A stretch of DNA of 43,179 bases from a virus. Numbering within the stretch: the first letter of the stretch is position 1; each line of letters starts with the position of its first letter. Where the stretch lies: positions 1 to 43,179 of the IMG/VR virus record IMGVR_UViG_3300044630_006976, one strand, 5' to 3'. Below, one piece after another: positions 1-43,179 of this stretch. The notes under the pieces were generated by a model. It was not told where the DNA came from. It worked only from the letters and a program-made list of their open reading frames with translations, and did no database searches. Both the position numbers and the translations under genes were made by a program.

Positions 1-99
1 ATCTGCCGTTGCCTTGCTAACCATTTGTAATCCTTGACGGAAATGCAGCGCACTGATGGCTCACGTATCTGCCGTTGCCTTGCTAACCATTTGTAATCC
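1..99. repeat. Direct repeat, 33 bp, 66-bp period
   Basis: Bases 1-33 and 67-99 are identical, giving a 66-bp period. The array may continue to the left of the window. The repeat lies upstream of the RNR gene and contains no convincing promoter. The rest of 100-147 is AT-rich before the RNR start. Its role is unknown; it could be a regulatory array or a recombination scar. Confidence 0.8.
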
Positions 100-147
100 A
101 CCCCGCAGTCCGTCAGTTATCATGTATTTCTTTTCCCACTAATCCTT

Positions 148-3100
148 ATGAATCTACCATCTACCATCGTCCACAAGCGTTCAGGGTCCACTCAGCCGTT
201 TGATCCTGCCAAGCTCCGTCGCGGCATTGAGGCTGCGTTTGCTGACCGGAAGATCATCCCTAACGGCGAACTGATCAAGATTGAAGCTGACATGCTGCTA
301 GCGATGTCGGCATCAGACGTGACGCACGTGGACGAGCTGCGCAACCGGGTAATAGATAGGCTGGTGGGTCTTGGCCTTGACGAGGTGGCGCGGGCTTATC
401 AGGACGGGTCCGTTATCTCCCGCGCCCGGCGGGAGTCGCAGCGCTCGCAGGAGGCGCAGGAGGCTGGACGGTGGCAGCGCGTGCTGTCCACGGCAGGTGT
501 GCATCCGTTCGATACCGTGAAGTGGCGCACGACTGACGCCGTCATCACCAAGCCCAACGGCTCCATTGCCTTTGAGCAACGCGGCGTGGAAGTGCCGGAG
601 TTCTGGAGCCAACAGACGGTTAATATCGTCGCGGACAAGTTTTTCCGCATGGTCAACGGCGTTCGCGAGAATTCGGCCCGGCAGATGTTCCTTCGGGTCG
701 TCAACGTTCTGGTGACGTGGGCAGACGATCAGCAGTACTTCAGCACGATTGCAGATCGCGAGGTGTACCGGGATGAACTGCTCACACTCCTGCTGCTGCA
801 GTACGGCGCATTCAATAGCCCTGTGTGGTTCAACCTTGGCGTTCCTGGCAGGCGGCAAGCGGCGTCAGCCTGCTTTATTAGCTCAGTGGAGGACAACCTT
901 GATGCCATTCTCGACTTTCAGAAGGCGGAGGTGCGCATATTCGCAGGTGGGTCTGGTAGCGGGTTCAACGTTTCGAGCCTGCGTAGCTCGTGGGAGACAA
1001 TCGAGGCCGGTGCGTACACCAGCGGTCCGCTGGCATGGATGGAGGCTGGTGACAAGTTCGCCAAGGCTATGAAGTCTGGTGGTGGTACGCGCAATGCGGC
1101 GAAGATGGTGGTAATGGACGCCGGGCACCCTGATATTTTGAAGACGCGCGACGGACGTCCAGGCTTCATTCCGTGCAAGGCAGTGGAGGAGAAGCGGGCG
1201 CATCGGCTGATCGCCGCCGGAGACCCGTCCGGGTACGATGATCCAAATTCTGCTTATAAGTGGGTCAGCTTCCAGAATGCCAACCACTCGGTGCGCGCCA
1301 ATGATGAGTTCATGACGTCAGTGAAGCGGGACCTGGCCTGGCCGCTGAAAGATCGGTACGGCAACTTGGTCGCCACGCATAAGGCGCGAGAGATTTGGGA
1401 TGCCATCTCCGAAGCGGCATGGGTCTGCGGTGATCCAGGCATGCAGTTCGAGACCACGATCAACTCATGGCACACCACGCCGGTTACCGGTCCGATTCGC
1501 GCCAGTAATCCATGCAGTGAGTTTCTGCACTGCGACGACACGGCGTGCAATCTTGCCGCCCTCAACCTGGTCAAGTTCTTCGACTTCGGCAGTTCGGGCA
1601 AGGCCGTCTTTGATGCCGTGAAGTATCAGCACTGCGTCCGGGTGCTTACGACCGCCCAGAGTGCCATCATCGCCAAGGCTGCCTATCCGACCGCCAAGAT
1701 CGAGGCCAACTCACACGCCCTTCGCCCCATCGGCCTGAACTACGGAAATCTCGGCGCACTGCTCATGCAGCTCGGGCTTGCCTATGACTCTGACGCGGGC
1801 CGCAATGTGGCTGCCCGTCTCGCCAGCTTGATGACTGCTGGGGCATATCTCACCTCGGCTCGGATCGCCGCTCGTACTGCACCGTTCCCCGAGTTTGCCA
1901 AGAACCGGGAACCTATGCTGGCTATCATGCAGAGGCATCGCGAGGCGGATGCGCTCATTAGCACCGACAACGTTGTAGATAACCGTGCAGACAGTGGTGC
2001 ACTGTGGGATGAGACTATCCGCATGGGTGAACGCCATGGATACAACATCTCGCAGGCCACGCTGCAGGCTCCACTCGGCACCATTTCCTTCCTCATGGGT
2101 ATGGATACGACTGGAATTGAACCTGCGTATGCCCTGATTGCATACAAGACCATGGTTGGCGGTGGCGCGGAGAAGCTGGTGTGCGGCTCCGTGCGTGCAG
2201 GCCTGCGGGCGCTCGGTTATCAGAACGACGGCATCACTCGTATCTGCAACCACCTGACAGCCACCGGCACCATGGTTGATTCCGAGCTGGATATCAAGGA
2301 CTTGCCCGTCTTCGATACGGCGGCGGAGTCCGGCGGTCGTTGTATCAGCCCGGACGGCCACATGTTAATGATGGCAGCCATCCAACCGCTCATCACCTGC
2401 GCGCAGAGCAAGACCGTTAACCTTCCCAATTCGGTCACGCCGAAGGAAATCGGCGACATTTACATGCGCGCATGGGAGCTCGGCATCAAGTGCATCGCCC
2501 TGTACCGTGACGGGTGCAAGGCCAGCCAGCCAATGTCCACCAAGAAGGAGGAGGTCAAGGCTGATCCCGATGCCACCGAGAAAAGTATCAATCAGGCGGA
2601 TGTGAAGACCTTGTCGAACCTTTCCGACATGTCTGAAAGCCAGTCTGCGGAAACGATGAACGCAGCCGTATCGGCCTTCGGCGTTCCCAAGCGCCGCCGC
2701 CTCCCCATTGACTGCACGGCTAAGCGCCATCGCTTCGACATCTCCGGCCACAAGGGATACATCATCGTCTCAGAATACGCCGATGGTGCGCCTGGCGAGG
2801 TGTTCATGGAACTTGGCAAGGAGGGTAGCACAATGAGCGGGTTGTTGGACGGGTTCACCAAGCTGCTGTCTCTTTCCCTGCAGTATGGGACGCCGTTGGA
2901 GAAGCTTATCAGCGGCTTTGCCGGGATGAGGTTTGAACCGTGCGGCATCACAGACAATGCCGCCATCCGCAGCACATCCAGCATCTTCGACTACCTTGTC
3001 CGTTGGCTGGCGCAACACTACCTGACCGGTGAAGGACAGCCGCATCAGGCACCACCAGCACCGCCCGCTGCGTCTGCAGCGCGCCATGTTGACGTGGATG

Positions 3101-3192
3101 CTCCACCGTGTTCCTCGTGCGGCTCAATGACGCAGAGGAATGGGAGATGCTACGTGTGCATCACTTGTGGTACTTCGAGCGGGTGCAGCTAA
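148..3192 (+). CDS. nrdJ: Class II (B12-dependent) ribonucleotide reductase
   Basis: This enzyme reduces ribonucleotides to deoxyribonucleotides using adenosylcobalamin, which lets a phage make dNTPs with or without oxygen. Residues about 6-100 look like an ATP-cone (KRSGSTQPFDPAKL), which implies control by ATP/dATP. The barrel carries the class II signature FNSPVWFNLG, Cys242, the finger-loop N454-P-C456-S-E458 and Cys467. Known family roles are Cys456 as the radical thiyl, Cys242/Cys467 as the redox pair, and Asn454/Glu458 as active-site residues. Residues about 850-955 match a TSCPD domain. The tail (CSSCGS...CYVCITCG) is a Cys-rich metal or redox ribbon. At 1014 aa it is within the family range. 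The ATG at 148 follows an AT-rich stretch without a Shine-Dalgarno sequence. Confidence 0.95.
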   Translation: MNLPSTIVHKRSGSTQPFDPAKLRRGIEAAFADRKIIPNGELIKIEADMLLAMSASDVTHVDELRNRVIDRLVGLGLDEVARAYQDGSVISRARRESQRSQEAQEAGRWQRVLSTAGVHPFDTVKWRTTDAVITKPNGSIAFEQRGVEVPEFWSQQTVNIVADKFFRMVNGVRENSARQMFLRVVNVLVTWADDQQYFSTIADREVYRDELLTLLLLQYGAFNSPVWFNLGVPGRRQAASACFISSVEDNLDAILDFQKAEVRIFAGGSGSGFNVSSLRSSWETIEAGAYTSGPLAWMEAGDKFAKAMKSGGGTRNAAKMVVMDAGHPDILKTRDGRPGFIPCKAVEEKRAHRLIAAGDPSGYDDPNSAYKWVSFQNANHSVRANDEFMTSVKRDLAWPLKDRYGNLVATHKAREIWDAISEAAWVCGDPGMQFETTINSWHTTPVTGPIRASNPCSEFLHCDDTACNLAALNLVKFFDFGSSGKAVFDAVKYQHCVRVLTTAQSAIIAKAAYPTAKIEANSHALRPIGLNYGNLGALLMQLGLAYDSDAGRNVAARLASLMTAGAYLTSARIAARTAPFPEFAKNREPMLAIMQRHREADALISTDNVVDNRADSGALWDETIRMGERHGYNISQATLQAPLGTISFLMGMDTTGIEPAYALIAYKTMVGGGAEKLVCGSVRAGLRALGYQNDGITRICNHLTATGTMVDSELDIKDLPVFDTAAESGGRCISPDGHMLMMAAIQPLITCAQSKTVNLPNSVTPKEIGDIYMRAWELGIKCIALYRDGCKASQPMSTKKEEVKADPDATEKSINQADVKTLSNLSDMSESQSAETMNAAVSAFGVPKRRRLPIDCTAKRHRFDISGHKGYIIVSEYADGAPGEVFMELGKEGSTMSGLLDGFTKLLSLSLQYGTPLEKLISGFAGMRFEPCGITDNAAIRSTSSIFDYLVRWLAQHYLTGEGQPHQAPPAPPAASAARHVDVDAPPCSSCGSMTQRNGRCYVCITCGTSSGCS

Positions 3193-3223
3193 TTTACCGG
3201 AACGTTACAGGCTACTTGTTAGC

Positions 3224-4231
3224 ATGACACCACGCGCCTTTCTCAGGTTGGTTGAAACCGACGTAGCACCATCATTCTTCATTACCGGCAACCACCCAAC
3301 ACGAGAAGTTGATCCGGCGGACTGCGGTGGAGAGCCTATGTGGGTGGTTCACTTTCCGCGAGGTTTCGAGACGCTGGACGTGGCGGTGATCGGCCACGGT
3401 CTGTGTGGTGCAGATGTTATTGATGCTGCCATGGGATTCCTGAATGCGGAACACCCTGAATCGCTTACGGCGGAGGAGCGAGATGCGGCATTCCCTGATG
3501 AACACGGAATCGCGGTGACGCCTCCGTCGCGCTCGAAGAAGGCGTGGGAGCCAACACCTGCGCAAACTGCTGCGAATGATGATGAAATGCGCGCCAACGG
3601 CTCCTTCCAGGAGGGCCGTCGCAAACCCGTTGCAGAGCGCAACGGAGACATTCACCGCATGAGTTTTGCACGCAGCGAGGCTGTGACAGAAGCTGCGAAG
3701 AGCCTGCGTGTTCAATGCGGCAACGGAAACACGGTGGACGGGTGGTATGATAGACTAAGTCGCAACTGGGTTGTACAGGTAAAGGATAGTGAGGAAACAC
3801 AGATTGGAGACGCGGAATACTCTGGCAGCCGTGGTAGTTTTGAAAACTCCATGCAGTGTCTGATTGATCAAAACGGTGGGCGCAGCGAACACATACCAAA
3901 CCGCACTGGGCATATGGCAGAGTCGGAGTCCAGCCAGGAACTCAGCTACGAAGAAACACTGTACCGTGGCGACGAGCAGGCAGAAGTTAAGGTGGTAATT
4001 ACAGCCACATATTACGGGGCCGAGGCTGGAATGCCGCAGTCGTATGCAAGTGGTGGCTCACCCCCGGACGCCGCCCGCGTTGACTTTGATAGCATCCGCG
4101 CATTCAAGGTAGACGGCTCGCACGAGAAGGTTGAGCTTGATGATGACGAGCGTGCTGCTGCTGAAGCCCGGCTTTCCACAATGGCGGAAGGCGGGTTTGC
4201 GGATGACCTCGGAGCGGACGACCGCGACTAG
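3224..4231 (+). CDS. Unknown protein with capsid-targeting-like N-terminus
   Basis: A 335-aa acidic protein I cannot assign to a family. I chose the ATG at 3224 because it gives the N-terminus MTPRAFLRLVET, the recurrent tag of this window (M-x-P-x-x-F-x-x-L-x-E). By analogy with T4 internal proteins, this tag would target the protein into the prohead and be cut after Glu. A second possible site is AVTE/A near residue 150. The region after it (VDGWYDRLSRNWVVQVKD) looks like a small beta domain. It follows the RNR gene by 31 bp and its 3' end overlaps the convergent gene by 4 bp. The packaged-protein role is inferred from the tag alone. Confidence 0.75.
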   Translation: MTPRAFLRLVETDVAPSFFITGNHPTREVDPADCGGEPMWVVHFPRGFETLDVAVIGHGLCGADVIDAAMGFLNAEHPESLTAEERDAAFPDEHGIAVTPPSRSKKAWEPTPAQTAANDDEMRANGSFQEGRRKPVAERNGDIHRMSFARSEAVTEAAKSLRVQCGNGNTVDGWYDRLSRNWVVQVKDSEETQIGDAEYSGSRGSFENSMQCLIDQNGGRSEHIPNRTGHMAESESSQELSYEETLYRGDEQAEVKVVITATYYGAEAGMPQSYASGGSPPDAARVDFDSIRAFKVDGSHEKVELDDDERAAAEARLSTMAEGGFADDLGADDRD

Positions 4232-4497
4232 AAGTGGCTTCTCACTTGCAGTGCTGTGGAGGCGAGCCTGCCGCCTAGTGCCCACCTAATATCGTTCGGT
4301 ATATATCCTAGACGATGGTTGGGTTGTTGGATGTTCTCTCCTTCCGGCATTACTCTTCCGCACCCGTTGTTGTTAAAGCAGATGACCCTTGCCGTGTCTG
4401 TGGTGAAGTCGAAGTCCGGGTGGTCGCTGAAGGCCATCAGTATTCGATTGATTCTGTTGGCTACTATCATTCCTAGCTGTGTGTTTGTTGTTCTCAT
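4228..4497 (-). CDS. Small unknown protein with its own promoter
   Basis: An 89-aa protein beginning MRTTNTQLGM, with no recognised family. An in-frame ATG at 4539 lies upstream of the -10 box at 4530-4535, so it cannot be on the transcript; this fixes the start at 4497. Unlike the other genes driven by this promoter type, it has a leader of about 26 nt (an ATA sits where the leaderless ATG would be). It is convergent with the tagged gene ending at 4231. Its position under an early-type promoter suggests a host-takeover role, but nothing in the sequence shows this. Confidence 0.65.
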   Translation of the reverse strand: MRTTNTQLGMIVANRINRILMAFSDHPDFDFTTDTARVICFNNNGCGRVMPEGENIQQPNHRLGYIPNDIRWALGGRLASTALQVRSHF

Positions 4498-4529
4498 GGT
4501 TTGTTGTTGGTTACTTGCTATATGGTTGC

Positions 4530-4558
4530 ATGTTAACACATAGGTGAACGTTTGTCAA
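4530..4558 (-). promoter_or_regulatory. Sigma70-like promoter for the 4497 gene
   Basis: Minus strand TTGACA (4558-4553), a 17-bp spacer ending TGT, then TAACAT (4535-4530). It has the ACTTGACA upstream context shared by the promoter family in this window. The predicted start of transcription is near 4523. Confidence 0.8.
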
Positions 4559-4623
4559 GTTTATTTGCGACTGCGCGGTCTGGCAGTGCTCGCAGAGTCT
4601 AGTTATTGCCACAACCAATTATT

Positions 4624-7368
4624 ATGCCAACTAGAATCGCTCCCGGTGTTTACGTTCAGGAAAACGACTTCAGCAACTACGTGGCGGGCACGCAGACCAC
4701 CCCGTGTGGTCTTGTTGGCACGGCGCGCAAGGGTCCGCTGAATGTTCCAACTACCTGCACGAGTGGGAATCAGTTTTCTAGTATCTTCGGCATGCCGACC
4801 GTGAACCACTACGCCGTGATTGCAGCATCAAACTACCTGCAGTACGGCAACTCGTTGGTCTTCGTTCGCGTCGCCCGGCAGTACGTGGAGAACTCGGCCA
4901 CGCTCAGTGCGGAACTGGCAGCAGACGGCACATCCGTCACCGTAGATACTGGACACCTCTTTGCGGAGATTACCTCTGGTAACTGCGGCTACGTACGCAT
5001 TTCACAGCCCGGCAAGCGCACCACACAGAACGTGCTGGTTACCAATGCTACAAGCACCACGCTGACACTCGCGTCCGGAGCACTCGACACGTACGATGCA
5101 GGCGTGGCCACCATTGCCCGTGCCGGAGCTGCTAACGCGGCGGCGAATGCTGAGGTGACGCTGTTGGGTCGCCGCGCAGGCGCTGTTTCCAGCCTCGTTT
5201 CCGTGCAGGCCATCGACCCCGGACAGTGGGGCAACTTCGGTACCAGTGCAGGCCTCGAGGTGGTCGTTGAAGACGGAGGACAGTTCTCCAACATCGACCC
5301 GTCCACTGGTCTGGCGTACCAAAGTTCCGGCGGCACCACCCTGCAGGGTGTTATGCCCAGTCAACCATCGGTGGATACGAAGAAAGACCTGCGTGCGTTG
5401 ACGGGCATGGTGTCCGGGGAAACGCGTGGCGTCAACCGTGACTCACTCCTGAACTCGGTTCTGTCAGTTTCCAAATCCGGCAGCGACTGCACGGCGGCGC
5501 TCGCATTGTACGGCGGCGTCGCGCATGGGCTGTCCGTGGGGGATACCTTCGACATTGTCGGCACCACCAGTGCCACCAATGATATTGAAGGTGCCGAGGT
5601 TACGGCGCTCGTGGCAGCCGGTCAGTACCAGGTTGAAACGGCCACGGTGGTTGCGGCTGGTGGTATCACTGGCGACGGCACGGTTACCATTATCATCACT
5701 TCAGCATCGCTCACTGCGCCGATCACGCTGACCCCAACAATGACGACTGGTGTGCAGACCACTGCCACGCTGATTGCTACGGCGATTGCGGCTGCCATCA
5801 ACGGCAACGCCACGCTGGCAGCCCTGTTCACGGCGGCTGGCGTCGCCGCTACCGTTGTTCTGACTGCCGATGCCTACCGGGATCACGATAAGACGCTGAA
5901 CATCAGCATTGCCAACGGGACCGCCACCGGCATTACCACGGCTGCCACCAGCGCGATGACGACCGTTGGATACGCAGCCAACTCCCGCGTGACGTACGTG
6001 AATGCAAGCGGCGCAACCGTGGCTCCGGAGACCGGTGAAGCTGCAGCGGCCACGGCAGAGAACGTTGGAGGTGAACACTACGCTGTGACCTACCGTTACA
6101 ATGGTACTGCATGGATGGCCATGGGCGTCCACACCAAGCGCGTCCGAGTGTTTTATCAGGGTCGTCAGGTGGAAATCTTCGACAACCTCATCGGCTACGA
6201 TGCTACTTCCCCGTACTTCTGGGAGACCGTCATCGGTACGCAGGCAGACCCAGTTAGCAAGTACATCACGGTTAATTATACTGGCAGCGGCGAACAGCCC
6301 ATCAACTCCTACAACCGAACAAAGAACCCGAACAATCCGCGTTACCTGTTTGGGCAGAACACGGTGGTTAGGCTGACGGACAGCAGCGGCGCATCGACCT
6401 CGACGCTCTCCAATGCATCCGGTCAGGATGGTGAGAACCCGTCCGCGTCGGACTACATTGGCACCATCGATGGGTCCACGTACACCGGCCTCCAGCACTT
6501 CCGCAAGGTCGAGCAGTTCGAAATCAGTATCCTCGCCGTTCCGTCCGTGACTGATGCCTCCGTTATTACCGAACTCCTTGCCGTCTGTGAAAGACGGCAC
6601 GACTGCCTTGGTATTGTTGATCCTCCGATGGCCCTCAGCCCGCAGGAAGTGACCGACTGGCACAACGGAGCCGGTGCCTACACCGGAAGTCACTCGGCCT
6701 TTGTCAGCAACTGCGCTGCCCTGTTCTACCCATGGGTTAAGGTGTTCGAACCGACGCTTCAGCGTCAGATGTGGATGCCGCCCACCGTGTTCATTCCCGG
6801 CATCATCGCCCGTTCGGACGGTCTCAAGGATGAATGGTGGGCTCCCGCAGGCATCGTGCGCGGCAAGGTGAGCAACGCCATTGCCGTCGAGTATCAGATC
6901 ACCGAGGGTGACGTGGATGGGTTCTACGGTCCTGGCAACGGTAACGCAGTTAACCCGATCATGAACTTCGCCCGCGACGGCATTACAGTCTGGGGTCAGC
7001 GCACCCTGCAGCGCACGTCCACGGCGCTGGATCGCATCAACGTTCGCCGCCTGATGTTCAGCATCGAGAAGAACGTGGCAAACGCCAGCCGTACCCTTGC
7101 CTTCGATCAGGATGATGCCATTCTGTGGGGTCAGCTCCGCTCACTCATCGAGCCATACCTGCAGCAGCTAACCGGACGCCGAGCACTGGAAGCGTATGTG
7201 GTCACATGCGACGAGACCACAAACACGCCGCAGATGCGCAATAACAATGAAGTCGGGGCACGCATTGTCGTCATCCCTGTGAAGAGCGCCGAGAAGATCC
7301 TCCTAGACTTCATCATCGTACCATCCGGTGCATCGGTGACCGAGTTCGTGGTGGCCAACCCGACCTAG
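4624..7368 (+). CDS. Contractile tail sheath protein (T4 gp18-like)
   Basis: A 914-aa tail sheath subunit that polymerises around the tube and contracts at infection. The N-terminus (PTRIAPGVYVQENDFS, then GLVGTARKGPLNVP) and the C-terminal third (INVRRLMFSIEKNV, WGQLRSLIEPYLQQLTGRRALEAY) are typical of phage sheath proteins, whose ends form the conserved interlocking arms. It is longer than T4 gp18 (659 aa). The extra length includes a Thr/Ala-rich segment at about 340-450, probably a surface-exposed insertion. The ATG at 4624 is preferred over an upstream TTG because of the standard sheath start. There is no Shine-Dalgarno; the leader is CA-rich. The tube gene follows after the tmRNA. Confidence 0.95.
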   Translation: MPTRIAPGVYVQENDFSNYVAGTQTTPCGLVGTARKGPLNVPTTCTSGNQFSSIFGMPTVNHYAVIAASNYLQYGNSLVFVRVARQYVENSATLSAELAADGTSVTVDTGHLFAEITSGNCGYVRISQPGKRTTQNVLVTNATSTTLTLASGALDTYDAGVATIARAGAANAAANAEVTLLGRRAGAVSSLVSVQAIDPGQWGNFGTSAGLEVVVEDGGQFSNIDPSTGLAYQSSGGTTLQGVMPSQPSVDTKKDLRALTGMVSGETRGVNRDSLLNSVLSVSKSGSDCTAALALYGGVAHGLSVGDTFDIVGTTSATNDIEGAEVTALVAAGQYQVETATVVAAGGITGDGTVTIIITSASLTAPITLTPTMTTGVQTTATLIATAIAAAINGNATLAALFTAAGVAATVVLTADAYRDHDKTLNISIANGTATGITTAATSAMTTVGYAANSRVTYVNASGATVAPETGEAAAATAENVGGEHYAVTYRYNGTAWMAMGVHTKRVRVFYQGRQVEIFDNLIGYDATSPYFWETVIGTQADPVSKYITVNYTGSGEQPINSYNRTKNPNNPRYLFGQNTVVRLTDSSGASTSTLSNASGQDGENPSASDYIGTIDGSTYTGLQHFRKVEQFEISILAVPSVTDASVITELLAVCERRHDCLGIVDPPMALSPQEVTDWHNGAGAYTGSHSAFVSNCAALFYPWVKVFEPTLQRQMWMPPTVFIPGIIARSDGLKDEWWAPAGIVRGKVSNAIAVEYQITEGDVDGFYGPGNGNAVNPIMNFARDGITVWGQRTLQRTSTALDRINVRRLMFSIEKNVANASRTLAFDQDDAILWGQLRSLIEPYLQQLTGRRALEAYVVTCDETTNTPQMRNNNEVGARIVVIPVKSAEKILLDFIIVPSGASVTEFVVANPT

Positions 7369-7388
7369 TCGAGCGTTCCTTAGTTACT

Positions 7389-7404
7389 ACTCGACATCTC
7401 GAGT
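7389..7404 (+). terminator. Short hairpin after the sheath gene
   Basis: A 6-bp perfect stem (ACTCGA, loop CATC, TCGAGT) lies between the sheath stop and the tmRNA. The following sequence has only scattered T residues, so it is a weak terminator candidate or an RNA processing signal for the tmRNA 5' end. Confidence 0.3.
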
Positions 7405-7420
7405 CGTTCCTTGAATTTCT

Positions 7421-7801
7421 GGGCGCGTAATGGTCTCGATTGAGGAGACAACGTTGCTGCTGCATGCCGAGGATGACCCGTTGGCCTCGCTAAAACCTCA
7501 GGTCAAAACACAATAGGCACTAACGCCATTGATGACAACGCCGGAAGCGTTGCCGATGCCGATGCGATCCTCGCACGGTTCGGCTTCGTTGAAAGTGAAG
7601 TTGCCGTAGCCTAGCTACCCGTCCCTCCACAGACTCCGCTATGTGGCAGGGGCGACGACAGCGGAATAACAGTCTGGGTTCTGACAATAATCCGGTGGAA
7701 GTGCGGCTGGAAACAGTCGCCCCTTGCCGGAAACGGCGAAGCATGTGATTCAGCAGCAGCAGAGACTTTTCAAGACAGGGGTTCGACTCCCCTCGCGTCC
7801 A
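7421..7801 (+). ncRNA. ssrA: Transfer-messenger RNA (tmRNA)
   Basis: A phage-encoded tmRNA, which rescues stalled ribosomes and tags the nascent peptide. The 5' end GGGCGCG pairs fully (one G-U) with CGCGTCC at 7794-7800, forming a tRNA-like acceptor stem with discriminator A7801. The T-arm is AGGGG-TTCGACT-CCCCT. CCA is not encoded. GTTGCTGCTG near 7453 pairs with CAGCAGCAG near 7755 (helix P2). GCATGCCGAGG...GTTGGCCTCG matches the conserved block before the tag in bacterial tmRNA. The segment AATAGGC aligns with AATAGTC just before the E. coli resume codon. The tag frame then runs from ACT at 7519 to TAG at 7612-7614. It encodes 31 residues starting TNAIDDNAG and ending ESEVAVA, which is long for a tag. 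Confidence 0.9.
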
Positions 7802-7804
7802 CTT

Positions 7805-7945
7805 TCAACGTCCCCGGCGGTTCCGGCGACCACGGCGATCAAAGTGTATTCCAAGCTTCCAGCATAAGAACCCCACACCGCCGCAGGCAGCCAATGATCC
7901 GACAATCCGCACTAACCCGAACAGAACTTCGAGGTAGGTGCTCAT
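7805..7945 (-). CDS. Small single-pass membrane protein
   Basis: A 46-aa protein starting MSTYLEVLFGLVRIVG, with one hydrophobic segment (about residues 5-28) and a very basic tail (FDRRGRRNRRGR). Its ATG overlaps the stop of the 8154 gene as ATGA, so translation is probably coupled. It is the last gene of a three-gene minus-strand operon and ends 4 bp from the convergent tmRNA. Its function is unknown. A short membrane peptide with a positive tail could be a lysis or superinfection factor, but this is speculation. Confidence 0.6.
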   Translation of the reverse strand: MSTYLEVLFGLVRIVGSLAACGGVGFLCWKLGIHFDRRGRRNRRGR

Positions 7946-8154
7946 AAGAACAACTCGGTAATAGATTGCACGGCTTGCTCCTTGGTGGCGTACCCTGTGC
8001 ATCCCGTCGCCTGATAGACCTTGGCCCAGCGCTGCGCATCCTTGTCGCCCATCTGAAGTTTGACGCTGCGAGAGCCAAGGTCTGAAGTAATAAACTCGGC
8101 CACGGCATCAATGAAGGCATGGCGGCGCTGTTGTTTTTGATTGTATGGTGTCAT
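7942..8154 (-). CDS. Small unknown protein
   Basis: A 70-aa protein, start MTPYNQKQQRRHAF, basic at the N-terminus, otherwise a mixed alpha-type composition (RHAFIDAVAEFITSD; YATKEQAVQSITELF). No family recognised. It starts 11 bp after the stop of the 8410 gene and overlaps the next start by 4 bp, so it is part of the operon driven by the promoter at 8417-8445. Confidence 0.65.
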   Translation of the reverse strand: MTPYNQKQQRRHAFIDAVAEFITSDLGSRSVKLQMGDKDAQRWAKVYQATGCTGYATKEQAVQSITELFL

Positions 8155-8164
8155 TGGAAAGCTA

Positions 8165-8410
8165 CTAGAGTTTGATACCGTCAACCTCGTTTACAACGGC
8201 AAGAACCTCGTCCTCCATGAACTTGCCAATGATGTCGAGACCGTCGCCGAATTTCTGCTTGGCGAGCACAGCAACGATCTGCTTGTCCACATGGTCAGCA
8301 GTGGTGCCAGCGTACCCGAACTCCACCATCTGCTTGGCCTTGGCCATGCAGTACTGGTCGCGAGAAACCACCAGTCCATTGCCATCGAGTTTAATCCTGA
8401 TTTGTTGCAT
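8165..8410 (-). CDS. Small unknown protein, leaderless
   Basis: An 81-aa protein starting MQQIRIKLDGNGLVV, predicted alpha/beta, no recognised family. The ATG lies seven bases after the -10 box, so the transcript should start at or next to the A of the start codon. It is the first gene of an operon with the 8154 and 7945 genes. Confidence 0.75.
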   Translation of the reverse strand: MQQIRIKLDGNGLVVSRDQYCMAKAKQMVEFGYAGTTADHVDKQIVAVLAKQKFGDGLDIIGKFMEDEVLAVVNEVDGIKL

Positions 8411-8416
8411 GTATTG

Positions 8417-8445
8417 ACGTTAGCAGATGGAACGCTGCTTGTCAA
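8417..8445 (-). promoter_or_regulatory. Sigma70-like promoter, leaderless type
   Basis: Minus strand TTGACA (8445-8440), a 17-bp spacer ending CTGC, then TAACGT (8422-8417), followed by six bases and the ATG at 8410. It is a full match to the promoter family in this window, including the extended -10 TGC. Confidence 0.9.
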
Positions 8446-8533
8446 GTTCCACTAGAAGAATTGGGAAGGCAAGAAGCTGTGCTTCACGTTTGGAGGCTAA
8501 GTATCAGCACACAACCTCACACCAATACATCAT

Positions 8534-9100
8534 ATGAGCGCCGTTTCCAACTTCGCAGGTTCTTCACTCCTCCATCAGGGCGGCAACTACGAGCCGCAAC
8601 GCAAGTCCAACTTCGCCGTGGTCATCTACGGCCTGGCAGATACGGATACGCTCGTTCTCAGCCTTGCCAAGGCCACCATTCCTGATGTTCAGATTGTCGA
8701 GGGCAAGATCAAGTACTTCAATGAGACGATGAAGTATGCCGGTTCGGTGTCGCCGTTCCCGGACGGTGAGCTGTCGTTCACCGACTACATCGATCGTTCC
8801 ACGCTTACCACGCTCAGCAAGTGGATGAAGCAGGTTTGGAACCCGGCCACCGGTGCCATCGGGTGGGCATCCACCTACAAGAAGACTGGCGACATCATGC
8901 TCCTGCCTCCAGGCATGCCCGGCAACACGCCAGGTGCCGTGAGCAGCACGGCGTATAATCAGCGTGTGTGGCGGCTCGGTGGTGTCTGGATCAAGGGTCT
9001 CAAGTATGACCCGCTCGACCATTCAGACGACGGCTCCACTCCGGCCATGGTGAATGTGACGCTCTGCGTAGATCGCTGCATTCCGGCCTTCATGGGGTAA
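8534..9100 (+). CDS. Tail tube protein (T4 gp19-like)
   Basis: A 188-aa inner tail tube subunit. The size, the position after the sheath, and sequence such as KSNFAVVIYGL, VQIVEGKIKYFNETMKYAG and MVNVTLCVDRCIPAF fit the gp19/tube family, whose beta-sandwich stacks into the DNA channel inside the sheath. The ATG at 8534 follows an A/C-rich leader (cacaacctcacaccaatac) without a Shine-Dalgarno. Separation from the sheath gene by the tmRNA and a minus-strand operon is unusual, since these genes are normally adjacent. Confidence 0.9.
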   Translation: MSAVSNFAGSSLLHQGGNYEPQRKSNFAVVIYGLADTDTLVLSLAKATIPDVQIVEGKIKYFNETMKYAGSVSPFPDGELSFTDYIDRSTLTTLSKWMKQVWNPATGAIGWASTYKKTGDIMLLPPGMPGNTPGAVSSTAYNQRVWRLGGVWIKGLKYDPLDHSDDGSTPAMVNVTLCVDRCIPAFMG

Positions 9101-9101
9101 C

Positions 9102-9130
9102 TTGACGAAAGCACACGGTTACGCTAACTT
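9102..9130 (+). promoter_or_regulatory. Sigma70-like promoter, leaderless type
   Basis: TTGACG (9102-9107), a 17-bp spacer, then TAACTT (9125-9130), with six bases before the ATG at 9137. The -35 has one mismatch and the spacer lacks the TG of the other members, so it is probably weaker. It starts two bases after the tube gene stop. Confidence 0.75.
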
Positions 9131-9136
9131 TACTGC

Positions 9137-9235
9137 ATGAAAACCAAACTGGCAGATCTTGCACTGGAAAAAGCGGGATTTTTAAGCGCTGTTGTCGGGC
9201 AAACACGTACTCTAACCGTTTGGTTTCGCCAATGA
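9137..9235 (+). CDS. Short leaderless ORF coupled to the next gene
   Basis: A 32-aa ORF (start MKTKLADLALEKAG, end LTVWFRQ) whose ATG is placed exactly as in the other leaderless genes. Its stop overlaps the ATG of the next gene as ATGA at 9232-9235. KLADLALEKAG resembles the S-L-A-D-R-I-L-x-E-A motif of the packaged-type proteins. It may be a detached targeting peptide or simply a translated leader that feeds ribosomes into the 728-aa gene. Confidence 0.5.
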   Translation: MKTKLADLALEKAGFLSAVVGQTRTLTVWFRQ

Positions 9236-11418
9236 AGCTTCGCGAAGACCAAGTTCCAGCTCCGTCAGAGAACATTGGCACCCGCATCCAGCTGGCCATG
9301 CAAGCAGCAGGCCTTTGTGAAATTGACTCCGGGGAGGGCAAGGACCGGTTCTGGGCTACCGGTGAACGGAAGCGGGCCAAGCATGTAACATCGTCCGTGG
9401 TCCGCCGGGCCATCAAGAATCTCTTCGCGCATTCATCCATCAAGCCAGTGGCTATTCAGGTTACCCGGCGCAACAATACCATTCACGTCATCGTCATGAA
9501 ACCAACCATACAGGCCGAGGCCGCGCACATCACCAGCAACATCCTTAACCTGCTGGAGGGTCGCGGGCTGCACCGGGACGCTGCCTTCACGGCACTGGCG
9601 ACGAGAATCACGCGTGCTCGCAAGATGGCTCGTAGTGGGTTTGGAGATGATGCACCCCTGGTTGCGGCACAGATTGAACTGCGTCAATACCTGTCCGGGA
9701 AGCAAATTGACATTCACTCGGACCCTGAGGTCATCGAACTGCTGGAGAACTCTCGCAGCAATGAGCACGTTATTAGCACGTATGGCGGTTGGCGGCGTCT
9801 AGCGATACATAACGGTGCAACACGGTTTGAAGGAGACAAGGATATTGCCATCGCTTTCAATGCTAAAGGTCGAGCCGTTGGCGAGTGGGGTGGAGACGTC
9901 GGGTGGGTAACCATGATCTCCAAGTCCGTCGCGGACTGGCTGAGGTCCCCAAAGATTGGCGAGGGGCGCAGTGATGCTCCGTTCAGGGTTGGAGACCGTG
10001 TTGTGCGGGACGGTGGGGATGAGGGCACGGTCAAGCGCATGATCAAGAATGGTGACGAAGCCATGGACTGGATTTGCGAGGTGCGCTTCGACAACGGTGA
10101 TTACGACACGGTCGGCCAGCATTACCTGAATCTAATTGGGCAGTCTAGAGGGTCGCGCTATCAGCGGGGCACATGTAGCAACTGCAATGTGCCAATTGAG
10201 TCTTGGGGTCGCAACGAGTGGTTGGATAAGGACAAGAACACAACCTGCAAGGACGGGAAGAATCACACGAACTGGCGACGGGTGTCCGTGAAAGAAGGTG
10301 ACGGTCGCCAGGGATTTGATGTTCCTTATGACCGTGGTTCCGAAGAGGTCGACTTCCAGTGTTTCAAGTGTAAGAAGCCGTTTCATGCACCGTGGGACTG
10401 GGACCCGACGCAGTATCCATCATGCCCGCACTGCCGGTCTGGAGACGTTGGCGAGGTGCACCCGGTCGCAAGCGTCGGTCCGGAACAACGCCACCGTCGC
10501 CCGGTTGGTACAAGGCCGGGATACGTCAGGCCCAACCCACATCGGCACGACCCGCAGGGACCGGCAGTCATGGTGGCTGAAGGGGGTGACGTGCGCGAGC
10601 AGATGCTCGATGCCGGGTGGGAATGCCATTCCGGCAACTGGATGTCTCCGGTAACCGGTGAGATTCTATCATTTGAGCAGGCGCGGCATGAGTTTCTCAA
10701 CCCACCGGACGAAATGGACGACGACCTGCATGAGGGTCGCTTCAGTTACAATGTTGGCGATACGGTTAAAGGGCCGTTCGGCAATGCTGAGATCCTTCGC
10801 ATCGACCCGCCGACTCGCGAGAACTTCAACGGTGTGATTCATTGCAGGCAGATCGACGAGTTCAACGAGGAAATCAAGCCTGGGTTCGAGTTCGAGTCCA
10901 ACACATTTCAGTTTCACGGTCATGCAGATACGGGTCACGCAAAGCGGCTCTCGCAGCACACGGGCGGGGCATGGTCAGCCAATGAGTCCCTTGCCGACCG
11001 CATCCTTAAGGGCAGCCTCCGGGAATGTGAGGAGTTGATTGACGAATTGGAAGCGCGCGGATGCGGCGAGTATCGTGATGCCGGGCTCGGCGTACTGCAG
11101 AAGGTGCAGGGCGACGGTGCGCATCGCATCACGTACGACCCGAAGACCGGGCAGTTCACCAGCAACATCTGGGGTTCGGAAGCCGATGTGTGGGAGTCCA
11201 AGAAGCCAGTTACTGAGAACTGCGTCCGTACGCCGATCACGGCCACCACATCGAATCTTGGACGTTATATTGCGCCCGACAGCATTGCCAAGGTGAAGAA
11301 GCTCAAGCCCGGCAAGAAGGCAACGGTCAAAGGGATTGATGACTGCAAGCTGAAGGTGACGAATCTGCAGAAAAAGGGCGCAACGGGCGCTGCGACCTAC
11401 CGGGTCGAGCCGATATAA
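9232..11418 (+). CDS. Large unknown protein with zinc ribbons and KOW-like domains
   Basis: A 728-aa protein of unknown function. Features in order: a basic N-terminal domain (1-100); an SH3/KOW-like segment near 245-300 (FRVGDRVVRDGGDEGTVKRM...VRFDNGDY); a Cys cluster CSNCNVPIESW...C near 310-335; a zinc ribbon FQCFKCKKPF...CPHC near 378-405; a second KOW-like segment near 505-560 (FSYNVGDTVKGPFGNAEIL); and then ESLADRILKGSLRECEEL near 585, which matches the second recurrent motif of this window. PVTE occurs near 660. The ATG at 9232 is translationally coupled to the leader ORF. It occupies the place where a portal gene is often found in T4-like phages, but it does not look like a portal. 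Confidence 0.75.
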   Translation: MKLREDQVPAPSENIGTRIQLAMQAAGLCEIDSGEGKDRFWATGERKRAKHVTSSVVRRAIKNLFAHSSIKPVAIQVTRRNNTIHVIVMKPTIQAEAAHITSNILNLLEGRGLHRDAAFTALATRITRARKMARSGFGDDAPLVAAQIELRQYLSGKQIDIHSDPEVIELLENSRSNEHVISTYGGWRRLAIHNGATRFEGDKDIAIAFNAKGRAVGEWGGDVGWVTMISKSVADWLRSPKIGEGRSDAPFRVGDRVVRDGGDEGTVKRMIKNGDEAMDWICEVRFDNGDYDTVGQHYLNLIGQSRGSRYQRGTCSNCNVPIESWGRNEWLDKDKNTTCKDGKNHTNWRRVSVKEGDGRQGFDVPYDRGSEEVDFQCFKCKKPFHAPWDWDPTQYPSCPHCRSGDVGEVHPVASVGPEQRHRRPVGTRPGYVRPNPHRHDPQGPAVMVAEGGDVREQMLDAGWECHSGNWMSPVTGEILSFEQARHEFLNPPDEMDDDLHEGRFSYNVGDTVKGPFGNAEILRIDPPTRENFNGVIHCRQIDEFNEEIKPGFEFESNTFQFHGHADTGHAKRLSQHTGGAWSANESLADRILKGSLRECEELIDELEARGCGEYRDAGLGVLQKVQGDGAHRITYDPKTGQFTSNIWGSEADVWESKKPVTENCVRTPITATTSNLGRYIAPDSIAKVKKLKPGKKATVKGIDDCKLKVTNLQKKGATGAATYRVEPI

Positions 11419-11439
11419 CCGTGATTTACGAATCCACAA

Positions 11440-11490
11440 CCCACACACCCACACACCCATGAGACCACACACCCATGAGACCATGCAACT
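11440..11490 (+). repeat. C/A-rich tandem repeat spanning a start codon
   Basis: Cytosine/adenine repeats (cccacacacccacacaccc) run into two 16-bp units CACACACCCATGAGAC, with ATGs at 11459 and 11475. Only the second ATG opens the next gene; the first is out of frame and leads to a short ORF. The run probably forms an unstructured leader for ribosome entry. Confidence 0.75.
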
Positions 11491-11759
11491 TCATCAGCAT
11501 AACGGAGGGCGATGACTTCAACCCGAGACCCGGAGAATCCGTTCGTGTAACCTCGACTGGCAGCGTGTCCGATAAGTCATGGTGGCGTGTGGATGGTACA
11601 CTGGGCACGACAAGTGTTGCTGGTACGGTAACGCTGCATCATGGCGGTGGTATGGAGTATGCGTCGGATGACGGCTCTGTTCTGGATCAAGAGGCATACG
11701 ACACACTGGTTGATATCATGGGTGATGCTGACCCGTCATGGCACGGGCAGGAGGAATAG
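11475..11759 (+). CDS. Small protein with capsid-targeting-like N-terminus
   Basis: A 94-aa acidic protein. The start MRPCNFISITEG matches the recurrent tag (M-x-P-x-x-F-x-x-I-x-E) with a predicted cut after Glu11. The remaining part (VRVTSTGSVSDKSWWRVDG...VTLHHGGG) looks like a small beta fold. No family recognised. It lies three bases before the next gene. A packaged internal-protein role is inferred from the tag. Confidence 0.7.
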   Translation: MRPCNFISITEGDDFNPRPGESVRVTSTGSVSDKSWWRVDGTLGTTSVAGTVTLHHGGGMEYASDDGSVLDQEAYDTLVDIMGDADPSWHGQEE

Positions 11760-11762
11760 CTA

Positions 11763-12230
11763 ATGCCGGTTTACGGTTCACCAGGTGAAGAAACAAACAG
11801 TGGCCTGTACTCGTCCGAAGAGTATACTTACGAGTTGATCATGGCTTTCTTCAACGATCTGAACCGCGTGCTGTCTCCGCAGGGTCGCAACGGAGGAGAT
11901 ACCGACCCGATGCACAGTGCGGCTACGATGGGTCGAAATTCTCTGGATATCCGCTTCATGCCCAAGTTTTGCACCGTACCGGCTGTGACGGCACTTTTTG
12001 CCGAGCTGGAGAATGAGAACGGCGACCAGGCCGAGGTGGAATTGCCGTTTCCAGCAGGTGAACCAGAAACGGTCACGACCCGCACTGCGGCATGGCTGGC
12101 TGAGTTTCATGCTGCGGTGACGACACAGCTGGCAGCACTACGCATGCCGATTCGACTGGCTGTTATTCAACCAACTGTTCACACCATCGCACCGGTAGGT
12201 CTGGTGCCGTCAGAGTGGGTTGCAGCCTAG
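11763..12230 (+). CDS. Unknown protein
   Basis: A 155-aa protein, start MPVYGSPGEETNSG, without the targeting tag. It has a helical region (ELIMAFFNDLNRVL) and a Thr/Ala-rich middle (TVTTRTAAWLAEFHAAVTTQLAAL). No family recognised. Plus-strand block, three bases after the upstream gene and 8 bp before the next. Confidence 0.7.
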   Translation: MPVYGSPGEETNSGLYSSEEYTYELIMAFFNDLNRVLSPQGRNGGDTDPMHSAATMGRNSLDIRFMPKFCTVPAVTALFAELENENGDQAEVELPFPAGEPETVTTRTAAWLAEFHAAVTTQLAALRMPIRLAVIQPTVHTIAPVGLVPSEWVAA

Positions 12231-12238
12231 TTATCACC

Positions 12239-12613
12239 ATGATCGTCACTCAATCCTTCAGCAAGCACCTTCCCGTTGCGGACGGTACCATCTTCGACAT
12301 GATCGGCGCACCGCCCGCAGGGCTGCAGGTGACGCTGGCCAACATGGACGACTCGGCCACCATGGTGTACAAGTTCCAGTCTTCGGATGACGGCGTTACA
12401 TGGACGGACATTGCGCTCCCCATCGATAATGTCGGCGGCACGGCTGCCGTGTTCAGCATCGTGGCCGGTGGTACGCCGCACGCCCTGCGCATCGCCCCGG
12501 CCCACTCCCGCGTCCGCATGGTGGCGCGTGGCGATCTGAATGCCGAGATCGGGCTTATGTGGTGCAAGGTCACAGACTTTGACGTTCCTCCTTCCGTAAA
12601 CCTCATCTTCTAA
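12239..12613 (+). CDS. Putative virion beta-sandwich protein
   Basis: A 124-aa protein, start MIVTQSFSKHLPVADG. The pattern of alternating hydrophobics (LQVTLANMDDSATMVYKFQSSDDGVTWTDI) is typical of small beta-sandwich structural proteins that show sample-minus-reference type folds in phages, such as head or tail decorations. The ATG at 12239 gives the best start. It lies between two unknown genes. The structural role is inferred from the fold pattern only. Confidence 0.6.
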   Translation: MIVTQSFSKHLPVADGTIFDMIGAPPAGLQVTLANMDDSATMVYKFQSSDDGVTWTDIALPIDNVGGTAAVFSIVAGGTPHALRIAPAHSRVRMVARGDLNAEIGLMWCKVTDFDVPPSVNLIF

Positions 12614-12619
12614 AAGTAT

Positions 12620-12702
12620 CGAACACCATGAAACCGAACACCATGAAACCGCACACCATGAAACCGCACACCATGAAACCGCACACCATGAAACCGAACA
12701 CG
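12620..12702 (+). repeat. 15-bp in-frame tandem repeat with five start codons
   Basis: Five copies plus a partial sixth of CGAACACCATGAAAC (some with GCACACC), starting at 12620, 12635, 12650, 12665 and 12680. Each unit carries an ATG in the same frame and encodes M-K-P-[NH]-T. Copy-number change would add or remove start codons without a frameshift. Confidence 0.95.
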
Positions 12703-13014
12703 CTGGCCGAACGATTGTTGCAATCGTGCGGTCGTCGAGTCACCGAAACCAAACGTGGTCGCAATCCCGGTGTTCCGGCAGACATGGATGTTTGCACGTT
12801 CAATGCAGATACAGATTGCTTTGAAGACGGCAACGAAACCGCCGACATTATGGGGTTTATGCTGCGCACGAAGCAGGGTGATCCAATTATCGATGAAGAC
12901 GATGAAGGTGAATATGGGTATGGCATTTACGAGCAGCTGGCCGTCGCACAGGCAAAACTGCCTGCTCATCCGGGCGCAGATATCGTCGCCATTGACGATA
13001 TCAAGAAGTGGTAA
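12628..13014 (+). CDS. Unknown acidic protein with MKPHT repeats
   Basis: A 128-aa protein. Five M-K-P-N/H-T repeats precede TLAERLLQSCGRRVTE/T, which resembles the S-L-A-D-R-L-L-x-E motif followed by a V-T-E cut site. Any of five in-frame ATGs (12628 to 12688) could start translation, and the last one would give MKPNTLAERLL, closest to the usual tag length. The rest is acidic (DEDDEGEYGYGIYEQ) with no known family. It ends 5 bp before the next gene. Confidence 0.7.
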   Translation: MKPNTMKPHTMKPHTMKPHTMKPNTLAERLLQSCGRRVTETKRGRNPGVPADMDVCTFNADTDCFEDGNETADIMGFMLRTKQGDPIIDEDDEGEYGYGIYEQLAVAQAKLPAHPGADIVAIDDIKKW

Positions 13015-13019
13015 CTTTC

Positions 13020-13586
13020 ATGAAACCGAACATCATGAATATGACATTCATTCATCGGTCGCTTGCTGATAGACTGCTCGCCGAAGCCGCAACGAACGAC
13101 GTACAGAAGTTCCGAAATGCTGCTATTATATACTTTACCAAGAGCGGGTGGACCGGTCGTGATAAAGGCATGCGGGCGCTTAAGGCAGCAAAGACTCCGG
13201 CGGACCTGAATGATGCACTATATCTGTTTGCCGAGGCAGTTGGGCAGCGGAAAGGTTATGGCAGTGAAGGTGTAGGCAGCGTCCACCAAGAATTTCTTGA
13301 GGATGTGGCAAATCAAGCTGGTACAGGTGTGCCGGAAGACAGCGAGGCTGGGTGGGAACCGTTGGAGACGGAAGATGACCGCCGCGTTGCAGCAGACGCG
13401 GCGAGTCGAGTGACGCTGGAAAAATACAACCATGCGGTGCAGAAGATGCAGCAAGGGTACGATCTTTGGACGGCTCTGTGGTCTGCGGGTCTGGATGTTA
13501 AAGCTCTCGAGGCTGAGTACGAAGCGGAGGCCGCGAAGCTGCTCAGCGCCAAGTACCTCGCAAAGATGAAGGCAATGATTTCATGA
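13020..13586 (+). CDS. Unknown helical protein with SLADRLLAEA motif
   Basis: A 188-aa protein. The ATG at 13020 sits in a MKPNI segment similar to the upstream repeat. ATG codons at 13035 and 13041 are alternatives. FIHRSLADRLLAE/AA (residues about 10-23) carries an L-A-E/A site that a T4-type prohead protease would accept. The remaining part is mostly helical, with a C-terminal stretch (LEAEYEAEAAKLLSAKYLAKMKAM) that may be a coiled coil. The end overlaps the next ATG as ATGA. Confidence 0.7.
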   Translation: MKPNIMNMTFIHRSLADRLLAEAATNDVQKFRNAAIIYFTKSGWTGRDKGMRALKAAKTPADLNDALYLFAEAVGQRKGYGSEGVGSVHQEFLEDVANQAGTGVPEDSEAGWEPLETEDDRRVAADAASRVTLEKYNHAVQKMQQGYDLWTALWSAGLDVKALEAEYEAEAAKLLSAKYLAKMKAMIS

Positions 13587-14446
13587 ACCCATTTCAATTC
13601 ATCTCCCTCATTGATCCGGATGCCACACGCGTGGAGGAGGCGTTCATGTACGCCGTCATCTCCGCTCCGGACTTTGAAACGCTGCTGGAGCAGTATCCGG
13701 AGCGTGCCGTGGAGGCCCGTCGTCTGTATGAAAGCGTTCAGGCGGCTCAACGTAGCGTCTCCCGCCTGCAGGCCAGCGTTCGCCGCCAGTGCCCGCCAGA
13801 GCTGCACCGGTTTCTGACTGAGGCTGCCGTCATCTCCGACCGCGCCCGCAAGAACTGCACCCCGCAGCTCATTGAATGCATAGTACTTGCCGGAGTCGAA
13901 GCTACCCGGTTGACCGAGTCCATGCAGATTGGTGCTTACGACGACCGGATGGCCCGTGCAGCATGTGCCAGGTTGCATGAAGAGCTGGCCGTGGATGCTG
14001 AAGACCAGTTGAAGATGATTGGCAAGGCCAAGGGTGGAGCCACTCATGGCGGTGATACGCTCGGAGCCGAGCTGGCCAAGGAGCATGACACTTTTGTTCG
14101 GGCACTCGAGAAGGAGTTCAAGTTTAAGGCTCACCACTGGGAACCGGTGCGCGAAGGCGTGATGGTTTTCCTCGATCAGGAAGCCGTGGACGCCTTGACG
14201 CGTGGCCTAACCTACAATGCCGTCTTGCAGCGCATCACCGGGGAGCTCGGATACCTGATGGTTCAGCGCGGAGGAGCTCCGGATGACCTCGGCGGATTCG
14301 GTGAGTCACTTAGCAAGTGGATGTTCATCAAGTGCCCGCATGAGCTGGAGGACACCAACGACGCCAAGGCCTCTGCCAAGATTGGCAAGGATCGGGAGAA
14401 GGCGGCACAGAAGCTCCTCAAGGAAATCGAAAAACTTACTGACTAA
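13583..14446 (+). CDS. Unknown protein with variant capsid-targeting N-terminus
   Basis: A 287-aa, mostly alpha-helical protein. The start MNPFQFISLIDP fits the recurrent tag, but Asp replaces the Glu at the expected cut site, so cleavage may fail there. Other (L)-T-E sites occur at HRFLTE/A and TRLTE/S. There is a long helical middle (RLYESVQAAQRSVSRLQASVRRQ) and a Lys-rich end (EKAAQKLLKEIEKLTD). The start overlaps the previous stop (ATGA) and the stop overlaps the next ATG (TAATG), so the genes are coupled. Confidence 0.7.
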   Translation: MNPFQFISLIDPDATRVEEAFMYAVISAPDFETLLEQYPERAVEARRLYESVQAAQRSVSRLQASVRRQCPPELHRFLTEAAVISDRARKNCTPQLIECIVLAGVEATRLTESMQIGAYDDRMARAACARLHEELAVDAEDQLKMIGKAKGGATHGGDTLGAELAKEHDTFVRALEKEFKFKAHHWEPVREGVMVFLDQEAVDALTRGLTYNAVLQRITGELGYLMVQRGGAPDDLGGFGESLSKWMFIKCPHELEDTNDAKASAKIGKDREKAAQKLLKEIEKLTD

Positions 14447-15210
14447 TGGCTGACAACGCTGACAACGTTCACATTCGAAAGGGTAACGGGTTCTTTTACG
14501 CGGTACCAACACAGCAGACTCACAAAACTGTGGCTCGTGCAGGTTCGCACGCCACACTCCGCCGCAAGTTGATTCAGGCTGGATATGCTATCATTCCAGA
14601 GCCAGACACGATGGCAGAGTCCATGACGCCCACCACATTTATTGCGTTAACTGAGACCGGTATCTGGCCCGATAGCCCGACCGGTACCACGCTGCGGTCC
14701 GACCTGTACCAGAAAGCATGGACGCTGGCAAAGGCACAACCGGACTTCAATGCCTTCTGCACCATGATGGCATCACAGCTTGATGTGCGCTATCACAACC
14801 TCGACTCGGAAATTCAGCGCCAGTTGCGTGATATGTTTCAAGACGCCCGACGCCAAACGGACACTCACTGGGTTCCACCGTCTGCGCGGCGTTCAACCAC
14901 AACCGAGTCCGGTAATCGATTCACATCGCTAACCGAAGCGGACCAATCTGTGCGGTTTGACTGCGACGCTCGCGCTGAGGTGTGGGTGACCATGGGAGAT
15001 TTGGAAGATGACGGAGCTATTCAGAAGCTAAAGGCGTCTGCCTTGCCCGTAGAGGCCAAGATTATCGTTGCCAAGCGCCGTGCACTGGAAATGGCTCGAC
15101 ACGAGCTGGAGAATGTACATGGAGTGACCATTACGGCAGACCTGAGCTTGTCCAACATTAACGTGGATCGGGTCGACTGGGTGGCGCTGGTCAGCCCATA
15201 CGAGGACTAA
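14446..15210 (+). CDS. Unknown protein with an internal capsid-targeting motif
   Basis: A 254-aa protein. From the ATG at 14446 (TAATG overlap with the previous gene), a 59-residue N-terminal part (basic, GNGFFYAVPTQQTH) precedes M60-T-P-T-T-F-I-A-L-T-E-T, a perfect copy of the recurrent tag. Either the ATG at 14623 is a second start that makes a tagged protein, or two genes have fused in frame. The tagged part contains a second LTE/A site (TSLTEADQS) and a helical C-terminus (EAKIIVAKRRALEMARHELENVHG). No known family. Confidence 0.7.
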   Translation: MADNADNVHIRKGNGFFYAVPTQQTHKTVARAGSHATLRRKLIQAGYAIIPEPDTMAESMTPTTFIALTETGIWPDSPTGTTLRSDLYQKAWTLAKAQPDFNAFCTMMASQLDVRYHNLDSEIQRQLRDMFQDARRQTDTHWVPPSARRSTTTESGNRFTSLTEADQSVRFDCDARAEVWVTMGDLEDDGAIQKLKASALPVEAKIIVAKRRALEMARHELENVHGVTITADLSLSNINVDRVDWVALVSPYED

Positions 15211-15250
15211 CGAACGCTTCGGTTGCGCGCCCGTTAATCGTGATCATTGC

Positions 15251-15334
15251 TTAGGCCGCTTGCCGAGGCGCGAAGAACGCCTTGGCACTGAATGTAGGGA
15301 CCAGATTGTTCTCCAGCAACCATGCGAGGTTCAT
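15251..15334 (-). CDS. Possible 27-aa peptide
   Basis: Starts MNLAWLLENNLVPTF and ends RQAA. It is 7 bp after the 29-aa ORF, in the same apparent operon as the 15725 gene. It could be a remnant of a longer gene shifted by a frameshift, because an overlapping frame extends upstream to an ATG near 15388. Weak evidence. Confidence 0.3.
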   Translation of the reverse strand: MNLAWLLENNLVPTFSAKAFFAPRQAA

Positions 15335-15341
15335 GCTGGCA

Positions 15342-15431
15342 TCACGCGGGGAGATACGCGTCGAGCTGCACCCACCCTGCCCCCTCACAGCGCCAGAACG
15401 AATTCTCATCACCCTGCCGGATGTGAATCAT
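15342..15431 (-). CDS. Possible 29-aa peptide
   Basis: Starts MIHIRQGDENSFWRC and ends QLDAYLPA. Composition is protein-like. It lies 48 bp after the stop of the 15725 gene and just before another short ORF. No family recognised. It may be a real small phage protein or a degraded gene. Confidence 0.35.
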   Translation of the reverse strand: MIHIRQGDENSFWRCEGAGWVQLDAYLPA

Positions 15432-15479
15432 ATTCTGCCAGACCAACTACCATGACGGCCCGAACTGCTGGCTGCGCGA

Positions 15480-15725
15480 TCAGAAGAACATCCGCACGCG
15501 CTCCACAAGCGTCGGAGATATCACCTCGAGAGCATCGGCAATTGACAGACCATGCAGCGTTGCCACGTCGCGCTGCGGGTTATCAGCGGTGTGGTCGGGC
15601 TTGGTGATCATCCATAGGGTCGGGAACTGATACTCACCAACCACGCCTGCCGGACGCTCCGGGTCGTGTGGGTGAATAACGGTTACGGTGATGTCGATGT
15701 TGCTGAGGATGGTTTCAGGTGTCAT
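15480..15725 (-). CDS. Small unknown protein, leaderless
   Basis: An 81-aa protein starting MTPETILSNIDITVTV, predicted alpha/beta, with no recognised family. The ATG at 15725 is seven bases after the -10 box; an upstream TTG in frame lies too close to the -10 to be used. MTPETILSNID is a distant echo of the tag motif but lacks Phe and Glu, so I do not count it. Confidence 0.7.
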   Translation of the reverse strand: MTPETILSNIDITVTVIHPHDPERPAGVVGEYQFPTLWMITKPDHTADNPQRDVATLHGLSIADALEVISPTLVERVRMFF

Positions 15726-15731
15726 GCCCAA

Positions 15732-15760
15732 ACGTTAGCAGCTCAGCCGCCGCCTGTCAA
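15732..15760 (-). promoter_or_regulatory. Sigma70-like promoter, leaderless type
   Basis: Minus strand TTGACA (15760-15755), a 17-bp spacer ending CTGC, then TAACGT (15737-15732), six bases, then ATG at 15725. The TGA stop of the upstream 16080 gene is inside the TTGACA box. Confidence 0.9.
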
Positions 15761-16080
15761 GTTTGATAGAAGTCGACGTCCGGGACGTGCAGGTGGTGCA
15801 GAACCCACGGGTTGATGTTGAGCCACTCGCCGTTGTTGTCAGCAACGAACCGGAGCAGGCTGATGGAGGGCAAGGTCATTATGGTAAACTGCCCGGTGTA
15901 GCCACGATAGAGCATGTCACGCATGTTCATTCCACCCTGCCGTATCCAGTGTGCTGCGACACATCCGCGAACCTCCCTGCCCACTTCCAGCAGCTTGCGA
16001 ATGTTGTGAATAGCTCTGCAGCGCTTTTTCCAGTAGCGCTTTTGCTCGGGCGTGTCGGGTGCGAGGTCGGTGATATGCAT
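15757..16080 (-). CDS. Small unknown protein with its own promoter
   Basis: A 107-aa basic protein starting MHITDLAPDTPEQKRYWKKR, no recognised family. An in-frame GTG further upstream overlaps the -10 box, so the ATG at 16080 is the start. It sits nine bases after the -10, so the leader is at most one or two bases. The stop codon lies within the -35 box of the next promoter. Confidence 0.7.
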   Translation of the reverse strand: MHITDLAPDTPEQKRYWKKRCRAIHNIRKLLEVGREVRGCVAAHWIRQGGMNMRDMLYRGYTGQFTIMTLPSISLLRFVADNNGEWLNINPWVLHHLHVPDVDFYQT

Positions 16081-16088
16081 AGGCTGCC

Positions 16089-16117
16089 ACACTAGCAGAA
16101 TGCGCGCTATCTGTCAA
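16089..16117 (-). promoter_or_regulatory. Sigma70-like promoter, near-leaderless type
   Basis: Minus strand TTGACA (16117-16112), a 17-bp spacer ending CTGC, then TAGTGT (16094-16089). The ATG follows after eight bases rather than six. It lies just after the stop of the upstream ParB/GNAT-like gene. Confidence 0.85.
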
Positions 16118-16120
16118 GTA

Positions 16121-17290
16121 TTACAACCACTTGACCATGTGAGCGCTATATCGACCATCTGGCATACCTTCGCTTTCCATCTCAAATCCAAGATGCGTCA
16201 GCAGTTTTGCTGCCACCGGATTAATCACCCAGTTGCGACAGCGTACCAGCAGGTCACCGCCTTCCGCCTTGGCTTCCTTAAGCATCGCCTGTATCAATTG
16301 CAGTCCGAGCAACCCGCCTTGATATTGTGGCAGAATAGCAATGTCGAAGGTGTAGTCTAGAAACGGTTCATCAGGTTCGCCGTTGTCCGGGTCACCATGA
16401 CCGTTGGAGAAGGCGGAGTATATGGCTCCAACCACCTTCTCACCAAAGCGTGCCTTCTGGTCTGCAGCTAATGCAACAAAGCTCAGCTTGCGGTTCCACA
16501 TCACCCGCAGTCCGCAGGCCTTGAAGACTTCCTCGGCCTGCACGTACATATCGCTATCATCCAACCCCATGGAGTTCTCCGCATCTTCATCATCGGAGTA
16601 ATGCTCGTCATCTCCGGTGAACCGCTGAATGCGGATGCCTGCGTCCTCGCAGAGTGCAATAAAGGCAGCTGGCTTCATAGATTCCTCGGTCCGCTCGTCA
16701 TACCAGATAACGTCTGCCGGAATGGTGCTCATCTTGAGAAACCATGCCGTGCCTCTAGCCCTGTGCTGCCCCTCTATGAGCCAGAATTCCTTCATGTCAT
16801 ACGTGCCAACCACCACGCATTCAAACCACCCTTCATCCTGCTTGATGGTGCGCGCCAGCTGTTCGATATATCGTGCTTCTCCCTCGTACCTGTCTCCTGC
16901 CGGACTACGCTGAATGTCAAGCGCCCGTAACGGTAGGAACTGCTTCCGCTTGATTGTAAAGTTTGCTGTCTCATTGGCCTGTGCGATCTGCACCAGCTCT
17001 TCATGTGGCGTTGAACGGATGGTACATGATGCCCACGTCCACTTTGGCTTGCGGCTGTACGCGAGGCTCGGTCTGCCGACCTTCCAGCAGGTTTTGAGCT
17101 TGTAAACTGGCATAGCAGCGGCGAAGGCGGCATTCTTTTCCGACCCTTGCACCCCAAACAGGGAACCATGATCGTGATCTGACTGCTCCAGCCGCCGGAA
17201 TATAAAGTCACGAGCCTCCTGCTCCGTTGTAAACTGGCGACGGGAGAGGTACTTCGACCAGTGGGCGATGTCTTTCTGGCTTAGCGTCAC
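16121..17290 (-). CDS. ParB-like / GNAT acetyltransferase fusion with internal targeting motif
   Basis: A 389-aa protein with two domains. Residues about 115-200 look like a ParB/sulfiredoxin-type domain (RYEGEARYIEQLARTIKQ, EGQHRARGTAW). Residues about 290-389 look like a GNAT N-acetyltransferase (FDIAILPQYQGGLLGLQLIQ as the acetyl-CoA loop region, LTHLGFEME at the end). Between them M205-K-P-A-A-F-I-A-L-C-E-D is a full copy of the recurrent capsid-targeting motif. An internal start at 16678 would make a tagged acetyltransferase of 185 aa; otherwise the prohead protease could release the C-terminal part. The start overlaps the SWIM gene stop (ATGA). The substrate is unknown. Confidence 0.75.
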   Translation of the reverse strand: MTLSQKDIAHWSKYLSRRQFTTEQEARDFIFRRLEQSDHDHGSLFGVQGSEKNAAFAAAMPVYKLKTCWKVGRPSLAYSRKPKWTWASCTIRSTPHEELVQIAQANETANFTIKRKQFLPLRALDIQRSPAGDRYEGEARYIEQLARTIKQDEGWFECVVVGTYDMKEFWLIEGQHRARGTAWFLKMSTIPADVIWYDERTEESMKPAAFIALCEDAGIRIQRFTGDDEHYSDDEDAENSMGLDDSDMYVQAEEVFKACGLRVMWNRKLSFVALAADQKARFGEKVVGAIYSAFSNGHGDPDNGEPDEPFLDYTFDIAILPQYQGGLLGLQLIQAMLKEAKAEGGDLLVRCRNWVINPVAAKLLTHLGFEMESEGMPDGRYSAHMVKWL

Positions 17291-18132
17291 GGCTCGTTCT
17301 CCGGCGAGGTGATTGGTGTGACATCTGGGTCAATTTCGGCGACCTCCAGATCCTTGCCGTCCTCATCCTTTGGTTCCTCCTTTGGTATCATCGGTTTGGG
17401 TTCCGGCTTTGGACGGGCCGGAGTGCGTGGTTCACTCGCCATGGTGGTCAGCAGCTTGTTATAGTCCACGGACCGCGCTGTGAGGTATAGGCTGCATGCA
17501 GCCAAGTGCTTGCATATGCCAAGATGCCCTTCCGGGTTCGTGTGCGTCGGAGCCGTGTTGGTTGCCTCCCCGCCGAGGCCGGTTGGTATGTGGCTGGCCC
17601 CGGCTCGCGCCAGAACGAATGCCCAGTGGTACTTAAAATCCGGACAGGTGCAAAACACATGACACTTGTTGCCGAATTGATACCTCGCCCGCTTGTCTGG
17701 TAAGAAGCGAACATATCCACGTGCCCGTTGGCCGGTGGTGCTACTATCCGGACGGGACTTAAAGCTGAAGTAAACGACGGCGCTGCCGTCTTCTGCCTTG
17801 GTTACGGACGGTGGCTTGGTGATAACGAACCGGCTGTTTTCAACGCGTCCCGGCACTGTTGGGTCGATGACCCATATACCCTGTCGCAGCCGCATGGCTC
17901 CACCCTGCCGATACCACCCATTCTGTTGCGCAGCCTGCAGAAGTTGCTTGAAGCTCATCTCCATGAGCAGCTGTGGAGACTCAACCAGCAGCTGTGCAGT
18001 TTTATGATCCTCTTCCAGATCAACCTGTGCGGCCTCGGCCTGTGCACGACGATTTCTGGCACGGCGGCGCTGCGCGGCGGTTCCGTAATGTAGGACAGCA
18101 ATGGATGTTCCGCTCGTGACGTTGGCTGGCAT
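17287..18132 (-). CDS. SWIM zinc-finger protein
   Basis: A 281-aa protein. Residues about 165-225 form a SWIM-type zinc finger: C-x-C (VFCTCPDF) then C-x-H (GICKHLAA), a DNA- or protein-binding module. The N-terminus is basic (QRRRARNRRAQAEAA) and the C-terminus is a Pro/Glu/Lys-rich tail (PARPKPEPKPMIPKEEPKDED), probably disordered. The ATG at 18132 is preferred over an upstream TTG. Upstream is TATAAATA on the minus strand, identical to the T4 late promoter core, and the divergent 18154 gene is only 21 bp away. It forms an operon with the ParB/GNAT gene. Confidence 0.8.
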   Translation of the reverse strand: MPANVTSGTSIAVLHYGTAAQRRRARNRRAQAEAAQVDLEEDHKTAQLLVESPQLLMEMSFKQLLQAAQQNGWYRQGGAMRLRQGIWVIDPTVPGRVENSRFVITKPPSVTKAEDGSAVVYFSFKSRPDSSTTGQRARGYVRFLPDKRARYQFGNKCHVFCTCPDFKYHWAFVLARAGASHIPTGLGGEATNTAPTHTNPEGHLGICKHLAACSLYLTARSVDYNKLLTTMASEPRTPARPKPEPKPMIPKEEPKDEDGKDLEVAEIDPDVTPITSPENEP

Positions 18133-18138
18133 CGCAAA

Positions 18139-18153
18139 CAATTAGTTATTTAT
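18139..18153. promoter_or_regulatory. Divergent AT-rich region with T4-late-like TATAAATA
   Basis: The 21 bp between the divergent 18132 and 18154 genes read TATAAATAACTAATT on the minus strand (AATTAGTTATTTATA on plus). TATAAATA is the T4 late promoter core. Whether this phage uses a gp55-like late sigma factor cannot be seen here. Confidence 0.35.
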
Positions 18154-18696
18154 ATGAATCCGCCGTACCAGCTCACCGACACTGCGTTTCTCCGTAGCGC
18201 CTCATTTGCGGCCACTCGATGGCAGATTAGCGGAGTAAACGGTGGCCTGGTTGGAGCAAAGGTACAGGTTTTGGTGACGAACACGGGTGGAGTCACCACA
18301 TCCTTCAAGTTCCAGACCGCGCCGCAGCCGCTGGACTCAGCAGTAACCGAGGCTCCGGCGCTGGACAATTTGCTGGAGTTAGCCATCCCCAGCTCCGGCG
18401 CGGACCCAAGTGCAGTGGTGTCCACGGAAACGTTGGGTGGGTTCAATAGCACGTTCACCACAATCACCACCTTCTTGAACACGGTTGCTAATACAGCAGG
18501 CGATATTACCATGACGCCTGGAGCCCGGATGCTGATCAGTTTCAAAGCCGGAGCATTCGTGCAACTGATACCAGTATCACCAACCAGCGTTCCAACCAGC
18601 GTGGGTCCGGGTATCCTCCGGTTGGAGGCATCTTGTAACCTGCCAATTGCCTGTGTTAGCCACGACCACCAACGGACGGCCATCTCACTTCGCTAA
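18154..18696 (+). CDS. Putative virion beta-sandwich protein
   Basis: A 180-aa protein starting MNPPYQLTDTAFLRSASF. It is rich in Thr, Val, Gly and Pro with beta-strand patterns (GAKVQVLVTNTGGVTTSFKFQ), similar in style to the 12239 protein. It contains AVTE/A near residue 70. I infer a structural or decoration protein. The N-terminus only partly resembles the tag (MNP, no F-x-x-L-x-E). Its end overlaps the next ATG (TAATG). Confidence 0.6.
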   Translation: MNPPYQLTDTAFLRSASFAATRWQISGVNGGLVGAKVQVLVTNTGGVTTSFKFQTAPQPLDSAVTEAPALDNLLELAIPSSGADPSAVVSTETLGGFNSTFTTITTFLNTVANTAGDITMTPGARMLISFKAGAFVQLIPVSPTSVPTSVGPGILRLEASCNLPIACVSHDHQRTAISLR

Positions 18697-19055
18697 TGAA
18701 CCCATCACGCTTTCTCAGCATGATTGAAGATGCTCCCGCCCGTGCTCACGCGTGGAACGACATGCCGGAGTATGCACGCCGAGAGGCAGTGCAGCACAAC
18801 CCCGAATTCCTGAAATACGTGCACCTGTCGTGGGAACGCCTGCCGCCGGTTATCAAGTCAGGGCTTTCTCACCTCGGCGAATCCGTCAGTTCGGTGGAGA
18901 CGGCCATTGATGCTGTGACGCAGGCCATGACCGACCGTGGAATCAGCACGCAGGAGGTGCGTGAGCATCAGGACCTGGTCCGTGCGGCTATTGAAAGCGT
19001 GGGACAGGATGCCGACGCTATTGGTGAGGAAGTGCTGAGCGCTCTTGAACACTAA
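18696..19055 (+). CDS. Small helical protein with capsid-targeting-like N-terminus
   Basis: A 119-aa protein. MNPSRFLSMIED is a clear copy of the recurrent tag, with predicted cleavage after Glu11. The mature part is acidic and helical (SSVETAIDAVTQAMTDRG, LVRAAIESVGQDADAIGEEVLSAL). It is coupled to the previous gene by a TAATG overlap, and the next gene starts one base after its stop. Function unknown; a packaged internal protein is inferred. Confidence 0.75.
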   Translation: MNPSRFLSMIEDAPARAHAWNDMPEYARREAVQHNPEFLKYVHLSWERLPPVIKSGLSHLGESVSSVETAIDAVTQAMTDRGISTQEVREHQDLVRAAIESVGQDADAIGEEVLSALEH

Positions 19056-19056
19056 C

Positions 19057-19578
19057 ATGACACCACGACGCTTCATTCACCTGATCGAATCCGGATCGGC
19101 AGTCCAGCAGTATGGACAGATTTGGTTACAGGCACGTACCTTCTTTAGTGAGCAGCAGGACGCGCTAGCCAGCCTCCCGGAAGAATCCGAGGATCGTTCC
19201 CGCGTGGAAGCAGCTCTCGGTATCATTGGTCAATACAAGATGGATGATAACTCCACGGACCAGCGTGCCCGTGACACGGCGCTGCTGCTGGCGGATCGTC
19301 TTGAAGGTATGGTGGATCGCCCGGTTGCCGCCGGGTATGACGGTGAGGATGACTCCTCGTACGAGAGAGTTCACGCATTCATTCACCAGCTGGCTAATGA
19401 CCTGCGAGAATTTCATGGTAGTACGCGGTCCAGTGATGTCGGGGCGGAGCCTGAAGGTACTGGAGAAGCGGAAGATGAAACGCCAGGTGGTGAACGCCGC
19501 CCGCATCTGAACAAAACCAAGGAGAAGCCAACGGACGGTCCGCGTGATCGGGATACCATCATTAAGCAGGAAGTATGA
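19057..19578 (+). CDS. Acidic protein with capsid-targeting-like N-terminus
   Basis: A 173-aa protein. The ATG at 19057 gives MTPRRFIHLIES, the recurrent tag with a predicted cut after Glu11. The middle is helical (QRARDTALLLADRLEGMV) and the C-terminal third is disordered and highly charged (EPEGTGEAEDETPGGERR then Lys-rich). The end overlaps the next start as ATGA. No family recognised. Confidence 0.75.
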   Translation: MTPRRFIHLIESGSAVQQYGQIWLQARTFFSEQQDALASLPEESEDRSRVEAALGIIGQYKMDDNSTDQRARDTALLLADRLEGMVDRPVAAGYDGEDDSSYERVHAFIHQLANDLREFHGSTRSSDVGAEPEGTGEAEDETPGGERRPHLNKTKEKPTDGPRDRDTIIKQEV

Positions 19579-19811
19579 CACCAACGTTCTTTGCAGTACT
19601 GACCGAAACCGCCGATATGACGCTACCATTTCCAACACTGGATAAGGCCAAGGAGGTGTACGCCGCCCTGTTGCGTGCGGCTAAGGCTGGACAGATGTCC
19701 GGATGGCCGGAACTGCAGGAAAACCCACCCGCCGTCATTGTTAAGTACTCCGGCACATCCGCGAAGCCGTCTCCGGCCCAAGCCTACATTCAGAAGCTAC
19801 CAACTCGATAA
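19575..19811 (+). CDS. Small protein with capsid-targeting-like N-terminus
   Basis: A 78-aa protein. MTPTFFAVLTET is a full tag copy, predicted cut after Glu11, leaving a 67-aa mature part (KAKEVYAALLRAAKAGQMSGW, then Pro-rich). Start overlaps the previous stop; the next gene begins one base after its stop. No family recognised. Confidence 0.75.
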   Translation: MTPTFFAVLTETADMTLPFPTLDKAKEVYAALLRAAKAGQMSGWPELQENPPAVIVKYSGTSAKPSPAQAYIQKLPTR

Positions 19812-19812
19812 C

Positions 19813-21477
19813 ATGAACCAGCACCTTTCCGATTTAAAGCTCATCACCACGCTCCACGGGCGGTTTACCGAGGGACGCCTGCTTGCCCTTGGCATCGCCA
19901 AGACAGCTATCCGCACAGCCGTTACGTCCCGGCTTTTGGTCGAGGCATCTGGGGTGCTTACCACCATCCCAGCGTTTCGTCGAACTGAACGCCTGCGAAC
20001 TGCCGGTTTGACTGAGGCAGTGGATCAGGCGGCTATGGACAAGGCCAATTACGTTCGTCGCATTGTGGACGGCAAGCCTGTCCTCCTGCGCGTCGTCAAC
20101 CGCCAGAATGGAAAACTGATGGTGCCTGATCCGGATAACCCGAACCGCAATATGGAGGTTGACCCAAATGATGTGGCTCCCGTGTCCGATGATGATGCGA
20201 AGAAGGAGCAGGAGGCCGAGAAGGCTGGGAGACCAGCACCGGGACAGGCTCCCGTGACTGAGGCGATACGTTTCAAAAATGGTGACCGTGTTACCATCGA
20301 GGGAGAGAACGGAGTATTTGTGCTTTCCCAGTGGGATGATGTACGTCAGCGCGGCTGGGCCGGTGAGGAATCTGGAACCGGAAGTGCTGGATGGCACGTT
20401 GGCGCTTACCAAATTCAGCATGCAGGTCCGGGGCAGGCTCCCGTGACTGAGGCTCACGGCGTCGCCACCCTGGAGCAGTACAAGGCTGCCTTGTCCGACC
20501 ACGTACGCGATTGTAAGGATCGACTTGAATTTTGGACGAATTGGCTGTCCGATATTGCCGATGCTCAAAATGTTGGTCAGCTTAACATCATTGCGCAGAA
20601 GTGCGGCGTGGATCACGAGTTTCGCGATGCCAAGCGCCGCCTGAATAGGCAACTCTGCACGGAAGGCGGAATGGCAATGTGGTCCGCACGCAACGATGGG
20701 CGACAGCCGGTGCGTGAAGCTATCCACCCGGACAATCAGTTTGCTGTTGACGACCAAGTATGTACACCAGATGGATCACCCGGCGTAATTGTGAGTGTTG
20801 GACCCGCCACGGCAATGGTGCAGTTTCCCAATGGTCCGGCAAAGGAAATCAAGCTAACCAAGTTGCAACTGAACCAGCCACCGCGCCGTCCGGTGCGAGA
20901 ATCCGAGGAAACCTTCAATGAGGAGGACTGGATCAAGGTGGTCGGGCGCGTCAGCGGACATGGCAAACGTGGTAAAGTAACTGGTGTTGCACCAAGCGGT
21001 CATTTTTCTGTTGTGAAGTTTGACGACGGCACGAGCGCCTCTTATCACAACTCGGACCTGGAACATTTGGATGAACCAGATGAGGATGAAGACGATAACC
21101 TTTTCGCAGAGTCTGCATCAAAGTCCCTTGCCGACCGCATTCTCTCTGAAGCCGAAACACCTCGCAGCCTCGCCCATCGCATTGAACGCCTTGCTGGTCA
21201 GTTCAGCAGAAAACCGCGCCGATGGGAGGATATCAAGAAAGTTCGCATTCCTCGTCACGAGTTGTCTGACCTGCAAACAATTCCGGCGTCAGAGTTGTTT
21301 GCAGATGAGGGTGGAGACGAAGCACCTCCGGGGGCACATTTCTCCTCTCCGCCGGATCGATACTTCGTGCTGGAGCGCAATGGACAGTTGTACCTTGTGG
21401 ATACAAGCGGCTACGATTATGCCCGTTATATCGTCGAGTTGAGCAGCACTGGTGCAGACCCTAACACCGGACGCTAA
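19813..21477 (+). CDS. Polyprotein-like protein with repeated cleavage-type sites
   Basis: A 554-aa protein. Six similar sites divide it: LTE68/A, PVTE150/A, PVTE213/A, PVRE302/A, PVRE363/S and ILSE446/A (the last in SLADRILSEAE). The segments between are about 60-90 residues. At least three contain an SH3/KOW-like pattern: FKNGDRVTIEGENGVFVL near 154, VDDQVCTPDGSPGVIVSV near 310, and WIKVVGRVSGHGKRGKVTGV near 373. If a T4-type prohead protease cuts after these Glu residues, one gene would yield several small proteins in the head. The ATG at 19813 gives a start one base after the previous stop. The cleavage is an inference; sites with V rather than L/I depart from the T4 rule. Confidence 0.7.
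   Translation: MNQHLSDLKLITTLHGRFTEGRLLALGIAKTAIRTAVTSRLLVEASGVLTTIPAFRRTERLRTAGLTEAVDQAAMDKANYVRRIVDGKPVLLRVVNRQNGKLMVPDPDNPNRNMEVDPNDVAPVSDDDAKKEQEAEKAGRPAPGQAPVTEAIRFKNGDRVTIEGENGVFVLSQWDDVRQRGWAGEESGTGSAGWHVGAYQIQHAGPGQAPVTEAHGVATLEQYKAALSDHVRDCKDRLEFWTNWLSDIADAQNVGQLNIIAQKCGVDHEFRDAKRRLNRQLCTEGGMAMWSARNDGRQPVREAIHPDNQFAVDDQVCTPDGSPGVIVSVGPATAMVQFPNGPAKEIKLTKLQLNQPPRRPVRESEETFNEEDWIKVVGRVSGHGKRGKVTGVAPSGHFSVVKFDDGTSASYHNSDLEHLDEPDEDEDDNLFAESASKSLADRILSEAETPRSLAHRIERLAGQFSRKPRRWEDIKKVRIPRHELSDLQTIPASELFADEGGDEAPPGAHFSSPPDRYFVLERNGQLYLVDTSGYDYARYIVELSSTGADPNTGR
20245..20453 (+). repeat. Two 20-bp direct repeats inside the polyprotein gene
   Basis: CAGGCTCCCGTGACTGAGGC occurs at 20245-20264 and again at 20434-20453, encoding the Q-A-P-V-T-E-A sites. 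The identity at nucleotide level suggests recent duplication of the linker or of a site-plus-domain unit. Confidence 0.9.
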
Positions 21478-22217
21478 TGCCAGCCACACTACCACTCCCA
21501 TTTGTTCCCTCCTTTATTGGCTCAAGTCGCCAGTACATGCATCGGATGTCTGCTTTTGTAGAGGCTATCCCCGACATCTTCAACCGCGTTAAGGTACTTG
21601 GCCTTGAACGTTCCTACACCGGTCTCAAAGATATGCGTTTTATCGAGAAGCTGGAGCGTGGTAGCAGCTGCCCAGTCTGGTTGGACAAGGCGCACGACAT
21701 CTTGAATGTGTACCCAATGGCCTTCCAGGCCGGAGCACGCCTTGATCTGCAGCTGTACGCGGCCCTCGGTACGCGGTACTGGTTCCAGGCCGTCCCGTCT
21801 GGTCGGCAGGGTGCATGGGTGAACAAGCTCATTTACCCGGACCGCGCAGTCATCGACAGGTTGGCTGCCATGCTCAAGCTTGGTACGGACTATCGCAAGG
21901 CCTTGGATAGCTTCCACCTGGCTAGCGAGCGCCTGCAAGTGATTCACGTGCTGAACGCGCTAATCGCCAACCACGTCTCATCCAACACGGCGAAGACCAT
22001 CAACCTCGACGAGTACCCGCCGACGCGTGAGTTCTGTGGTGCCCGCCGTCCGTACTCGCTCAAACCGCTACTGAGCGTGTACACTGGCCCCGGCCTCGCG
22101 CATTACGAGACGGCGTTCGCACAATACTGCTCGCACAATGGTAAGATTCCAGCCAGCGAACCGTCGACCGAGTCAGCACTGGCCGCTTTGTTCGACTTCG
22201 TCACGTTCGGCAAGTGA
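21477..22217 (+). CDS. Unknown protein
   Basis: A 246-aa mainly helical protein starting MPATLPLPFVPSFIGSS, without the tag. Recognisable family motifs are absent. It overlaps the previous stop by one base (TAATG), so it is co-translated with the polyprotein gene, and is followed by 36 bp and another tagged gene. A structural or connector role is possible from its position, but this is not shown by sequence. Confidence 0.7.
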   Translation: MPATLPLPFVPSFIGSSRQYMHRMSAFVEAIPDIFNRVKVLGLERSYTGLKDMRFIEKLERGSSCPVWLDKAHDILNVYPMAFQAGARLDLQLYAALGTRYWFQAVPSGRQGAWVNKLIYPDRAVIDRLAAMLKLGTDYRKALDSFHLASERLQVIHVLNALIANHVSSNTAKTINLDEYPPTREFCGARRPYSLKPLLSVYTGPGLAHYETAFAQYCSHNGKIPASEPSTESALAALFDFVTFGK

Positions 22218-22253
22218 TGTTCTACGTTCGTGCACAAGTAACTAACTATTTAC

Positions 22254-22682
22254 ATGAATCCAACGAAGTTTGTTACATTAACGGAGACCGATGGGTACGA
22301 GGCTCTCCAGCAGGCGCGTCGCGGGCTGACGGACATTAGCGTTCGTCTCAACTCTGCAGTTGAACGACCAGATGCTGAAACATTACATCGGATTCGCAGG
22401 GACCTAACCGCCATTGCCAGCAGTCTCGCGTCGAACGATCATCCAGCAGCTGAGCAGGCTGAGCGGCTGATCGATCAGGCCCGCGAGCAGCTTTTCGCTG
22501 TTGAGGCGCACCACGAGGCACCGAAGCTGTCCGGGCTCGCATCCAATGCTGAGAAGCTGGTGGACGAAGCTCGCCGATTCATCTTCGACGTGCAACCGGA
22601 CGGCCCGGAGCATGATCCAGCGTTGATGCGGCAGATCAATGATGAAGAATCGGCCCACATTGCCAGTCAGCCGCCTTACTAG
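22254..22682 (+). CDS. Helical protein with capsid-targeting-like N-terminus
   Basis: A 142-aa protein. MNPTKFVTLTET is a full tag copy, predicted cut after Glu11. The mature part is helical with Ala, Glu and Arg heptad-like patterns (EQAERLIDQAREQLFAVE, EKLVDEARRFIFDV). It is preceded by AACTAACTATTTAC directly before the ATG, similar to the AT-rich sequence before the 18154 gene. No family recognised. Confidence 0.75.
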   Translation: MNPTKFVTLTETDGYEALQQARRGLTDISVRLNSAVERPDAETLHRIRRDLTAIASSLASNDHPAAEQAERLIDQAREQLFAVEAHHEAPKLSGLASNAEKLVDEARRFIFDVQPDGPEHDPALMRQINDEESAHIASQPPY

Positions 22683-22700
22683 CCTTACTATCTGGTATCC

Positions 22701-22937
22701 ATGACACCCAAAGCATTTCACGCACTCATTGAGAACCTGGATGACGATTTGCACGCGCTGATCGAGCTAGCCAAGGGCGTGCAGGCGCGCAATGACCCAG
22801 CCGAGATTGCATCATTCCTGGAGAACAACCGTGCCGGGTCGATACAGGAGTATATCGCCATGTTGGATCAAAAGCGGACCGCCGCCCAGCGATCGGCAGC
22901 GCTGGATCGGGCGGCACTCGGTGGCGATACCTACTAG
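22701..22937 (+). CDS. Small helical protein with capsid-targeting-like N-terminus
   Basis: A 78-aa protein. MTPKAFHALIEN is a full tag copy, predicted cut after Glu11. The mature 67 residues are helical and acidic (LHALIELAKGVQARND, IQEYIAMLDQKRTAAQ). It is 5 bp before the next gene. Function unknown. Confidence 0.75.
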   Translation: MTPKAFHALIENLDDDLHALIELAKGVQARNDPAEIASFLENNRAGSIQEYIAMLDQKRTAAQRSAALDRAALGGDTY

Positions 22938-22942
22938 CCCGT

Positions 22943-23308
22943 ATGCACCAGATCGCCCGCCCGCTGATTGACCCACGGCACCAGCTTATTCGGTTCGTGC
23001 AGGGTCGTCCGCAGCTGCGCCTTCCGAACCCCGGCCCGCGCGTGGCCGCTGACACCACTGATGTTCCGGAGATGCATGTGTTGCTGGAGCGTATCGGAGC
23101 CGGAACGGCAGCCGTCCGCATCGTTTACCCAGACAAGCAGTCCGAGCGTCTTACCTGCGACCGTAACATCCAGCTTGAACTAACGCGTCGTGGCCTGCCT
23201 CCGGAGAAAATCAAACGGGCTCTCGATCATGTTTGGAACTTTGGCCGGGTGCTGGTCGCATGCGACCGAGAACCAGCTCCGTTAGCCCTCCGAGTGGACT
23301 CAATCTGA
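22943..23308 (+). CDS. Unknown protein
   Basis: A 121-aa basic protein starting MHQIARPLIDPRHQLIRF, without the tag. It has an alpha/beta pattern (TAAVRIVYPDKQSERLTCD, KIKRALDHVWNFGRVLVACD) with no family recognised. Last plus-strand gene before the minus-strand HNH gene; the stops are 5 bp apart. Confidence 0.65.
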   Translation: MHQIARPLIDPRHQLIRFVQGRPQLRLPNPGPRVAADTTDVPEMHVLLERIGAGTAAVRIVYPDKQSERLTCDRNIQLELTRRGLPPEKIKRALDHVWNFGRVLVACDREPAPLALRVDSI

Positions 23309-23313
23309 CGGGG

Positions 23314-24075
23314 CTACGTGATTATGGTTTGGTATCTGCTAAACCGCATTCCGGCGCTCGATTCAAGCAGTTGCCACTCTCCGTTATCATCTAAGCGCGC
23401 AGCGACTCGCGACCATGCAAACCCTGCATACGGCCTGTTGGTTTTAATAGCATACCTAACTTTATCATGACCAAACCCGGCAGCGGCGACGGCCACGTAT
23501 GACGGGTAGGTAACACACTCGGTGCTGGACGTAGCCATAATAATGCGACGAATGCGCAGTGGTTTGTCTGGCATGATGGTAATGGCGGGTGACCCAGCAT
23601 GCACGGATGCTCCTTGCTCACACCCAGAATACCTGTGCTTTTGTGCGTGTTCTCGCGTTAAGTGGCAGTTGGCGCACAGTACAACACACTTTTTAACTTC
23701 GGCGACAACCATACTAATAATGCGCTTGCTGGTAGATGTAAGACTAAGCGACTTACCGATGGAGAACAACTTGTTGGTTGGATCGATGTGATGAAACTGC
23801 ATAATATAAGGCGGGTATTTGATGTTGCAGTCCGCACATGGAACGTCTCGTAACCGATCAATCATAGCGGAGACTTCGCGCCTGCGATATAACATGTTGA
23901 TGCGAGTACGTTCATTTCTGCGGTCAAGGTACGCTTGACCTTTGCGTTGCGTCCATATAGCAAATGCCTTCCGGGAACAACTGCGACATCTGGTGTGACG
24001 CTTCCCAGTTAGCTTGCTACGTAGAATAAACTCGTTATCTGGGAGTTCCCGATGGCACGATGTACAGGTTTGCAT
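23314..24075 (-). CDS. HNH homing endonuclease-like protein
   Basis: A 253-aa protein. An N-terminal C-x-x-C...C-x-x-C finger (CTSCHRELPDNEF...CRSC) is followed by an HNH nuclease core: CADCN, the catalytic-type FHHIDP, and CVVLCANCHLTREH near residues 85-150. The C-terminus (TYPSYVAVAAAGFGHDKVRYAI...YAGFAWSRV) resembles a NUMOD1-like DNA-binding repeat found in intron- or free-standing homing endonucleases. The ATG at 24075 is chosen over an upstream TTG. It is opposite in strand to its neighbours, as expected for a selfish insertion beside the capsid genes. Confidence 0.85.
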   Translation of the reverse strand: MQTCTSCHRELPDNEFILRSKLTGKRHTRCRSCSRKAFAIWTQRKGQAYLDRRNERTRINMLYRRREVSAMIDRLRDVPCADCNIKYPPYIMQFHHIDPTNKLFSIGKSLSLTSTSKRIISMVVAEVKKCVVLCANCHLTREHAQKHRYSGCEQGASVHAGSPAITIMPDKPLRIRRIIMATSSTECVTYPSYVAVAAAGFGHDKVRYAIKTNRPYAGFAWSRVAARLDDNGEWQLLESSAGMRFSRYQTIIT

Positions 24076-24135
24076 CACGATAATTAGTGTCAAAACTGTT
24101 ATTGTGTGGTAAGTACGATCTGAGGTGAGCCGTTG

Positions 24136-24166
24136 GGTTCAACTTGTATTTCAAACGAGTTGAACC
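24136..24166. repeat. Inverted repeat upstream of the protease gene
   Basis: A 9-bp perfect stem (GGTTCAACT at 24136-24144 and AGTTGAACC at 24158-24166) with a 13-nt loop, between the HNH gene and the protease start at 24190. It has no T-run, so it is more likely an operator, a processing site or a residual element from the HNH insertion. Confidence 0.6.
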
Positions 24167-24189
24167 GCGAATTGCACTAACTCTCCAAA

Positions 24190-26013
24190 ATGAGTCGTAT
24201 TTCGCTTACTGAAACATTTGAGTTTCACCCGGTTGGGAAGCCAAGGCTACAGGAGTCTGTGGACGGCTCCGGACGTACCCGCACCCTCCAAAGCGGAATC
24301 TTCCAGAACTTCTTGAAGCAGAACGCCAACAAGCGCACCTATCCCAAGGGAATCTGGGAAGGCCTGTTCAAGGACGGCAGCGACTTCATGAACCGGATTA
24401 AGAACCGGGCGATGATCGGTCTTCTGGAGCATCCGGAAGACGGCGTAACGCGATTGGATCGCATTCCGAGTCACCTCATTGTCGAGGTTCATTTTGCAAC
24501 CCCGCAGGAGATCAATGAGACTCGCAACGACAAGCACCCGATTGAGGAGGGTGACATTGTTGGCACGCTCGAGGTTCTCGGCACGTCTACTGGCAAGGAA
24601 CTACTGGCGCTGATTGAGGCTGGTGTGCTTTTCGGTGTTTCCAGCCGTGGCGGTGGATCGCTCCGCGAGGATGGCGATGGTTACATCGTCGAAAACGATT
24701 TTGAATGCGAGACCTGGGACGTTGTGGCGGTTCCGTCCGTTCAACGGGCCACGCCGCACGTGACGACCCGCACCACCGAGGCTGCACCCGCACCTGCGAA
24801 GCCGGTTGTGGTGGAGGCCGCGCCTGCGTCGGTGGCAGAATCTGTTGTGGTGCAAAGTGATCTTGATGGCAGCATTGCAGGCACCTTCAACGACGAAGGT
24901 GAGGCTCGCGCATGGCTGGACGCGCATCACAGGTCCGGCAAGGACTGCCACGGCGTGCTTAAAATCCGGAACGCCGCTGCCCGCAAGTCCTTTGAATCCG
25001 GCACAATACCGGCTCCTGTCGCAACACCAGTTTCCACCTCTCCAACTCCCAAACTCACTGAATCCACAAAACCATCCATGAAGACCATCCGCGATCTCCA
25101 AATCGAACTCACGCAACTCCGGGCCACTCCCCTCAAGGGGCTGAAGCCCACTGACCGCGCCAACATCATCGAGGCCGTCCTCCAGATGCAGGTGAACCTC
25201 GGCAAAATCCTCGTTGAGGACGCCTCACAGAAGCCCCTGGCGGACCGCCTCGGCAAGCACCTCAATGAATTCATGGACGACCTCGACGAGCCCGAAACGG
25301 TCGACGCGACTCCGGCAGCTCCTGCGGCTGGTGAAGGTGATGAAGAGGGTGGCGAAGGAAATGAGACGATTCAGGCGGCTGCCGACAAGCTCCGCGAACT
25401 CGCTCCGGAAGATGAGGCAGTCACCGAGCTGGCCGACGAGCTCGAAGCCCTCTCCGACGAGTGCGCCCCGATGGATGATGATTCCGCCCCGGTCGAAGGT
25501 GAATCGGTCTCCGAGACCATCAAGCGCCTTCGCAAGAAGCTCGCCACTGAGTCCGCGAAGCGTACCCGCGTCGAGTCCACTCTCAGCAAGCTCAGCAAGG
25601 CCTCCGCGAAGCTCGTCGAGCGCCACAATGCGGTGCTCGCCCGCGTCAAGACCCTCGGGGAATCGGGTGGCAAGGACGGCGAGGCCATGAAGGCAGCTCG
25701 CGAACTCGCCACGCGTTACAACCGCGACATGATCGAATTCGCCAGCCTGCAGCTGCAGCGCACTCGCCCGGCACTGGCCGAAGCCAACGCCCCGGCCCTC
25801 AATGCATGCAAGACGTGGAATGCGTACAGCGCGCTGGTCGAGCGCCTCATCAAGGCAGCGCCCAAGAAGGTTCGCAAACCTTTCACTGAGGCGGCTCCGG
25901 CTCCCGGCACCAAGCCGAAGTCTGGCGCGGCTGTCAGGCCCGCGCTGACCGAAGCCGTGGTCAACCATCCGTCACTTCGCATGGCTACCCGCCACCGCCC
26001 GGTCGCGGCCTAA
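24190..26013 (+). CDS. Prohead protease (T4 gp21-like) fused to scaffold region
   Basis: A 607-aa protein. Residues about 1-210 match the phage prohead serine protease family: RTYPKGIWEG, GLLEHPEDG with the likely catalytic His, FGVSSRGGGS with the likely catalytic Ser, and CETWDVVAVPS. It matures the head by cutting capsid and core proteins. The rest is acidic, Ala/Glu-rich and partly coiled coil, as in scaffold proteins (T4 gp22). It carries many candidate self-cleavage sites: SLTE/T at residue 8, RLQE/S, LTE/S, LAE/A, FTE/A and LTE/A. An in-frame ATG at 25078 (residue 297, MKTIRDLQIELTQL) follows an A/C-rich stretch like the leaders of other genes, so a separate scaffold may be made. The capsid gene follows. 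Confidence 0.9.
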   Translation: MSRISLTETFEFHPVGKPRLQESVDGSGRTRTLQSGIFQNFLKQNANKRTYPKGIWEGLFKDGSDFMNRIKNRAMIGLLEHPEDGVTRLDRIPSHLIVEVHFATPQEINETRNDKHPIEEGDIVGTLEVLGTSTGKELLALIEAGVLFGVSSRGGGSLREDGDGYIVENDFECETWDVVAVPSVQRATPHVTTRTTEAAPAPAKPVVVEAAPASVAESVVVQSDLDGSIAGTFNDEGEARAWLDAHHRSGKDCHGVLKIRNAAARKSFESGTIPAPVATPVSTSPTPKLTESTKPSMKTIRDLQIELTQLRATPLKGLKPTDRANIIEAVLQMQVNLGKILVEDASQKPLADRLGKHLNEFMDDLDEPETVDATPAAPAAGEGDEEGGEGNETIQAAADKLRELAPEDEAVTELADELEALSDECAPMDDDSAPVEGESVSETIKRLRKKLATESAKRTRVESTLSKLSKASAKLVERHNAVLARVKTLGESGGKDGEAMKAARELATRYNRDMIEFASLQLQRTRPALAEANAPALNACKTWNAYSALVERLIKAAPKKVRKPFTEAAPAPGTKPKSGAAVRPALTEAVVNHPSLRMATRHRPVAA

Positions 26014-26071
26014 TTCACGAATCAGTCACACGAATCACCACAGAAACAACTCACTCACACAAACAACCACG

Positions 26072-27517
26072 ATGAAAATCAACTCGCAACAGCTCGCCGA
26101 GACCTACATCCGGGGCCACCGCCTCGCTGAAGCAGGAATGGGCATCACCTCCAAACAATCTCTTACCGAAGCCAAGGGCTGGAAAGAGATGGTGGAGTCA
26201 ATCCGGGACCCGCAGAAGCGCGCCTTCACCGCCATCATGCTCGAAAACTACCGGAAGTACCGTTCCGGCCTCGATGAGGCAACCTCGACGCTCCAGATCG
26301 GCAACTACGACAAGTGGGCGTTCCCGATGATTTCCATCGTGTCGGAGAACCTCATCGCCCAGGACCTCGTCTCGGTGCAGCCGCTCGAAGGCCCCAACGG
26401 CACGGTGTTCTTCATGAACTTCAACGCCGGTCAGACCAAGGGCAACGTTGCCCGTGGCTCGAAGATCTGGGATGCGCGCACCGGCCACGCCGACCGTTAC
26501 CTCGACTCCTCGGATCGCGTCGAGTCTGAGACCATCGCGATGACGAACGGTGAAATTGCGAACGGCACCTCCCTCACCTACGGCCCGGTTCAGCCCGGTA
26601 CGGTGACGGTGACCCCGGCAAGCACCGGACCGCTCAAGGATGACGGCGCAGGCGCAATCGTGAACTCCGCTGGTACGCAGGTCGGTACCATCGATTACTC
26701 CACCGGCGCATTCAGCTCGTTCCAGACCACCGCCGCAATCAGCGGCACGGTGGCGAGCGATGACTCGGCGACCGTCAGCTACAACTACAACTCGGAAATG
26801 AACCCCGAGGCGCAGCAGATCGACATCGAAATCCAGTCGAGCCCGATCTACGCCGAGGAGCGCAAGCTCCGGGCGCGCTGGTCCACGGAGGCGGCAAACG
26901 CCCTCCAGGCCCTGCACGAGATCAACGCTGAAGACATGGTGTCCACCGCGATCACCAACCACCTCCAGTGGGAAATCGACCGCGAGATCATCGAAGACCT
27001 CCGCCGGTCCGCTGGTGCAGGCCTCGTCCGCTGGTCCGCTGCCATCCCGGCGGCGTCGTACATCAGCTACACCGAGCACAAGCTGAGCTTCGTGGACGCG
27101 CTGGTCTATGGCAGCAACTACATCTACCGTGCGACCAACCGCGTCAAGGCGAACTGGTTCCTCGGCGGCATCCAGGCGACGAACGTCCTCGAGACGCTTC
27201 CGAGCTTCGAGCCCGCCGCAGCTGGTGAGACCGAGACCGAAGGCGTCTCGCACCTCGGCAGCATCGGTCGCATGAAGTGCTACGCCGACCCGCATTACCG
27301 TACCGATGAAGGCCTCATGGGCTACAAGGGCCGGGACTTCGTCCGCGCAGGCTACATCTTCGCACCGTGGATTCTGCTCTACAGCACCATGCTGATCACC
27401 CTCGACGACTTCGTCAGCCGTAAAGGCTTCGCGTCCCAGTACGGGAAGAAAATGATTAACAACAAGTTCTACAGCAAGCTGAAGCTCAGTGGCTTCTCGA
27501 GCAGCTTCGGCGGCTAG
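26072..27517 (+). CDS. Major capsid protein (T4 gp23-like)
   Basis: A 481-aa HK97-fold capsid subunit. Sequence such as AFTAIMLENYRKYRSGLDEA, QIGNYDKWAFPMISIVSENL, GTVFFMNFNAGQTKGNVARG and ERKLRARWSTEAANALQALH is typical of the gp23 family. The N-terminal arm has two protease-type sites, HRLAE20/A and SLTE33/A, comparable to the cut that removes the gp23 propeptide in T4. The leader (cactcacacaaacaaccacg) is A/C-rich and lacks a Shine-Dalgarno. Codons end mostly in C or G, which fits very high expression. A terminator follows at 27546. Confidence 0.96.
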   Translation: MKINSQQLAETYIRGHRLAEAGMGITSKQSLTEAKGWKEMVESIRDPQKRAFTAIMLENYRKYRSGLDEATSTLQIGNYDKWAFPMISIVSENLIAQDLVSVQPLEGPNGTVFFMNFNAGQTKGNVARGSKIWDARTGHADRYLDSSDRVESETIAMTNGEIANGTSLTYGPVQPGTVTVTPASTGPLKDDGAGAIVNSAGTQVGTIDYSTGAFSSFQTTAAISGTVASDDSATVSYNYNSEMNPEAQQIDIEIQSSPIYAEERKLRARWSTEAANALQALHEINAEDMVSTAITNHLQWEIDREIIEDLRRSAGAGLVRWSAAIPAASYISYTEHKLSFVDALVYGSNYIYRATNRVKANWFLGGIQATNVLETLPSFEPAAAGETETEGVSHLGSIGRMKCYADPHYRTDEGLMGYKGRDFVRAGYIFAPWILLYSTMLITLDDFVSRKGFASQYGKKMINNKFYSKLKLSGFSSSFGG

Positions 27518-27545
27518 GACTGAAGGATTCTGACATCCACAACAA

Positions 27546-27590
27546 CGATGGCGTTCCGGGCGACTGGGACGCCATCGCTTTATTTGCGCG
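27546..27590 (+). terminator. Rho-independent terminator after the capsid gene
   Basis: A 12-bp stem with one G-U pair (CGATGGCGTTCC at 27546-27557 and GGGACGCCATCG at 27666 minus 100, that is 27566-27577), an 8-nt loop, and a T-rich tail (ctttatttg). It ends the capsid transcript and contains an ATG at 27548 that is therefore unlikely to start the HNH gene. Confidence 0.8.
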
Positions 27591-27619
27591 CATTCTTGGT
27601 TTGCAACCTACGTATTTCT

Positions 27620-28408
27620 ATGCCGCATAAAGACAAAGCCGCCAAGCTTCAGTATCTTAAGGACTACCGTGTACGGCAGAAAGCTCTGGGAATACCGACC
27701 GGCGGGCGCAGTGGGAAGAAGTATGTACCGAAGCCGGGGCATCGCAAGCCCATCGCGCAGCGCTATCTGAAGAAACTATGGGCTGATCCAGAACGCCGAG
27801 AGGACTTTAAGGCCATGCAGCGTCGCAACTATAAGAAGCATAAGGTTAAGCGCTCCGCTACTAAGAAGGCCAAGCGCCAAGCCCTAAAGCTTCTGGTGAT
27901 GACCCAATACGGCGGCAAGTGCGCCCACTGCCCTGAGACGGAACTAGAATTCCTGACGCTGGACCATGTAGCCGAGGACGGTGCGGACCACCGGGCCGAG
28001 CTGGGTTCGAAGTGCATCTACCGACACGCGCGGGATGCCGGATTCCCGCCACGCTTCCAGTGCCTGTGCTTCAACTGCAACTTCAAGAAGTCATGTGTCG
28101 CCACCGGCACATCCGTCTCGGCCCGGAGTTTTGCCAACCTGCGCCTAACCGTGCTCTCGGCCTATGGAAGCGCGTGTAAATGCTGCGGCGAGGACGAGGA
28201 GGCAATGTTGGCCTTGGACCATGCGGACGGCGGTGGACGGGAACATCGGGGTGGTAGCTTTCGTGGTGCCGCGTATCGCGACGCCCGTGATCGTGGTTAT
28301 CCGCCGGATTACCAGATCCTCTGTCACAACTGCAATGCTTCCAAGGCCTTCGGCGGCACCTGCGTCCATCAGCGGGGGTTGGCAGGTAAGATTACTCTTC
28401 GCGGGTGA
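27620..28408 (+). CDS. HNH endonuclease-like protein with two HNH-type modules
   Basis: A 262-aa basic protein, start MPHKDKAAKLQYLKDYRVRQ. The N-terminal 100 residues are rich in Lys/Arg. Two similar Cys/His modules follow. The first is CAHCPETELEFLTLDHV with CFNCNFKK. The second is CKCCGEDEEAMLALDHADGGG with CHNCNASK. Each contains the D-H of an HNH motif between two zinc-type Cys pairs, so the gene arose by internal duplication. I chose the ATG at 27620 because the upstream ATG at 27548 lies in the terminator. It probably is a homing endonuclease; its location beside the capsid gene is a usual target. Confidence 0.8.
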   Translation: MPHKDKAAKLQYLKDYRVRQKALGIPTGGRSGKKYVPKPGHRKPIAQRYLKKLWADPERREDFKAMQRRNYKKHKVKRSATKKAKRQALKLLVMTQYGGKCAHCPETELEFLTLDHVAEDGADHRAELGSKCIYRHARDAGFPPRFQCLCFNCNFKKSCVATGTSVSARSFANLRLTVLSAYGSACKCCGEDEEAMLALDHADGGGREHRGGSFRGAAYRDARDRGYPPDYQILCHNCNASKAFGGTCVHQRGLAGKITLRG

Positions 28409-28592
28409 ACCCGTTCTGCCCGCTGGCGCTGGCTTTGGCGCAGATCACGGTCGGATCATTCACCCTCTTTGGGCCATGCTTCTCAACGCACCGGACGCAA
28501 TACAGCGTGTCAGGCAGCACTTCGGTGCGCTCCGCCGGAATTTCAGAGGAGCAGATGATGCAAAGGCGTCCGAGCTTGGTGGTAAGTGTCAT
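28392..28592 (-). CDS. Small zinc-finger protein, leaderless
   Basis: A 66-aa protein starting MTLTTKLGRLCIICSSEIP. C-I-I-C and C-V-R-C (YCVRCVEKHGP) form a four-Cys zinc finger like that of DksA/TraR proteins, which bind RNA polymerase; the coiled-coil arm of DksA is absent, so the family assignment is loose. The ATG is seven bases after the -10 box. The gene overlaps the convergent HNH gene by 17 bp at the 3' end. Confidence 0.75.
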   Translation of the reverse strand: MTLTTKLGRLCIICSSEIPAERTEVLPDTLYCVRCVEKHGPKRVNDPTVICAKASASGQNGFTREE

Positions 28593-28598
28593 GAGTGG

Positions 28599-28627
28599 AG
28601 CTTAGCAGACCGTCGTGCGCCTGTCAA
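28599..28627 (-). promoter_or_regulatory. Sigma70-like promoter, leaderless type, inside a gene end
   Basis: Minus strand TTGACA (28627-28622), a 17-bp spacer ending CTGC, then TAAGCT (28604-28599), six bases, then ATG at 28592. The whole promoter lies in the last codons of the upstream gene, whose TAA stop is the first three bases of the -10 box. Confidence 0.9.
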
Positions 28628-29054
28628 GTAATCCTGCCTCCAGCTCCTCGATGCTGATGCGGGTCCACCCACCCAGAATTCCCCAGACACCAGACCGTTG
28701 TATCGTGCGGAGCAGAAATTCCGTGGTGAACGCGGCTCCGAAGTAGCAGTCTACGTCCTTGCCATTGCGGAGTGTAGGGTCGATGATCCGGCCTGTGGCG
28801 TCGATGCACCATGCGTGTTCAATCGGAATGGAACCCATCAGGCGAACGTACCCCTCCACGTAAGTCATCTCCGGATTGGCAATGGCCAAATTCCCGGCGT
28901 TCATGAAACACAGCTTGGGCGTGCCGCGTGGGCCGGAGTAGGTGTGTCGACCGGTTCGGAAGCCCCGTCCTCGGCGCAGAAGAAACCGAGCGCGGTCAGC
29001 CATCGGCCCGGACATCTTAGACATGGTCCCGAGGTACTGGCGGGGCGTGGTCAT
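28602..29054 (-). CDS. Putative papain/transglutaminase-like fold protein
   Basis: A 150-aa protein with a possible Cys-His-Asp triad: KLCFMNAGN (C49), IEHAWCID (H80) and GRIIDPT (D92). C-x-N-A, HAW and D-P-T spacing is seen in phage proteins with a transglutaminase-like or cysteine peptidase fold. The substrate is unknown. The ATG at 29054 overlaps the stop of a 20-aa ORF (ATGA), while the in-frame ORF further upstream has atypical composition. The C-terminal codons double as a promoter for the next gene. Confidence 0.65.
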   Translation of the reverse strand: MTTPRQYLGTMSKMSGPMADRARFLLRRGRGFRTGRHTYSGPRGTPKLCFMNAGNLAIANPEMTYVEGYVRLMGSIPIEHAWCIDATGRIIDPTLRNGKDVDCYFGAAFTTEFLLRTIQRSGVWGILGGWTRISIEELEAGLLDRRTTVC

Positions 29055-29113
29055 GGGCGTGGTCTTTGTATCACGTATTTCGTGCCTTCCACGGTTAGTG
29101 CTCGTTGGCTCAT
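29051..29113 (-). CDS. 20-aa coupled ORF
   Basis: MSQRALTVEGTKYVIQRPRP. Its ATG overlaps the SEC-C gene stop and its stop overlaps the next gene start, both as ATGA. The double overlap argues that it is translated. No function can be assigned. Confidence 0.5.
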   Translation of the reverse strand: MSQRALTVEGTKYVIQRPRP

Positions 29114-29445
29114 GAGGTGCTCGTGGATCGCAGGCAACAAACTTTGAATTTCCTGCCACTTCGGCATGGACATGGGTCGTTGCGCTCCACAACCTTGGGC
29201 CACGGGTAAACCGAGCGAACTGGGGTTTGGCGGTTGTAAATGAACTGCAGTACGGCAGCCGCCTCCGGCTCCAGCGCTTCAAACGGTGGTGGAGTCTCCG
29301 GATTCACTTGACCTCCCCGGTAGGCGACTCGTCTATCCTGCGCCACGGCGGCCATCTTCGTTTCGCCGTCAGCCTTCGAGCGCAGTGCTTCAAGTGTGGC
29401 GTTGTCGTCTTGCATCTCTTCGCCGCCGTCGTATTTTACGTGCAT
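29110..29445 (-). CDS. SEC-C motif protein
   Basis: A 111-aa protein, start MHVKYDGGEEMQDD. The C-terminus has NDPCPCRSGRKFKVCC, a SEC-C zinc motif like that at the end of SecA and in many small proteins, where it binds zinc and a partner protein or nucleic acid. The N-terminal 80 residues show no known domain. The ATG at 29445 is preferred over an upstream TTG; an ATG at 29415 is possible. Same operon as the HIRAN gene. Confidence 0.8.
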   Translation of the reverse strand: MHVKYDGGEEMQDDNATLEALRSKADGETKMAAVAQDRRVAYRGGQVNPETPPPFEALEPEAAAVLQFIYNRQTPVRSVYPWPKVVERNDPCPCRSGRKFKVCCLRSTSTS

Positions 29446-29500
29446 TGGTTTACGCGGCAAGTCGATCCAAACGCGCTGTCACCGTCTCGGTCTGTATTGT

Positions 29501-29938
29501 TCACAGGTCAAAAAGGTACACGCTGGTCGGGTCAGACGTGCTGGCGAACACCGGACCGCCCTCTCGATTAATGTGCAGCCACCGCTGGTGCAACGTGGGC
29601 GTCTGCACCTTGCGAATGTGACCAATCATGACGTCGCCGTAGAATGCGGCGATAGCATTCGAGTCAAACGGGTTGAGTGGCTCCGGTCGCAACGTGATCG
29701 GTCCGGCCAGCTCAGACGGTGGCATCGGCTTAAGGAATCGCTGGCCGACGATGCTGAGACGCTCCATGCGCCCAAGCACCCCTACCCAGTTCGGGTCGCT
29801 GTACGATGTCATCTTCAGGTACTCATCCCATCGCTGGGTGAGCATACGTGCCTCCGGGCCGGGCGGTACCCACAGCGCTGTTAGCTCTCCGTGCAGCCCG
29901 GCAGGTGTTTCCGGGTTTGGGTGTTGATCAGTTTCCAT
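29501..29938 (-). CDS. HIRAN domain protein
   Basis: A 145-aa protein. Residues about 62-140 match a HIRAN domain: GQRFLKP, LRPEPLNPFDSNAIAAFY, VMIGHIRK. HIRAN domains bind single-stranded DNA ends or stalled fork structures (as in HLTF) and occur alone in phages and bacteria. The N-terminal 60 residues are unassigned. It lies 9 bp after the SbcD-like gene, which supports a role in DNA repair or recombination. Confidence 0.85.
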   Translation of the reverse strand: METDQHPNPETPAGLHGELTALWVPPGPEARMLTQRWDEYLKMTSYSDPNWVGVLGRMERLSIVGQRFLKPMPPSELAGPITLRPEPLNPFDSNAIAAFYGDVMIGHIRKVQTPTLHQRWLHINREGGPVFASTSDPTSVYLFDL

Positions 29939-29947
29939 ATTGAGTCA

Positions 29948-30976
29948 TCATAGTTGTTCCACGCGACGCATTGCTTCTTCCACCAACCACTCCTCGTCCG
30001 GGTGGACCTCATCTGCCCATCGCTGAATGGCATCCGTCACGTCAAAGGTGGCACCCGTCATCGGCACGGGTGGGGCGTCTACGGCCTCCGGCACACCAAC
30101 CACGCCCGGTGGCAGATCAACCTGCACTCCAGCGGGGATCAAAACCTCGTAATAGTGTCGCGTCGGTTCCGAAAGCGCCTGCCAGTCTGCCAGCTTAATG
30201 CGGCGGAACTCCGGCATACCAGTAACCGGCACGCTATGGAGTTCGCCACCTTCAAGCATGAGGAACCGCTTCTGGTCGCCCGACTCGCCCCAGTTAAGCT
30301 GATAAGGTGAACTTATATAAGAGACGTGCGGGTACCCCGGAACCACCTGTGGCCTATGATAATGGCCCAGCAGCACGTAGTTGAAGCGCTCCAGTCCAAT
30401 CGGAGCAGCAGACGATCCGTCCGTCACGCCGCCATTCATGCGTGCTCCGCGCAGCCCTTGATGAAGCAGCAGAATTGATATTGTATCGTCATCCGGGGCG
30501 GGTGACTTCAGGCTGCGCGCCCACTGCAGTGGTACATTGGAGTCTGCGTCGAACGGGTGAGCGTGAATATGCAGGTTGCCAGCTTTCCAGAGTATAGGAC
30601 CGTCGTCGCAAACGTGCACATTCGGCCATTGCTTGAATGCACGCAGCGAATGAATGCTCCCATTGCGCAGATACTGGTCGTGGTTCCCAACGAGCAACAA
30701 CACTGAAGAGCATCGTTCCACCGCGTACTCCATTGCTTCCGTGGCCGCGTCTGTCACGCTATTCTGCAACGCTCGCCGATCATGAAATAAATCACCCCCA
30801 AACACGAGCATTCCGCCATCGGCCAGGTCCACCGCCTGCTTCCAGCACTGCACACCAATATCTAACCGGGAGTTACGACCGTTGGGCAGGACTCGAGCAT
30901 AGTCTTGATGCTCGTGCAGGTGCAGGTCGGCACAAAAAACCGCTCGCTCAACCGGCTTTAAGTCATGCGTGATCAT
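29948..30976 (-). CDS. sbcD: SbcD/Mre11-like nuclease (T4 gp47-like)
   Basis: A 342-aa metallophosphoesterase. Motifs in order: FCADLHLHEH, GGDLFHDRR, VGNHDQYL, LLLHQG and LLGHYHRPQ, the two-metal site of the SbcD/Mre11/gp47 family. With an SbcC/gp46 ATPase it would process DNA ends for recombination-dependent replication; the partner is not in this window. The ATG overlaps the stop of the PurZ-like gene (ATGA). The C-terminal 110 residues (capping region) are Pro/Val-rich. Confidence 0.9.
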   Translation of the reverse strand: MITHDLKPVERAVFCADLHLHEHQDYARVLPNGRNSRLDIGVQCWKQAVDLADGGMLVFGGDLFHDRRALQNSVTDAATEAMEYAVERCSSVLLLVGNHDQYLRNGSIHSLRAFKQWPNVHVCDDGPILWKAGNLHIHAHPFDADSNVPLQWARSLKSPAPDDDTISILLLHQGLRGARMNGGVTDGSSAAPIGLERFNYVLLGHYHRPQVVPGYPHVSYISSPYQLNWGESGDQKRFLMLEGGELHSVPVTGMPEFRRIKLADWQALSEPTRHYYEVLIPAGVQVDLPPGVVGVPEAVDAPPVPMTGATFDVTDAIQRWADEVHPDEEWLVEEAMRRVEQL

Positions 30977-32292
30977 GCGTATGCCAGACGGACGCTGTCG
31001 CGGAGTTGGGCGAGGTTTTTGTAGGAGCGGTATGCCAGACGGACGCTGTCGGCATCCGGCGAGTCGCTGATAAAAACGGCAGCAATCCTGCTGCCATGAT
31101 TGGCCAGCAAATTACCCAGCTTTGCTGCCACGATATCTGGGTTCAAATAATTGACGAAAGTCAGGTACAAGCTGATACCGTGCGGCGCTGGCGGCTTATT
31201 AGCCAGCAGGAAGTCAGTCATGGCAAGGTCGGACCATGTGGCGATGCGGCGCTGCAGCTTGGTAAGCGTAGTGTACTCCGGTGCGATGGGCTGTCCGGCC
31301 TGCTCGCTCACCTGCTCCCACGTCAGTTCCTCCTGATCCGGATACCATCCACCGGAATTTGAATCAATCTCCTCGACGGCCTTCCCGAGTTCACGATACT
31401 CCTGTACCTCGGTCCATGTAAGAAACCGCTGCCCCACCGGGCTGAAGTATCGCTTCGAAGCGATACGGATCGGCAGGCACCGGGCCACGGCACATACGTG
31501 ACCGATCACACTCGGCGGCAGGTCGCACTCGGCAAAGAAACTGGCCAGCGTCGTTGATCGAGATGTGCAATGTGGGTACCCGACGCCGTACAGGCTGAGC
31601 AGATATCCCTGTGACCCATCCAGCAGGGCGGTGGCTCCAGCTTCGAGCATAGCCAGAATCTGAGACGGGCGGGCCAGCATGTCTGCCAGCTGCGGCTCGT
31701 CCCGCGCCACGACGCCCTTCCGCAGGGCCTTGCGAGCGCGGGCGGCACCAGCACCGCTCCCAGTGGTTCCGTGCCGCGTCGTACCTGAGTCATGGTCAAC
31801 GGCAGCAAGCGTCACGCCGTCAAAGTCTGATGCTCCATTCTCGTAGGCGATGTCGCCGTCCGTCACGATGCTGGCCATCGGGTGGATGAGCACCTGATCC
31901 CGGCGCACGTCGCATGCGTCCATTTCGGCGAGCAGGTCTTCCACCTGAAATGCTGCACCCGGCCCAATCCAAAACTTGGGCCAGTACGTAACCCGCACTG
32001 TGTTGTCGTCTACAGGGGTCTCCGCCAGCATCATGCCGTTGTAGAAGGCCCCGCATGGCAGCACCTTGAAGACGAACTTTCCGGCGACTCTGGCAGCCGA
32101 CATGATGTCGCCATCCACCATTCGGCTGTTGGCATCCACCACGGTATGGGAACTATTACGCCCATTGGCCGTCATCAAAATGGTCGGTCTGTGGTGCTTA
32201 ACCAGGTGCGAGGATATAACGCCCTTGGCGGTGGAGCCGTATTGGGCGTCGAGGACGGTAGTAACAGTGCCGGGTGTGAAGATTTTGCTCAT
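30973..32292 (-). CDS. purZ: Adenylosuccinate synthetase homologue of the PurZ type
   Basis: A 439-aa protein of the PurA superfamily. The P-loop reads D-A-Q-Y-G-S-T-A-K-G where PurA has Q-W-G-D-E-G-K-G, so the catalytic Asp is Ser. Phage PurZ enzymes carry this G-S-T change and join Asp to dGMP, the first step toward 2-aminoadenine (Z) deoxynucleotides. Other family motifs are NSSHTVV (PurA NAGHT), TTGSGAGAARA (PurA TTGRGIGP) and LDGSQGYLLSL...YPHCTSRSTT (PurA EGAQGT...YPYVTSSNT). The C-terminus has a short internal duplication (DSVRLAY twice). The gene is first in an operon with the SbcD-like gene. The PurZ assignment rests on the Ser; a standard AMP-forming PurA is less likely. Confidence 0.8.
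   Translation of the reverse strand: MSKIFTPGTVTTVLDAQYGSTAKGVISSHLVKHHRPTILMTANGRNSSHTVVDANSRMVDGDIMSAARVAGKFVFKVLPCGAFYNGMMLAETPVDDNTVRVTYWPKFWIGPGAAFQVEDLLAEMDACDVRRDQVLIHPMASIVTDGDIAYENGASDFDGVTLAAVDHDSGTTRHGTTGSGAGAARARKALRKGVVARDEPQLADMLARPSQILAMLEAGATALLDGSQGYLLSLYGVGYPHCTSRSTTLASFFAECDLPPSVIGHVCAVARCLPIRIASKRYFSPVGQRFLTWTEVQEYRELGKAVEEIDSNSGGWYPDQEELTWEQVSEQAGQPIAPEYTTLTKLQRRIATWSDLAMTDFLLANKPPAPHGISLYLTFVNYLNPDIVAAKLGNLLANHGSRIAAVFISDSPDADSVRLAYRSYKNLAQLRDSVRLAYA
30979..31051. repeat. 22-bp direct repeat at the purZ 3' end
   Basis: GTATGCCAGACGGACGCTGTCG occurs at 30979-31000 and 31030-31051 (51-bp period). It encodes the repeated DSVRLAY at the C-terminus and looks like a recent in-frame duplication of 17 codons. 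Confidence 0.9.
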
Positions 32293-32303
32293 ATTAGGCC
32301 GGG

Positions 32304-32322
32304 AGGAACGCTCAGCGTTCCT
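32304..32322. promoter_or_regulatory. Perfect 19-bp palindrome between divergent genes
   Basis: AGGAACGCT-C-AGCGTTCCT, two 9-bp arms around a single base, lies in the 36-bp gap between the purZ start (32292, minus) and the 32329 gene (plus). The one-base centre suits a dimeric repressor site better than an RNA hairpin. No repressor is seen nearby. Confidence 0.6.
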
Positions 32323-32328
32323 GTGTCA

Positions 32329-32598
32329 ATGCGATCCACCGGCACCGTATCACCTGACGTCCAGCCTGGCCTCATTGTGTACAGGCCATACTCACCGCAG
32401 AATGCGGGCGTCGTCATGCAGAACCTTGGCCGGGAGGGGCATGTGGCGAGGCTTATGATCCGATGGCTGGACGGCTCCGAAACTCCTGAGCTCAGTGCTA
32501 GCGTGCGCGACCTCGATACTCTGATTGCGGATCACGCGTCCAAGCTCAGCTATCACCGGAAAATCCGGAAGCGGGCGGCGGAGATCAACCTCTCCTAG
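32329..32598 (+). CDS. Small KOW/SH3-like protein
   Basis: An 89-aa protein starting MRSTGTVSPDVQPGLIVYR. The pattern PGLIVYRPYSPQNAGVVMQN...LMIRWLDGSE fits a single SH3/KOW-like barrel followed by a short helical end. Similar patterns occur in the 9232 and 19813 proteins. The ATG at 32329 follows the palindrome; the longer frame upstream overlaps purZ and is ignored. Function unknown. Confidence 0.6.
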   Translation: MRSTGTVSPDVQPGLIVYRPYSPQNAGVVMQNLGREGHVARLMIRWLDGSETPELSASVRDLDTLIADHASKLSYHRKIRKRAAEINLS

Positions 32599-32683
32599 AA
32601 CAGCGGTCATCGCACAGCCGTTCATCAGTCGCACAGATCACGTCTTCCTCGTTTAAGAGCCGGTGCGCTCCAGCGAACGCGGT

Positions 32684-32872
32684 TCACCTCCCGCGTCGCT
32701 GATCGTTCGGCCATTGCATCGCCGCATCTATCGCCTCGCGGGTGCTGCGGTGATTCACACGGAAATAGCTCGGCCCTGCATTGGCTCCCCGCGCTTCGTT
32801 GTAGAGCTGTCCGCGCACACGCACTCCGCTCATGTCCACTGAGCAGGTGGCGCGGGCGTGGCTTATGCTCAT
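32684..32872 (-). CDS. Small unknown protein
   Basis: A 62-aa basic protein starting MSISHARATCSVDMSG. No family recognised. The start overlaps the stop of a 32-aa ORF (TGATG), placing it third in a coupled minus-strand operon. Confidence 0.55.
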   Translation of the reverse strand: MSISHARATCSVDMSGVRVRGQLYNEARGANAGPSYFRVNHRSTREAIDAAMQWPNDQRRGR

Positions 32873-32970
32873 CAGGTTTCTTCGAGCCAGTCCAGACGCT
32901 GAGAGTCCGTGATGGCCGAACCAGTCACTGCACCACTAACTGCGGGCCGCTCCGGTTGCGCCGGTTTCAT
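32872..32970 (-). CDS. 32-aa coupled ORF
   Basis: Starts MKPAQPERPAVSG and ends QRLDWLEET. Its ATG overlaps the stop of the tagged 33365 gene and its stop overlaps the next start, which supports translation. The MKP start echoes the tag but there is no F-x-x-L-x-E. Confidence 0.5.
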   Translation of the reverse strand: MKPAQPERPAVSGAVTGSAITDSQRLDWLEET

Positions 32971-33365
32971 CTGGATAACTCTCCAGGTATAAGCACATTA
33001 ACAACTGAGTCTTCATGGTAACCCGCATCCTCGTCCTCGTCTTCCCCTGGCGCTGTTCGACTGATGTAAGGCGACCCGTCTCCGTCATACCCATACCACA
33101 GATGCACCTTAGGGTTGGGCATCAGAACACCTTGTGCATCGAACACCAGTGTGGCGCATGAGACCTCGCCACCGCCATCCTGCACAAGCGTATCCTCCCG
33201 CTGTTCAGCGCACTGATTGGCTTCAGCTACTGTTTGGAATGGTCCGTATGCCTCAGCTTCCACACCGTCCAAAGTTCGAATGCCAATGGCGGCAATATAC
33301 CCGTAAATTCCGGATTGAGGACTACGCTTGGTCTCTGTCAGTGCGTGAAATTGTGATGGCTTCAT
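32967..33365 (-). CDS. Protein with capsid-targeting-like N-terminus
   Basis: A 132-aa acidic protein. MKPSQFHALTET is a full copy of the recurrent tag, predicted cut after Glu11. The mature part has an alpha/beta pattern (IYGYIAAIGIRTLDGVEAEAYGPFQTVAEANQCAEQRED, VHLWYGYDGDGSPYI) and an acidic loop. It is one of the two tagged proteins coded on the minus strand and is far from the main cluster. No family recognised. Confidence 0.75.
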   Translation of the reverse strand: MKPSQFHALTETKRSPQSGIYGYIAAIGIRTLDGVEAEAYGPFQTVAEANQCAEQREDTLVQDGGGEVSCATLVFDAQGVLMPNPKVHLWYGYDGDGSPYISRTAPGEDEDEDAGYHEDSVVNVLIPGELSR

Positions 33366-33570
33366 GCTAATTACTTCTTTGTCGCCTTAGCTACCACCCG
33401 AAAGCGCCATAATGCTACAGGTGCTTTGGGAGTGGGACGTGATGTGGTGGCCAACCCGTGATTTTACCATCTGTCCACACGTATCCGAAACAATCGTGCC
33501 GGTTTCATCTAGATAATTAGTGTGTAAGGCGACCTCGCCCAAATTCTGCAGTTCTTGCGCGCTGGATCAG
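33366..33570. other. Intergenic region with gene-start remnants
   Basis: No convincing gene. The minus strand has an ATG at 33508 opening a 14-aa ORF (MKPARLFRIRVDRW). The 19 bases around it (33498-33516) match 32960-32978, the start of the 32-aa ORF, with one difference. A short overlapping frame (GYVWTDGKITGWPP) looks protein-like. The region may hold a decayed tagged gene. Confidence 0.4.
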
Positions 33571-34299
33571 TTATTCAGCGGCTGCGGTCTGATTGCGCAC
33601 CGAGATCGAGAAGGTCGGGGCGATCACAGCCTGCAGGGCGACATTCTCCTCGAAGGTGAGCGCGGTGTGGCGCTTGGCGTGGAAGCCTTCGTTCGGCTTC
33701 ACGAGGTTCTTGTAGATCAGCACGGCGTCCTCGCTGGTCTGGTCGGTGTTGAGGCTCAGCTTCTGCATGAGGGCGATGATGCCCTGCACGAGCTCGGTGC
33801 GCTTCGCTTCCGGCACCTTATCACCCTTGAGCGTGATGTGGAAGGTCTCAGTGAACGAGGCAGCAGTCTTGTCTTCGCCGATGGCGGCGACGATCTCAGT
33901 GCGCGGAACCTGCGGGTAGGCGTCCTTGAACTGGAGGAGCACCGCATTGTCTCCGGTGCCGTTGGCCTGCAGATTCTTGGGCTCGTTCTGCCCCGCATTG
34001 GCCTTGAGCCACTGCATGGCCACCTCCTCGGTGTCACCCTGCTCGATCAGTGCCCGCGCTGTCTTGACGGTGGCGGTTGCGGCCTTCACCTCGGCGGTGG
34101 CCTTGATGAAATTATCAACCGCATCCGGGGCGACGACGGCGACCGGGTAGGTCTTCGATTTGGCTTTCGCGGCGGGTGCTGCTGCGCCGAATGCTCCGGC
34201 GAGGAGATCATTGGCGCTCAGGGCTGGGGCTGCTGCCTTCTTCTTGGCAGTCTTTGCAGTGGGTTTCGTGACGGTGGCGGTGGTATTGGTGTTGCTCAT
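33571..34299 (-). CDS. Abundant-type unknown protein, leaderless
   Basis: A 242-aa protein with an Ala/Lys/Thr-rich N-terminal tail (TKPTAKTAKKKAAAPA) resembling histone-like basic tails, then a mixed domain (TFHITLKGDKVPEAKRTELV, FEENVALQAVIAPTFSISVRN). No family recognised. Codon choice is strongly C/G-ending, like the capsid gene, and the promoter is one of the best matches, so high expression is likely. It could be a DNA-binding or ssDNA-binding protein, but there is no direct motif. Confidence 0.75.
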   Translation of the reverse strand: MSNTNTTATVTKPTAKTAKKKAAAPALSANDLLAGAFGAAAPAAKAKSKTYPVAVVAPDAVDNFIKATAEVKAATATVKTARALIEQGDTEEVAMQWLKANAGQNEPKNLQANGTGDNAVLLQFKDAYPQVPRTEIVAAIGEDKTAASFTETFHITLKGDKVPEAKRTELVQGIIALMQKLSLNTDQTSEDAVLIYKNLVKPNEGFHAKRHTALTFEENVALQAVIAPTFSISVRNQTAAAE

Positions 34300-34305
34300 G
34301 GACGA

Positions 34306-34334
34306 AGAATAGCAGGTCTTCGGCAGGCTGTCAA
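34306..34334 (-). promoter_or_regulatory. Sigma70-like promoter, leaderless type
   Basis: Minus strand TTGACA (34334-34329), a 17-bp spacer ending CTGC, then TATTCT (34311-34306), six bases, then ATG at 34299. With P(40810) it has the -10 closest to consensus. Confidence 0.9.
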
Positions 34335-34374
34335 GTACCTACACCAACCCCGTTATATCGCCCGCTGAAGGCTT

Positions 34375-34662
34375 CTACTGATTCTCGGTCTTGATCACGC
34401 TTGCAAGAGCAGTGGCCGTCTTGCCGTCTGCATGTGCCTGCACCCCGCAGTACGCGGAGGTAAGTAACCCCAGCGCAGCAAGAGCAATCTTGGCAAGAGA
34501 TACAATGGACTCTGCAGCTGGTGGAACAAACCAGATAGCTGCCAAGGCAAGCACGAAAATAATCATAAGCAGCTGAACGGCGATGACTGTCATGCGCCAC
34601 TTTTTAGATGCGGTGCATGGCTTTGATGCCATTGTGGTCAGATCCTGTTGAGCTTTGCTCAT
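34375..34662 (-). CDS. Two-TM membrane protein, possible holin
   Basis: A 95-aa protein starting MSKAQQDLTTMASKP. Two hydrophobic segments, about 30-52 (MTVIAVQLLMIIFVLALAAIWFV) and 61-82 (IVSLAKIALAALGLLTSAYCG), flank a short PPAAE turn; the C-terminus is soluble with Lys. Size and topology fit class II holins, but no endolysin gene is nearby. The start at 34662 is chosen over an upstream in-frame GTG/ATG because of spacing from the divergent promoter region. Confidence 0.6.
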   Translation of the reverse strand: MSKAQQDLTTMASKPCTASKKWRMTVIAVQLLMIIFVLALAAIWFVPPAAESIVSLAKIALAALGLLTSAYCGVQAHADGKTATALASVIKTENQ

Positions 34663-34682
34663 ACGATGTGATAGATTATTGG

Positions 34683-34711
34683 TTGAACTGCGTTGCACCA
34701 ATAACTAACCT
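34683..34711 (+). promoter_or_regulatory. Possible promoter for the co-chaperonin gene
   Basis: TTGAAC (34683-34688), 17 bp, TAACCT (34706-34711), 17 bases before the ATG at 34729. Both boxes deviate from consensus and there is no extended -10. The region is divergent with the 34662 gene. Confidence 0.35.
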
Positions 34712-34728
34712 GCAGCGTTCCTTGCGCT

Positions 34729-35241
34729 ATGGTTAAACCCACATCACAATCCAAATCTCGCCTCATTCTTCCACAGTCCACCAGGTCCGTGGCACCCACT
34801 GCCGATACCGACACGGGGTTCAACAAAATCCAGCAGCTGTCGGACCATAAGCTCGTCAAGGTGGACACGGAATGGGGTCCAGTGATGGTACCAGCCAGTT
34901 TGCACGCGATCCGGTGCAGCTTCATCGTGCGGCGGACAACCCAGTGGTGCACGCAGAAAACCGATGGCGGACTGGTGCTCCCCGGAGACGGACAGGCTGA
35001 CGCCACGGAAAAGAAATTCGATCTCGGCGAGGTCGTTGCGGCTGGACCAGAGTGCATTGGCATTAAAATCGGCCAGATCGTCTGTTATCAGCGCAACGCA
35101 GCCATGCGCATTCCCAACGGCACGCGGGAGCCAATTTACTGGAAGATCGATGAGACGCCCATCGCTATTGCCTGCGTGCTGGACCCGCAGCCGGTGAAGG
35201 ATCGTGCGGTTTTCACGGACCTGCGCAACGCGGTTAATTAA
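34729..35241 (+). CDS. GroES-like co-chaperonin (T4 gp31-like role)
   Basis: A 170-aa protein. The C-terminal 110 residues follow the GroES layout: FIVRRTTQ...TDGGLVLPGDG as the mobile-loop region, FDLGEVVAAGPECIGIKIGQIVCYQ, then a domain ending EPIYWKIDETPIAIACVL. Phage co-chaperonins such as gp31 replace GroES so that the host GroEL can fold the capsid protein. The first 45 residues are a Ser/Thr/Pro-rich extension. The next gene starts 8 bp downstream. Confidence 0.75.
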   Translation: MVKPTSQSKSRLILPQSTRSVAPTADTDTGFNKIQQLSDHKLVKVDTEWGPVMVPASLHAIRCSFIVRRTTQWCTQKTDGGLVLPGDGQADATEKKFDLGEVVAAGPECIGIKIGQIVCYQRNAAMRIPNGTREPIYWKIDETPIAIACVLDPQPVKDRAVFTDLRNAVN

Positions 35242-35249
35242 GGAGCAGT

Positions 35250-35642
35250 ATGGGGCTTGATGCCGCCGGTCAGACGTTCAAGGATGAGGCAGAGCGTCTG
35301 AAGCTTGCGCTCTATTGCTCCATTGCGGAGCTCTGCGAGTCAGATCGTTCTGCGCTTAGCACCATCATTGACTTCTTTGATGATTACGACGAGATGTTGC
35401 GGTTCCTGTTCGTGTTCGGGGGCGAAACCATCAAAGTGCCGAGTCTTGATGCACTGACCGCCACCTTCCCGGTGGCTACGGCTGCCCTGGCACGGGTGCG
35501 CGGAGACTACAACGGCGTTCTCCCGAAGGGCGTTACAGCTGAGCATGCAAACCGGGTAGCCGATATCGTTCGGAAGGTGCTAGCACGCAAGGATAAAGCC
35601 CCGGCTGAACGGCAGGCTATCTTACGGGAGCTCGGGCTGTGA
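35250..35642 (+). CDS. Unknown helical protein
   Basis: A 130-aa protein starting MGLDAAGQTFKDEAERL, largely helical, no recognised family. It is one of the few genes here with a Shine-Dalgarno-like sequence (AAGGAG, four bases before the ATG). It overlaps the convergent glycosyltransferase-like gene by 21 bp. Confidence 0.65.
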   Translation: MGLDAAGQTFKDEAERLKLALYCSIAELCESDRSALSTIIDFFDDYDEMLRFLFVFGGETIKVPSLDALTATFPVATAALARVRGDYNGVLPKGVTAEHANRVADIVRKVLARKDKAPAERQAILRELGL

Positions 35643-37010
35643 CCAAAGCGGCTTGCCAAGGGCTGTATTGACAAGGTTATGGATCATCACGGTCCACCGA
35701 TACCATGTGCTTTGACTGGTGAAATCTGGTGGGTTGTCGCGCAAAATCTCAACAAAGTGCTTCTGGCAAGAACGGCAGGTCGGAATGGACTGCACGAATG
35801 TGTCCAGCCATGCCGCATCTTCCGGACCCCCCGTGATCTGGTGATGGTGTAGTTCCGCCCACTTCGGTGGACCCCAGTGGGGAGGCGCGGAAGTGGGCGC
35901 GGATGGAGGCGCGGCTGGAGGCGCGGATGGAGGCGCGGCAAACGGTGGACATGGCGTACACGGCACGTGAGCCTCTACCACCGGGTCATTGGTGAGAGAT
36001 AGGTGTGCATGGCAGTACGATCCGTCGCCACCAAACCTGAACTCCAGTGTCATTGCGCAATTGCCTGCTGAAAGTTGCACGGATGCTATCCCGTCGATAA
36101 CGGCAAGCTGACGGTGGTTATCGTCTGGACATATACAGGCAATGAGCACACCGCCTTGGTATAGGTAAGCCCCAGCTCCTTCACTACTTCGATTTACAAA
36201 ACCATTTGCGTGTATGGTCACCCAACACGCTTGTGGCAGGTTCATGGTGCAGGTAGCTGAGCCTGGTGCGTCAGCGCGGATAGACAATCCGCGATTTGCG
36301 TGTCGCCACATCGGCGGGAGCACCCACTCAGTCGCCTCATCAAGCACAACGGTGGTATGGGGACATGGGCGCTTCGCCACCGGCGGCTTCGACGGCGCGG
36401 GTATTGGTGATGCAGGTGACAGGTATCTGGCGCGACCTTTGCCAACCCAGTCAGCAAAAATGGACGCTTCCGCATCACCATCGTGCTCTGGCGGTTTGAT
36501 GTAAGGCTTCTTTATCCAGTAATGGTGATGGCTGCTCGCCACTTTGGAAAAATGATCAAAACCAGCAACACTGATGCAGTTCAACCCCAGCACCTCGATA
36601 AGATACCATGCAACCAACAGACCACTAGACGGAATGATTCGAGCCTTGCCACTGCGACCCGAGACAAACTGCACGTGTGCTCTGGCGCTCTGGTATACGT
36701 GGTGTGGAATTCGATACACCTGCGCCGGAGCATAGGGTGGGTTCCAGCTTCCACCTTGCGTAAACAGGATGCGGTCTGGGAACACCCCTGCATCACCTGG
36801 CAGCACGCCTCGCCCGAACGTAACCCATAATGTGGTCTTTGAGCCAACGTGACGTTCAAAGCCACGCACGTGAAAGTCATTAAACCTCACGACCTCATCA
36901 TGCGCGTCAATGACTGTGCCGTCTACGAGCAGCGCGCTGGGACCGTTGCCAACGATGCAACAGGTCGTCGTAGCAGTTAGGCTAATAGGTGGTAAGGGTG
37001 AATGTTCCAT
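35622..37010 (-). CDS. GT29-like / beta-domain / Erv1-like fusion protein
   Basis: A 462-aa three-part protein. Residues about 10-190 resemble sialyltransferase-like family GT29: CCIVGNGPSALLVDG, VVRFNDFHVRGFERHVG, PSSGLLVAWYLIEVLG, GFDHF...HHYW. Residues about 220-345 look like a beta-sandwich (possible carbohydrate binding). A repetitive Pro/Ala/Ser linker (APPSAPPAAPPSAP) leads to a C-terminal domain resembling the Erv1/Alr thiol oxidases: WAELHHHQ, CRSCQKHF as the CxxC, and HNLVNTALGKP. Substrates are unknown. The ATG at 37010 is chosen over a TTG; it overlaps the PAAR gene end by 29 bp, so both may be co-expressed with the tail tip. Confidence 0.7.
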   Translation of the reverse strand: MEHSPLPPISLTATTTCCIVGNGPSALLVDGTVIDAHDEVVRFNDFHVRGFERHVGSKTTLWVTFGRGVLPGDAGVFPDRILFTQGGSWNPPYAPAQVYRIPHHVYQSARAHVQFVSGRSGKARIIPSSGLLVAWYLIEVLGLNCISVAGFDHFSKVASSHHHYWIKKPYIKPPEHDGDAEASIFADWVGKGRARYLSPASPIPAPSKPPVAKRPCPHTTVVLDEATEWVLPPMWRHANRGLSIRADAPGSATCTMNLPQACWVTIHANGFVNRSSEGAGAYLYQGGVLIACICPDDNHRQLAVIDGIASVQLSAGNCAMTLEFRFGGDGSYCHAHLSLTNDPVVEAHVPCTPCPPFAAPPSAPPAAPPSAPTSAPPHWGPPKWAELHHHQITGGPEDAAWLDTFVQSIPTCRSCQKHFVEILRDNPPDFTSQSTWYRWTVMIHNLVNTALGKPLWSQPELP

Positions 37011-38823
37011 TAGCAAACACCGTAACGTATCCAACAGCTGTTCTAGCCTCGATCAGTTCTGTGACGAAGCCGGGGTTAATTGTCCTTGACCACGTAATGC
37101 CGTTATAGGTAACGGTCACGGTTGCACTCGAGCCGGTCGGAATTGCGTACCACCAGTCCGCTGCAAGATATATCGTAGTTGTTGTTGCCCACATTGAGTC
37201 GGCATGAGCGTCATCAACGCTGACATGGTAATCCTCATGCCCTGAGCCTGGGCTTGGTGTGTTGGAGAAGTCCTGCCAACTCATGTACGGAGCCGTCAAT
37301 CCGTGAGTGTACCACCCCAGTGCATTGCCTAAAAATGAGGTTTCGGTGAATACGTCAGACTCGCCGCCCCCAACCCACGCATACACGATCTCCATCGGAG
37401 GCGGCGGTGTAGGTGTTGGTGTTAGTGCCGGGCATTCTGCACACTGAACAAGGATGTTGGTGCCCCCCGTAAACGATGACATATCTCCAGTGGCGTATCC
37501 ACCGTATGTAATGGTCGAAATGGTAACAGAGTCTCCACCTGCAACGGTGTGATCCACTCCATCAACTGTGACACAGATGCTTGTGCTGCCAGTGTTCTCC
37601 ACAACTACTTGGGCGGTGCTCGGTGTCGCCTGCGGTTTGCTGTCGGAGTACTGGTTGTACCACGCATGAAACATGACGGTGCCTGCGGCTGGTATGTTGT
37701 AATCCCCGGTGATAACCTCTGGTGGCAGAACATTTGACCCCATTTTATACGACTCGGAGCACCAGTCGCCACCACCTGCAAACACCCTGCCTTGGTAAAT
37801 CCAAGTCACGCAGCCATCGTACGTCACATTATACGATGCTGGAGACTGGCGCGGAAACAGTCCCGTTGTGGTAGTGTGGCGCGATATAACGAGCTGGCCG
37901 ACCGCATCGACGGCTTGCACTTCGACCGACGAGTAATATTGATCGAAGATGGTGTGAGTCCCAGACTGGGTACCACTTGTGTTTATGGAAGCGCCTCCCG
38001 ACGTCAAGGATAACTCAAAGGTATCTGTCGTCGCATTCACTACATAGTACCCCCCAACGTTTGTGGTCAAGCCCGTTGGCAAAGATCCCGTGGTCTTGAA
38101 GGAGACGCGCCGATTGTTGGCGTAACCATGACTGGTCTTTGATACCACGCACGGAGATGCGATGGTCATTGTAACCGTCCCTCCGGCGGGCGACGCTCCT
38201 GATACACGCACCTCCGAGTCAATTGCGTCGATCACACCTATTGGTACTGGAAGGCACCCATCCACCAAGTTGCCGTTGGCTGGCGAGTAACCTGGGTTTC
38301 CGGTGTACCCACCAGTGCAATAGACGGTTATGGGCAGGACGGGAAGCCTCGGCCATGCATCATGGTTGAGAGTAAGTGCGCCTTCCGTCGTGTGCCCATA
38401 GTAAACCGTGCTCAGATCGTCCTCGCGCAGATACGCATTCAAGTCTGCACCACCGCTTCCACTGCCGCTCCAGTTGAGCGTGAGTGTTATTTTGAACGCG
38501 CATGGGTCTACACATTCTACCTCGTGATCCACTGGACCGCCAATAAAGGTGTTGGATGATCCCGGTATGGCCGGGTGGCAGCAGGTCGCAAAGTCTCCGT
38601 TACCGCAAACGGCCTGTCCGTCCACGAACACTGTGGTACAGGCTGTCTCCATGGTTGGGTGTGGTGAGTGAGGTGAAGATCCGTGGCCTACGACCCGATC
38701 CCCCATACGCACCACCAGTGCATTATTGCAAAACACGGTGTCCTGTGTAGGCACATCCAATGCGCCCTCAGCATGGTCCGTCCCGGCCCGAATTACTCCG
38801 CGTGGAGGGCTAAGGGCGGGCAT
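36982..38823 (-). CDS. PAAR tail-spike tip protein with long C-terminal extension
   Basis: A 613-aa protein. Residues about 1-95 form a PAAR domain: GTDHAEGALDVPTQDTVFCNN, RMGDRVVGHG, TVFVDGQAVCGNGDFATCCHP, IPGSSNTFIGG. PAAR proteins cap the central spike (T4 gp5.4) and sharpen the puncturing tip; conserved His/Cys would bind the metal ion. The rest, about 520 residues, is beta-rich and Thr/Gly/Ser-rich, with the phage-type module SKTSHGYANNRRVSFKTTG...YYVVNATTDTFELSLTSG and a TPTPTPPPP linker near 465. A long extension suggests a receptor-binding or effector cargo. Its start overlaps the 46-aa basic ORF. Confidence 0.85.
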   Translation of the reverse strand: MPALSPPRGVIRAGTDHAEGALDVPTQDTVFCNNALVVRMGDRVVGHGSSPHSPHPTMETACTTVFVDGQAVCGNGDFATCCHPAIPGSSNTFIGGPVDHEVECVDPCAFKITLTLNWSGSGSGGADLNAYLREDDLSTVYYGHTTEGALTLNHDAWPRLPVLPITVYCTGGYTGNPGYSPANGNLVDGCLPVPIGVIDAIDSEVRVSGASPAGGTVTMTIASPCVVSKTSHGYANNRRVSFKTTGSLPTGLTTNVGGYYVVNATTDTFELSLTSGGASINTSGTQSGTHTIFDQYYSSVEVQAVDAVGQLVISRHTTTTGLFPRQSPASYNVTYDGCVTWIYQGRVFAGGGDWCSESYKMGSNVLPPEVITGDYNIPAAGTVMFHAWYNQYSDSKPQATPSTAQVVVENTGSTSICVTVDGVDHTVAGGDSVTISTITYGGYATGDMSSFTGGTNILVQCAECPALTPTPTPPPPMEIVYAWVGGGESDVFTETSFLGNALGWYTHGLTAPYMSWQDFSNTPSPGSGHEDYHVSVDDAHADSMWATTTTIYLAADWWYAIPTGSSATVTVTYNGITWSRTINPGFVTELIEARTAVGYVTVFANGTFTLTTY

Positions 38824-38950
38824 TCTTGGCCCGACGTTTGCGTCGGCGTTGTGCTGCGCCGTAAAGTGCCGCCGTGATTGCTTCCAGCACTCGTTGGGCC
38901 TTAGTGATAATGCAACGCTTCATGCAGATAGTTACCCTCTGCAGATTCAT
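38810..38950 (-). CDS. 46-aa basic protein
   Basis: Starts MNLQRVTICMKRC and ends in a very basic tail (QRRRKRRAKNARP). The ATG overlaps the previous ORF stop (ATGA) and the end overlaps the PAAR gene start by 14 bp. A second ATG at 38923 is possible. No family recognised. Confidence 0.5.
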   Translation of the reverse strand: MNLQRVTICMKRCIITKAQRVLEAITAALYGAAQRRRKRRAKNARP

Positions 38951-39009
38951 CGGTCTTTGGCGTCGTCCCATTCGAGATCACCGCGCATCCGTTCGTAGGT
39001 CTTACCCAT
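38947..39009 (-). CDS. 20-aa MGKT-type small protein
   Basis: MGKTYERMRGDLEWDDAKDR, similar in style to the tiny MGK-start charged proteins common in phage genomes. Coupled to the next ORF by an ATGA overlap and 15 bp after the ligase-like gene. Confidence 0.5.
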   Translation of the reverse strand: MGKTYERMRGDLEWDDAKDR

Positions 39010-39024
39010 ACTAGTTGTGGTGCT

Positions 39025-39654
39025 TCATTTGTTGAAGTTCTTCAGCTCGGCATCCGACCACCTGTGCTTAACGATGAGTCCTGAGGTGTTCTTGTGTGAC
39101 GGTGGATACTTGCTGCGCACTTCCCTACCCACTACGCCGTCAAAGAAATTGACCTTCACCCTCTGATTCATATGCTTCAGCGTGGTGAGGTACTCACGCA
39201 ACTCGGCATCGGTGAAGCGATGGTTGGGAATGATGTAGGCAGTATCCGCCACCCACTCGGACGGATCAAGCGGTGCAACTGGAAGGTTGATGGTCTCGAT
39301 CACCGCTCGACGCTCGGCAAATGTACCCGGCATAATCAGGTCCAACAGCACGATGCAACCTTTGGCCATGGCGTGCCTGCGCTCCAGCACCTCGCAATCG
39401 ACCCAGTCTGCGGTGATTTTGGCATCCGCCAACGCCCTGCGCATCTGAGCTGCTGCCAGTTTCACTTCTCCAGCAATGCTCAGCAGCTTCTGGTGGCGAT
39501 TGAATAACTGCTCCATAGCAAGGTCGCCAACCAGACGCCAACCATTGAGCTTGGGTCCCCATTCAAATATGCCTCCCGGACGCGACGGACGAATGAGACT
39601 CGGGTGACCACCGTCAATGGGACGGGCCGGGAACGGAGCAATGCGCTTGCTCAC
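39025..39654 (-). CDS. Minimal ATP-dependent ligase-like nucleotidyltransferase
   Basis: A 209-aa protein with the motifs of the ligase/capping superfamily: motif I GPK35-L-N-G-W-R (Lys adenylated; Asn replaces the usual Asp), motif III-type LFNRHQ, motif IIIa WVDCEVLERR, motif IV-type IVLLDLIMPG, and motif V-type DGVVGREVRSKY. It lacks an OB-fold, so it is only the adenylation domain. It may seal nicks with a partner, or act on RNA. It overlaps the previous gene stop (ATGA) and shares the promoter at 40020-40048. The phage also has a full NAD+ ligase. Confidence 0.7.
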   Translation of the reverse strand: MSKRIAPFPARPIDGGHPSLIRPSRPGGIFEWGPKLNGWRLVGDLAMEQLFNRHQKLLSIAGEVKLAAAQMRRALADAKITADWVDCEVLERRHAMAKGCIVLLDLIMPGTFAERRAVIETINLPVAPLDPSEWVADTAYIIPNHRFTDAELREYLTTLKHMNQRVKVNFFDGVVGREVRSKYPPSHKNTSGLIVKHRWSDAELKNFNK

Positions 39655-40013
39655 TTAACCTCCTTGGCGAGAGTTCGGCGAAGAGCCGCCTCGATCTCAC
39701 TCTGCTCACGCTGCGCCTTGGCAAGCTGTTTGCTTGCAATAGTTATGAGGATGGGTGCCACCCCGTCCATCGTGTTGAGCTGCTCCAGACGCGCATGTGC
39801 CTTGGCGACGGCGACCTCGTGCACCAGCGGCAGGAGGTCCTCGATGTCTGCAGATGTGAGGGTGCGAGCCAGCTCCGTGATCTTGATGGAAGCCCATCGA
39901 GAGGATTTGAAGTTGCGCGCCCGTTCCAGGTAATGAGCGGCGCGTGAAGTGATGGTGGGCGTGGTTGTCATGATGTTCCGCGCGGTGAAGACGGCGGTTG
40001 GAGTGGCGTTCAT
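39651..40013 (-). CDS. Small helical unknown protein, leaderless
   Basis: A 120-aa protein starting MNATPTAVFTARNIM, then helical (ELARTLTSADIEDLLPLVHEVAVAKAHARLEQL; QLAKAQREQSEIEAALRRTLAKEV). No family recognised. First gene of an operon with the ligase-like protein; its stop overlaps that start. The ATG is seven bases after the -10 box. Confidence 0.75.
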   Translation of the reverse strand: MNATPTAVFTARNIMTTTPTITSRAAHYLERARNFKSSRWASIKITELARTLTSADIEDLLPLVHEVAVAKAHARLEQLNTMDGVAPILITIASKQLAKAQREQSEIEAALRRTLAKEVK

Positions 40014-40019
40014 AATGTA

Positions 40020-40048
40020 ACAATAGCAGACAAGCGAACGTCTGTCAA
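40020..40048 (-). promoter_or_regulatory. Sigma70-like promoter, leaderless type
   Basis: Minus strand TTGACA (40048-40043), a 17-bp spacer ending CTGC, then TATTGT (40025-40020), six bases, then ATG at 40013. Confidence 0.9.
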
Positions 40049-40080
40049 GTAGGTACGTCTACAACGCAACATCAAACCTA

Positions 40081-40752
40081 TCATTGGTCGGAGTGCAACG
40101 CTGGGTCTTCGTCACGATCGAACTCACCGTCTGACTGGTTCTCTCTAGATGCTTCTGCAGAAGCTTCGATTATCTCGATCGCCTCGTGCTTGCCGCCCGT
40201 TGGCTGATAAGAGAGGCCGCGCAGTGTGATGCTTGCCGCCATGCTGTGCAGGGTGCGGTCGCCCTGCAGCATCTGCGCCAGCACCTCCGCTTTTTCCCTG
40301 CAATAGACGCGAGCGAAGCTAGGGTCATTCTGCTCGATGTCGACCCCGTTATCGATGAAGTCAGCGTACTTGATCGTGGCGCTATCGGCTCCGATTCTGG
40401 ACAGCCGGGTTGCTTCCTTGTCCTTGCGGGTGCGGCGGTTCAGCGCAGGGAACTGTTCCTTCGTGTACACGTCCGTCAAATCGATCACCATCCCCGCCAC
40501 TGCGTCACCAAACAGGCGGCGAATCACACCAATGTGGATTTCCGGGTTCCTCGGCGTAACATCCTCCAGAGTATCGTGGAAGAGCGCAGCGATGATCATA
40601 TCCTCGCTGCCACCGTGCTCTGCGACGATGGATGCAACACGCTCCGTGTGCATCCAGTACGGGTCCCCGGTATACTTGCGCTTGTGCCCGACGGAGTCAT
40701 GTGCGGCGCGGGCGAATGCTCTTGCCGCTGCGATGCGTGGTGTATCAATCAT
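40081..40752 (-). CDS. SpoT/MESH1-like HD hydrolase, leaderless
   Basis: A 223-aa HD-domain protein. GHKRKYTGDPYWMHTERVA (His35), ALFHDTLEDV (H59-D60, Glu63) and FGDAVAGMVIDLTDV match the MESH1/SpoT hydrolase branch, which removes the 3' pyrophosphate of (p)ppGpp (MESH1 also acts on NADPH). A phage enzyme could lower the stringent-response signal. The C-terminal 45 residues are Ser/Glu-rich with no domain. The ATG is seven bases after the -10 box. It is divergent from the ligase gene. DatZ-type dATPase is another HD possibility but its motifs do not fit well. Confidence 0.8.
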   Translation of the reverse strand: MIDTPRIAAARAFARAAHDSVGHKRKYTGDPYWMHTERVASIVAEHGGSEDMIIAALFHDTLEDVTPRNPEIHIGVIRRLFGDAVAGMVIDLTDVYTKEQFPALNRRTRKDKEATRLSRIGADSATIKYADFIDNGVDIEQNDPSFARVYCREKAEVLAQMLQGDRTLHSMAASITLRGLSYQPTGGKHEAIEIIEASAEASRENQSDGEFDRDEDPALHSDQ

Positions 40753-40758
40753 GGTGAA

Positions 40759-40787
40759 ACGTTAACAGGTTGGTGAACGCTTGTCAA
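40759..40787 (-). promoter_or_regulatory. Sigma70-like promoter, leaderless type
   Basis: Minus strand TTGACA (40787-40782), a 17-bp spacer ending CTGT, then TAACGT (40764-40759), six bases, then ATG at 40752. The -35 box is 22 bp from the -35 of the divergent ligase promoter. Confidence 0.9.
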
Positions 40788-40809
40788 GTTTAATCTTATG
40801 AGGCAGAAC

Positions 40810-40838
40810 TTGACAACCTGCTACCATTCTGCTATTCT
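40810..40838 (+). promoter_or_regulatory. Sigma70-like promoter, leaderless type
   Basis: TTGACA (40810-40815), a 17-bp spacer ending CTGC, then TATTCT (40833-40838), six bases, then ATG at 40845. It forms a back-to-back pair with the promoter of the HD gene. Confidence 0.9.
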
Positions 40839-40844
40839 TTCATC

Positions 40845-42908
40845 ATGAACAAACCAGCACGCATCACCGAACTCGAAGCCCTGATCAACCACGCATCCGC
40901 CGCTTACTACGGCTCCGGCAAACCCGTTATGGCTGATGGAGACTTCGACCGCATGGTTGATGAGCTCCGCAAACTCGACCCGGCCAACCCGCTGCTCGCC
41001 ACGGTTGGCACCCCTGATGTAGGTGGCAACTACACCGAGGTCCACCCGGTGCCGATGTTCTCGCTCAATAAGGCAACCACGACCGAGGAAATCGCCAAGT
41101 TCGTCAATGACGTTCGCGATGATGCCTACGTGCTGGAGGCGAAATTCGACGGCATCTCCATGGAGGTCACTTACGTAAACGGCGTGCTCACCATGGCCAG
41201 CACGCGTGGCGACGGCAAGGCCGGTGTGAACATCCTCGCCGGAGCGCGGCGCATGCCGAACCTACCCAAGCAGCTGAAGGGTGTCACCGGAACGCTGATC
41301 GTGCGCGGCGAGGCCATCTGCCGCGATGAAGACTGGGTGAAGATCGACCCGGAGATGAAGTCCAACCCACGTAGCGCTGGCAACGGGGCAATGCAGCGGA
41401 GCGACGGCGAAGGCTGCCAGCACATGACCTTCATCGCGTATTGGGTGCGCAGCGGCACCGGGCACACCAGCTGCAATACGGAGCCCGCGCAGCTTGACCT
41501 GCTGGCCACGCTCGGCTTCACGGCCTCGGAATACGAGGTCATCAAGACCAGCTCGGCAACGGCACTCGACATCGAGGCCGCGCTGATTCGCTGGAAGGCC
41601 AAGCGCTCCGGCCTCGGCTTCCCCATTGATGGCGTGGTGATCAAGGCCAACTCGCTGGCGAAGCAGGCGGAGATGGGTGCGGTAAGCAACCGCCCGAAGG
41701 GCTCGGTAGCATTCAAGTGGGAAGATGAAGGTGTGGAAACCGAAGTGGAGGGTTGCCTGTTCACGGTTGGACACACTGGCACCATAACGGCAACGCTCCG
41801 CCTCAAGCCTGTGCGCATCCTCGGTACCACCGTTTCGAACTGCATTACTTACTGGCGCGATCTCCGGGACATGGAGATCGCTGTCGGAGACACGATAAAC
41901 CTCGTGAAAGCCGGGGAGATAATTCCCAAAGTGCGCGGTGTGGTGCAGCGTGGCGAGAATCGGGTGCGCATCGTGGAACCTTCCAAGTGCCCGGTGTGCG
42001 GTGCGAAGACGGGCCGCAGGGATGGTGGTGTCCACCTCCTCTGCTTCGGCGACAACTGCGCGGCGCAGGCCACCGGCAAAGTGAAGAAATGGATCACCTC
42101 ACTCAACATCCTCGGCATCGGCGATGGCCTGCTGGAGACGCTCACCACGGCAACAGGCGGGTGGCCGCAGAGCAACAGCGGAATGCCCCCGCGCGTAGCC
42201 GATCCGTCCGACCTCTACACGCTCGACGAAACAGACCTAGCCGGAATGCCGATGGGTGCTGGTGCGGTTGGTACGGCGCGGGCCAAGGCCATTGTTGCCG
42301 AGATCAGCAAGACCCGCACCCTCGGCATCGATGACTTCATCGGTTCCCTCGGTCTGCCGCACCTCGGCAAGCGCAAGGTCGAGATTATCCGCAGCAGGGC
42401 CAATGGCAAGCTCGACACCGTGGATGCATGGTTGGACGAGGTTACCATTATTGCCAACGCCTCGCAGTGTGGCATTCCCGGCACGGCAGAGGAAATCGAT
42501 GCGGCGCTCGTCGCCGCCCGCCCGCTGATCGAGAAGCTGCTCAAGCACATTGCGATCAGGGCCAAGGTGCTCAAGCCAATTGCAACACCGATCTCGGATA
42601 GCATGGCGGGTACTGCCCAAAATGGGCTGGCTGCAAAAGCTCCAGTCAGCCGCGTCGTGAACACCACCGGCACCAGCGTGGTGGCAGGCAAGAAGTTCGT
42701 CTTGACGGGTGCCGCATCCCGCCCCCGCAAGGAAATTGCGGCAGACATCGAGGCCGCTGGTGGCATCGTAGCGGACGCCATCAACGGCACCGTGCAATTC
42801 CTCGTCCAGTCTGATCCTTCCAGCAAGAGCAGCAAGACTAAGAAGGCTGAACAGCTCGGCATCAAGGTGATCTCCGAAGAGACTCTCATGCACATGATCG
42901 GCCTGTGA
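40845..42908 (+). CDS. ligA: NAD+-dependent DNA ligase
   Basis: A 687-aa full-length LigA. Domain Ia is at 1-65; the adenylation domain carries K100-F-D-G (nucleophile Lys100), TRGDGKAG, VRGEAIC, GFPIDGVVIKAN and SVAFKWED; an OB-fold includes GHTGTITATLRLKPVRILGTTVSN; a four-Cys zinc finger is near 385-405 (CPVCGAKTG...CFGDNCA); HhH repeats follow; and a BRCT domain occupies about 615-687 (GKKFVLTGAASRPRKE). It seals nicks during phage DNA replication. The mRNA is predicted leaderless. Codon choice is C/G-rich, as for highly expressed genes. A second gene overlaps its stop. Confidence 0.96.
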   Translation: MNKPARITELEALINHASAAYYGSGKPVMADGDFDRMVDELRKLDPANPLLATVGTPDVGGNYTEVHPVPMFSLNKATTTEEIAKFVNDVRDDAYVLEAKFDGISMEVTYVNGVLTMASTRGDGKAGVNILAGARRMPNLPKQLKGVTGTLIVRGEAICRDEDWVKIDPEMKSNPRSAGNGAMQRSDGEGCQHMTFIAYWVRSGTGHTSCNTEPAQLDLLATLGFTASEYEVIKTSSATALDIEAALIRWKAKRSGLGFPIDGVVIKANSLAKQAEMGAVSNRPKGSVAFKWEDEGVETEVEGCLFTVGHTGTITATLRLKPVRILGTTVSNCITYWRDLRDMEIAVGDTINLVKAGEIIPKVRGVVQRGENRVRIVEPSKCPVCGAKTGRRDGGVHLLCFGDNCAAQATGKVKKWITSLNILGIGDGLLETLTTATGGWPQSNSGMPPRVADPSDLYTLDETDLAGMPMGAGAVGTARAKAIVAEISKTRTLGIDDFIGSLGLPHLGKRKVEIIRSRANGKLDTVDAWLDEVTIIANASQCGIPGTAEEIDAALVAARPLIEKLLKHIAIRAKVLKPIATPISDSMAGTAQNGLAAKAPVSRVVNTTGTSVVAGKKFVLTGAASRPRKEIAADIEAAGGIVADAINGTVQFLVQSDPSSKSSKTKKAEQLGIKVISEETLMHMIGL

Positions 42909-43179
42909 GCAAGAAGGGCAAGCGGCCAGTATTTGCCCCCGGCGACCCGGACCCACTTCGTCTAGCGGTCGCCGGGCGGTGCTCCGGTATCCGGCAGCAT
43001 GCGCTTCTCCGGTATCACGACCGCTCCGGCACCTGTGCAGGCATTACGACCAAGCAGGTGCTGCACCAGATTCAGTCGCGGTTAGCCAACGCTGAAGAGA
43101 TGTGGCTTCGCCCGGAGCGCCGGGTGCGGCATATGGCTCGTCACCCCGAGCCCGCCGCTTACTTTCGGCATCGTGATTT
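42905..43179 (+). CDS. Unknown protein, partial (runs off the window)
   Basis: A GTG at 42905 overlaps the ligase stop (GTGA) and opens a frame of at least 91 residues that is open to the window end. It starts VSKKGKRPVFAPGD and is basic and Arg-rich (MWLRPERRVRHMARHPEPAAYFRHRD). No family recognised from this part. Confidence 0.6.
   Translation, partial: MSKKGKRPVFAPGDPDPLRLAVAGRCSGIRQHALLRYHDRSGTCAGITTKQVLHQIQSRLANAEEMWLRPERRVRHMARHPEPAAYFRHRD

Follow-up and report, generated by a model that had tools for sequence, protein, structure and literature searches.

We analysed a virus record of 43,179 bases (IMGVR_UViG_3300044630_006976), called the window below, which encodes a T4-like structural set comprising a tail sheath, a tail tube, a gp21-type protease and a gp23-like capsid protein. 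An earlier note on this DNA had reported ten starts of the form M-[TNKR]-P-x-x-F-x-x-[LIM]-x-E and one variant with Asp in place of Glu (13583). All 11 lie where it had placed them, with open frames of 78-335 aa. Its statement that these tags begin proteins holds for nine of the 11 and is uncertain for those at 14623 and 16678, which are situated within longer ORFs. Searches of PHROGs and Pfam assigned no family to most of the proteins behind the tags (cargos) in the window. The features are:

3224-4231, plus strand: MTPRAFLRLVE/T, 335 aa, without known family
11475-11759, plus strand: MRPCNFISITE/G, 94 aa
12628-13586 (12628-13014 and 13008-13586), plus strand: two adjacent genes, both bearing another N-terminal motif, [ST]LA[DE]RLL
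13583-14446, plus strand: MNPFQFISLID/P, Asp for Glu, 287 aa; likewise Asp in G003
14623-15210, plus strand: MTPTTFIALTE/T, 195 aa from the tag Met, within ORF 14446-15210
14920-14937, plus strand: internal FTSLTE/A in ORF 14446-15210; separate gene start MNPRRFTSLTE in G003
16121-16678, minus strand: MKPAAFIALCE/D ahead of a GNAT acetyltransferase domain; the tag is in frame in ORF 16121-17290
18696-19055, plus strand: MNPSRFLSMIE/D, 119 aa; the G003 version differs in the C-terminal half
19057-19578, plus strand: MTPRRFIHLIE/S, 173 aa
19575-19811, plus strand: MTPTFFAVLTE/T, 78 aa
22254-22682, plus strand: MNPTKFVTLTE/T, 142 aa; G003 has another tagged cargo at a comparable place (48440)
22701-22937, plus strand: MTPKAFHALIE/N, 78 aa; tag identical in the G003 ortholog
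24190-26013, plus strand: prohead protease gp21/Peptidase_S77 with a long scaffold-like C-terminal extension and predicted catalytic His81 and Ser151
26072-27517, plus strand: major capsid protein, gp23-like; LAE20 and LTE33/A conserved, LDE69/A invariant
32967-33365, minus strand: MKPSQFHALTE/T, 132 aa

The tag is enriched at protein starts

When Met is not required, the pattern xxPxxFxx[LIM]xE matches ten times in the six frames of the window, and the first residue is Met in 10 of 10. Among 611 ATG-started open N-termini, ten fit M-x-P-x-x-F-x-x-[LIM]-x-E. The 2000 column-shuffle trials average 0.024 matches and none exceeds 1; the matches are not due to chance. The earlier note had proposed a motif search of the window and related phages as a check. 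We ran this search naively, scoring every residue-class triplet in the first 16 positions of N-termini, and P3/F6/E11 emerged as the top start motif, with 10 observed versus 0.2 expected in the window, 15 versus 0.4 in its relative G003 and 11 versus 0.3 in its relative G016. It is not top-ranked in more distant relatives. The same procedure applied to T4 does not place the known capsid-targeting sequence (CTS) clearly first among triplets because its members are few, and the method therefore detects large sets only.

Capsid-based searches retrieved G003 (98% capsid identity), G001 (75%), G002 (66%), G005 (60%), G004 and others, and G016 was added via a cargo-based search; no capsid relatives were found in the cellular genome contigs searched. 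Across 17 records, a degenerate DNA pattern of the tag gave 41 matches in four closely related records (G000, G001, G003 and G016) and none in the 13 other capsid-related records, while the reversed pattern, used as a control, matched twice in about 1.3 Mb. G003 (61 kb) alone carries 16 Glu-type tags. Variant tags that keep F-x-x-L-x-E occur in G005 (MIEFLKLFE/A, MIEFLRLFE/S and MPVKFLQLFE/S; five ATG-started versus 0.7 expected), and weakly enriched ones in G002 (MNLNHFLLLVE/S and MNTHQFVRLLE/K; 3 versus 0.9). A 595-kb uncultured phage, first among the capsid matches, has two tag-pattern matches, which is not above chance.

Collapsing the tags of the four records by cargo left 26 tag-cargo combinations with about 25 distinct cargos (one pair is orthologous). 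Mean identity over these combinations is 46% for residues 2-11 and 6% for residues 13-42, with Pro3 and Phe6 invariant by construction since the search pattern set them. Where the pattern allowed alternatives, position 9 is Leu in 23 of 26 (otherwise Met or Ile) and position 11 is Glu in 24 of 26, the other two tags ending in Asp. Conservation ends at Glu11, with nothing conserved past it; the P1' residue is mostly T, A, G, D, S or N. Synonymous codons vary at every conserved tag position, indicating that selection acts on the peptide. The bodies beyond the tag are unrelated, as had been claimed: blastp at E<0.01 among the cargos returned only the ortholog pair and a fused copy.

Cargo domains and apparent exchange of leaders

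The single cargo in the window with a recognisable fold is a predicted GNAT acetyltransferase (16678; Pfam 21.8 bits, cut-off 20.7). Tagged cargos of relatives include a predicted ART-PolyVal ADP-ribosyltransferase (G003:16515; 32.3 bits, cut-off 31.2) and a predicted 2H phosphoesterase (G001:29590; 29.7 bits, cut-off 27), the latter also matching anti-CBASS Acb1 slightly under the cut-off (24.4 versus 27). These predicted ART and 2H domains would suit injected effectors. Single-sequence structure predictions were poor, with a mean pLDDT of 54 for G003:890 and 42 for the GNAT cargo.

Homology of the G003 ART to jumbo-phage proteins starts at query residues 11-16, directly after the tag. The leaders of the jumbo-phage ARTs end in I-x-E/G or similar; for example, CBB has MEMKKLMEDISAIME/G, and PHA46 and fENko-Kae01 have MMNLKELQESISSIME/G. 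An ART body behind another leader of the same kind in distant phages is good evidence for a replaceable propeptide. Experiments on homologues back the reading weakly: the fENko-Kae01 homologue was detected by LC-MS/MS in an ultrafiltered preparation, although its authors state that this cannot prove a virion location (PMC11218385), and the paper on CBB, virion protein table included, does not name the homologue of that phage (PMC5259590).

Protease and capsid protein

The gp21-type protease that the earlier note had recognised is indeed encoded (PF03420, 37.2 bits, cut-off 27), and its His81 and Ser151 align with the His and Ser of T4. In the T4 gp21 structure 5jbl, exactly these two residues are Ala, as they would be in an inactivated mutant. 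The protease gene adjoins the capsid gene. In the capsid protein, the L-A-E/A and L-T-E/A sites pointed out before are real and conserved (LAE20 and LTE33/A), but as the maturation site LDE69/A appears likelier: E69 is invariant across the capsid relatives, as LDE/A or LDE/V. On alignment, LDE69/A would mark the mature capsid N-terminus because it is nearer the T4 gp23 cut region, where the alignment has a gap.

Shine-Dalgarno sequences are absent upstream of the major structural genes at 26072, 24190 and 8534 and of most tagged genes, which may hint at the kind of host.

Tags within longer reading frames

The tag at 16678 (minus strand) lies in frame inside a 389-aa ORF (16121-17290) that joins a weakly ParB_N-like upstream half, the tag and the GNAT domain on one polypeptide, an arrangement with no match among annotated phages. 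Upstream of the tag, the window and G003 differ at seven positions, all seven of them third codon positions, and this part is therefore translated in the same frame. GAGGA precedes the tag, which could be either a translation start within the ORF or a place where its product is cut.

Besides the tag at 14623, ORF 14446-15210 has a second F-x-x-L-x-E/A site inside it (14920-14937). The second site starts a separate gene in G003, overlapping the stop of the first gene, whereas the window and G016 have an in-frame linker instead of the stop and start and keep the F-x-x-L-x-E/A core. The comparison of these three closely related records fits a core that could be used as a protease site within a polypeptide. 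It is possible, if doubtful, that the CTS has here become a general connector for a large number of injected effectors that are encoded separately and shuffled rapidly, with the tags in fused ORFs acting as protease sites through which one precursor yields several packaged proteins.

Two long proteins without known family are encoded at 9220-11418 and 19675-21477. In the latter, recurring domains are separated by multiple P-V-[TR]-E-[AS] and L-T-E-A sites, and its predicted sequence resembles that of a polyprotein processed by the prohead protease.

A candidate capsid-targeting propeptide

With a probability of roughly 0.8, we read the tag as a lineage-specific capsid-targeting propeptide, analogous to the CTS of T4 internal proteins and cut after Glu11. 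This reading draws on a tag that is short, conserved up to the Glu and ends in L-x-E, on a Peptidase_S77 protein with both His and Ser, and on the ART and 2H cargos. During head assembly, the M-x-P-x-x-F-x-x-L-x-E leader would dock its cargo on the prohead core, and the gp21-type protease would then cut after Glu11 to free the mature cargo inside the head. Injected along with the DNA, the cargo could disarm or reprogram the host immediately, and recombination behind the tag would bring in new cargos. Several points speak against capsid targeting: the tag has only [LI]-x-E in common with T4 MKTYQEFIAE, no family is known for most window cargos, 2 of 26 tags end in Asp and two lie inside longer ORFs.

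The two Asp ends would also suit an uncut peptide that docks proteins on the head or another virion part, its Glu belonging to a binding helix, as would the eleven CBB proteins that share an MLPFxRxxEYGN-type N-terminus without an L-x-E end. We consider such a peptide unlikely, given that nothing beyond Glu11 is conserved, that the phage encodes a gp21-type protease and that homologous ARTs have different leaders likewise ending in I-x-E. It is very improbable that the tagged proteins are a recently expanded paralogous family whose bodies diverged fast while the N-terminus was kept for no packaging role: some tag DNAs are near-identical (G003 22662 and 23111; window 22701 and G003 48440), yet the cargos are dissimilar with distinct predicted folds (ART, 2H and GNAT, by Pfam), and tag codons have diverged with the residues unchanged.

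Short leaders are also placed on unrelated proteins by RiPP-like and other systems, and the tag could be recognised by another enzyme or partner, whether as a leader of the RiPP type, as a mark for proteolysis or as a signal targeting a host structure. There is little to recommend this, as no matching enzyme was recognised in the window while a prohead protease was, the recognisable cargos are globular enzymes, and L-x-E agrees with the T4-type cleavage rule. The lack of Shine-Dalgarno sequences at most tagged genes could instead point to a nucleotide-level signal at gene starts (a promoter, translation or recombination element) that reads as a peptide by chance; such sequences are also missing from the major structural genes, the codons vary synonymously and every occurrence is in frame with Met, which leaves this explanation hardly credible.

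Comparison with known systems

In T4, injected anti-restriction proteins that are otherwise unrelated share a conserved CTS (PMC3012670, PMC12373910, PMC9391042). The two systems are alike in having a short N-terminal leader on unrelated proteins, a hydrophobic-x-Glu end, a gp21 protease, a variable cargo set and an ART among the cargos (the packaged Alt in T4; in relatives here). They differ in the leader, which has P3, F6, L9 and E11 here while the T4 leaders MKTYQEFIAE and MELITELFDE lack P3 and F6; comparison with these gave no sequence homology of the tag to the T4 CTS. The present system also has many more members, tags within longer ORFs and a protease fused to a scaffold-like extension. 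An arsenal much bigger than in T4, as had been suggested, is borne out as a count, with 11 tags in the 43-kb fragment and 16 in G003 versus IPI, IPII, IPIII and Alt in T4; for T-even phages taken together, at least 10 Ips are known (PMC12373910). Relative to the T4 CTS strategy, scale, cargo shuffling, candidate internal cut sites and a different leader would be new.

Polyvalent proteins (PMC5512222; for example Tunturi_5 gp321) have a similar repertoire of ART-PolyVal, 2H and GNAT domains and are thought to be injected, but join their domains on one large polypeptide, whereas here the cargos are mainly separate small proteins with their own leaders. Tunturi_5 gp321 (L109:6432-10520; 1362 aa), beside tail and head genes, is annotated as a MutT/NUDIX hydrolase; it contains 2H and GNAT domains, ART-PolyVal in three stretches and, below the threshold, a SprT-like match. 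On these domain predictions, it is probably a polyvalent protein and the annotation wrong.

Inner-head proteins of the giant phages phiKZ and SPN3US resemble the tagged proteins in their Glu-specific prohead protease, and SPN3US gp53 and gp54 have an identical 15-residue N-terminus (PMC5694885). Unlike the tag, several of their propeptides are longer than 100 residues, and their motif reads A-x-E or S-x-E.

The naive motif search, run on CBB, also brought up the N-terminus MLPF....xYGN or YAN common to its eleven proteins (L118-L136, at 345-355 kb and elsewhere), whose bodies differ. These are probably virion parts with a common anchor of another kind than the tag.

If the capsid-targeting reading is right, a simple N-terminal pattern would single out those orphan phage proteins that are injected as infection begins and that are probably rich in counter-defence functions. 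For this lineage it would offer about 25 candidates, an ART and an Acb1-like 2H enzyme among them, and it would suggest that the T4 strategy works with another leader and at larger scale. The search for enriched triplets at start codons is applicable to other phages with a gp21-type protease.

A second motif

The motif [ST]LA[DE]R[LI]L, frequently with xEA after it, occurs in the window in the two neighbouring genes 12628-13014 and 13008-13586 and at 10987 and 21124, and also at G003:45101, G001:16017 and G001:22649. It lies near the N-terminus in some proteins and internally in two long ones, and two G001 ORFs that are unrelated to each other end in a version of it, DLPESLADRLLG*. The motif may be a further element for core binding or targeting. 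At the start of the first of the neighbouring genes (12628-12700), tandem 15-base repeats coding MKPHT differ in copy number from G003.
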